Source: Dehalococcoidia bacterium (GTDB lineage Bacteria; Chloroflexota; Dehalococcoidia; Lucifugimonadales; UBA2985). Taken from it: a stretch of DNA of 48,316 nt. Shown here piece after piece: positions 1 through 48,316 of this stretch. The notes under the pieces were generated by a model. The model was not told where the DNA came from, did no database searches, and worked only from the letters and a program-made list of their open reading frames with translations. The number at the start of each line of letters is the position of its first letter. Within the stretch, counting starts at the first letter, position 1. The stretch spans positions 1 through 48,316 of the forward strand of contig JACVQK010000020.1 in NCBI GenBank assembly GCA_015661155.1, read 5' to 3'. The position numbers were made by a program, and so were the translations under genes.

Positions 1-75
1 CCAGATGCGCGTGTCTCGGGAGGCCAGTATTTCATCTCTGACGCGCTCGATTGTCTTCCTACACTCCGGTACCAT
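1..75 (-). CDS. partial ORF of unknown function (MVPECRKTIERVRDEILASRDTRIW...), runs off the left edge
   Basis: Open frame from ATG at 75 with a weak purine-rich upstream region; not LeuD-like. Confidence 0.3.
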   Translation of the reverse strand, partial: MVPECRKTIERVRDEILASRDTRIW

Positions 76-99
76 GGCGTAATCCCTTTCTGCCCCCAA

Positions 100-1500
100 C
101 TACTCCCACTCCCGTATATCCACAAAATGGCCGGCGATGGCGGCGGCCGCGGCCATGGGGGGGCTGACCAGGTGCGTCCGGCCCCCGGGGCCCTGGCGGC
201 CCTCGAAGTTGCGGTTGGAGGTGGAGGCGCACCGCGCACCCGGCTTCAGGATGTCGGGGTTCATGCCCAGGCACATGGAGCAGCCCGCCTCCCGCCAGTC
301 CAGGCCCGCGTCCTTGAAGATTCGGTCCAGGCCCTCCGCCTCCGCCTGCCTCTTCACCGCGAAGGAACCCGGCACCACCATGGCGTAGACCCCGTCGCGC
401 ACCCTGCGACCCTTGACCACGGCCGCGGCGGCCCGCAGGTCCTCGATGCGGGAGTTGGTGCAGGAGCCGATGAACACGTTATCTATCCGAATCTCCTGCA
501 CGGGCGTGCCGGGCTCCAGGCCCATGTACTCCAGGGCACGCTGGGCGGCGGAGCGCTGGGTGGGGGAGGCAAAGGAGGCGGGGTCGGGAACGCGGCCTGT
601 AACGGGCACCACCATGCCGGGGTTGGTGCCCCAGGTTACAAAGGGCGAAAGGGCGGTGGCATCGACCTCCACCACGCGGTCGAAGGTGGCGTCGGGGTCG
701 GTGGCCAGGGCTTTCCAGAAGCCCACCGCGGCCTCGAAGGCGTCGCCCCGGGGCCCATGAGAGCGGCCTCGCATGTACTGGAAGGTGGTCTCGTCCGGGG
801 AGATCATGCCGGCCCGCCCGCCGGCCTCGATGGACATGTTGCACACCGTCATGCGGCCCTCCATGGAGAGGGAGCGTATGGCCTGGCCGGTGTACTCGAT
901 GACGTGGCCGTTGGCGCCGTCAACCCCTATCTGCCCTATGATGCCCAGGATCAGGTCTTTGGCGGTGACTCCCGCGGGCAACGCTCCGTTCACCCGAATC
1001 TCCAGGGTCTTGGGCCTGGACTGGAGCAGACACTGGGTGGCCAGCACGTGCTCCACCTCTGAGGTGCCGATGGGCAGGGCCAATGCCCCGAAAGCGCCGT
1101 GGGTGGCGGTGTGGCTATCGCCGCAGACGATGGTCTTGCCCGGCTGGGTGTACCCCTGCTCCGGGCCGATGACGTGGACGATGCCCTGGCCGGGGCTGCG
1201 GATGTCGTGCAAATCGATGCCGAACTCCTGGCAGTTACGGGCAAGAGCCTGCATCTGGATCAGGGATATCTCATCGGTGATGGGCAGGGCGCGGCTCCAG
1301 GTGGGGACGTTATGGTCCATGGTGGCCACGGTCAGGTCGGGGCGGCGCACGCGGCGGCCCGCCATGCGGAGGCCGTCGAAGGCCTGGGGAGAGGTGACCT
1401 CGTGCACCAGATGCAGGTCAACGTAGAGGATGGCGGGCTTTCCCGGCTCTTCCTGGACGACGTGGGCGTCCCATATCTTCTCGAACATGGTCCTGGGCAT
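100..1500 (-). CDS. leuC: 3-isopropylmalate dehydratase large subunit
   Basis: Aconitase-family motifs ([39 protein letters not shown]); start set at [10 protein letters not shown] after AAGGAG. Confidence 0.95.
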
Positions 1501-1528
1501 GGTGTTGCTCCTTTCCACTGCACCCCGC

Positions 1529-1674
1529 TAGAAGCTGTTCGGAAAACCCTCACCCCCTGTGTCCCCCTCTCCCTTGCCAAGGGAGAGGGGGAGGAAAAGG
1601 AATCTGGGGGACACCCCCAGACCCCCGCCAAAGGGGATCCGCCCCTCTGGACTCCCCTTTTCAGCACCCTGCTA
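1529..1674. repeat. MITE-like dispersed element copy 1 (about 146 bp)
   Basis: TA-bounded; right end in reverse complement is TAGCAGGGTGCTGAAAAGGGG, left end TAGAAGCTGTTCGGAAAACCC; internal TCTGGGGGTGTCCCCCAGA and CCCCCTCTCCCTTGCCAAGGGAGAGGGGG hairpins. Confidence 0.8.
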
Positions 1675-3222
1675 CGTCGCGGAGCCGGCTGCTTTGGACT
1701 CGGGCACTCCCTCAATGGCCATCAGCTTGTTCAGGGCGTTGATGTAAGCCTTGGCGCTGGCGACGAGGATGTCGGTGGAGGAGCCACGGCCGGTGTACAC
1801 CCTGCCCCCCTTCTGGATTCGGATGGTGACATCGCCTATGGCATCGGTGCCCTCGGTGATGGAGCCTATGGTGAACTCCTTGAGGGTGTTGGGCACCTGG
1901 ATGATGCGGTTGATGGCCACATACACGGCGTCCACGGGGCCGGTGCCGGTGGCAGCGTCGGTCAGGACGCGGCCCTGGGGATCGATGAGACGCACCGTGG
2001 CCGTGGGAATCTCGTGGTCGCCGCAGGAGACCTGGACATGCTCCAGGCGGTACATCTCCACCTGGGTCCGGCGACGGTCGCTCATGAGGGCCTCCAGGTC
2101 GCGATCGGTGACCTCCCGCTTCTTGTCCGCCAGCGCCTTGAAAGCCTCGAAGGCCTGGCTCATCTCCTCCGGCGTGAGCCGGTATCCCAGCTCCTCCAGC
2201 CTGGAACCGAGGCCGGCCCGTCCGCTCAGCTTGCCCAGCACCAGGGCGCTCGAGGGAATCCCTATGGAGTGGGGGTCCATGATCTCGAAGGTGGTGCGCT
2301 CCTTGAGGACGCCGTCCTGGTGAATGCCCGAGGCGTGGCGGAAGGCGTTCTGGCCCACAATGGCCTTGTTGGGCTGCACCGGAAAGCCGGTGATGTCGCT
2401 CACCAGGCGGCTGGTGCGGTAGAGCTGGGTGGTATCCACGCCCACGGCAACCCCGAAGAAGTCCCTCCGGGTAATTAGCCCCATGACCACCTCCTCCAGG
2501 GAGGCGTTTCCGGCCCTCTCGCCTATGCCGTTGATGCATCCCTCCACCTGCCTGGCTCCCACCCTGACGGCGGCGAGGCTGTTGGACACCGCGAGGCCCA
2601 GGTCGTTGTGGCAATGAACCGAGAGGACGGCACGGTCAATGTTGGGGACGTTCTCCTTGATGCCGACCAGCAGCCTGGCGAACTCCTCGGGGATGGCGTA
2701 GCCGACGGTGTCGGGGATGTTCACCGTGGTGGCCCCGGCTTTGATGGTGGCCTCCAGGAGGGCGTAAAGGTACTCGGGCTCAGTGCGAGTGGCGTCCATG
2801 GGGGAGAACTCCACGTCCTGGCAGTGCTTCTTGGCCCGCTCCACGGCGGCCACGGCCATGGCCATTATCTCCTCCCGGTTCTTGCGCAGCTGGTGCATGA
2901 TGTGGATGTCGGAGCTGGAGAGGAAGACGTGGATGCGGGGATGCCTCGCCTCTTTGAGCGCCTCGGCGGCGCGATCCACGGCATCGAGGGTAGCATGGGA
3001 CAGGGCGGCGATGATGGGGGCCCTCACCTCCCGAGCGATGGTCTGCACCGCCTGGAAGTCGCCCGGCGAGCTGGCGGGGAACCCCGCCTCGATGACGTCA
3101 ACCCGCAGGCGCTCCAGCTGGCGGGCGATCTCCAGTTTCTCCTCCAGGGCCATGGTGGCCCCGGCGGCCTGCTCGCCGTCCCGCAGCGTGGTGTCGAATA
3201 TGATGACCTTGTCTTCAGGCAT
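1672..3222 (-). CDS. leuA: 2-isopropylmalate synthase
   Basis: MPEDKVIIFDTTLRDGEQAAGATM, HCHNDLGLAVSNSLAA, GIGERAGNASLEE; SD AAAGGAG ahead of MPEDK; stop TAG lies in the repeat terminus. Confidence 0.95.
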   Translation of the reverse strand: MPEDKVIIFDTTLRDGEQAAGATMALEEKLEIARQLERLRVDVIEAGFPASSPGDFQAVQTIAREVRAPIIAALSHATLDAVDRAAEALKEARHPRIHVFLSSSDIHIMHQLRKNREEIMAMAVAAVERAKKHCQDVEFSPMDATRTEPEYLYALLEATIKAGATTVNIPDTVGYAIPEEFARLLVGIKENVPNIDRAVLSVHCHNDLGLAVSNSLAAVRVGARQVEGCINGIGERAGNASLEEVVMGLITRRDFFGVAVGVDTTQLYRTSRLVSDITGFPVQPNKAIVGQNAFRHASGIHQDGVLKERTTFEIMDPHSIGIPSSALVLGKLSGRAGLGSRLEELGYRLTPEEMSQAFEAFKALADKKREVTDRDLEALMSDRRRTQVEMYRLEHVQVSCGDHEIPTATVRLIDPQGRVLTDAATGTGPVDAVYVAINRIIQVPNTLKEFTIGSITEGTDAIGDVTIRIQKGGRVYTGRGSSTDILVASAKAYINALNKLMAIEGVPESKAAGSAT

Positions 3223-3480
3223 CTTGAAATCTCCTTTTGTCTCTTCCCAGAACGGCCAGGTCTTGGCTGCCGGCTCTGGGTAACCCTTGCACATTCAGCC
3301 CTATGATCGGCCACCGTTGGCTTTCATAGGGAAACGATGGAGGGGATATCTGGGAGAGACTAAAGGGCAACGCAGTCCGCCGGAACGACCCTTGCCAAGA
3401 GCCGTCCCTGATGGCGGACTACGTCTGTTACCTCTGGGGAGACCGTCTTGTTATCCATGAATGGAGCCATTGTATCAAAC

Positions 3481-3506
3481 TACGCCTGTTTCAGGAAGCC
3501 CATCAT
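3481..3506. repeat. 26-bp direct repeat, distal copy of the ilvC 3' end
   Basis: TACGCCTGTTTCAGGAAGCCCATCAT, identical to 4169..4194. Confidence 0.9.
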
Positions 3507-3519
3507 TGGTTTCACCCCC

Positions 3520-3582
3520 TCTCCAACTCTCCCCCTCGAGGGGGAGAGGGCTATCCCTTCCCCCTGCAAGGGGGAAGGGCAG
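3520..3582. repeat. two adjacent intergenic hairpins
   Basis: CTCTCCCCCTCGAGGGGGAGAG and CCTTCCCCCTGCAAGGGGGAAGG. Confidence 0.7.
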
Positions 3583-3664
3583 GATGGGGGTACAAGCGCA
3601 TGAGGCCGCCTCCGATGGATAATTGAAAGACCCTGATGAGGACTACAGAGACCCAAAGAAGCCT

Positions 3665-4147
3665 TCATCCACTTGGCCTGAAAAGCCACTCTCCTGCCCT
3701 CCCTGTAGCGCGTACTTCTGAGAAGCCCTTGGCCTTCAAGAATTCGCCGAGCAGCTTGTCGAATTGTGAAGGATTTAGAGCTAGTATACGCGTGAGTAAC
3801 TGCTGAGTTATATCCGGCTCGCCTATCTCTTTTGAAGGCTGGTAGGAGTCGTGCTTCGTGACATCCTTTGGGTTTGGCACGACGATCGGTGGTTCTCCTC
3901 GCGATTCTCGAAACTCATTTGCCTTTCGTACGTAACGTCTAATACTAGTCTGGCCACTTCTTGTGGCACCGTCAGGCCAACTTACTTCTATGAACTTCTT
4001 GAGAATGCCGGCTCCTGCGAAAAGTCCTACTGTTTCGCCTCTTCTGGCCACAGGTGTTATTGGTAAGTTCTGTATGGTATTAATCTCCTTCCGGAGGTCG
4101 TGGTTGTTTCCGAACTCGTAGGCCAATTTTAGGGGAAGTACTTTCAT
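3665..4147 (-). pseudogene. Mrr-like restriction endonuclease, apparently truncated at the start of the catalytic domain
   Basis: C-terminal LLTRILALNPSQFDKLLGEFLKAKGFSEVRATGRAG resembles the start of Mrr_cat, then ends before the expected GGID-type catalytic motif; more AT-rich than its flanks. Confidence 0.6.
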
Positions 4148-4167
4148 TTAAGCCACCCTCGTCTTTC

Positions 4168-5163
4168 TTACGCCTGTTTCAGGAAGCCCATCATGCCCCG
4201 GAGGGTCTTGCCCACCTCCTCGATGGGATGCTCCGCCTCCTGCTGGCGGAGGGCGTTGAAGCGGGGTCTGCCAGCCTTGTTCTCGGCGATCCACTCCCGG
4301 GCAAAGGAGCCGTTCTGTATCTCCTCCAGGATGCGCTTCATGTTCTGCCTCACGTGGTCGTCGATGACCCGGGGGCCGCGGCTGTAGTCGCCGTACTCGG
4401 CGGTGTCGCTTATTGAGTAGCGCATGTAGCCCAGGCCGCCCTGATAGATGAGGTCCACGATGAGCTTGAGCTCATGGCAGCATTCGAAGTAGGCCGATTC
4501 CGGCTGATAGCCCGCCTCCACCAGGGTCTCGAAACCCGCCTTTATGAGGGCCGTGACCCCTCCGCACAGCACGGTCTGCTCCCCGAAGAGGTCGGTCTCC
4601 GTCTCCTCCTTGAAGGTGGTATCCAGCACCCCGGCACGGGTGCAGCCGACGCCCCTGGCGTAGGCCAGGGCGTTCTCCCTGGCCTTGCCTGATGAGTCTT
4701 GGTGTATCGCCAGGAGGCCGGGAACCCCTGATCCCTGGACGAAAATCTCCCGCATCCGGTGTCCCGGGGCCTTGGGGGCCACCATGGACACGTCCACATC
4801 AGGCGGTGGCACGATCTGCTGGTAGTGGATGTTGAAGCCGTGGGCGAACATGAGGGTCTTGCCCCTCTTCATATACGGCTGGATGGAGTCGCGGTAGACC
4901 TGGGACTGGATGTGGTCCGGCACCAGCATCATGATGACGTCCGCCTGCTGGGCCACCTCCGCCACCGTAGCCACCCTCAGACCTGCCACCTCCGCCTTCG
5001 GCCAGCTTGCGCTGCCCTGGTACAGCCCCACCACTACGTTGACCCCGTTGTCCTTGAGGTTGAGGGCGTGGGCATGGCCCTGGCTGCCGTACCCGATGAT
5101 CCCGATGGTCTTACCCTTCAGCAGGGAGAGGTTTGCGTCCTTTTCGTAGTAGACATTGGCCAT
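4168..5163 (-). CDS. ilvC: ketol-acid reductoisomerase
   Basis: [59 protein letters not shown]. Confidence 0.95.
4169..4194. repeat. 26-bp direct repeat, proximal copy (ilvC C-terminal codons MMGFLKQA)
   Basis: Identical to 3481..3506. Confidence 0.9.
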
Positions 5164-5254
5164 GGCCAGTCGCCTCCTTTGTAGTGTTGCTAACAGGGGT
5201 ACAGTGTACACCGCCCATGGTGGGCCTGTCGAACCTCTCGTCGCAGCTTCCTCA

Positions 5255-5599
5255 TCAGTCCGCAGGGACAATCCCAAGGCCAATGGCGATGACAATCATG
5301 ACCAGCAGCAGCACAAGCCATGCAACGGTAGACGCCACCAATAGTGAAGCCTCGCGTATACGCTGCCTCAGGGCGAGTATGGCCGGGTAGCCGAGAACCA
5401 GGGCTCCACTGACGCACGCCGAGATGATGAAGAGCAGCAGAATGCCCACCGCCTGCATGGATGAATTCGTTTGCTCGTTCTCAGGGGGCAACCCAGCAAT
5501 ACGGTCGAGATTGTTTATGAAGAGCACGACCAGGATGACATAGAGAAAGACCCCCATGGCCTGGGCCAACCCCAGTAGAACGATCCTTTTTCTGCTCAT
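5255..5599 (-). CDS. hypothetical membrane protein
   Basis: Three hydrophobic segments; intact 114-aa ORF. Confidence 0.6.
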
Positions 5600-5840
5600 G
5601 TCTCTCCTTGATCACCCTCTGAGGTGTTGTCTATGCCAGGCAGGGCGATGAGACGACGGTGTTCCTTGGCTGAGATTGCCCACAGTCTACTCCCCATCGG
5701 TCTGGTCGTGCAACCAAAGCACATCAAAGGCCGAAGGACCAGGACTGTAGCAACCATCTTCTTGGAGACCACCTCATCTTGCGTCGGGAAGGCGTGCGAC
5801 GTATACTAGCGGCGCAACGGTGAACAGAAGGAGGAGCGCT

Positions 5841-8228
5841 ATGACCACGAATCCCCCCCTCGCCCTGAGTCAGTTCCGAGTCCTCGACCTTACCCAATCC
5901 CACGGCCAATACGCCTCCCGCCTGCTGGCTGACCTCGGGGCCGACGTCATCAAGGTGGAGCCGCCGGAGGGTGGCCCAGATCGCTGGGCGTGGCCTTTTG
6001 CAGGTGACGTCCCTGACAGGGAGCGCAGCCTCTCCTTCCTGCACTTCAACACCAACAAGCGCAGCGTCGTCCTGGACCTGACGACGGCCAATGGACGGAA
6101 AGCCTTCCTCAAGCTGGCCGCCGCCGCCGATGCCGTCGTGGAAGACCTTCCGCCTGGGTACCTGGCGAAGCTGCGGCTCGGCTACCACGACCTGCGAAAG
6201 GTCAACCCGGGTATCGTCATGACGTCTATCACACCCTTTGGGCAGAGCGGGCCTCGCTCCTACTATGAGGGAACCGACCTGGTGATCCAGGCCATGTCGG
6301 GCTGGATGACCACCGACGGTGATAATGAGTTCCCGCCGTGCGCCGCTCCCGGAGACCCGACGGTTCACCTTGCGGGAATGCACGGCGCCATGGGCACGCT
6401 CCTCGCGCTTTGGGCCCGTGGGGAGCACGGGCGTGGACAACACGTAGACACCTCGCTCTACGAGGTCATGGTGACGTCCCTCTCCTCCATGCCCATCTCT
6501 CGCTACTCGCTTTCCGGGGAGATCGTACGGCGGCCTGGGCGGCGGGTGAACACCGCAGCCGTCAACTACTATCCGTGTAAAGACGGCTATGTCGCCATGA
6601 ACATCCACTTCGACCACCTGTGGGAACGCCTCGTCAAGTGGGTCAATCACCCCGTCCTCAACGAGCCCTACTGGCTGGCACGGGGAGCCCGGCAGCAGAA
6701 TGCGGACCTCGTTGAGGAGATCCTCCAGGAGTTCAGCTCAAACATGACAGCGGAGGAGTTCTTGAAAGGTGCCCTGGCCCTGGGCCTCCCCGTTGCCAGG
6801 GTGAACACCTTCTCGGAGGCATTGGAGGTGCCCCAGCTCAAGGCCCGCCATTGGCTCCAGGAGGTCCACCACCCGGTCCTGGGGCGGATTTCCGTCCCAG
6901 GCCTCCCCTGGCTTCTGCGAGGAACCCCCCCTCGGGTGCGACGATCTGCCCCACTCCTTGGAGAGCATACCGAGGAGATCCTCCGCGAGGCAGCCGCCAC
7001 GGCGGTGCAGCGAGGAGCTTCGACGAACAGACCAAAGCAGGTTCCACCTCGGACGCCCCTGGAAGGCATCCGGGTGGTCGATCTCACGCGGGCTTTCGCC
7101 GGCCCCTTCGCCTCGCGGCTCCTGGCCGACTACGGGGCTGAGGTCATCAAGGTGGAGTCCGACCTCTTCGACACCCAACGAGAGGGCCGCGCCGGGACCT
7201 TCACGGAGCTGAATCGGAACAAGCTGAGCATTACCCTGGACCTCCACCATCCCGATGGGCAGGCCTTGCTCAAGAAGTTGGTGGCCGTCAGCGACGTGCT
7301 GATAGACAACTACAGGCCAGGCACGCTGGAGCGCTTCGGCCTGGCGTACGACGACCTGAAGGAGATCAACCCGCGGATCATCGTCGTGAGCATGCCAGCC
7401 TATGGGAGCACGGGGCCCGCCGCAGGGCACGCCGCCCATGGGACCCAGCTCATCGCCAACGCTGGGATTACCCATCTTTGGGGCCACCCCGAGTCGCCCA
7501 TGCAGGCACGATCGAAGTCAACGTACCCAGACCTCGTCGCTGGTGCCCAAGCAGCCCTGGCAACCCTGGCAGGGCTCCATGGGCGTAAGGGCACGGGAGC
7601 CGGGCAGTCCATTGAAGTGGCCCAGTCCGAGGTCCTCCTCAGCACCCTGGGCGTCGGACTCCTGGATTACCTGGTGAACGGGCGGGTATGGCAACCCACG
7701 GGTAACAGGCGCGCCTTCGCGGCCCCCCACGACCTCTACCCATGTCGCGGTCTCGACGCCCACTGTGCCATCGCCTGCGTGACGGAGGAGCAGTGGCGCT
7801 CCCTCTGCCAAGTCATGGCGCGCCCTGATCTCGCGGAGGACGCTCGTTTCGCCACCCTCCAGGATCGGGTGACAAACGTCGAGGAGCTGGACCAGATCAT
7901 CGCCACCTGGACGCGAGACCTCACCCCCTCCCAGGTTGCGTATCTGCTGCAAAGGGCGCGGGTCCCCGCCGGCGCCGTGCAGACAGGAGAGGATATCTAC
8001 TACGATTGGCATCTCAGAGAGCGCGGCTATGTGGCTCGCGTGGACGACCCTGAAACAGGGGACACGGAGATATCAGGGCTAACCGCTCACCTCTCCGAAA
8101 CGCCAGGGCGGCAGCAGATGCAAGGGCGACCGACCCTGGGTGGCGCCAATGACTACGTCTTCCACCAGATCCTCGGGCTGTCCCAGGAGGAGCGCCAGCG
8201 CCTGGAAGCCGAGAAGGCCATCGCCTGA
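5841..8228 (+). CDS. CaiB/BaiF (family III) CoA-transferase, two tandem domains fused
   Basis: Two copies of LDLT..(H/F)..YASRLLADLGADVIKVE / VDLTRAFAGPFASRLLADYGAEVIKVE; SD AAGGAGGAGCGCT before MTTNPP. Confidence 0.9.
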   Translation: MTTNPPLALSQFRVLDLTQSHGQYASRLLADLGADVIKVEPPEGGPDRWAWPFAGDVPDRERSLSFLHFNTNKRSVVLDLTTANGRKAFLKLAAAADAVVEDLPPGYLAKLRLGYHDLRKVNPGIVMTSITPFGQSGPRSYYEGTDLVIQAMSGWMTTDGDNEFPPCAAPGDPTVHLAGMHGAMGTLLALWARGEHGRGQHVDTSLYEVMVTSLSSMPISRYSLSGEIVRRPGRRVNTAAVNYYPCKDGYVAMNIHFDHLWERLVKWVNHPVLNEPYWLARGARQQNADLVEEILQEFSSNMTAEEFLKGALALGLPVARVNTFSEALEVPQLKARHWLQEVHHPVLGRISVPGLPWLLRGTPPRVRRSAPLLGEHTEEILREAAATAVQRGASTNRPKQVPPRTPLEGIRVVDLTRAFAGPFASRLLADYGAEVIKVESDLFDTQREGRAGTFTELNRNKLSITLDLHHPDGQALLKKLVAVSDVLIDNYRPGTLERFGLAYDDLKEINPRIIVVSMPAYGSTGPAAGHAAHGTQLIANAGITHLWGHPESPMQARSKSTYPDLVAGAQAALATLAGLHGRKGTGAGQSIEVAQSEVLLSTLGVGLLDYLVNGRVWQPTGNRRAFAAPHDLYPCRGLDAHCAIACVTEEQWRSLCQVMARPDLAEDARFATLQDRVTNVEELDQIIATWTRDLTPSQVAYLLQRARVPAGAVQTGEDIYYDWHLRERGYVARVDDPETGDTEISGLTAHLSETPGRQQMQGRPTLGGANDYVFHQILGLSQEERQRLEAEKAIA

Positions 8229-8515
8229 GTTTCACCCCGTCAATGGCTATCCCGTGAGCGCGCAGAGAGGGCCTTCCCGCAACAGAGGACCCAACGGCTT
8301 GCTGGGTGGCCCTTTGGATAGCTGAGGAGGAGAACCAGGCCGACCCGAACGCCGTGGGCAGAGCGATGCTCATCAAGGTGTACGGGAGGACGGTGAGCGG
8401 GTGGTGTTGAACCGCTCTCCCTTCCCAAACACCTCGTCTTACATCTCGCGGCCCATTCCTCAGAGGCGTGCCCTCTTGCCAGCGACCCATCCTCCCACTG
8501 ACAAGCCGGCAGCAA

Positions 8516-8557
8516 AAGGCCCCTCCCCGGCGGACGAACCGCAGAGCGAGGGGCCTT
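8516..8557. terminator. Rho-independent-type hairpin between convergent genes
   Basis: AAGGCCCCTC...GAGGGGCCTT with flanking A-rich and T-rich tracts. Confidence 0.7.
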
Positions 8558-8577
8558 CTTCTATCGCTGATGCCGGG

Positions 8578-10266
8578 CTATTTGGCCAGCCACGTCCTCT
8601 CGAAGACGGAGAGGGTCATCATCGCAGGGGTCGCTTTCAAGACGTATCCCTTCAGATTCGGTGTGGTGCCATTGAAGATCAGTATCCACCCCAGGGAGAG
8701 CTCGTTCAGCATCTCCTGGGTCAGCTTCTTGTCTATGGCCCGGACCATCTCTGCACGCTTCACCTGGTTCATCTCGCCGATCTCCCCCTCCATCATCGCC
8801 TGTATCTCCGTCTGCAAGGCGGGCTCGGCCGCCGTCATTCCCTCCAACATGCATTTGTTGCTGGAGCTCAGTGGATAGAGCCAGCTGTATCTGACGAGCC
8901 GGTCATCCGGGTCCCCGTCCGAGGCTTGCAGATTGACCCCCTGTACATTGAAGTTGCACGCATCTATGTAGGTCGTTTGCACCGGAATCTCAAGGGGCTG
9001 CATGGTTATCTCGATGCCCAGCTTCTTCTTCACCTGGTCCTTGAAGAAGAGACAGTAGTTCATGAAGTTCTGGGTATTCCTCGATATGCAGGTGGTGTCG
9101 AACCGCTTCCCCTTCCCGAACACCTCGTCCAGCAGCCGGTTCGCCTCCACGACGTCCTGGTCCTTGGGCTGCCGGTAGCCAGGCCACGTCTTCAACTCCT
9201 CCTCCGGAGTGCCCCACCAGAAGGAAGGATAAGGCCCGTTGTAGCCCGTCAGCAACGCCCCAGAGCGACTCCCGTACATCTGGAACAGCTGCCAGTCGTT
9301 CCGGTCCAGGGCCAGGTGAAAAGCCTGCCTCACCCGACGGTCATTGAAGGGGGCCCGGTTCAAGTTGAACCTTATTCCCGAGCCCCAGTTGTGCAAGCCC
9401 ATGTGGACCACTATCCGGTCAGGGAAGTCCCGCTCCGCTTGCGCCACCTGCCCGGGCAGCAGAGCGGAGCTGGCACCGCCCAGCCAGTGGATCTGTCCTG
9501 TGGCCAGGGCCGTGAACCGGGTTGTGAAATCCTTGAGGATGTACGACTCGATGCCGTCCAGCAGGGGCAGTCCCTCCCGGAAGTAGGTGGGGTTCCGCCG
9601 GCTCTTTGTTACGATGTCTGTCTGGAACTCCTCGGGCACAAATGCCCCCGTGCCTGCATGAAACTTGAAGCTCGCGGGTGTTGCCAACCCCATCTCATCG
9701 AAGTGGTTGGCAACGTACCAGTCTATCCACCCCTTGTCCAGCATGGGCATAAGGAAGAATACCCCCAGGGTCCTGGCCAGCACCTGGTTCAGGTTTATCA
9801 CCGCGGTATACCCCTTGGCTCCATCGGGGCAGGAGACGCCGGTGACGTGCTGCAGAGTGGCTCTCGGGACGCGCTTCGGCTCCGGCGGGCGCACATCGTA
9901 CTCAACGTCCTCCAGCTTGAAGGTCAGGCTCAGGCCGTCGCTGGAGAACTCCCAGCTCTTGGCCAGGTCACCGATTAGTGAGTTCGTCGCTGCCCACGGG
10001 TCATACCGTACCAGGGCGTTGTAGAGAGGGGGAACCATGGTTTCGTTTCCGGAGCTAGTAGTAATCGGCCGATGGGCGGTTAGGGGGTTCGGAATCCCCG
10101 TCTTCATTGTCCCGCCCCGCTTGGGCTCTCCCCACGCCGGATCGTACCCCGGGAGCTGGGTGAGGGTGGCGGCAGACTGCCTGGGCGTGGCCGTGGGCGC
10201 TGCCGTGGCCGTGACGGTGGGCACCGTGATCGCGAGTATCGGCCTCACCTTCAGCAGATAGCCCAC
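8578..10266 (-). CDS. ABC transporter substrate-binding protein, SBP_bac_5 (oligopeptide type)
   Basis: GLHNWGSGIRFNLNRAPFNDRRVRQAFHLALDRNDW motif; GTG start with SD GGAGGTGAGAAC. Confidence 0.75.
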   Translation of the reverse strand: MGYLLKVRPILAITVPTVTATAAPTATPRQSAATLTQLPGYDPAWGEPKRGGTMKTGIPNPLTAHRPITTSSGNETMVPPLYNALVRYDPWAATNSLIGDLAKSWEFSSDGLSLTFKLEDVEYDVRPPEPKRVPRATLQHVTGVSCPDGAKGYTAVINLNQVLARTLGVFFLMPMLDKGWIDWYVANHFDEMGLATPASFKFHAGTGAFVPEEFQTDIVTKSRRNPTYFREGLPLLDGIESYILKDFTTRFTALATGQIHWLGGASSALLPGQVAQAERDFPDRIVVHMGLHNWGSGIRFNLNRAPFNDRRVRQAFHLALDRNDWQLFQMYGSRSGALLTGYNGPYPSFWWGTPEEELKTWPGYRQPKDQDVVEANRLLDEVFGKGKRFDTTCISRNTQNFMNYCLFFKDQVKKKLGIEITMQPLEIPVQTTYIDACNFNVQGVNLQASDGDPDDRLVRYSWLYPLSSSNKCMLEGMTAAEPALQTEIQAMMEGEIGEMNQVKRAEMVRAIDKKLTQEMLNELSLGWILIFNGTTPNLKGYVLKATPAMMTLSVFERTWLAK

Positions 10267-10824
10267 GTTCTCACCTCCCTGATGGATTTACGGAAAGGGT
10301 AGCATGGCACCTGGCGACTGTCAATGCATCCGATGGCATAGAGTAGGTGTCACCGAGGGGGGTGTCGTTGCCTCAGAACCCATGCTACCGGGACGTGACA
10401 TAACACAAGGCAGCGTGGAGGAGCAGGCAGTATGACCACATCCCACCCCGCTGCCCGACTTCTTCAGGCCCTTCCGACGAGGCTCCTCATCACCCGTACC
10501 TGGAGATACGGCCTTGACCAGGCAAGCTCAACCCAGAATCCCCACTCCGGTCAGTCCAGTCAGGCATGGTCCGACCGGGTGAGAAGAGCATACCCTCGCC
10601 TCAGAAGGCTGGTCAACCAACGTTTCCATGGCCCGTACCGCTATTGACTGTGCTAGAATCCAGAGACCACCCGTAGGTATGAGGCGAGGCCACCCAGTGA
10701 GTTCGAGAGGCGTTTTCCTGCGTTCCCTCCCCTGTTTCGCAGGGCTGAGGGATGAAGAGACCCAGCGACGGGAGAGGGAGTCGCTGGAGCGCTCTTTCGA
10801 CAAGGGCGGGACCCTTTTCCTGCC

Positions 10825-11550
10825 ATGAGCAAGGTCTGGGTGCTGCAACACGCACAATGCGAGACCGCCGGGACCATTGAGCAGGTCCTCCAGGCTGAGG
10901 GTGTTCGGGTCGAGTACGTCAGTGGCTTTCAGGGGCAGCCGGTGCCCAGGACCATGGAGGATGCCCTGGGACTGGTGGTTATGGGCGGTCCCATGGGGGT
11001 CTACGAAGAGGCACGCTACCCGTTCCTGAAGGATGAGAAGCGTCTGATAGAGCGGGCACTTCGGGAGGGAAAGCCGGTCCTGGGGGTCTGTCTGGGAAGC
11101 CAGCTTCTGGCCGCTGCTCTGGGCTCTCGAGTAGCCAGGGGCGACCGTAAGGAGATCGGGTGGCACCCCGTCGACCTGACCAGGGAAGCAGGAAACGATC
11201 CCCTGTGGCAGGGCGTTGCCTCGCCGATGGTGGCGTACCACTGGCACGGGGACGTGTTCGACCTGCCCAGTGGAGCGGTGTCCCTGGCCTCGACTCAGCT
11301 CACGGAGTGCCAGGCCTTTCGCTACGGCGGCAGCGCCTACGGTTTCCTGTTCCACATGGAGGTTACCCAGGAGATTATCCGGGACATGGTGGAGACCTTC
11401 TCCGATGAGCTGCGAGACGAGGGTCTGGACGGGAGGGGCATCCTGGCCGAGGCCCCCACGCACCTGCCTACCCTCCATCGGGTGGGGACAGGGGTCTTCC
11501 ATCGGTGGGTAAGTCTTCTGGACGGCGGCGACAGAGGGGTGGGCCGTTGA
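10825..11550 (+). CDS. class I glutamine amidotransferase (GMP synthase-like)
   Basis: VMGGPMGVYEE, GVCLGSQLLA nucleophile elbow, YHWHGDVFDLP, HMEVT. Confidence 0.85.
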   Translation: MSKVWVLQHAQCETAGTIEQVLQAEGVRVEYVSGFQGQPVPRTMEDALGLVVMGGPMGVYEEARYPFLKDEKRLIERALREGKPVLGVCLGSQLLAAALGSRVARGDRKEIGWHPVDLTREAGNDPLWQGVASPMVAYHWHGDVFDLPSGAVSLASTQLTECQAFRYGGSAYGFLFHMEVTQEIIRDMVETFSDELRDEGLDGRGILAEAPTHLPTLHRVGTGVFHRWVSLLDGGDRGVGR

Positions 11551-12032
11551 AAGGAAGCTACGTGCTCAGGCTGTGGCTGCCTGAAAGGAGGCAGCTCACG
11601 GTGGGAAAGCTCGGGACCTTCGAGTTCCCTCCAGGAGAGTACCTCTACTTTGGAAGCGCCCTAAATGGGCTGGAGGGCCGCATCCGCAGGCACCTCCGTC
11701 GGGATAAGCGGCGGCACTGGCATATCGATTTCCTCACAGCGGTGTCCTCCGTGGTGGGAGTGTGGTGGACAACGGGGACGGAGCGCAGGGAGTGCTCCCT
11801 GGCCAAGGCGGCCCTGGACATGGAGGGCGCACAGATGCCCGCCCGGGGCTTTGGCGCTTCGGACTGTCGTTGTCAGTCCCACCTGGTGTGTCTGGCTGGT
11901 GGCCCTGCCACGGGAGAGGAGGCAACGAAACAACCAGCTCCCGCACCCTCGACCTTGAGCATCGGGAAAGACCTCCTTGAATGGAGGAGGCCTCCCGCGG
12001 ACTTAGAAATAGCCCTATCGCTTTGGAGGTAG
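11547..12032 (+). CDS. GIY-YIG / DUF123-family protein
   Basis: LKGSYVLRLWLPERRQLTVGKLGTFEFPPGEYLYFGSALNGLEGRIRRHLRRDKRRHWHIDFL; TTG start overlaps upstream TGA. Confidence 0.75.
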   Translation: MKGSYVLRLWLPERRQLTVGKLGTFEFPPGEYLYFGSALNGLEGRIRRHLRRDKRRHWHIDFLTAVSSVVGVWWTTGTERRECSLAKAALDMEGAQMPARGFGASDCRCQSHLVCLAGGPATGEEATKQPAPAPSTLSIGKDLLEWRRPPADLEIALSLWR

Positions 12033-12035
12033 CCA

Positions 12036-12278
12036 ATGCCATCCCTTGAAGAGTTGGATGTCCGTGAGGTGCCTCCCGCCAGGAGGCATTTGCTCATCTT
12101 CAGCGCCTTTGAGGCCCTGGAGCCGGGGCAGACCTTTGTCCTGGTGAACGACCACGACCCCAAACCCCTCTACTACCAGTTCCAGGCTGAGCGCACCGGC
12201 ACCTTCACCTGGGAGTACCTGAAGCAGGGGCCTGAGATGTGGCGCGTCAGGATCGGTAAGACTGTTCCAGGAGGCTAG
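12036..12278 (+). CDS. DUF2249 small protein
   Basis: LDVREVPPARRHLLIFSAFEALEPGQTFVLVNDHDPKPLYYQFQAE. Confidence 0.8.
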   Translation: MPSLEELDVREVPPARRHLLIFSAFEALEPGQTFVLVNDHDPKPLYYQFQAERTGTFTWEYLKQGPEMWRVRIGKTVPGG

Positions 12279-12281
12279 AGC

Positions 12282-13358
12282 ATGGCAGCAGTGGGTATAC
12301 CACGTCGGGCGCTCCTTCTGGCAGTGCTGCTCGTGCTGGTTGTGGGGGTGCTGGCCGGCCTGGGTCGGGTTGGATGGGACATCCCCATCAGCTGGCAGGT
12401 CGTAGGGAACCACGGCCCGCTCATGGTGTCCGGCTTCCTGGGAACCCTCATCGGCCTGGAGAGGGCCGTGGGAATCAGGAGGCGTCCCGCCTATGCGGTG
12501 CCTGGGCTGTCCCTGGCGGGGACCCTGCTCCTCCTGGCCGGGGCGACTGCCGAGGTGGCCAGCGTGCTCACGTCCCTGAGCGCTTTAGGGTTGGCTGCTA
12601 TCTACTTCTTCCTGGCGCGGCCCTCCACCGCGTACTTCCTGGGAGTCATGGCCCTGGGCGCTTTCATGTGGCTTGGGGGCAACGTGCTCTGGGGTATGGG
12701 GCGTCCCTTTGCCGAGGTGGCCCCCTGGTGGAGCGCATTCCTCGTGCTCACCATAGCAGGAGAGCGACTGGAGCTGGGAAGGGTGCGCCGTCTCTCCGCT
12801 GCGGTGCTGGCCGCCTTCTTCGCCGCGGTGTCCATCCTGGTGGTTGGCGTGGCGACCACGGCGCTGGCATTCGACCCGGGGGTACGGGTGTTCGGAGCGG
12901 GGCTTCTCGCGCTCGCCCTCTGGCTCTTGCGGCACGACCTCGCCTGGAGGACAGCCAGGATTCCGGGGCTGCCCCGGTACATGGGGGTGGCGCTGCTCCT
13001 GGGGTATGCCTGGCTGGCCGTAGGCGGCGTGGTGGCCCTCGGCTCCGGAGGCGTCTACGGTGGACCCGAATACGACGTCCTCCTCCATGCTGTTTTCCTT
13101 GGATTTGTCATGTCCATGGTCTTCGCCCACGCCCCAGTGATGCTCCCGGCCGTGGCCGGAGTGACCATCTCCTTCACCCGGGCCTTCTATGTCCCCCTTG
13201 TGCTCTTGCACGGCTCCCTGGCACTGAGGGTCGTCGGCGACCTCGTAGGCTCCTTTCCCAGCGCCAGGTGGGGCAGCCTTTTCAACGGAGCCGCCCTGGC
13301 TCTCTTTTTCCTGGTGGTCGCGGGGTCGGCATTGATACGCAGACGTTCCAGGAGGTAG
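12282..13358 (+). CDS. NnrS-like multi-pass membrane protein
   Basis: About 10 or more TM segments; NHGPLMVSGFLGTLIGLERAV and HAVFLGFVMSMVFAHAPVMLPAVAG. Confidence 0.65.
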   Translation: MAAVGIPRRALLLAVLLVLVVGVLAGLGRVGWDIPISWQVVGNHGPLMVSGFLGTLIGLERAVGIRRRPAYAVPGLSLAGTLLLLAGATAEVASVLTSLSALGLAAIYFFLARPSTAYFLGVMALGAFMWLGGNVLWGMGRPFAEVAPWWSAFLVLTIAGERLELGRVRRLSAAVLAAFFAAVSILVVGVATTALAFDPGVRVFGAGLLALALWLLRHDLAWRTARIPGLPRYMGVALLLGYAWLAVGGVVALGSGGVYGGPEYDVLLHAVFLGFVMSMVFAHAPVMLPAVAGVTISFTRAFYVPLVLLHGSLALRVVGDLVGSFPSARWGSLFNGAALALFFLVVAGSALIRRRSRR

Positions 13359-13384
13359 GGAAGCGCCCAGATGTATCGGGATTG

Positions 13385-13499
13385 CCTGGAGTCTGAGGGA
13401 CACCCTCAGACTGGGCTAAGCCCAGGCCCACACCGGGCGAACTGTAGAATATGGTCAGACCCAATGCAACACCCTCCAAATCTGGGTGCAGGGCACGCC
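13385..13499. repeat. dispersed element, diverged module-2 copy
   Basis: GAGTCTGAGGGACACCCTCAGACTGGGCTAAGCCCAGGCCCACACC..GAACTGTAGAATATGGTCAGACC..GGGTGCAGGGCACGCC. Confidence 0.7.
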
Positions 13500-13600
13500 A
13501 TGCATGCTTTATATCTCTGGGATTATTCTTGTGGTAAACTTGAAACATCTGGTAAGACGTGTGAACCTGAGCAACAGGTCGCAGCCAGGGGGCTAGAGCC

Positions 13601-15883
13601 GTGGTAGCCAGTCACCACTTAGAAGCGTACTTCGTGATTGACGACCGGCAGCGGATCCTCCGGTGGAGCAGTGCCGCCGCACTCGTGTTGGGCGTTCCAG
13701 AAGACATGGCCGTGGGACGATCCTGTTACGAGGTAGTACGGGGCCACGACTCCTTCGGCAAGGATGTCTGTCGTCCCCACTGTCCTGCGTTCGAGGCTTT
13801 GCAAAGGGGCAGCCTGACGAGTAGCTGTTCGCTCCTTGTGGACGGGCCGGGAGGCAGGGACCGCTTCTGGGCCAAGCTGGTCGCTCTGCCTGACGTAACC
13901 GGGGGTGCTCTCGCCACCCTGGTTGAGCGCCCGCCTGAGCTGTCAACCCCGGCGGGCGATTCCCAGCTTGCTGCGTCCCTTCGGCCTACGCTGGCCTCTG
14001 CCGTGGACATCGTGTGGGACCTGGCTGCCCTGGGAGCCCTGGTCACCAACCTGTCCTACGACGCTCCTGACCGTAGCATCGAGAGAGTGCTGGATGGACT
14101 CCGTCAGGTGACGGAGGCGGAAATCGCTGAACTGTTCTTGGTGGAGCCTCGTGGCAGAGACATGCTCCTTACCACCTTCCGTGGCCCCTTTCCATCGGCT
14201 TTCATGGAGATGACTCGCTTCCCTATCGGCGAGGGCTTTCCTGGGCTGGTGCTGAGCCAGGGAGAGCCGATATCGACCTCGGACCTCCTCCAAGATGCCA
14301 GGTACTTGCGAACGCGTGTGAAGGAGAAGGGGTTTCACTCCTACGTGTGCCAGCCCCTTCGTGGGCCCAAGGGCATTATCGGCGTCCTCAACGTGGCTAC
14401 CCGGCGGCCAGACATGGACATGGAGAGAGCACGGCGATTTCTCAGCTGGGTCAGCGTTCCATTGAGCACCATGCTGGACGCCGCTTCGCTCAAGGCCCGG
14501 CTGAACGCCGTGACCACGCCGCCCGGAGCTTTGGTAGACACCACAAGGAGCCATTCGGAGCTGTTGCGGGGCGTGTTGCGTCGGATGATGGCCATTGGTG
14601 ACGCCGGTGCAGGGGCGCTCTTTCTTTTGGACAGGGAGCTTGAGGGTCTGGCACAGCAGGTGACAGAGGGTGCCTTTGATGAAGCCATATGCCCTCATAT
14701 CCAACATGGAGAGTCCGGGAGATGTCCAGCCCTGTTAGAGGGCCACGGGATGGCCCTGTACGGGCCTCGCTACCGATGGTCCCCTGCTTGTCAACACGTG
14801 TCTGCCAGGGGCCAGGTGGTCCATTGCCTGCCCCTGATATCCGGGGAAGAACGGATTGGGATCATCCAACTGAGGTATGCTGCTGGTGGCCCATCACCTC
14901 CTACCAGATACCTGGCTACTCTCCTGGACATAGCTGAAGAGGCAGCCCTGGCTATCAAAAAGGCACGGGATGCTCTCCAGGAGCAGGCGAGGGCGGTGGC
15001 CCTTGAGAGCCAACTGCAAAGGGAGAGTGGCCGGAGAACAGCGCACGCGAAAGGGTCGACTGACCTTTCCGGCCCTGAGTCTCCCCGGTCTGGGGCCGAG
15101 CCTTTGCAACCCCTCCTGGATATCCGATGCTTTGGCTCCTTTGAGCTTCAACGCCGGGGAAAGCTGGTCACGCCTGACATGGTTCAACGACGTGGGGCGC
15201 TCACGCTACTGAAGATACTCCTCGTCCATGCTGGGCGGCCGGTGTCCCGGGACGTGCTGGTGGAGCTTCTGTGGCCTGAGGCAGAGCCGCGCCTCGCCGC
15301 GAATCGCTTGCATGTCCTGATGCATGCCCTGAGGCAAGTGGTTGAGCCTTCGCCGCGGGAACGGCAGTGGGCCTTCATCTGCAGGGAAGGCGACCGCTAC
15401 TACCTCGATACCAATGCCCCATACCGCCTCGACGTCCAGGAGTTCCGTAGATATGTCGACCTCGGCGAGCGGCTGGAGCGGGATGGAGACGTTGCAGGTG
15501 TCACCGTCGCCTATGAAGCAGCCGCAAACCTGTATAGAGGCGATTTCCTTGAGGACGAGATCTATGCCGAGTGGTGTTGGGAGGCCAGGGAATCTCTTCG
15601 GGAGCGATACCTGGACGTGGTGGGAAGGCTTGCGGGCCTCTACCTTGAGCAGGGCCATACCCAGAAGAGCCTGGACCTCTACCGTAGAGGCTTGAGGGCG
15701 GATCCCCTTCGAGAAGAGACCCAGTACGGCCTGATACGGGCTCTCTGGCTGGCTGGATGGCCTGCCGAGGCGCTGCGCCAGTATGAGGCGTGTCGGGCGC
15801 TGCTGGAACGTGAGCTGAGTGTCGCCCCCAGCGCTGAAATCGAGCTGCTGGTCCATCAGATTCGCGACGGTCACAAAGCGTAG
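13601..15883 (+). CDS. transcriptional regulator: N-terminal PAS-like domain, GAF-like domains, C-terminal winged helix plus BTAD (SARP-type)
   Basis: PAS with GRSCYEVVRGHDSFGKDVCRPHCPAF; GAF with PIGEGFPGLVLSQGEP; C-terminus IRCFGSFELQRRGKLV...RRGALTLLKILLVHAGRPVSRDVLVELLWPEAE...YRGDFLEDEIYAEWCWEARESLRERYLDV. Confidence 0.8.
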   Translation: MVASHHLEAYFVIDDRQRILRWSSAAALVLGVPEDMAVGRSCYEVVRGHDSFGKDVCRPHCPAFEALQRGSLTSSCSLLVDGPGGRDRFWAKLVALPDVTGGALATLVERPPELSTPAGDSQLAASLRPTLASAVDIVWDLAALGALVTNLSYDAPDRSIERVLDGLRQVTEAEIAELFLVEPRGRDMLLTTFRGPFPSAFMEMTRFPIGEGFPGLVLSQGEPISTSDLLQDARYLRTRVKEKGFHSYVCQPLRGPKGIIGVLNVATRRPDMDMERARRFLSWVSVPLSTMLDAASLKARLNAVTTPPGALVDTTRSHSELLRGVLRRMMAIGDAGAGALFLLDRELEGLAQQVTEGAFDEAICPHIQHGESGRCPALLEGHGMALYGPRYRWSPACQHVSARGQVVHCLPLISGEERIGIIQLRYAAGGPSPPTRYLATLLDIAEEAALAIKKARDALQEQARAVALESQLQRESGRRTAHAKGSTDLSGPESPRSGAEPLQPLLDIRCFGSFELQRRGKLVTPDMVQRRGALTLLKILLVHAGRPVSRDVLVELLWPEAEPRLAANRLHVLMHALRQVVEPSPRERQWAFICREGDRYYLDTNAPYRLDVQEFRRYVDLGERLERDGDVAGVTVAYEAAANLYRGDFLEDEIYAEWCWEARESLRERYLDVVGRLAGLYLEQGHTQKSLDLYRRGLRADPLREETQYGLIRALWLAGWPAEALRQYEACRALLERELSVAPSAEIELLVHQIRDGHKA

Positions 15884-15913
15884 AGCAGACATAAGGCAGA
15901 GAAGGTTACTTGA

Positions 15914-15990
15914 GTTCCTGTAAGTCCGGGGTGAGACCGCCGCTGGAAGAAGAAACCGTGTGGGTTCATGTAAGTCTGCTGTAAGTGAGG
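15914..15990 (+). promoter_or_regulatory. candidate SARP-type operator upstream of the nar operon
   Basis: TGTAAGT at 15919, 15969 and 15980 (last two 11 bp apart), GTTC(C/A)TGTAAGTC(C/T)G at 15914 and 15964, CAATAT 9 bp after the last repeat. Confidence 0.5.
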
Positions 15991-15999
15991 GAGTTCAAT

Positions 16000-16242
16000 A
16001 TGGCTCCAGAAAGAGGATGGAGCATGGTGGACATCTCTCCTGAAGAAACGGGGACAACACCAAGGGGTAGGGTCCCATCCTTTGTGATGACGCTGTGGCT
16101 GGAGCCATTGAGTTCCCCGGACGAACCGGAGTGGAGATGGCGGGTGACGCGAGTGGACACCGGCAAGCAGTGTTACTTCCGCCGCCTGGGTGACCTGCTG
16201 TCGTATGTGAGCGCTGAGTCGGGAGTAGCAGCCCCGCGCTGA
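16000..16242 (+). CDS. small hypothetical protein, possible first gene of the nar operon
   Basis: Intact ORF ending EPEWRWRVTRVDTGKQCYFRRLGDLLSYVSAESG; start could be ATG at 16000 or 16024. Confidence 0.55.
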   Translation: MAPERGWSMVDISPEETGTTPRGRVPSFVMTLWLEPLSSPDEPEWRWRVTRVDTGKQCYFRRLGDLLSYVSAESGVAAPR

Positions 16243-16282
16243 GTAGCGTATGCACCTCATCTATGGAGTAGAGCGAGGCGAA

Positions 16283-17179
16283 ATGATAGCTTGGAGAACC
16301 GGTGCAGACACGGGGAGAAACGGTCTTCAGGTGGTTCTTGTCCTGCTCCTCCTGCTGGCTCTTGGGCTGGGTACAGGAGTGAGCCAGGCGCTGGCAGATC
16401 CACCAGGCGGGTCGGCTGAGGATGGGCAGGCACTGTTCCAAAGGAAGTGCGCTGCCTGCCATAGCATAGGCCAGGGAGACATGCTGGGTCCAGACCTGAA
16501 GGGTGTGACCACGCGTCGCGACTCCGACTGGGTGGCCCGCTTCCTGGCTGCTCCAGACCAGGTGCTGGCGAGCGGAGACCCCATTGCCACTGAGCTGCTC
16601 AGCAAGTACAACATAAAGATGCCCAACCTGGGGCTGACGGAAACGGAGGTGACCGCCCTTATTGCCTACCTGGGGACGCAGGCTGGAAGCGCACCTGAGC
16701 CGCAACCCACACTGGCTCCAATGGCGATCTTGTCAGAGGGCGATAAGACAGCGGGCAATGACCTGTTCACCGGCACTGCTCGTTTCCAAAACGGTGGCCC
16801 GCCCTGTGTGGCCTGCCACACCACCGCCGATATCGGCTTTCTGGGAGGTGGGGCGTTGGGGCCAGACCTTACCGGTGCCCACGCCAAGCTGGGAGACGCA
16901 ATGGCGGTCTGGCCCGAGACGGTGCCGCCCATGAAAGCAATCTACCAGGACAAGCCCCTGACCCAAAAAGAGAAGGACGATCTGTTGGCCCTCTTCCAAT
17001 CGGCCTCAACGGCCCAGGGCCAGCCTTGGGTCGTGGGCCAACTGGCCCTGCTGGCAGTGGCGGGATCGGCTTTACTGATGGGCCTTGCCCACCTGGTCTG
17101 GTGGCGTCGGCTGCGGGGGGTTCGCAGGGCCATGGTCGCACGTCGGACATCCCCATTCCGTGACATTTTAGGAGGGTAG
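16283..17179 (+). CDS. narC: diheme membrane-bound cytochrome c (NarC-like)
   Basis: Signal/TM, CAACH and CVACH haem motifs, C-terminal TM; directly upstream of narG. Confidence 0.75.
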
Positions 17180-17184
17180 TTAAG

Positions 17185-20100
17185 ATGGGCTGGATTCAAG
17201 ACCTGGTTGACCCCAAAGCACGCAACTGGGAGGAGTTCTACCGCAACCGCTACCAGTACGATAACGTCGTTCGCAGCACCCATGGGGTCAACTGCACGGG
17301 TGGCTGTTCATGGGCAATCCACGTCAAAGATGGAATCATCACCTGGGAGATGCAGCAGACCGACTACCCGCTACTGGAGTGCAACCTCCCGCCCTACGAG
17401 CCCCGGGGATGCCAGCGCGGTATCTCTGCCTCGTGGTACGTCTACAGCCCCATTCGGGTAAAGTACCCCTACGTCCGGGGCAGCCTGTTGGAGCTGTGGC
17501 GCAGCGCGAGGGTCCAGCACCCCAACCCGGTGGATGCATGGGCCTCTATCGTCCAGGATGAGGACAAACGCTCCCGGTACCAGGGATCTCGGGGCAAGGG
17601 GGGCTTTCGCCGCTCCACCTGGGACGAGGTGCAGGAGATCATCGCCGCCTCCTGTCTTTACACGGCCAAGAAGTGGGGCCCTGACCGGGTCTTCGGCTTC
17701 TCCCCCATCCCCGCCATGTCCTACCTGTCCTACGCGGGAGGCTCCCGGTTCCTCCAACTCTTCGGCGGCGTGAACATGAGCTTCTACGACTGGTACGCTG
17801 ACCTGCCCAACGCCTTCCCGGAGGTATGGGGCGACCAGACGGACGTGGCCGAGAGCGCCGACTGGTACAACTCCAAGTACATTGTCTCCATGGGATCCAA
17901 CCTCAACATGACCCGCACCCCCGACGTCCACTTCATCGCTGAGGCGCGGCATGAAGGGGCCAAGTTCGTCGTAATCTCACCCGACTTCAGCCAGGTGGCC
18001 AAGTACTCAGACTGGTGGATACCTGTCACCTCGGGCCAGGACACCGCCCTGTGGATGGCGGTGAACCACGTCATTCTGAAGGAGTATCACGCCGACCGAC
18101 AGGTGCCGTACTTCGTGGATTACATGAAACGCTACACCGACGGCCCTTTCCTGGTGCAGCTCACGCCCACCGAGGAGGGCTACCAGCCGGGACGTCTGCT
18201 TCAAGCCGGCCACCTGGAGCGCTACCAGGGCATCGAGAACGGGGACTGGAAGATGCTGGTGCTCGACCAGGGGTCCGACGAGCCCCGTATGCCCAAGGGC
18301 CAGGTGGGGTTCCGCTGGGGCGAGGAGAAGGGAAAGTGGAACCTGAAAATGGAAGACGGCCTGGACAACTCGCCCATCGACCCCGTCCTCACCTTCCTCG
18401 GCCAGCAAGAGCAGGTGGCTCAGGTGAGCTTCCATGACTTCGCTGGCGGGCAGACACTGCTGCGGGGCGTTCCTGCCAGACAGGTCCAGACCGCCGATGG
18501 CCCGGTGCTGGTGACCACGGCCTTTGACCTGCTCATGGCCCAGTTCGGGGTTGGGCGGGGCCTGGAGGGTGATTACCCCACCAGCTATGACGACAACATG
18601 GTGTATACGCCCGCATGGCAGGAGCAGTTCACGGGCATAGGGCGAGACACGGTCACCCGGTTGGCCCGGGAGTTCGCCAGCAACGCGGAAGCCACCCAGG
18701 GCCGCTCAATGATCATAATCGGCGCCAGCATCAACCACTGGTACAACAACAACCTCTCTTACCGTGCCCCCATCACAGCCCTTCTTCTGTGCGGCTGCTG
18801 TGGGGTCAACGGTGGTGGCATGAACCACTACGTGGGCCAGGAGAAGCTAACCCTTGTAGCTCCTTGGACCAGCCTCGCCTTCGCCCAGGACTGGGGTGTG
18901 ACCCCCCGCCGTCAGCAGTCCCCCACGTGGCACTACGTGAATAGCGACCAGTGGCGCTACGAGGGCGATTTCACCGAGTACGCCTCGGTGCCCCCCAACG
19001 CCCGTTGGGCCAAGGGGCATGCCATGGACCTGGAGGCCAAGGCCGTGCGGATGGGGTGGATGCCCTACTACCCCCAGTTCAACGAGAACCCCCTGGGTCT
19101 GGTACAGGAGGCTCAACGCGCGGGTGCCAGCTCCGATGGTCAGGTTGCCCAGCGTGTTGTCGAACGGCTCAAGAGCAAACAGCTCAGCTTTGCCGTGGAC
19201 GACCCCGACGCGCAGGAGAACTGGCCCCGGGTCTGGTTCATATGGCGGGGCAACGCCATGGCTTCCAGCGCCAAAGGGGCCGAGTTTTTCCAGCGCCACT
19301 ACCTGGGCACCCACGACAATATCGTGGCCCAAGAGCACGCCAAGGGGACGGTGAAGACGGTGCAGTTCAGAGAGCCAGCGCCGCGAGGCAAGATGGACCT
19401 GGTGGTGGACATCAACTTCCGCATGGACTCCTCGGCTCTCTACTCCGACATCGTCCTGCCCACGGCCTTCTGGTATGAGAAGAACGACCTCAATACCACC
19501 GACCTCCACTCCTTTGTGCACCCCCTGGGGGCCGCGATTCCACCTGTCTGGGAGTCCAAAACGGACTGGGAGATCTTCAAGGGCCTCGCCAAGAAGGTTA
19601 GCGAGATGGCCCCCTCAGCCTTTCCGGCCCCCCTCAAGGACCTGGTTGCCTTTCCTTTGATGCACGACACCCCGGATGAGCTGGCCCAGCGGGATGTTCT
19701 CGACTGGGGCGAGGGCGAATGCGATCCTGTGCCAGGCAAGACCATGCCCCATCTCAGGGTTGTGGAGCGGGACTACGTCAACCTGTACAACCGTTTCATC
19801 TCCCTGGGGCCACGGATACGGGACAACGGAGTCACCGGCAACGGTGTTAACGTCCCTGTCCAGCAGTTCTACGACGAGTTGCTGAAGAGCCCGGTGGGAG
19901 GCACCCCTGACCCACGACATACACGCAGCGTAGAGTGGGGTGGCAAGAGATATCCCAGTCTGGAGGATGCCCTGGATGCGTCCAACGTGCTGCTGGCCCT
20001 GGCTCCCGAGACCAACGGCGAGATTGCCTATGAGGGCTTCAAGCACGAGGAGGAGCGTGTGGGGCTGCCCCTGGCCGACCTGGCGGAGAAGGTCAGGGGC

Positions 20101-20829
20101 GTCCGCATGAACTTCCATGACCTCACCCGGCAGGTGCGCCGTACCCTCATCAGCCCCTGCTGGACAGGCATGGTCAACGACGGGCGGGCCTATGCCGCCT
20201 GGTGCATCAACGTGGAGCGCCTGGTCCCCTGGCGCACCTTGACCGGCCGCCAGCATATGTACATAGACCATCCCTACTACATGGACTTCGGCGAGCACCT
20301 CCCCACCTACAAGCCGAAGCTGGACCCCTACAAGACCGGGGACATCGTTACCAGTGAGGTGGACAGCCAGAGCCTGGTGCTCAACTACATAACCCCGCAC
20401 GGCAAGTGGAACATCCACTCCACCTACAAGGATAACCACCGCATGCTCACCCTATCTCGGGGAATGGACCCCGTATGGATCAATGACAAGGACGCCGATA
20501 GGATTGGCCTCAAGGACAACGACTGGGTGGAGATGTATAACGACAACGGAGTGGTGGTCACTCGCGCCAATGTCAGCCGAAGGGTCCAGGCAGGCACATG
20601 CCTGTACTACCACGCGGTGGAGCGCACCGTGTACATGCCCAAGTCCCAGGTCAGGGGTGGGCGGCGAGCCGGAGGCCACAACAGCCTCACCCGCACGCGC
20701 ATCAACCCTGTCTTGCTGGCCGGCGGCTATGCCCAGTTCACTTACGGCTTCAACTACTGGGGCCCTACCGGCATATTCACCCGGGACACGTACTGCGTGG
20801 TGCGGAAGCTAGAAAAGCTGGAGTGGTAG
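17185..20829 (+). CDS. narG: respiratory nitrate reductase (or nitrite oxidoreductase) alpha subunit, molybdopterin
   Basis: [11 protein letters not shown]...PRGCQRG FS0-type ligands, [21 protein letters not shown]; followed by narHJI; no Tat signal seen. Confidence 0.93.
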
Positions 20830-20904
20830 CCGGCGATACCAGGGAAATCCATACATAGAAGAGCGCCGGGGCGGGGTCAGCCTTCCGGCGAGAAGGAGGG
20901 GCAG

Positions 20905-22422
20905 ATGAATGTCAGAGCACAGGTCTCCATGGTCTTCCACTTGGACAAGTGCATTGGCTGTCACACGTGCAGTATCGCCTGCAAGAACATCTGGACGGAC
21001 CGCAAGGGCACCGAATACATGTGGTGGAACAACGTGGAGACCAAGCCCGGTACGGGATACCCCACCCGGTGGGAGGACCAGGAAAAGTACAGGGGCGGCT
21101 GGGAAATGGACCCAAAGAAGCAGGGGCTGAAGCTGAAGCTCCAGGGCAGATTGGGCGCTCTGGGGAACATATTCCACAACCCCTACCTTCCCAGCATGGA
21201 CGACTACTACGAGCCCTGGACCTATGACTACGAGCACCTCTTCAATGCTCCCGAGGGCGATGACCAGCCTACTGCCCGGGCTATTTCCATGATCACAGGA
21301 AGGCACATGGACAACATTGAGGCAGGCCCCAACTGGGACGACGACCTGGGCGGCTCTCCGGTGTATGCCGACAGCGACCCCAACCTCGCCGCTCTCACCC
21401 CCGACGAACGGAGCCAGCTCAACGAAATCGAGCGGGTGGTGTTCTTCTACCTGCCCCGTATCTGCAACCACTGTCTGAATCCAGGCTGCGTGGCAGCCTG
21501 CCCCGCAGGAGCACCTTACAAGCGAGGCGAGGACGGTCTGGTGCTCCTGAACCAGGAGAAGTGCCGGGGCTGGAGGATGTGTATCTCCGGGTGCCCCTAC
21601 AAGAAGACCTATTTCAACTGGACCACGGGCAAATCTGAGAAGTGCATCCTGTGCTACCCACGCCTGGAGAGTGGCCAGCCGCCGGCCTGTTTCCACGCCT
21701 GCGTCGGACGCATCCGCTACCTGGGAGTCCTGCTCTACGACGCTGACCGTATTGAAGAAGTTGCCAGGGCTGCCGACAGAGACCTGGTGGATGCCCAGCG
21801 GGGGATCATCCTTGACCCCTTTGACCCGAAGGTCATTGCCGCAGCCAGGGCAGGCGGCATCTCCGACGACATGGTCGTGTCTGCCCAGAGGTCCCCAGTC
21901 TACAAGTTCGTGAAACTGTGGAAACTGGCCCTGCCGCTTCATCCTGAGTTCCGCACCCTTCCCATGTTGTTCTACGTGCCGCCCATGCTGCCGGTGCTGG
22001 CCAAGCTCAAGGACGGCCTCTACGAAGTTGACGGAGCAGATAGCGAAGGGCTTACACCCCTGCTCACCTCCCTGAAGCAGGCCCGGTTGCCCCTGCGGTA
22101 CATGGCCAGCCTGTTTTCGGCGGGTAATGAGGAGGTTGTTGAGGCCGTCTACCGGAAGCTCATTGCCGTGCGTCTGCACATGCGCTCCCAGCGGGTGAAG
22201 GATGTGCCTGAGGTGGAAGCTCATCGGGCCTTGGCCCAGGGTGGGATAACCCCGGAGGAGGCGGAAGCGGTCTTTCGGCTGACGTCGCTCCCGACCTTTG
22301 ATGAGCGCTTCGTCGTGCCGCCGATGGCGCGTGAGATGGCCATAGAGCCGACGGAGAATCCCCTTGCGCGCAAACAGGCGGCTGGTTTCGGCTTCCGCCG
22401 GGCAGCCAAGCGGAGGTGGTAG
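20905..22422 (+). CDS. narH: nitrate reductase beta subunit, Fe-S
   Basis: CIGCHTCSIACKN, CNHCLNPGCVAACPAGA, CRGWRMCISGCPYKK, CILCYPRLESGQPPACFHAC. Confidence 0.95.
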   Translation: MNVRAQVSMVFHLDKCIGCHTCSIACKNIWTDRKGTEYMWWNNVETKPGTGYPTRWEDQEKYRGGWEMDPKKQGLKLKLQGRLGALGNIFHNPYLPSMDDYYEPWTYDYEHLFNAPEGDDQPTARAISMITGRHMDNIEAGPNWDDDLGGSPVYADSDPNLAALTPDERSQLNEIERVVFFYLPRICNHCLNPGCVAACPAGAPYKRGEDGLVLLNQEKCRGWRMCISGCPYKKTYFNWTTGKSEKCILCYPRLESGQPPACFHACVGRIRYLGVLLYDADRIEEVARAADRDLVDAQRGIILDPFDPKVIAAARAGGISDDMVVSAQRSPVYKFVKLWKLALPLHPEFRTLPMLFYVPPMLPVLAKLKDGLYEVDGADSEGLTPLLTSLKQARLPLRYMASLFSAGNEEVVEAVYRKLIAVRLHMRSQRVKDVPEVEAHRALAQGGITPEEAEAVFRLTSLPTFDERFVVPPMAREMAIEPTENPLARKQAAGFGFRRAAKRRW

Positions 22423-22424
22423 AG

Positions 22425-23039
22425 ATGGGTGAGCAAACCGTTGAACGGCGTATGTTTCGCCTGTTCGCAGACATTCTAAGCTATCCCTCCGTAGACCTGT
22501 TGGAGAGGGCAGGGGAATGCGAGGCCCTGGTTTCCACAATAAACCCCAGCGTAGCCTCCCTGGTGGGCAACTTCCGGGCCTTTGTGGAAGTGGCGTCCCA
22601 GGGGCACCTCGAGGAGCTTTATACCGCCACCTTCGACCTGGACGCGGCATATCACCCCTACCTGGGATACCACCTGTTCGGCGAGAGCTATGAGCGAAGC
22701 GCCTTTCTTCTGGAGCTCAAAGAGCGGTATCGAGCCCAGGGGTACATTGCTGATGAAAAAGAGCTGCCGGACCGCCTGTCCGTCGTCCTGGCCTTTCTCT
22801 CGGTGAGTGCCGATGCGGGCTTGAATCAAGAAATTGTCCAAGAGGGATTGTTGCCCGCGCTGGAGAAAATGATGAAACGGTCACAGGAGGCCGGCGACGA
22901 ACCCGCGGACGAACCCCCGGATGATATCCATCTCTACCAGAGCCTGCTCCTGGCGCTACAGATGCTTTTGCCTGAGTTTCAGCCGGCCTCTGTTCCAGAG
23001 GAAGAGGCCCTTTCCACAGGAGGTAGAGCCGATGATTGA
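22425..23039 (+). CDS. narJ: nitrate reductase assembly chaperone (delta)
   Basis: MFRLFADILSYPSVDLLERA, YHPYLGYHLFGESYERS; position. Confidence 0.9.
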   Translation: MGEQTVERRMFRLFADILSYPSVDLLERAGECEALVSTINPSVASLVGNFRAFVEVASQGHLEELYTATFDLDAAYHPYLGYHLFGESYERSAFLLELKERYRAQGYIADEKELPDRLSVVLAFLSVSADAGLNQEIVQEGLLPALEKMMKRSQEAGDEPADEPPDDIHLYQSLLLALQMLLPEFQPASVPEEEALSTGGRADD

Positions 23040-23709
23040 CATCGTCCTTTTCGCGGCCTTTCCCTACATGGCGGTGCTTGTGGCTGTCCTGGTCGGAGTA
23101 TACCGCTACTTCAACGATCGGTTCTCCTACTCCAGCTTTTCGTCCCAGTTCCTGGAGAACCGTGCCCTGTTCTGGGGCTCAGTGTCCTGGCACTATGCAG
23201 TCATCGTCATTCTGCTGGCCCATGTGCTGGCGCTGGTGTTTTCCGGCGGCTGGGCTACTCTCATCGCTGCGCCGGTGCGCCTGTATACCCTGGAGGTCAT
23301 CGGGCTAGCCTTGAGTGCGTCGGCTCTGCTGGGGCTAGTGCTACTCATCTTGAGGCGTCTCCTCAACGCACGTATCTTCACCGTCACCTCTACCATGGAC
23401 TGGGTGTTGCTGGCAGCCCTGCTGGCTCAGGTGGTCCTTGGCCTCTGGACGGCTCTTTTCTATCGGTGGGGATCAGACTGGTCTTTGGCCACGGTCGCGC
23501 CCTGGCTGGTATCCTTGGCCAAGCTCAGCCCTCAGACAGAGCTCGTCGCCTCCCTTCCTTGGGTGGTCAAGCTGCACATGCTGGGAGGGTTCGCCATCAT
23601 CGCCCTTTTCCCCTTCACTCGTCTGGTACACCTGGTTACCTTCCCGATCACCTACCTGTGGCGACCCTACCAGGTAGTGGTCTGGAACTGGCGCAAGAAA
23701 CAGACCTGA
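23032..23709 (+). CDS. narI: nitrate reductase gamma subunit, cytochrome b
   Basis: Five TM segments, SWHYAVIVILLAHVLALVF, KLHMLGGFAIIALFPFTRLVHL; ATG overlaps narJ stop. Confidence 0.92.
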   Translation: MIDIVLFAAFPYMAVLVAVLVGVYRYFNDRFSYSSFSSQFLENRALFWGSVSWHYAVIVILLAHVLALVFSGGWATLIAAPVRLYTLEVIGLALSASALLGLVLLILRRLLNARIFTVTSTMDWVLLAALLAQVVLGLWTALFYRWGSDWSLATVAPWLVSLAKLSPQTELVASLPWVVKLHMLGGFAIIALFPFTRLVHLVTFPITYLWRPYQVVVWNWRKKQT

Positions 23710-23798
23710 TCGCAAGAACCACCTGGGGTTATATCACGCATTAAGGAGTAGAACCCCACCCGGGAGCTGCATGTCTGGACACGAAAAGATCAAGGTGA

Positions 23799-25136
23799 AT
23801 GAGTATGCGGGTGAGCACGCGAGCCAGTAGGACAAACAAAACAGAGCAGTTTATCCTGGCCAGCATGGGATTCTTCTGGTGTTTCCTCATGTGGTTCGCC
23901 TCGGCGGCCTTCAGCCCGAGCATCGCGGAGGACTACGGCCTTTCCATAGCGCAGCTAGGCATCCTGGCGAGCTCCGCGATATGGCTGGCACCTGTGGGAC
24001 GAATTGTGGCAGGGTGGGCGGCGGACAGGATTGGAGCGCCGAACACCTTTGCGATAATCCTGGTTTTCACGGGGCTGTTCAGCATAGGGTCGGCATTTGC
24101 AAGCAGCTACAACGTTCTCTTCATCATGCGCGTGGTCGTGGCCATGGCGGGCGTCTCCTTCGTGGTCGGAATCCAGCACGTCGCCCAGTGGTTCGAGGAC
24201 AAGGAGATTGGGCTAGCCGAGGGGCTCTTCGCGGGAACTGGAAACGTGGGAGCAGGTATGGGAGCGCTCCTGCTTCCCAGGATATACGGCACCAACTACT
24301 CCGACGCCTTTCTTCACCTGGGATTGGTGGCGCTGCTGATTGGGGCAGTGTACTACTGGCGTGGTGTGGCGGCCAAGACCGAGCAGATAGCCCGGAGAGC
24401 AGCTGCGGTTGCCACCCCTCGAGACAGCCTCTTTGTGTGGACCCGGTACTGCGCCATAGCGTTGATGTTGGCCTACGCCATGGCCTTCGGCCTGGAGATA
24501 GGCATGAACGCCTGGCTGCCAGGCTACTATGCCAAGGGGTTCTCAGAGGAGATCAAGCGCCTCGGATTCACGGGTGCCGTATCTGTCCAGGTGGCAGCCG
24601 GGACCTTCGCCGCCGTGGAATCATTCAACGCCTCTCTCTGGAGGCCCTTCTCAGGCTACATGTCGGACATATGGCAGAGGAAGGGGTGGATGCCGTTCCC
24701 GATAATCAGCAAGCACCTGCCGTATTCGCCTCGGATTCACTGGCTGGCCATGGCCCTGGTGCTGATCACCATAATGATGGTGTTGCTAACGGTGGCAGGT
24801 CTCCTGGGCTATCTGCACATGTCGGTGCTTGTACTGGCCTTCTTCGGTATCGCCATCGCCTTCGGAACAGGGGGCACCTTTGCCATCGTTCCCCTGATGT
24901 TCAGGGATCGACCGGGGGCTGCGGCAGGCTTTATCGGCGGTTTCTCCACAGGTGGAGGAATCATCTACCCACTGGTATACGGATTCTTGCCGAACATCCA
25001 CATGGGGTATGCCTTCGTCGCCCTGAGCATGTTCATACCGATCATCCTCTTCTACTTCTGGACGATGCGGTACGAGAGACATCCTGAGGAACACGGGATG
25101 GGCAGCAAGGAACACTGGCTTGGTACCGCTGCTTGA
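23799..25136 (+). CDS. narK: MFS nitrate/nitrite transporter
   Basis: 12-TM MFS, GRIVAGWAADRIGAPNTF, GTGNVGAGMGALLLPRIYG, GGFSTGGGIIYPL. Confidence 0.85.
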   Translation: MSMRVSTRASRTNKTEQFILASMGFFWCFLMWFASAAFSPSIAEDYGLSIAQLGILASSAIWLAPVGRIVAGWAADRIGAPNTFAIILVFTGLFSIGSAFASSYNVLFIMRVVVAMAGVSFVVGIQHVAQWFEDKEIGLAEGLFAGTGNVGAGMGALLLPRIYGTNYSDAFLHLGLVALLIGAVYYWRGVAAKTEQIARRAAAVATPRDSLFVWTRYCAIALMLAYAMAFGLEIGMNAWLPGYYAKGFSEEIKRLGFTGAVSVQVAAGTFAAVESFNASLWRPFSGYMSDIWQRKGWMPFPIISKHLPYSPRIHWLAMALVLITIMMVLLTVAGLLGYLHMSVLVLAFFGIAIAFGTGGTFAIVPLMFRDRPGAAAGFIGGFSTGGGIIYPLVYGFLPNIHMGYAFVALSMFIPIILFYFWTMRYERHPEEHGMGSKEHWLGTAA

Positions 25137-25160
25137 TATTCGACAAAGGAGATGCATCGC

Positions 25161-25367
25161 ATGAATAGAGCGGATGTCACGCCCGGGAGCAAGGATAGGG
25201 CTGAAGAGCACGCCCTGGAGAACGAGTTCGGAAGCGACCCGACGAAAGAGTTCGGGTACAAACGGGCTGTAGCGGCCGTGTATCTGGAGATAGTGATAGC
25301 AGTGGCCGTGACCATCTTCTCGCTCTACATGGCCCTGACAGGAACCGGGGGGTTCCCGGGCAAGTAG
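25161..25367 (+). CDS. small single-TM protein between two narK genes
   Basis: SD AAAGGAG; FGYKRAVAAVYLEIVIAVAVTIFSLYMALTGTG. Confidence 0.65.
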   Translation: MNRADVTPGSKDRAEEHALENEFGSDPTKEFGYKRAVAAVYLEIVIAVAVTIFSLYMALTGTGGFPGK

Positions 25368-25423
25368 GCGCCCAACGCCACGGAGGTCGGCGGAGACGGT
25401 GATTGTAGAAGTGTAGAGACCCG

Positions 25424-25459
25424 ATCGGAGACTGGTCTACTATCGGAGACTGGTCTACT
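25424..25459. repeat. perfect 18-bp tandem duplication upstream of narK2
   Basis: ATCGGAGACTGGTCTACT x2; each unit carries AGAC-TG-GTCT dyad. Confidence 0.95.
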
Positions 25460-25470
25460 AAGGAGAAGGA

Positions 25471-26868
25471 ATGAAGATGGCGTCGACATGGATGAAGGCC
25501 TGGACCCCCGAGGCCCCCCAGTTCTGGGAGGAAACCGGGCGACGGATCGCCTGGCAGACGCTGATAATCACGACCCTGAGTCTCGTCTTCTCCTTTGCCA
25601 CCTGGTTCGTGATGAGCGCAGTGGTGGTCCGTCTCCCCAATGTAGGCTTCCAGTTCAGCACCTTGCAGCTCTTCTGGCTGGGGGCCATGCCCGGCCTGGC
25701 AGGAGGAACGTTACGGATACTTCACACCTTTTTGATTCCCATGTTCGGCACCCGGCACGTCATCACCGTAGCGACGCTGCTGAAGGTTCTGCCGTGCGTG
25801 GGACTGGGCCTGGCCGTCACGAACCCCGGGACGCCGTTCTGGGTCTTCGTCGCGCTGGCGCTCGCCCTCGGCCTCGGGGGCGGAGACTTCTCCTCCCATA
25901 TGCCCAGCACCAGCCTCTTCTTCCCGCGCCGGCTCCAGGGGACGGCGCTGGGCATCCAGGCCGGGATCGGCAACTTCGGCGTCAGCCTGACCCAGTTCGT
26001 CGCTCCCTGGATCATGGGCTTCGCCATCTTCGGCACCCTTCTCGGCGGCTCTCAGACATTTGTCAAGGGTGACGTCACCCGCTCCATCTGGGTTCAGAAT
26101 GCCCTCCTCTGGTTCGTGCCCTTTCTGGTTGTGATGGGCATTGCCGCATGGCTGCTACTGAGGAGCGTACCGGTGCGGGCCACCTTCCGGCAACAACTGG
26201 ATATCTTCAAAGACAAGCACACATGGTTCTGCACCATCACCTATGTCATGACCTTCGGTTCCTTTTCCGGGCTGGCGGCGGCGTTCCCGATGATGATACG
26301 AGCGCTCTATGGCGACTTTCCCGGCGGGCCTGACCCTCTCCGCTACGCATTCTTGGGACCGCTGGTGGGGTCTCTTATGCGGGTCGTCATGGGATGGCCC
26401 TCCGACCGTTGGGGCGGAAGCATCTTCACGCAGCTCGCCGGTGCAGGGCTCATCGTCTGCAGCTTGCTGCTCATTCTGGGCGGGTATCTCGCGCCGACCT
26501 CCCTTGACCAGTTCCCGATGTTTGTCATATTGATGATGCTGCTCTTCTTTTTCGCCGGAACGGGCAACGCCTCTACCTTCAGGCAGTATCCCATCATCTT
26601 TTCTCATTCGCCGCGGCAGGGTGCGGGCGTTCTCGGGTTTTCGGCGGCCATTGCCGCCTACGGTCCCTTCATCTTCTCCGGGGTGATCGGTACATCCATC
26701 GCGGCAACAGGCTCCGCGGTGCCCTTTTTCTGGGGCGCCATCGCCTTCTGGGCGCTCGCCTCTGGCATCAACTGGTGGTTTTACACCCGCCCGGGCAAGG
26801 AACGCTGGGACTTCGGTAGCAAGGGGGGAACATGGTGGGATACAAGAGCGGGAAAGGAGAACCCGTAA
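25471..26868 (+). CDS. second MFS nitrate/nitrite transporter
   Basis: 12-TM MFS, MPGLAGGTLRILHTFLIPMFGTRHV, GIQAGIGNFGVSLTQFVAPW. Confidence 0.85.
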   Translation: MKMASTWMKAWTPEAPQFWEETGRRIAWQTLIITTLSLVFSFATWFVMSAVVVRLPNVGFQFSTLQLFWLGAMPGLAGGTLRILHTFLIPMFGTRHVITVATLLKVLPCVGLGLAVTNPGTPFWVFVALALALGLGGGDFSSHMPSTSLFFPRRLQGTALGIQAGIGNFGVSLTQFVAPWIMGFAIFGTLLGGSQTFVKGDVTRSIWVQNALLWFVPFLVVMGIAAWLLLRSVPVRATFRQQLDIFKDKHTWFCTITYVMTFGSFSGLAAAFPMMIRALYGDFPGGPDPLRYAFLGPLVGSLMRVVMGWPSDRWGGSIFTQLAGAGLIVCSLLLILGGYLAPTSLDQFPMFVILMMLLFFFAGTGNASTFRQYPIIFSHSPRQGAGVLGFSAAIAAYGPFIFSGVIGTSIAATGSAVPFFWGAIAFWALASGINWWFYTRPGKERWDFGSKGGTWWDTRAGKENP

Positions 26869-26912
26869 GGGAGTACAATGGGTCCAGAATCTCAGTTGCA
26901 GGAGAAGTGCAG

Positions 26913-27395
26913 ATGGGAATGAGGGAGCAGAACACTATCACTGAGCTACTTCAGTCGGAACACCGGTGGGTAGACGAGCGTTTCCAGGGGTTCCGGCAGC
27001 ATCTGGCCGAGGGGCGGGTCGACGCAGAGCCTTTCCAGGAAGCTGCCAAAGTTCTCTACCGGCATATCTACCTGGAAGAGGTGATACTCTTCCCGGAGGT
27101 AGAGGCACGAGGCGTGGTAGGCCCAACCGCGGTGATGGCCCAGGAACACGGCGAGATATGGCGACTCTTAGAAGGCATTCAGGACCGTATCCGGCAAAAC
27201 GCCGGGGCTGGCCGTATTCAGGACGCCTTTGATGCCCTCCACAGCCTGCTGGAGGAGCACAACTTCAAGGAGGAAAAGATACTGTATCCCTCCGCGGACA
27301 GGCTCCTGGACAGCGCTCGAGTTGTAGCACAGCTGAAGCAGGCCACCCTACCTGACGGCTGGGTGTGTCTAGCCCTCCAGTCCGGCAGAAGCTGA
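26913..27395 (+). CDS. hemerythrin-like HHE domain protein
   Basis: LLQSEHRWVDERF, LYRHIYLEEVILFPEVE, AQEHGEIWRL, LLEEHNFKEEKILYP. Confidence 0.9.
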   Translation: MGMREQNTITELLQSEHRWVDERFQGFRQHLAEGRVDAEPFQEAAKVLYRHIYLEEVILFPEVEARGVVGPTAVMAQEHGEIWRLLEGIQDRIRQNAGAGRIQDAFDALHSLLEEHNFKEEKILYPSADRLLDSARVVAQLKQATLPDGWVCLALQSGRS

Positions 27396-27543
27396 AATCG
27401 CTCCCTGCCAGTGCTCGCGACGCTCAGATGATGCCACGTGTATGCTGTGTTCGTATACTGACTTCGCCAGGGCCCAGGTCGCCGATGTCCATACCAAGTC
27501 CGGGCGCACCGGCCAATGGGGGATGGCGTGATTGGTCTTACCG

Positions 27544-28452
27544 ATGAGATTTCATGAGCTGTACACGACTGGACACCCAGCCATCTCCTTCGAGATAGTT
27601 CCCCCCAGAACGGCAACGACTCTAGCAGGGATGGAAGAGCGATTGCCGCAGCTCATCGCCCTGTGCCCATCCTTGATAACGGTGACTTACGGAGCGATGG
27701 GCGGCACGCGGGAGCATACTCTGGAGACCGCTTCCAGGATACAGAACGAGTACGGGATGGAGACTGCCCACCACCTGACCTGTGTAGGATTCAGCCGCGA
27801 TGAAATCAATCTCGTACTGGAGGATATCCGAAACCACAACATCTCGAACATCGTGGCCCTTCGAGGAGACCCTCCACAAGGGGAGACGGGGTTTACGTGG
27901 CCCAGGGATGGTTACAGCCACGGCAATCAGCTGGTAGAGCATATCAGCCGCTTTGGCGGATTCGGCATCGCCGTGGCGGGCCACCCGGAAAAGCACCTCG
28001 AAGCCCCCGATTCCAAGACGGACCTGCAAAACCTGAAACGCAAGGTGGATAGTGGTGCTGACGCGGTCATTACCCAGCTATTCTTCGACAACCGCATCTT
28101 CTATGACTTCGTAGAGCGGTGCCGTGCCATAGGCATCCATCAGCCCATCATCCCCGGACTTCTGCCAATCCTGGGCATGGAGCAGATCAAGCGCATCACC
28201 GGCATGTGCGGTGCGACCATTCCTGATGAGCTCTTTCGTCAGCTACAGAAGGCAGGGGACGACGAGGAACGGGTACATGAAATCGGCATAACGCACACAG
28301 CAAACCAGGCCCTGGACTTGTTGCGCCAGGGGGTCAAGGGCATTCACTTCTACGTGCCGAACCCACACTTCCCCATGGGCGAAATCATGGAGCGCATAAA
28401 GCCAGCACTATCCGGGAGCGAAGGGGTGGTGGTGGCAGAGGGGTTGGGGTAG
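27544..28452 (+). CDS. metF: methylenetetrahydrofolate reductase
   Basis: ISFEIVPPRT, HLTCVGFSRDEI, LRGDPP, ITQLFFDN, PIIPGLLPI. Confidence 0.9.
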   Translation: MRFHELYTTGHPAISFEIVPPRTATTLAGMEERLPQLIALCPSLITVTYGAMGGTREHTLETASRIQNEYGMETAHHLTCVGFSRDEINLVLEDIRNHNISNIVALRGDPPQGETGFTWPRDGYSHGNQLVEHISRFGGFGIAVAGHPEKHLEAPDSKTDLQNLKRKVDSGADAVITQLFFDNRIFYDFVERCRAIGIHQPIIPGLLPILGMEQIKRITGMCGATIPDELFRQLQKAGDDEERVHEIGITHTANQALDLLRQGVKGIHFYVPNPHFPMGEIMERIKPALSGSEGVVVAEGLG

Positions 28453-28648
28453 AGCGCGAGCTGAGGTGAGCGGTAAGGAGGAGTCCAGAGGGGCTACGCC
28501 CCTTTGCTGGGGGTCTGGGGGTGTCCCCCCAGACTGGGCTGAGCCCAGACCCACACCTCACGAACCGTAGAACATGGTCAGACCAGGGCAGCGACAGTTG
28601 ATTGCGGGTGCAGGGGGATGGTCGAAAGGGTTTTTCAGCACCCTGCTA
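28450..28648. repeat. MITE-like dispersed element, long form, between convergent metF and TSUP
   Basis: Right terminus (rc) TAGCAGGGTGCTGAAAAACCC; left terminus degenerate TAGAGCGCGAGCTGA; both hairpin modules present. Confidence 0.7.
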
Positions 28649-29414
28649 AACCATCCCTGACACGATCTGGCGTACTCCCCCGGCCACCAGCGCCAGGGAT
28701 AGACCCCACATCACGAACCTGTGGTTGACCCTACCGGACAGGTAAACGCCTAGCTGGGCCCCCAGAATGGCTCCAATGCCCACCAGGCCCGTCCTTCTCC
28801 ACCCCTGGCGGAACTGGCCGGTGAAGACGTGCACCAGAACGCCGGCCAGGGCGGTGAAGATCACCGTGAATTGGGAGGTGGCCGTGGCTATGGCCGTAGG
28901 GACTTTTAGCAACCCTATCAACAGGGGCAGCTCCACAATACCCCCACCTATGCCAAAGAAGCCGGAGACAAAGCCAGCTAGAGGACTCAGAAGGACCAGT
29001 GCGGGCTCGTTTACGCGGAAAAGGTACGAGCTTCGTGCCCCGCCAGAACATGTACAACGCGCCAAGGAGCATGACGAAGCCAAATATCAGCTCGAACTGG
29101 CTTCTGCTGACAAATCGGGTTAGCAGAGCGCCCGCGACTCCCGCTGGAACTGCGCCGATGGCTAACAGAGTGCCCGTCCGAATATCGATGCGACCCTGGC
29201 GGTGGTAGCCCCATGTGCCGGATGTAGCGTTAAGGAAGACGACAGCCAGAGAGATGCCGGTGACGGTGGTAGGAGAGGATGCGGGGAAAAGGAGAAGGAG
29301 CACCGGCACCAGGATGAATCCCCCGCCAACTCCCAGGAGCGTCCCGAAGGCTCCTGCGGCAACACCCAGCAGAGGTAGCCCGACCAGGTGATACGCCGTC
29401 AGGTCAGCGGGCAT
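28646..29414 (-). pseudogene. TSUP (TauE/SafE-like) permease, frameshifted
   Basis: ORF 28731..29414 carries the N-half (GTLLGVGGGFILVP), ORF 28646..29083 the C-half (SGFFGIGGGIVELPLL) in another frame; switch near 29020. Confidence 0.75.
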
Positions 29415-29503
29415 ACCCGCATTCTAGGGTATTCGACTCTCGTGGTCAAGCTCACCATGAGCGGGTCGGGAGGCAGGCGCTGTTTACCACGGGTGAGAGA
29501 AAG

Positions 29504-29546
29504 CCCTGTCATTCTGAAGGAGCGTAGCGAGTGAAGAATGACAGGG
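29504..29546. repeat. intergenic inverted repeat
   Basis: CCCTGTCATTCT...GAATGACAGGG; followed at 29583 by CATGAGCTTGTCGAAGGGCATGGGCGGG. Confidence 0.7.
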
Positions 29547-29615
29547 AAGGACTCAGCATGACATTCCTCTCTCTTCGCTCATCATGAGCTTGTCGAAGGG
29601 CATGGGCGGGCGAGC

Positions 29616-30780
29616 CTACCCCCCAAAGAACCGCAGAAACACCTCATTCCCCAGCAGTCGCCCTCGCGGGGTGAGGCGCAGCGCCCCCTCCGCCTGCTCC
29701 ACCAGGCCCAGGGAGGTCACATCCTGCACCTGCTCCCCATACACCGAGGAGAGGCTTCTCCCAAAGCGGCGGGCAAACCCCTCCGGGTCTATCCCCTCCT
29801 CCAGGCGCAGCCCCAGCATCATGGTCTCCGCCATCTCCAGCCTCTCGTCGATGGTCTCGATTCCCTCCACCGTGGGCACCTGGGACAGGGCCTCTGGGGA
29901 GATGCCGTTGGCGACGGAAGGTGGTGAAGGGGTGTCACCGAGACGGCGCACGTACTCCTGGGGCGAAAGGGTGTTGTGGAAACGCCATTTGCCCAAATAT
30001 GAGTGCGCTCCCGGCCCCACTCCCAGATATGGCTGGTTGCGCCAGTAGGTCAGGTTGTGGCGGCTCTCTTTGCCGGGTCTGGCCCAGTTGGATATCTCGT
30101 AGTGGCGGTATCCGGCCTGCTCCAGCAGCTCCTCAGCCATCTGGTACATATCCGCCGCCAGGTCGGGGTCGGGCTGGGGCACTTGCCCCAGCCCGACCTG
30201 CCGCTCCAGGGGTGTGCCATCTTCCAGGGTCAGGCAGTAGATGGAGAGGTGCTCCGGCGACAGGGACAGCACCCTCTCCAGGGTATCCCGCCAGCCTTCC
30301 AGGGTCTGATAGGGGATGCCGTACATCAGGTCCATGCTGATGTTGGCGAATCCCGCTCCTCTTGCCGCTCTGTATGCCTCCACCGCCTCCTGAGCCGAGT
30401 GCCTTCTGCCCAGGACCTTCAGCAGGGGGTCTTCCAGGCTCTGCACCCCTATGCTCAGACGGTTGACGCCCAGGGCCAGGAGAGAGCGCCCGTGCCAGGG
30501 TAATCTCTGCGCCAGGTGCAACCTGGAAGGCGCAAAGCGCCGCCTCCAGGATTGAGGCGATATTCTGCGGTGATATGTAGGAGGGCGTGCCACCGCCGAA
30601 GAAGAGGGTGGTCACCCCGGGTTTGCCCAGGGCTGCTCCCCAGAGGCCCATCTCACCGGCCAGTGACCTGACATAACTTGGCACCAGGGCTTCCATGCCG
30701 GAGTAGGTGTTGAAGTCGCAGTAGGGACACCTGCTCTTGCAGAAGGGTATGTGAATGTAGAGGGCTATCGCCCCTGGCAA
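29616..30780 (-). pseudogene. hemW: HemW-like (HemN-family radical SAM) gene, disrupted by deletion/frameshift
   Basis: N-part ALYIHIPFCKSRCPYCDFNTYSG...TTLFFGGGTPS in 30133..30879 frame; C-part LGVNRLSIGVQSLED...HYEISNWARPG in 29616..30593 frame; EANPGT-like segment absent at the junction. Confidence 0.75.
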
Positions 30781-30801
30781 GGGCAGGGCGTGCCCTGCAT
30801 G

Positions 30802-30948
30802 TATAGGCTGATGAAAAGGGAGATGTGCAGAGGGGCGTAGCCCCTTTGCCGGGGGTTTGGGGGTGTCCCCCAGATTCAAATTCCTCCCCCTTCCTGGCCA
30901 GGAAGGGGGACAGGGGGATGGTCGAAAGGGTTCTTCATCAGCCTGCTA
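30802..30948. repeat. MITE-like dispersed element, short form (about 147 bp)
   Basis: Left TATAGGCTGATGAAAAGGGAG; right (rc) TAGCAGGCTGATGAAGAACCC; CCCCCTTCCTGGCCAGGAAGGGGG palindrome. Confidence 0.85.
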
Positions 30949-32046
30949 GACGTTGAAGAGGAAGGTGATGACATCGCCGTCCTGGACCTGGTAGGTCTTG
31001 CCCTCCAGGCGAAGCAGACCCTTCTTCCTCGCCTCGGCCAGGCTGCCGCACCGGGCCATGTCGTCAAAGGAGATCACCTCGGCGCGAATGAATCCCCGCT
31101 CTATATCGGAGTGAATCTTCCCCGCGGCCCGCACTGCCGGTGTGTTGCAGGGTATGGTCCACGCCTTCACCTCGTCTGGGCCGACGGTAAAGAAGGATAT
31201 GAGGCCCAGCAAGGCGTAAGAGAGGCGGATGCCCCGGCTGAGTCCCGACTCGCCCGGCCCCATGGCTTTGCGAAACTCCGCTTCCTCTCCCTCCTCCATC
31301 TCGGCCAGCTCCATCTCCAGCTTGCCGCAAAGGGCGGCCACCTCCACTCCCGGCCTGGCGTACTGTCCCCTCAGCTTCTCCTCCAGCTCCGCTGCCTGGG
31401 GCACGTCCTCCTCTCCGATGTTCCAAACGATAAGCATCGGCTTTGCCGTAAGGAACTGAAAGTTCTCCAGGAGCTTGGCTCCCTCGGCAGATAGCTGCTG
31501 TTCACGTATGGGCATCTCTCTCCCCAGCTCACCCTTGATCCTGTCCAGGATCGCGTGCTCCCGTTGCTTGGCCTCCCTTTCGCTGGCCTTGGCACTCTTT
31601 AGCTCACTCCCAAGGCGCTCCACCCTGCGCTCCAGGATAGCCAGGTCGGCGAAGGCCAGCTCCATGTCCATGGAGACCAGGTCCCGGTGGGGATCGACGT
31701 TCCCCTCTACGTGGGGCACCGAGGGGTTGGGGAAGGCCCTGACCACGTGAAGGAGGGCGTCTGTCCTTTGCAGCAGATTGAGGAACTCTCCTGTGATGCC
31801 CTGGGAGCGCGTTAGCCCCTCGGGAGTTCCCGGGAAGTCTATGTACCTGACCTCCGCCGGCACCGTCCTGCGGGGGTTAAATATATCCACCAGGATTTTC
31901 AACCTGGGGTCAGGGACCTTGGCTACTCCCAGATTTGGCTTGGCGGTCGAAGCAGAAAAGGGGGAAATATCCGCACTGCCCCTGCTCAGGGCGTTGAAGA
32001 CGGTGGTCTTGCCGCTCTTGGGTAGCCCGACAATCCCTATCTCCAC
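30946..32046 (-). CDS. ychF: redox-regulated ATPase/GTPase YchF
   Basis: MEIGIVGLPKSGKTTVFNALS (GTG start), YIDFPGTPEG, TGS-type C-terminus; stop TAG in element. Confidence 0.93.
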   Translation of the reverse strand: MEIGIVGLPKSGKTTVFNALSRGSADISPFSASTAKPNLGVAKVPDPRLKILVDIFNPRRTVPAEVRYIDFPGTPEGLTRSQGITGEFLNLLQRTDALLHVVRAFPNPSVPHVEGNVDPHRDLVSMDMELAFADLAILERRVERLGSELKSAKASEREAKQREHAILDRIKGELGREMPIREQQLSAEGAKLLENFQFLTAKPMLIVWNIGEEDVPQAAELEEKLRGQYARPGVEVAALCGKLEMELAEMEEGEEAEFRKAMGPGESGLSRGIRLSYALLGLISFFTVGPDEVKAWTIPCNTPAVRAAGKIHSDIERGFIRAEVISFDDMARCGSLAEARKKGLLRLEGKTYQVQDGDVITFLFNV

Positions 32047-32055
32047 TTCATGGTC

Positions 32056-34512
32056 TCACTCAATGGCGTAGAGGGTGCCGTCTCTGGAAGCCAGGTAGAG
32101 GGTGCCTCCGGCCACCACGGGGGTGGAGGTCTGGCCTCTGGCGATTTGCATCACCCACTGCTCTTCGCCACTACCCGTGTCTATGGCGTGGAGCCGTCCA
32201 TCTCCGTCGCCCACCAGAAGGACGTCACCCACAAGGGTAGGAGCGGAGAGGTAGACGCTCCCCGATTTGGAGGTCAAGCGCCCCTCTTCCCCCGTCATCG
32301 CGGGCACTGCCTGCTCGTCGACTTCTTCCTGTCCCTCGACTCTAATCGTAATGCTAGGAACCGTAATGGTAGGAACGGTGGGAGCAGAGGGGTAGTCGCC
32401 CCCCAATTTGAAGGTCCAGCGCACCTTTCCCGTCGTCCTGTCGAGGGCGTGGAGCCTGCCCTCGTTGCTGGAGATGTAGAGGGTGTCTTCATCGGCCGTG
32501 GGGGTGGTCACGAGAGTGCCGCCCAGGGGGGTGATCCATTTCAACCCCTTGGGCGCTCCGGGGTAGCCCATCATGCCCCAGAGATACAGCTGTATCCTTG
32601 TGTTATACCAGCCCTTGGCCAAAGGCACCTCCTTTTCCCTCAGGTCCAGGGAGTACGCCCTTCCGTTACTGGCCACGCCATAGACGGAGTCACCGACAAC
32701 CAGGGGAGAGCCCTCGATTCTCCCTCCAATATCCCCGAAGACGAAGCGCCTCTTGCCCGTACCGATGTCATACAAATGCACCGCTCCATCCACGGAGCTC
32801 ACCACCAGGATGTCACCTGCCAGGGCGGGGGTATTGACGATTCCACCCGTGGCAGTGTGACTCCATCGCCTCTCTCCCGTCATGGCGTCCAGGGCGTAGA
32901 CATGGCCGCCTCCGGAGCCGATGTACACTACACCGTCATGCACTATGGGGGAGCCCATTATCATGGTTTGGGCTTCAAACTGCCACCGCTTTTCACCGGT
33001 ATCGGCGTCCAGGGCAGTGACCGTGCTGTCCAGACCCCCGTAGAACAGCAGGTCCCCCGCGACCGCAGGAGAGGAGTATATGACCCCTGAGCCCCTGTAC
33101 TCCCATAGCTGGCTTCCTGTGGCCTCGTCCAGGGCCACCACTCGTCCGTCGTAGGTGGTGAAATAGACTCTGCCCCCCTGTATCGCGGGAGTGGACACCA
33201 TGGAGCCGGAGGTTTTGACGGCCCACCTTACCCGGCCGACAAAGGCTCCACCCTCTCCTGGCACGGGGCCAGGACCGCTCAAGTTCCGAGTGGACATGGC
33301 CCACTCCCCGATGCCGGACGCGGAGTTGATGGTGGAAGAGGGAGTTGGCAGGGGAGGAACGGTAAGCTCTAAGGAGTAGATTGCAAGGAAGACGACCACG
33401 GCCACCGAGACGGTGGCCAGAAGGGCACGCCGTATTATCGTGGTCCTTCTCCACCTTCGGAGACGTTCCTCTGTCGTGAGTGCCTTGTCCCCTGGTGCCG
33501 CTGCCACCCGCCTCCAGACGCCCCGGCAGTTGGAGCACCACACTGCACCCGCAGGGTTGCTCTGGCCGCAGAGCATGCAGAGGACCATGGGGCCCTCCTC
33601 TGGCGAGGGCATTGCCTTTTCCTGCTCTGTGCCAGGAAGTCTCCCCCGCATATCTGTCCCTCCGGTGGCGGCAAAAAGCGCAGATATGGGCTCGAGGGCG
33701 GGCGCTTCCGCCTCTAAGGCTCTGACAAACTCCCCTGGAGTCTCGTAGCGTCTCTCCGGGTGGAGGGCCAGCGCCTTGAGGATGATGGAGTCCAGCTTCG
33801 GCGAGATGTCGGGGTTTACCCGGCTGGGCAGAGGGGGTGAGGAGGTAAGCTGCCGGGTCAGCACCGTGGCCGCCTCCAGGGCGTTGAAGGGCACCGTGCC
33901 CGCCAGCATATCGTATAGAAGCACTCCCAGCGAGTAGATGTCGGAGCGAAGGTTGGGAGGAGAGCCCTGGGACCGCTCGGGGGCCGTGTACATGGGCAGG
34001 GGAGTCCCAAGAGAGTACCTCATTCCCCGGGGCACACCATCTCCCAGAAGGGCCATGCCGAAATCGCTCAACATGACCCGCCCCGTCTCGGGGTCCAGGA
34101 AGATGTTGCCGGGCTTGATGTCCCCGTGACTTACCCCTTCGCGATGTGCCGCCTCTACGGCCCCGGCCACCTGTCTCAGGATGACCATGGCCCAGGCCAG
34201 GGGAATGGGCTGTTGAAGCCACTGCCTCAGGGTAGGCCAGGACACGTATTGCATCGCCACCCAGTGCAGCGGCCCCTCTGATCCCGCGGCGTACACGGGT
34301 AGAATATTGGGGTGCCTTAGCCTGGACACCCGCTCCATCTCCCGGGAGAAACTCTCCATAAGGGCTTCATCGGTGGATATGTAGGGGCGGATGACCTTCA
34401 AAACCACCTCCCGCCGCGGGAGTGGCTCCTCAGCCCGATACACTGTCCCCAGCCCGGAGCTGCCCAACTGCTCCAGGAGCACGTAATCTTTTATGGTCCT
34501 TTGCATTTGCAT
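32056..34512 (-). CDS. Ser/Thr protein kinase with zinc-ribbon, TM and C-terminal PQQ-type beta-propeller
   Basis: HGDIKPGNIFLD, SDFGMA; CMLCGQSN..CSNC; repeated ALDxxTGxxxW blades. Confidence 0.9.
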   Translation of the reverse strand: MQMQRTIKDYVLLEQLGSSGLGTVYRAEEPLPRREVVLKVIRPYISTDEALMESFSREMERVSRLRHPNILPVYAAGSEGPLHWVAMQYVSWPTLRQWLQQPIPLAWAMVILRQVAGAVEAAHREGVSHGDIKPGNIFLDPETGRVMLSDFGMALLGDGVPRGMRYSLGTPLPMYTAPERSQGSPPNLRSDIYSLGVLLYDMLAGTVPFNALEAATVLTRQLTSSPPLPSRVNPDISPKLDSIILKALALHPERRYETPGEFVRALEAEAPALEPISALFAATGGTDMRGRLPGTEQEKAMPSPEEGPMVLCMLCGQSNPAGAVWCSNCRGVWRRVAAAPGDKALTTEERLRRWRRTTIIRRALLATVSVAVVVFLAIYSLELTVPPLPTPSSTINSASGIGEWAMSTRNLSGPGPVPGEGGAFVGRVRWAVKTSGSMVSTPAIQGGRVYFTTYDGRVVALDEATGSQLWEYRGSGVIYSSPAVAGDLLFYGGLDSTVTALDADTGEKRWQFEAQTMIMGSPIVHDGVVYIGSGGGHVYALDAMTGERRWSHTATGGIVNTPALAGDILVVSSVDGAVHLYDIGTGKRRFVFGDIGGRIEGSPLVVGDSVYGVASNGRAYSLDLREKEVPLAKGWYNTRIQLYLWGMMGYPGAPKGLKWITPLGGTLVTTPTADEDTLYISSNEGRLHALDRTTGKVRWTFKLGGDYPSAPTVPTITVPSITIRVEGQEEVDEQAVPAMTGEEGRLTSKSGSVYLSAPTLVGDVLLVGDGDGRLHAIDTGSGEEQWVMQIARGQTSTPVVAGGTLYLASRDGTLYAIE

Positions 34513-34584
34513 TGCGGCTCCTCTCGAACTTCAGCGGATTCCTCTCGAGGAGGAAGAGGAAGGGCCGGCGATGGGGACGGCATC

Positions 34585-34809
34585 CTACTTGGGAGACCCG
34601 TCGTCATCCACTATCCTGTAGCTCCCATCGATGATCTTCTTGCCTTTCGTGCTCGACGGACGCGCCTTCCCACGGCCCTTTCCGGTAACCCGAGAGGACA
34701 GAAAGAGAAATCTGGCGGCGACCAGGGCCAGCAGAAGCAGGGGCAGAACTCGAAAGAGGATACTTGCCCTACTTAGAGCCAGCAAAAACGGGGCCACCAG
34801 ACGCAGCAT
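34585..34809 (-). CDS. small hypothetical membrane protein
   Basis: Hydrophobic N-terminus followed by basic tail KKIIDGSYRIVDDD; upstream of the kinase gene. Confidence 0.5.
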   Translation of the reverse strand: MLRLVAPFLLALSRASILFRVLPLLLLALVAARFLFLSSRVTGKGRGKARPSSTKGKKIIDGSYRIVDDDGSPK

Positions 34810-34936
34810 GAAAAGCCCACCCTACCCTTTGGAGTCCTCGCGGGACGCCAAAAGACCTTTCGCCCGTACATCCTTAGTGGTACATTATACCCTGGGGAAG
34901 GGCAATTGAAAACGCATTTCCACCCCAGGAAAATCC

Positions 34937-35977
34937 ATGCTTCACATTTTCTATGGCGATGACGACTTCTCCATCCACGAGGCCCTGGAGCACCTGAAGG
35001 CAATGGTGCAGCCCCCGGACCTCCTGGATGCCAATGTAAGTCGGGCCCAGGTTTCATCCCTATCGCTACAGCAGCTCGTTGCCCTGTGCCATGCCGTGCC
35101 CTTTCTGGCGTCCCGCCGAATGGTCATCGTGGATGGCCTCCTGGCCCTGTTCGAGGATCGGAGGGCCCCCAGGGGAGGACGAGGTAGTCGAGGTAGTCAA
35201 GGAGAGGCGGCCAATACACCCTCTCCCTGGCTATCCCTCGACAAGCACATTCCCACCATGCCCCCTTCCACGGACCTGGTGCTGGTGGAGAGGGTCAGGA
35301 CCTTGAGAAAAGACAACGTCCTGCTGAAGCGACTATCTCCTCTTGGGCAGGTCACGGGCTTTCCCTCCTTGAGGGGCCAGGAGCTGGGCCGGTGGGTCGA
35401 GGAGAGGGCTGCCGAAAGGGGATGCTCCATCTCCAGAGGAGGGGTAAGGCTGCTGGCGGAGCTGGTGGGGGGAAACCTCTGGGCCATGAGCAGCGAGATA
35501 GAGAAGCTGTCCCTATACTGCCAGGGCCGCACCGTAGAGGCGGAGGATGTCTCGCTCCTGGTGAGTACTGCCATGGAGAAGACCATCTTCAACGCCGTGG
35601 ACGCCATCATGGAGGGACGGCACTCGGAGGCCCTCCGCGTCATAAGACGCCTTATGGAGGGAGGGGCCAGCGGCCCCTACATCGTGACCATGATAGCAAG
35701 GCAGGGGAGGCTTGTGCTGCTGTTCAAGGACATGGAGAGGAGGGGAGTCCCCCCGGGGCAGATGGGAACACGCCTGGGGCTATCCGCCGACTGGATGCTG
35801 AGGAGGGTGATGGGGCAGGGGAGACGCTACTCCCAGGCAGCCCTGGAGTCCCTGCACCGGGGGCTTCTGGAGACGGACCGGGCCATCAAGTCGGGCCAGA
35901 TTTCCGAGGAGTCGGTAGGAGAATTCTTGATAGAGGTGTTCACCCGCGTCTCCTTGGCCCAGAAAGCAGCCAGATAG
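34937..35977 (+). CDS. holA: DNA polymerase III delta subunit
   Basis: MLHIFYGDDDFSIHEALEHLK, GNLWAMSSEIEKLSLYC, FNAVDAIMEGR. Confidence 0.85.
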   Translation: MLHIFYGDDDFSIHEALEHLKAMVQPPDLLDANVSRAQVSSLSLQQLVALCHAVPFLASRRMVIVDGLLALFEDRRAPRGGRGSRGSQGEAANTPSPWLSLDKHIPTMPPSTDLVLVERVRTLRKDNVLLKRLSPLGQVTGFPSLRGQELGRWVEERAAERGCSISRGGVRLLAELVGGNLWAMSSEIEKLSLYCQGRTVEAEDVSLLVSTAMEKTIFNAVDAIMEGRHSEALRVIRRLMEGGASGPYIVTMIARQGRLVLLFKDMERRGVPPGQMGTRLGLSADWMLRRVMGQGRRYSQAALESLHRGLLETDRAIKSGQISEESVGEFLIEVFTRVSLAQKAAR

Positions 35978-35985
35978 CAGAAGGT

Positions 35986-37242
35986 ATGTTCTGGAAAGCC
36001 GCTGCCATCCTGGGTGTCACCTATCTGGGCATTGCCGTCACCCGCTTGCCCCGTGTCAACATCGACCGCCCCTCGGCCGCCTTCACCGGCGCTGTTCTCA
36101 TGGTGCTTCTCGGTGTCCTCTCCTTCGACGCAGCAGTGCGAGCCATCGACTTCAACACCATCGCCCTGCTCCTGGGCATGATGCTGCTGGTGGTGGTGCT
36201 GGAGAAGGAGGGGTTCTTCACCTATCTGGCAGCCTGCCTCATGGCCGTGGGCACTACGCCTCTCCGGCTGCTGACCGTCGTGATAGTGGCGACCGGCGTT
36301 CTCAGCGCCTTCCTGGTCAACGACGCGGTGGTTCTCCTGCTCACCCCGGTGATAGTGCGCGCGTGCCGCCTGCTGCGCACCAACCCGGTGCCTTACCTCA
36401 TCGCCGAGGCCATGGCCTCCAACATAGGCTCCGCCGCTACCATAGTGGGCAACCCTCAGAATATGCTCATTGGCATAAGCTCGGGCATCTCTTTTCCTCG
36501 CTTCTTCCTCCTGCTGGCCCCTGTGGCGGTAGCGGGATGCGTAGCCCTGGCCCTGGTGGTGTGGTGGTCATATCGGCACGAGTTCCGCAGTGGCCCCTTC
36601 GTCCCAGAGACGTCTCCGCTCAGGGAGTATGGGGAGAGACAGACCGGGGTGCCGCGTCGAGCGTTTCTCCTTCTCGTCCCAACCGTTATTGCCTTCTTCC
36701 TCTCCTCGGTCCTGGGCCTCAGTCTGCCCCTTATCGCCCTCACCGCCGGGGCGGCGGTGCTCCTGGTCAGCAGGGTGCGTCCGTCAGAGGTCCTTCGAGG
36801 TGTGGACTGGGTGCTGCTGCTGTTCTTCGCGGGTCTCTTCGTCGTTATCGGCGGCGCCCGCCATGCCGGGGTGCTGGATGCCCTTCTGGAGCCGATAAGC
36901 GTGACGCCGGGCCTGGGGGGTATCGTCTCCCTGCACCTGGTGAGCGCCGCCGTTAGCCAGGTGGTGAGCAACGTGCCTCTGACCATGCTGGTGATCCCGT
37001 TGATCGAGAGGGTTCAGGGAGAGGTGCTGTGGATCAGCCTGGCGGCGGGGGCCACCCTGGGGGGCAACGCGACCATCATCGGGGCTGTGGCCAACATCAT
37101 CGTGGTCGAGACGGCGGCCCGCGAGGGTGTGGCGGTGTCTTTCCGGGAGTTCTTGAGGGTGGGAATGGTGGTAACGCCTCTCACCCTGGTCATCTCCATG
37201 GGCATCCTGGCGCTGGAGTGGGCGCTTGGCGTGTTGTCCTAG
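35986..37242 (+). CDS. ArsB/NhaD/CitT-like anion transporter
   Basis: MASNIGSAATIVGNPQNMLIG, FLVNDAVVLLLTP, multi-pass. Confidence 0.85.
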   Translation: MFWKAAAILGVTYLGIAVTRLPRVNIDRPSAAFTGAVLMVLLGVLSFDAAVRAIDFNTIALLLGMMLLVVVLEKEGFFTYLAACLMAVGTTPLRLLTVVIVATGVLSAFLVNDAVVLLLTPVIVRACRLLRTNPVPYLIAEAMASNIGSAATIVGNPQNMLIGISSGISFPRFFLLLAPVAVAGCVALALVVWWSYRHEFRSGPFVPETSPLREYGERQTGVPRRAFLLLVPTVIAFFLSSVLGLSLPLIALTAGAAVLLVSRVRPSEVLRGVDWVLLLFFAGLFVVIGGARHAGVLDALLEPISVTPGLGGIVSLHLVSAAVSQVVSNVPLTMLVIPLIERVQGEVLWISLAAGATLGGNATIIGAVANIIVVETAAREGVAVSFREFLRVGMVVTPLTLVISMGILALEWALGVLS

Positions 37243-37392
37243 CCCGCCGCAATCTTGAAGAGGCGTTGCTAAACGAGCCGCCACGCGGGGGGCTATAGCG
37301 GATTCGAGCCTGGCATTTGACATAATGTAGCATAGAATAAATGCTGAAAGCCGCACGGCGGGATATTCTCCCCCTGACCTTCAGCTTTCCCC

Positions 37393-37611
37393 TAGGAGGG
37401 TGTTGAAGAACCCTCTTCGACCATCCCCCTGCCCCCTTCCTGTCCAGGCAGGGCACGCCCTGCACCCACACTCTTCAGAGGTATTTATGGGCAGGTTGAA
37501 GACAGGGTCCGTGAGATGTGGGTCTGGGCTAAGCCCAGTCTGGGGGACACCCCCAGACCCCCGTCAAAGGGGCTTCGCCCCTCTGCACTCCCCTTTTTCA
37601 CCAGCCTGCTA
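37393..37611. repeat. MITE-like dispersed element, long form (219 bp)
   Basis: Left TAGGAGGGTGTTGAAGAACCC; right (rc) TAGCAGGCTGGTGAAAAAGGGG; CTGGGCTAAGCCCAG, GCAGGGCACGCCCTGC hairpins. Confidence 0.9.
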
Positions 37612-38718
37612 GCCGTAGGTGATCTCGTTGTAGCAGGCCACGCTGTGGCCGGGCTCTATCTCCCGCAGAGGGGGCTGGGGGCTGAGTCGGCAGACGTTGG
37701 TGGCTTTGGGGCACCGGGGCAGAAAGGGGCATAGGTCGGGGAGATCGATGGGGTCCGGGGTTGTGCCGCGTATGGAGCGGAGGGAGCGCTTCGGCTCGTC
37801 CAGCCGGGGGATGGTCTGCAACAGGGCCCAGGTGTAGGGATGATAGGGGCGCTGGAACAGGCTTGGCGTATCGGCATACTCTACCACCATGCCGGCGTAC
37901 ATGACGGCCACCTCCTTCGCCACCTGAGCGATGACCCCCATGTTATGGGTAATGATGATCATGGTGGAGTGCTTTTCGGCCCGTATCCGCTTGAGCCTGG
38001 CCAGTACGTCCGCCTGAATGGTCATGTCCAGGTTAGAGGTGGGCTCATCGGCGATGAGGACTTTTGGCTGCCAGGCCGTGGCCATGGCTATCATGGCCCG
38101 CTGGGCCATGCCGCCGCTAAGCTGGTGAGGGTATTGCTTGAAGATCGGCTCAGGCAGCTCCAACTCCCTCAGCAGGTCCATCGTCCGTGCCCTGGCTTCC
38201 ACATGGGACATGGTGCCAGAGGCTAAGCGGGGAGAGGAGAGAATCCCCTCTGTCTCTGCCAGTTCCCTGGCATCCCTGATGGACATGAGGCTGTGGGCCA
38301 AGAGGATCTCCATAATCTGGTCGCCGATGGTTTCGATAGGGTTGAGGGAGCCTCTGGCATCCTGGAATATCATGGCTATGTCCTTGCCCCGTACCCTCAG
38401 CAGCTCCTCATCGCCTATCTTCAGGAGGTCCCTGCCCTGGAAGTACACCCCACCCTCGACAGTCCTCCCTGGATGGGGAACCAAACGCAGCAGGGAGAGG
38501 GCCATCACCGACTTTCCCGCGCCGCTCTCGCCCACAACCCCCAGAACGCTATCCTCTTTCACAGAGAGACTCACCCCGTTGACCGCCTTCACCACACCCT
38601 CTCGGGTGTAGAAGTAGGTGTGAAGGTTCTCTATCCGGAGGACATCCGGCTTTTCCTCAGTCTTCACAGTGTTGTACTCATCTCTTTTTATCTTCACATC
38701 CTGCCACCGCGAAGTCAA
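37609..38718 (-). CDS. oligopeptide ABC transporter ATP-binding protein (OppD/DppD type)
   Basis: GESGAGKS Walker A, LSGGMAQR signature, DEPTSNLD, C-terminal CPFLPRCPKA motif. Confidence 0.9.
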   Translation of the reverse strand: MTSRWQDVKIKRDEYNTVKTEEKPDVLRIENLHTYFYTREGVVKAVNGVSLSVKEDSVLGVVGESGAGKSVMALSLLRLVPHPGRTVEGGVYFQGRDLLKIGDEELLRVRGKDIAMIFQDARGSLNPIETIGDQIMEILLAHSLMSIRDARELAETEGILSSPRLASGTMSHVEARARTMDLLRELELPEPIFKQYPHQLSGGMAQRAMIAMATAWQPKVLIADEPTSNLDMTIQADVLARLKRIRAEKHSTMIIITHNMGVIAQVAKEVAVMYAGMVVEYADTPSLFQRPYHPYTWALLQTIPRLDEPKRSLRSIRGTTPDPIDLPDLCPFLPRCPKATNVCRLSPQPPLREIEPGHSVACYNEITYG

Positions 38719-38773
38719 GGCGTGGGGTGGAATATCCCCACCATGCGGCTTTCAGGATAGATTCTGGCCTATA

Positions 38774-38840
38774 GTTATGTCAAATATGTGGAGGGTTATG
38801 TAAACTACCGATGTGGGGCTTTTTCGTAATATTACATAAC
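38774..38840. promoter_or_regulatory. AT-rich region with repeated GTTATGT half-sites upstream of the oppD-like gene
   Basis: GTTATGT at 38774 and 38795 (21 bp apart); GTTATGTAA 38795 inverted with TTACATAAC 38832. Confidence 0.4.
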
Positions 38841-38875
38841 ATGTATAGGGCGAATATACTAGCCGCTTTTCCACC

Positions 38876-39217
38876 TCACGACAGGGGCATGTAGCCCATT
38901 CCCTCGTTCCGCTCCTCTATGCCTCCCCTGTACACAAACTGTCCATGGGGTGTGGTCTTCCTGGCGCTTCCCTCGGAGAAGTCGAGGCGCACCGTTCCGC
39001 CATCGCACTCCACCGTCACCTCGTTGCCATGCCAGCTCAACACCCGCCGGGGACGGGTGTCTATGATATTGGCCTGCCCTACCTTGAAGCTCATCCACGG
39101 CTTGATGGAGCCCCCGCGCAGGGCGTCCTTTGCCTCCTGTGAATCCACGATGGTAAACTCCTGGGGAGTGCAACTGAAAAAAGGCCGGTGGGGCAGGTCC
39201 TGGTTCTCCAGGGTCAT
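38876..39217 (-). CDS. hypothetical protein, translationally coupled to hflX
   Basis: ATG overlaps hflX stop (ATGA); intact 113-aa ORF. Confidence 0.65.
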
Positions 39218-40467
39218 GGGCGCTCCTTTCTCGGGTCTTGGGGGTTTATCCAGAATCCCAGATCACGCTGGGGTTCCCTCAGATGCTCCAGCATCTCTCC
39301 GATGGCCGTGAGCAGGTGGTCCAGGCCCCATCCCTTGGCCGCGGATATGAGGACAGGGTATCCCTCTCCCCATCCTGATTTCAGCTCCTCGCCGTACCCC
39401 TCTTCCTGGTGGTCACCCGGCAGGAGGTCTATCTTGTTCAGGGCTAGAACACGGGGCTTGTCCTCCAGGTGGAGCTCGGCCAGCAACCTGTTCACGACCT
39501 GGACCTGCCCCTCAGCGTTTTGATGAGTTATGTCAATTACATGAAGGATTCCGTCGGCCTCCGCCAGCTCCTCCAGGGTCGCCCTGAAGGCGGCCACCAC
39601 GGTTGGGGGCAGCTTCTGGATGAATCCCACGGTATCGGTGAGAAGAAAGGAGCCCTTCTCTGGAAGTTCCACCTTCCTGGTGACGGGGTCCAGGGTGGAG
39701 AACAGCTTGTCCTCTGCCACCACATCCGCATCGCTGAGGGCGTTGAGAAGGGTGCTCTTTCCGGCGTTGGTGTATCCCACCAGGGCCACGATGGGTGTCC
39801 CCAGGCGCTTGCGGCGTTCACGGTAGAGGGCGCGATGCTGGCGCACCTCCTCTAGCTCTCGCTTGAGCCTCTGAATCTTGTTTCGGATGATGCGGCGGTC
39901 CGTTTCAAGCTGGGTCTCGCCAGGGCCCCGGGTGCCTATACCACCTCCCAGGCGCTCCAGATGGGCCCACTGGCCCACCAGCCGGGGCAGAAGGTACTCG
40001 TGCTGGGCCAGCTCCACCTGCAACCGCCCTTCGTGGGTCTGGGCTCGCCGGGCGAAGACGTCCAGGATGAGGGCGGTGCGGTCAATGACCTTTACCTTCA
40101 GGGTCTCCTCCAGGTTTCGCTGCTGCTTGGGGCTCAGCTCGTCATCGAATATGACCACATCAGCTTGCAGGTCGTCCCGCATGACCAGGACCTCTTCCAG
40201 CTTTCCCTTTCCCATGTAGGAGTTGGTGGGCCTCTCCAGTCGCTGGGTGAGGGTGCCAACCACCTGGGCACCTGCCGTGCGGGCCAGTTGCCCCAGCTCC
40301 TCCAGGGAGTCCTCCAGGGACCACAGACGGGGCTTGCCCCTGGTCTCCACTCCCACCAGGATAGCCCTTTCAGGGCGGGCTTTCGTGGATGCTGTGGTCT
40401 TGGGCGTAGCGGGGTACCTCCTTGGACTACCAGTCTTAGCAGGGTGCTGAAAAATCCTGTCGACCAT
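39214..40467 (-). CDS. hflX: ribosome-associated GTPase HflX
   Basis: [48 protein letters not shown]; start apparently inside the repeat ([13 protein letters not shown]...). Confidence 0.9.
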
Positions 40468-40584
40468 CCCCCTAGCCCCCTTCCTGGCCAGGAAGGGGGC
40501 TGAAATTATATCTGGGGGCCACCCCCAGACCCCCGTCAAAGGGGCTTCGCCCCTCTGCACTCCCCATTTTCCAGCAGCCTGTTA
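40437..40584. repeat. MITE-like dispersed element, short form (148 bp), overlaps hflX start and dapL stop
   Basis: Left TAGCAGGGTGCTGAAAAATCC; right (rc) TAACAGGCTGCTGGAAAATGGGG. Confidence 0.9.
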
Positions 40585-41754
40585 GGTTGGATCGGGGATG
40601 TGCCAGGATGCCAGGCGTGCCAGTCCCCTCTCCATCTGGTCGTCGGCGATGGTGAGGGACAGGCGGATGTACCCCTCGCCGTGCCTGCCGTAGCCGGCTC
40701 CGGGAGTGACCACGATACTCTTCTCCTCCAGCAGCAGCGTGGCGAACTCTCCCGACTTCCACCCCTGGGGCAGCTTGGCCCAGACATAGAGGCTGGCCCT
40801 GGGAACAGCCACCTCCAGCCCTATCCCTCGCAGGGTCGCCACCACCCTGTCCCTGCGCCGCTGGTAGATTCGGTTGTGCTCCTCAATGCACTCCTGGGGG
40901 CCTCGAAGGGCCTCTATGGCGGCGTACTGGATGGCCTGGGGTATGCCAGAGTCCAGGTTGGACTTGACCCTCATGAGGGCGTTGACCATCTGGGCGTTGC
41001 CTACCGCCATGCCGATGCGCCATCCCGTCATGTTGTAGCTCTTGGAGAGGGAGTGGAACTCCATTCCCACCTCTTTGGCCCCGGGCGTCTGGAGGAAGCT
41101 CCCTGGCCTGTATCCGTCGTAGGCCACCTCGGTGTACGGGGCATCGTGGAGCACTGGGACGCCGTACCGCCGGGCGAACTCCACCACCTTCTGGAAGAAT
41201 CCCTCGTCGGCCACTGCCCCTGTGGGGTTGTTGGGGTAGTTGAGCCACAGGGCCCTGGCCCTTCGCGCCACCTCCGGTGGGATGGCATCCAGGTCCGGGA
41301 GCCATCCGTTCTCCTCCAGGAGGGGCATCCAGTGGCACTGGCCCCCGGCGAAGAGGGTTCCTACGGAGTAGACGGGATAGCCGGGGTCTGGGACCAGGGC
41401 AATATCCCCGGGGTCGATGAAGCAGAGGGCGGCGTGGCCGATGCCCTCCTTGGCCCCTATGAGGGGCAGCACCTCCCTGTCCGGGTCCAGGGTCACCCCA
41501 AAGCGGCCCTCATACCAGTCGGCGATAGCCCGTCGCAGCTCCGGGAGGCCCTCGGTCTCCGGGTAGCGGTGATTAGGAGGGTCATTGCTTGCCTGGTGCA
41601 GGCGCTCCAGGATGTGGGAGGGGGTGGGGATGTCGGGGTCGCCGATGGCGAAGGTGACCACATCGGCACCCTCGGCCCGTTTACGGGCTATCTTGCGGCT
41701 GATCTCCACGAACAGGTAAGGCGGGAGCTGCTCTATGCGATTAGCGAATTTCAT
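40582..41754 (-). CDS. dapL: LL-diaminopimelate aminotransferase
   Basis: Aminotransferase I/II fold; FAIGDPDIPTPSHI, LNYPNNPTGAV, SLSKSYNMTGWRIG; near dapF. Confidence 0.8.
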   Translation of the reverse strand: MKFANRIEQLPPYLFVEISRKIARKRAEGADVVTFAIGDPDIPTPSHILERLHQASNDPPNHRYPETEGLPELRRAIADWYEGRFGVTLDPDREVLPLIGAKEGIGHAALCFIDPGDIALVPDPGYPVYSVGTLFAGGQCHWMPLLEENGWLPDLDAIPPEVARRARALWLNYPNNPTGAVADEGFFQKVVEFARRYGVPVLHDAPYTEVAYDGYRPGSFLQTPGAKEVGMEFHSLSKSYNMTGWRIGMAVGNAQMVNALMRVKSNLDSGIPQAIQYAAIEALRGPQECIEEHNRIYQRRRDRVVATLRGIGLEVAVPRASLYVWAKLPQGWKSGEFATLLLEEKSIVVTPGAGYGRHGEGYIRLSLTIADDQMERGLARLASWHIPDPT

Positions 41755-42080
41755 CGTCTGTGCTGCTCCTTACCGTGAATCTTCGGTGTCATGAAAATCT
41801 CCCGCATGACCTCCACCACCCTCTCCCGGATCTGCCCTTCCCAGAACATCGCCATCAACGGTAAGTTCGCCTCCAACTTCACGTCCTTTTCCCCCACGAC
41901 CAGCCAGCCTGAAACGACAGCTCCCCTTGCCCTGAAGGAGAAGGTCAACCGGTTCTCCTTCCACTCCTGCCGGACATCAGTTACCTCCGAACCAAAGCGG
42001 GCTATCAGCGTGGAGCTGTGGGTCTTCAACTCCTCCTGGGCTAGGGCACTGGTGGTCCCGTGGGGAAAGACAACCTTCAT
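41751..42080 (-). CDS. PHA granule-region type (PHA_gran_rgn-like) small protein
   Basis: FSFRARGAVVSGWLVVGEKDVKLEANLPLMAMFWEGQIRERV. Confidence 0.55.
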   Translation of the reverse strand: MKVVFPHGTTSALAQEELKTHSSTLIARFGSEVTDVRQEWKENRLTFSFRARGAVVSGWLVVGEKDVKLEANLPLMAMFWEGQIRERVVEVMREIFMTPKIHGKEQHRR

Positions 42081-42104
42081 GAACTCCTCACCGTCATATC
42101 CCTT

Positions 42105-42953
42105 TCACCCATTCCACTCGCCCTCGAAGACCTCCTCCGCGGGGCCTTCCAGGTACACCTGCCCCCGGCCGTCCCAGGCGACGGTGAGGACGCCCCCAGG
42201 CAGAGTTATGTCAACTTCGTCGTCGGTGTAGTCGTGCAGCCGGGAGGCCACGGCGATGGCGCAAGACCCCGTGCCGCAGGCCAACGTCTCCCCCACCCCC
42301 CGCTCCCATACCCGCGCCGAGAGATGGCCCGGGTCTCCCACATTGACGATGGAGAAATTGACCTGATTGGGAAACAGAAGGTGGTGCTCCACCAGAGGCC
42401 CGATCAAGGGCAGGGGGAACTCCCCCACCGGCGCGTCCAGGAAGGCCACGGCATGGGGGTTGCCCATCCCAACGAAGGTCAGCCTCAGCTCCACGCCCTC
42501 GACCGTCAGGGGGTAGTCCAGCGCCGGCTCGTCGGAAGCGCCCCCTGGAAGGGCCACGGGAACCCTGTCAGGACGCAGCTCCGGCTTACCCATAGCCACC
42601 CGGGCCCGGATGACCCTGCCGTCGTGCCAAATGGGAACCAGGGCACGCACTCCCGCCAGGGTCTCCACCTCAAGGGGGCTCTCGCCGCGTCTTACGATTC
42701 CCCGCTCCAGGACGTACTTGGCCAGGCAGCGAATGCCGTTGCCGCACATCTCCGCCTCGGAGCCGTCGGGGTTGAACATGCGCATTCGCGTATGGGCCGA
42801 GCTGGAGGGTAGCACCAGGAGGATGCCGTCGGCTCCCACTCCCAGGCGGCGGTGGCACATGGCCCTGGCCAGGGAAGGCCAGTCGGCGTCGAGGTCCCGA
42901 GCGTCTATGAGGGCGTAATCGTTGCCCGCACCGTGCATCTTGGTGAACTTCAC
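42105..42953 (-). CDS. dapF: diaminopimelate epimerase
   Basis: VKFTKMHGAGNDYALIDARD (GTG start, SD GGAGGAG), EMCGNGIRC, ERGVGETLACGTGSCA. Confidence 0.93.
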   Translation of the reverse strand: MKFTKMHGAGNDYALIDARDLDADWPSLARAMCHRRLGVGADGILLVLPSSSAHTRMRMFNPDGSEAEMCGNGIRCLAKYVLERGIVRRGESPLEVETLAGVRALVPIWHDGRVIRARVAMGKPELRPDRVPVALPGGASDEPALDYPLTVEGVELRLTFVGMGNPHAVAFLDAPVGEFPLPLIGPLVEHHLLFPNQVNFSIVNVGDPGHLSARVWERGVGETLACGTGSCAIAVASRLHDYTDDEVDITLPGGVLTVAWDGRGQVYLEGPAEEVFEGEWNG

Positions 42954-42965
42954 CGAGTCTCCTCC

Positions 42966-43113
42966 TAACAGGGTGTTAAAAACTCCTTCGACCATCCCCC
43001 TGGCCCCCTTCCTGGCCAGGAAGGGGGGAGAATTTGAATCTGGGGGACACCCCCAGACCCCCGCCAGAAGGGGCTTTGCCCCCTCTGGACTCCCCTTTTC
43101 CCGCATCCAGCTA
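42966..43113. repeat. MITE-like dispersed element, short form (148 bp)
   Basis: Left TAACAGGGTGTTAAAAACTCC; right (rc) TAGCTGGATGCGGGAAAAGGGG. Confidence 0.85.
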
Positions 43114-43143
43114 GATTTTACCATAGTCCGCTCTGGCCCGCTC

Positions 43144-43240
43144 ACTGGGCTTAGCCCAGACCCACACCTCACTAACCGTAAAACATGGTCAGACTAAGGC
43201 AGTCCCGACGTGTCGGGATTGAGTGTGGGTGCAGAGCTCT
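43144..43240. repeat. solo module-2 copy
   Basis: ACTGGGCTTAGCCCAGACCCACACCTCACTAACCGTAAAACATGGTCAGAC...GAGTGTGGGTGCAG. Confidence 0.75.
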
Positions 43241-43333
43241 CCCTGCCTAGAGGTGTTCCATCTCCCTGGGCGGTGTGCTAGGATGTTCTCTGGAGGGCCG
43301 AAGGCAAAGAAGGAGCACCCGCAGGAGAAATCA

Positions 43334-44599
43334 TTGAAGGTCATGGTGGTAGGCAACGGAGCCCGGGAGCACGCCCTCGCCTGGAAGATAAGGCAGAGCC
43401 GCGATGTGAGCGATCTGTACGTGGCCCCTGGGAACGCCGGAACCTCGGCCATGGCCACCAACCTCCCTGTATCCGCCACGGACCTGGAGGGCTTGGCCCA
43501 GGCAGCTCTCCATCATGGGGTAGACTTCACCGTTGTGGGGCCTGAGACGCCCCTGGCCGCGGGCATCGTGGACTGCTTTCAGGAGAGAGGGCTGGCCATC
43601 TTTGGCCCCACCAGGAAGGCAGCCCGCATCGAGGGCAGCAAGGTCTTTGCCAAGGAGCTGATGGTGCGGCACGGCATCCCCACAGGACGTGCCGAGGTGT
43701 TCGACTCCTATGACAAGGCTTGTAGTTATGTCAAGGCGCAACCCCTTCCCATAGTGGTGAAGGCGGACGGTCTGGCCGCGGGGAAAGGGGTGACGGTAGC
43801 GAAGAGCGTGGAGCAGGCTGTGAGGGCGCTAAAGGAGTGCATGGTGGAGCGGGTGTTTGGCCCCGCGGGAGATCGGGTGCTGGTGGAGGAGTGCCTCGTC
43901 GGGAGAGAGGTGAGCGTGTTCGTCTTCACCGACGGGGAGAGCATGTCGCCCATGGTAGCGGCCTGCGACTACAAGCGTGCCCATGACGGCGATGAGGGGC
44001 CAAACACGGGAGGCATGGGCAGCTACAGCCCGCCGGAGTTCTGGAGCGCAGCTCTGGAACGGGAGATTCAGGAGAGGATCATGAGGCCAACGGTGCGCGC
44101 CCTCGCCCAGCAGGGATGCCCTTTCAAGGGCATCCTCTACGGCGGCATCATGTTGACGGAGAATGGCCCCCAGGTGGTGGAGTTCAACTGCCGTCTGGGA
44201 GACCCGGAGACCCAGGTCATCCTGCCGCGCCTCTCCTCGGACCTGGTGGAGATACTCCTGGCCGTGACTGAGGGCAGGCTTAACAAAACGCCAATAGAGT
44301 GGAGCGCAGAGGCCTGCGTGGGCGTTGTGATGGCCTCTGGGGGCTATCCCGGCAGCTATGAGACCGGTTTCCCGATAGCTGGACTCCCACAGGCAGAGAG
44401 GCGCGGGCTTGTGTTTCACGGCGGCACAAGGGTCGCGAGGGAAGGAGCGCCTGGGGTGCTATCCGATGGTGGCCGGGTGCTGACGGTGGTGGGAAAGGGG
44501 CAAAGTCTGCGGCAAGCCAGGGCCCAGGCGTACGAAGGGGTTGCTCAAGTCCACTTTGAGGGCGGCTTCTACCGCAAGGACATCGCCGCCGGTATCTAA
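43334..44599 (+). CDS. purD: phosphoribosylamine-glycine ligase
   Basis: VMVVGNGAREHALAWK, VGPETPLAAGIVD, EFNCRLGDPETQV. Confidence 0.95.
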   Translation: MKVMVVGNGAREHALAWKIRQSRDVSDLYVAPGNAGTSAMATNLPVSATDLEGLAQAALHHGVDFTVVGPETPLAAGIVDCFQERGLAIFGPTRKAARIEGSKVFAKELMVRHGIPTGRAEVFDSYDKACSYVKAQPLPIVVKADGLAAGKGVTVAKSVEQAVRALKECMVERVFGPAGDRVLVEECLVGREVSVFVFTDGESMSPMVAACDYKRAHDGDEGPNTGGMGSYSPPEFWSAALEREIQERIMRPTVRALAQQGCPFKGILYGGIMLTENGPQVVEFNCRLGDPETQVILPRLSSDLVEILLAVTEGRLNKTPIEWSAEACVGVVMASGGYPGSYETGFPIAGLPQAERRGLVFHGGTRVAREGAPGVLSDGGRVLTVVGKGQSLRQARAQAYEGVAQVHFEGGFYRKDIAAGI

Positions 44600-44640
44600 A
44601 CCCGCTAATGTCTCGTCATGCAAAGAGAACAACACATGAG

Positions 44641-44784
44641 GGTGCAGGGGGCGAAGCCCCCGCCGGGGGTCTGGGGGTGTCCCCCACTGGGCCATGGCCC
44701 AGACCCACACCTTACGAACCGTAGAATATGGTCAGACCAGGGCAGCGACAGTTAAGTGTGGGTGCAGGGCGTGCCCTGCACCCA
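44641..44784. repeat. dispersed element copy (core plus module 2, no clear left terminus)
   Basis: GGGGGTCTGGGGGTGTCCCCC; GAACCGTAGAATATGGTCAGACCAGGGCAGCGACAGTT; GGGTGCAGGGCGTGCCCTGCACCC. Confidence 0.8.
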
Positions 44785-44801
44785 CTCCTGCAGGAGGCAC
44801 C

Positions 44802-45659
44802 ATGAGGCTGGGAGCCCACGTTTCCACCGCCGGGGGCCTGGATAAAGCCATCGACAGAGCTCAAGGGATAGGCGCTGAGACCATCCAGGTCTTCGTATCC
44901 TCTCCCCAGGGATGGGCCTTCAAACCCATACCGTCAGGAGTAGCAGCGGCCTTTCGAGAGAAGGCCGCTGCCGCGGACATAGGCCTCACCTTCCTTCACG
45001 GCATATACCTGATTAACCTGGGCAGCCCCAACCAGGAGGGCCTGGACAAGTCCGTTCAGGCCCTCATCAGTTCCATGCAGGCGGCGGGGGAGATCGGGGC
45101 TGCCGGAGTCATCTTCCACGCCGGTAGCCACCGGGGAGCCGGTTTCCAGGGCGTCTTCGACCAGGTGGTGAGGGCCATGGAGCAGGTGCTAGAGACATCT
45201 CCGGAGGGCGTCTGGCTCATCATCGAGAACAGCGCCGGCATGGGGCAGCACATCGGCTCCAGCTTCCAGGAGATAGGCCAGATGACCAAGGCCCTGGCCT
45301 CTCCCCGGGTGAAGGTGTGCCTGGACACCCAGCACTCTTTCGCCGCGGGGTATAACGTGGTCGAGGAGGATGGCTTAAATCGGGCCCTGGAGGAGTTTGA
45401 TAGGGAGATAGGGCTACTCAACCTGGTGGCCGTCCACGCCAACGACAGCAAGGTGCCCTTCGCCTCCGGGGTGGACCGCCACGAGAATATCGGCCAGGGC
45501 CACATGGGCCTAGAGGGATTTCGCTGTATCATGAGGCATTCCGCCTTCAGGGATGTCCCCTTCCTGCTGGAGGTGCCGGGGGTCGAGGGCAAAGGGCCGG
45601 ATAAGGCCAACCTGGACATCCTCAAGGGACTGCGTGAAGAGGTGGGTGCAGAGAGCTAG
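44802..45659 (+). CDS. nfo: endonuclease IV
   Basis: MRLGAHVSTAGGLDKAIDRA, HGIYLINLGSP, CLDTQHSFAAGY, HANDSKVPFASGVDRHENIGQGHMG. Confidence 0.93.
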   Translation: MRLGAHVSTAGGLDKAIDRAQGIGAETIQVFVSSPQGWAFKPIPSGVAAAFREKAAAADIGLTFLHGIYLINLGSPNQEGLDKSVQALISSMQAAGEIGAAGVIFHAGSHRGAGFQGVFDQVVRAMEQVLETSPEGVWLIIENSAGMGQHIGSSFQEIGQMTKALASPRVKVCLDTQHSFAAGYNVVEEDGLNRALEEFDREIGLLNLVAVHANDSKVPFASGVDRHENIGQGHMGLEGFRCIMRHSAFRDVPFLLEVPGVEGKGPDKANLDILKGLREEVGAES

Positions 45660-45823
45660 CAGTCTGTTGGAAAAGGGGAGTGCAGAGGGGCGCAGCCCTT
45701 TGACGGGGGTCTGGGGGTGTCCCCCAGACTGGGCTTAGCCCAGACCCACATCCCACAGACCCTGAGTTCGGCTTGCCTATGAATGCCTCTGAGGAGTGTG
45801 GGTGCAGGGCTCGCCCTGCTGGA
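45657..45823. repeat. MITE-like dispersed element, long form lacking a clear right terminus
   Basis: Left TAGCAGTCTGTTGGAAAAGGGGAG; core and module 2 present. Confidence 0.8.
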
Positions 45824-45832
45824 GGAAAAGCC

Positions 45833-46198
45833 TTGAGGCGCGAGGAGTTCGAGGAGCTGGTGTTGGACGCCATCCAGGAGCTACCCCAGGAGATACTGGC
45901 GCGTCTGGACAACGTGGCCGTGGTGGTCCAGCGATGGCCCAGCCGGGACCAGATGATGGAGGCAGGGATCGAGCACGAAGACGAGCTCTTCGGGCTGTAC
46001 GAGGGCATCCCCCTGACCGAGAGGGAGAGCTACAACCTGGTCCTGCCGGACAAGATCACCGTCTTCCAGGGGCCCGTGGAGGCGGCATGCCGCTCCCGGG
46101 AGGCGATGGCCCTGGAGGTCAAGGTCACTGTGGCCCACGAGATAGCCCACCACTTCGGCATCGACGACCGGCGACTGGAGGAGCTGGGACTGGGGTAG
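45833..46198 (+). CDS. zincin-like metallopeptidase (Zincin_1 type)
   Basis: VAHEIAHHFGIDDRRLEELG; TTG start after GGAGG. Confidence 0.8.
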   Translation: MRREEFEELVLDAIQELPQEILARLDNVAVVVQRWPSRDQMMEAGIEHEDELFGLYEGIPLTERESYNLVLPDKITVFQGPVEAACRSREAMALEVKVTVAHEIAHHFGIDDRRLEELGLG

Positions 46199-46212
46199 GG
46201 GGCGAGATGGCG

Positions 46213-46479
46213 CTAGCTCCGGGGAATCACCTCTTCAACCTCGTACCGGTAGCTCTCTATCACCGGGTTGGCCAGCAGCTTGCGGCACATCTCCTCCACC
46301 GCCGCCTCAGCCAGGGTACGCTCCGGGCTGCTCAGCTTTATCTCCAGGTACTTGCCCGCCCTCACCTCGGTGGCCAGGTCAAAGCCCAGGGTCTTCAACC
46401 CCCCCAGGATGGTCTTGCCCTGGGGATCGTTGACCGTGGGCTTGAGAGTGACGTAGACCCTGGCGAGAAACACGGCCAT
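46213..46479 (-). CDS. purS: phosphoribosylformylglycinamidine synthase subunit PurS
   Basis: ARVYVTLKPTVNDPQGKTILGGLKTLGF. Confidence 0.9.
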   Translation of the reverse strand: MAVFLARVYVTLKPTVNDPQGKTILGGLKTLGFDLATEVRAGKYLEIKLSSPERTLAEAAVEEMCRKLLANPVIESYRYEVEEVIPRS

Positions 46480-46484
46480 CTCCC

Positions 46485-47034
46485 TTACTTGAAGCTCTCC
46501 GGCCCCCGGCCGATGTGCTCCTGGATGAACTTCTCGACCCTCACCTTGTCGAACTCTTCAAAGGTGTCTATCCAGCCCCAGGCGGTCAGGGCGATGGTGG
46601 AGTCCATGTTGGGGTATGGGGCCAGAGCCACTCCCTCCGGATAGGAGATCACCACCTGCTCCAACTGCTGCACCAGATCAGGGCAGACCTCGGGGCAGCT
46701 GTACTGCACCATGATACCGCCACGCTCCAGATAGGAGACCTGCACCTCGTCCTCCAAAGGCTCCTCCTGGACTCCCCAGGAGATGTCCTCAAGAGGGATG
46801 TCGTAGCGCCAACCGGAGGTGGGGGGGGTAGTGTTATAGAGCAGGTGGTCCTGGCCCACCTCGATTTGCTCGTTCCCCTGGACAAGTACCTGGAGCCCGG
46901 CCCCCGAAGAGGAGGGCGTGGTTCAGGGCGTACCTGACGATTCGGCGGCGAATTTGCTTCTTGCCACGCCGCGCCTCACGGGCCTGGGCCCGCAGATGAG
47001 CCTTCTGCCTGCGCTCTCGCTCCCTGGCTGCCAT
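46485..47034 (-). pseudogene. DUF3105 protein, apparently frameshifted or with internal deletion
   Basis: C-part QIEVGQDHLLYNTTPPTSGWRYDIP (46485..46859 frame); N-part MAARERERRQKAHLRAQAREARRGKKQIRRRIVRYAL in a different frame, start overlaps purC stop; expected N-terminal TM missing. Confidence 0.6.
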
Positions 47035-47957
47035 TAGCCTCCTGCCTTTCCGAGGACAACCCATCTCTTGCCGGTAATGCGCTCATAAGCCTCTATATAC
47101 CTGGTACGGGTCTTGTCCACCACCTCTGACGGCAGCTCCGGCGCGGGAGGCTCCCTGTCCCATCCGCTGGCGATGAGCCAGTCCCGCACGTACTGCTTGT
47201 CGAAGTTGGGTTGAGACCTGCCCGGCTCATAGAGCGACGCATCCCAGAAGCGGCTGGAGTCCGGTGTGAGAAGCTCGTCAATAAGGATCAGCTCTGTTCC
47301 CATAAGTCCAAACTCCACCTTGGTGTCGGCGATGATTATGCCCCTGGACAGGGCATGGTCGCGGGCGTACTGATACACTCGGATGCTTACGTCTTCAAGC
47401 CTCTGCGCCATCTCTTCGCCCACCATGTCCCTCACGTCACGGGGGCTCATGGGCAGGTCGTGGCCGGTCTCCGCTTTGGTGGTTGGGGTGAAGATAGGCT
47501 GAGGGAAGGGGTCGCCCTCCCTCAGACGCGCGGGCATAGCCCTGTCTCCCACCGTGCCGCTGGCCTGATACTCCGCCCATGCAGAGCCTGCCATGTACCC
47601 CCGAACCACGCACTCCATGTCGATGCGCTCCGCTTTCTTCACCACCATGGCCCTGGCGGCGATGTCCGGGGAGAGGGATGCCGGCAGCAGCTCTCGTAGC
47701 TTCCCCAGACCCTTCGCATCGTCTCCCAGGGCCACCAGGTGATTGGGGACAATATGCCTCGTCTTATTAAACCAGTAGGCCGAGAGGCGGGAGAGCACCA
47801 GCCCTTTCTGGGGGATGGCCGTGGGCAGCACCACGTCGAAGGCGGAGATGCGATCCGTGGCAATCATGAGCAGGAGGCCCTGGCCCAGGTCGTAGGTGTC
47901 CCGCACCTTGCCCCGGTGGAGGAGGTTGGGGAGATGGGTTTCAGCAACAATTGTCAT
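47034..47957 (-). CDS. purC: SAICAR synthetase
   Basis: RGKVRDTYDLG, MIATDRISAFDVVLP, ECVVRGYMAGSAW, IIADTKVEFGL. Confidence 0.95.
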   Translation of the reverse strand: MTIVAETHLPNLLHRGKVRDTYDLGQGLLLMIATDRISAFDVVLPTAIPQKGLVLSRLSAYWFNKTRHIVPNHLVALGDDAKGLGKLRELLPASLSPDIAARAMVVKKAERIDMECVVRGYMAGSAWAEYQASGTVGDRAMPARLREGDPFPQPIFTPTTKAETGHDLPMSPRDVRDMVGEEMAQRLEDVSIRVYQYARDHALSRGIIIADTKVEFGLMGTELILIDELLTPDSSRFWDASLYEPGRSQPNFDKQYVRDWLIASGWDREPPAPELPSEVVDKTRTRYIEAYERITGKRWVVLGKAGG

Positions 47958-48184
47958 GACAACATCTCAGATGAATCTTGCTTAATGAGACTGACTTTCT
48001 GCATTACGACAATCCTCTCATGTTTCGTTGTCTTTGTTCTACGTCTCGACCTGCGTATGTCTGGGATTTCATCGGAGTATATAGACTTCGTTATGAATTG
48101 GCCATCACTTACCTCGCGGGCCAGTTCGGAGATGATGCTGGCTGTATTCCTTTTAACACCGTTGCGCTCGACATCACCCCTCAC
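47954..48184 (-). CDS. hypothetical protein coupled to purC
   Basis: Stop overlaps purC start (ATGA); 5' end may be lost at a junction. Confidence 0.45.
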   Translation of the reverse strand: MRGDVERNGVKRNTASIISELAREVSDGQFITKSIYSDEIPDIRRSRRRTKTTKHERIVVMQKVSLIKQDSSEMLS

Positions 48185-48316
48185 ATGGAATTCATGGCTA
48201 CGTTCCGCATTCTGATGTGGGGGGCCATGGCGGTTGCGGTGGGTGTAATGGCCCTCCTCGGCTGGCTCGTGGCGCGGAGCGGTCTGCGCCCGCTGCGCGA
48301 GGTGGTCTCCACCATA
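48161..48316 (+). CDS. heavy-metal-type (CusS-like) sensor histidine kinase fragment, runs off the right edge
   Basis: VALDITPHMEFMATFRILMWGAMAVAVGVMALLGWLVARSGLRPLREVVSTI resembles TM2/HAMP start of CusS-type kinases. Confidence 0.55.

Follow-up and report, generated by a model that had tools for sequence, protein, structure and literature searches.

A YTAR-flanked MITE family in an uncultured Chloroflexota lineage, probably moved by an IS5-family transposase

Correia elements, ERIC and RUP are short palindromic intergenic repeats, several of which carry terminal inverted repeats (TIRs); for Correia and RUP, TA duplications have been reported. A short non-coding MITE with TIRs matching IS5-family elements is known as BrickBuilt in Porphyromonas gingivalis (PMC4596501), and YTAR is the duplication motif of IS5 (PMC10359306). 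The repeats considered here are likewise short, non-coding and TIR-bounded. They come from a 1.81-Mb draft MAG related to Dehalococcoidia (101 contigs, 93% complete), from which a sample of 1.01 Mb was analysed, consisting of the window (the whole stretch of 48,316 nucleotides under study, contig C62) and 80 other stretches of the same genome.

In this sample, the terminal motif occurs 239 times when up to three mismatches are allowed, compared with 6 occurrences in a base-composition shuffle. The consensus, made from 48 copies with a mean pairwise identity of 87%, is 148 bp long, 142 bp of which lie between the target duplications, and has inverted-repeat ends; the element proper begins CAGG(G/C)TGNTGAAAA, and the corresponding profile returns 79 full-length matches, in line with the dispersed family described in the initial annotation. 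The duplication is a 4-bp YTAR, mostly CTAG, TTAG or CTAA. Besides the 148-bp form, longer, shorter and mosaic forms are present. Elements of 81 bp with the same TIRs, found at two loci of the genome (L091 from 7173 and L108 from 6186), are a shorter deletion form of the family. The initial annotation did not recognise the repeats as a described family, and no description was found in the literature searched; an Rfam search of the window matched no known RNA family, and a search for carriage of the element by phages or viruses gave no match.

The repeats most probably constitute a MITE family that is moved in trans by an IS5-family (DUF772 plus DDE) transposase, a reading to which we assign a probability of roughly 0.9 on the basis of sequence comparison. 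That they are dispersed, non-autonomous MITEs, as originally proposed, follows from the TIRs, the target duplications, the copy number, the empty sites in relatives and the existence of a same-ended, transposase-bearing partner. In the presumed mechanism, an IS5-family transposase would recognise the ends CAGG(G/C)TGNTGAAAA and insert the element into YTAR, thereby duplicating these 4 bases; a transposase of this type is probably what moves the MITE, and copies would persist mainly where insertion does no harm, namely between genes and at stop codons, the latter with coding sequence and stop intact. Against the IS5-type reading, no partner transposase was detected in the genome itself, and current mobility is unproven.

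Within the window, a repeat search recovers all nine originally noted segments as related sequence, and the hairpins quoted for them are present; the segments are, however, a mixture of full MITEs, long or mosaic MITEs and copies of a second repeat, B. The best full copy with 4-bp duplications lies at 40436..40585 (+ strand), with TTAG at 40436-40439 and 40582-40585, and its right border forms the TAA stop of an aminotransferase gene (40582-41754, - strand). The copies at 1529..1674 (-) and 30801..30948 (-), the latter with one decayed end, both have a border on a TAG stop: at 1672-1674 for leuA (1672-3294, - strand) and at 30946-30948 for a YchF-type GTPase gene. A long form with both TIRs and a B repeat inside (37393..37611, +) has its border at 37609-37611, where an ABC-transporter ATPase gene ends in TAG. 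The segment 42966-43240 had been taken for one copy; a full-length MITE occupies 42966..43113 (+), but the remainder is a B repeat behind it (~43137-43246). Two further segments have only one clear TIR each: (i) a long or mosaic form at 28450..28648 (-), with a TIR at 28632-28648, hairpins and a B repeat, has its other border on the TAG that terminates an MTHFR-type gene (27532-28452, + strand), and (ii) in a mosaic form at 45657..45823 (-), the single TIR lies where a xylose isomerase-like TIM-barrel gene (44694-45659, + strand) ends in TAG, and the far end is a B repeat. Two segments counted as MITE copies, 13385-13499 and 44641-44784, lack the TIRs and are mainly repeat B: the former is a B repeat (13385..13505, +), and the latter (44641..44784, +) consists of a B repeat and adjoining MITE-like hairpins.

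Repeat B is about 90-110 bp long and has the layout CTGGGCTTAGCCCAG-ACCCACACC ... GTGTGGGTGCAGGGC-NN-GCCCTGC. It forms a hairpin at each end beside an inverted ACCCACAC motif, yields about 80 matches in the 1.01 Mb and occurs alone or fused with MITE halves, also inside or adjoining long MITE forms. In the window, it occupies 13385-13505, 28526-28615, 37443-37546, 43137-43246, 44680-44784 and 45721-45819. Where the right end of B can be recognised (72 copies), recognisable TIRs flank it on both sides in 12, on one side in 27 and on neither side in 33.

At six copies in the window, the end coincides exactly with the stop codon of a Pfam-matched gene (LeuA, MTHFR, YchF, the ABC ATPase, the aminotransferase and the TIM barrel). 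In the 1.01-Mb sample, 48 of the 239 termini lie at offset 0 from the stop of the inbound gene, neighbouring offsets holding at most 4, and in other genomes the stop triplet closes an open frame of at least 200 codons at 17/84 termini, compared with 3 in the two control frames together. The leuA stop, moreover, has been hit independently in two families: G017, a member of another family, carries a separate copy there with CTAA on both sides. Active targeting of stop codons or gene 3' ends, beyond a preference for YTAR, thus seemed a striking explanation at first, but a null model in which usable YTAR sites were weighted by their use, together with a gene model built for this analysis, fits the data: in gaps of up to 150 bp it places 52% of copies at stops, and 22/40 (55%) were observed (p = 0.44). 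The excess at stops in gaps of up to 600 bp (p = 0.02) may stem from genes missed by the gene model, and such targeting is unlikely. The pattern is instead read as target choice plus purifying selection. Since the duplication holds the whole YTAR, an element inserted at Y-TAG or Y-TAA does not alter the coding sequence. The most frequent stop codon of the genome, whose G+C content is about 60%, is TAG (263/534 confident genes), and it remains so when genes that end at a recognisable MITE are left out.

The elements might also have been retained because their hairpins serve as transcription terminators or stabilise mRNA 3' ends. Copies often sit right behind a stop codon, and the copy at 40437-40584 folds far better than shuffled sequences on both strands (z -6.0 and -4.6 as RNA; as DNA, z is -4.3). 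On the other hand, no terminator-like site was found in the copies between 28300 and 46000, convergent gaps show no clear excess of copies (10/65 vs 95/757), and presence in relatives is patchy; such a role is therefore quite improbable. The alignment of copies yields only a small common structure; 9 copies carry a double change from G-C to A-T at one of its pairs, which is too little to indicate selection on structure. A regulatory role is possible but unsupported. It would be a long shot that selection retains the hairpin-rich MITE at stop codons because it works as a portable 3'-end module, acting on mRNA stability or transcript ending; in that case, genes across the order would gain standard 3' ends by transposition.

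The target duplication and the partner bear on the original assignment to TA-targeting elements of the IS630/Tc1-mariner group. TA is present at the borders and the flanks prefer CTAG, which IS630 favours too. The bases outside TA nevertheless agree between the two borders: for copies of the genome itself with TA at both borders, agreement exceeds that of shuffles at each outer position (p about 0.002 each), and in a second, independent set, 52 copies taken from other genomes, it amounts to 32/41 and 34/41, compared with about 20 and 22 expected, a level reached in 0/5000 shuffles. Because this agreement recurs in two sets, the duplication comprises 4 bp, not TA alone; TA is the middle of YTAR, and a 2-bp TA duplication as in IS630/Tc1-type MITEs does not describe these elements. 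The suggested IS630/Tc1-like partner is not supported: the IS elements with the same TIRs belong to the IS5 family. In related genomes, IS elements of 1.33-1.37 kb have CAGG(G/C)TG(C/T)TGAAAA or close variants at both ends and are bordered by CTAG or another YTAR. Such MITE-type ends were found at seven loci (L142, L143, L144, L149, L150, L151 and L158) in a search for DUF772 transposases across 197 genomes of the order. Against the NCBIfam model NF033581 (IS5; cut-off 140), the L143 and L158 transposases score 251 and 267 bits, and the former also has matches to Pfam DUF772 and DDE_Tnp_1. One genome, G116, holds ten transposase-domain copies of equal score. MITE and IS have only the terminal 14-18 bases in common. 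Loci obtained in MITE-bearing genomes by a DDE_Tnp_1 search were rejected as partners, none having the MITE TIR at both ends. In the genome itself, no DDE_3 (IS630-type, PF13358) transposase was found, which led to rejection of an IS630 partner and, with the 4-bp duplication and the IS5-type ends, renders membership in the IS630/Tc1-mariner group very improbable. Neither DDE_Tnp_1 nor the L143 transposase has a match in this 93% complete draft; DUF772 has one, on contig C12. The MITE may be stranded in its own genome, or its transposase may be one that is gained and lost over time; mobile MITEs in genomes lacking a functional transposase have been noted earlier (PMC3119063).

The element occurs, patchily, in 17 of 40 relatives, and copies in other families of the order reach 93% identity to the consensus; in a scan with the core pattern, the named genomes among the matches listed are Chloroflexota MAGs, several of them labelled Dehalococcoidia or Dehalococcoidales. 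Filled and empty sites, the latter anticipated by the initial annotation, were found at two gene pairs, where gene order is conserved and the comparison is with same-family relatives of other genera, in which the exact pre-insertion bases are not preserved. Between leuA and aconitase, the site of the copy at 1529-1674, the element is absent in G001-G004; between the aminotransferase and the next gene, the site of the copy at 40436-40585, it is absent in G001, G003 and G004, the gap in G004 being long for other reasons. Copy positions common across genera were not seen at these two pairs. A comparison of filled and empty sites within genus g33 gave no information, its alignment being interrupted in the intergenic stretches. 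In g33 genomes, a short palindromic repeat, about 28 bases long (L117, about 2349-2386, also in G061 and G087), recurs at many places with matches on both strands, in positions unrelated to the MITE. Although the repeats are palindromic, intergenic and of high copy number, vertical inheritance of ERIC- or REP-like repeats without transposition has next to no probability in view of the target duplications, the sites lacking the element in relatives, the independent insertion at the leuA stop, the patchy distribution and the partner IS with the same ends.

With this IS5-type MITE family, an uncultured Chloroflexota lineage gains a defined MITE family with an identified type of IS partner, and it becomes apparent why a YTAR-targeting element often lands exactly on stop codons and leaves the gene unharmed; knowledge of the family aids gene calling and assembly of these repeat-rich genomes. 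The kind of element and its wider biology are already known. Closest to it are the IS5-family IS elements (NF033581; DUF772 plus DDE_Tnp_1) of the same order, which have identical or near-identical ends and YTAR borders; the MITE differs by the lack of a transposase gene, an unrelated inner sequence and its size of 142 bp, compared with about 1.33-1.37 kb. BrickBuilt resides in another host phylum, has another TIR, contains a minisatellite and shows variable reported duplications, in contrast to the consistent YTAR of the present MITE. Compared by description only, Correia, ERIC and RUP are also short, palindromic and intergenic, and the present family is set apart from Correia and RUP by its YTAR duplication.
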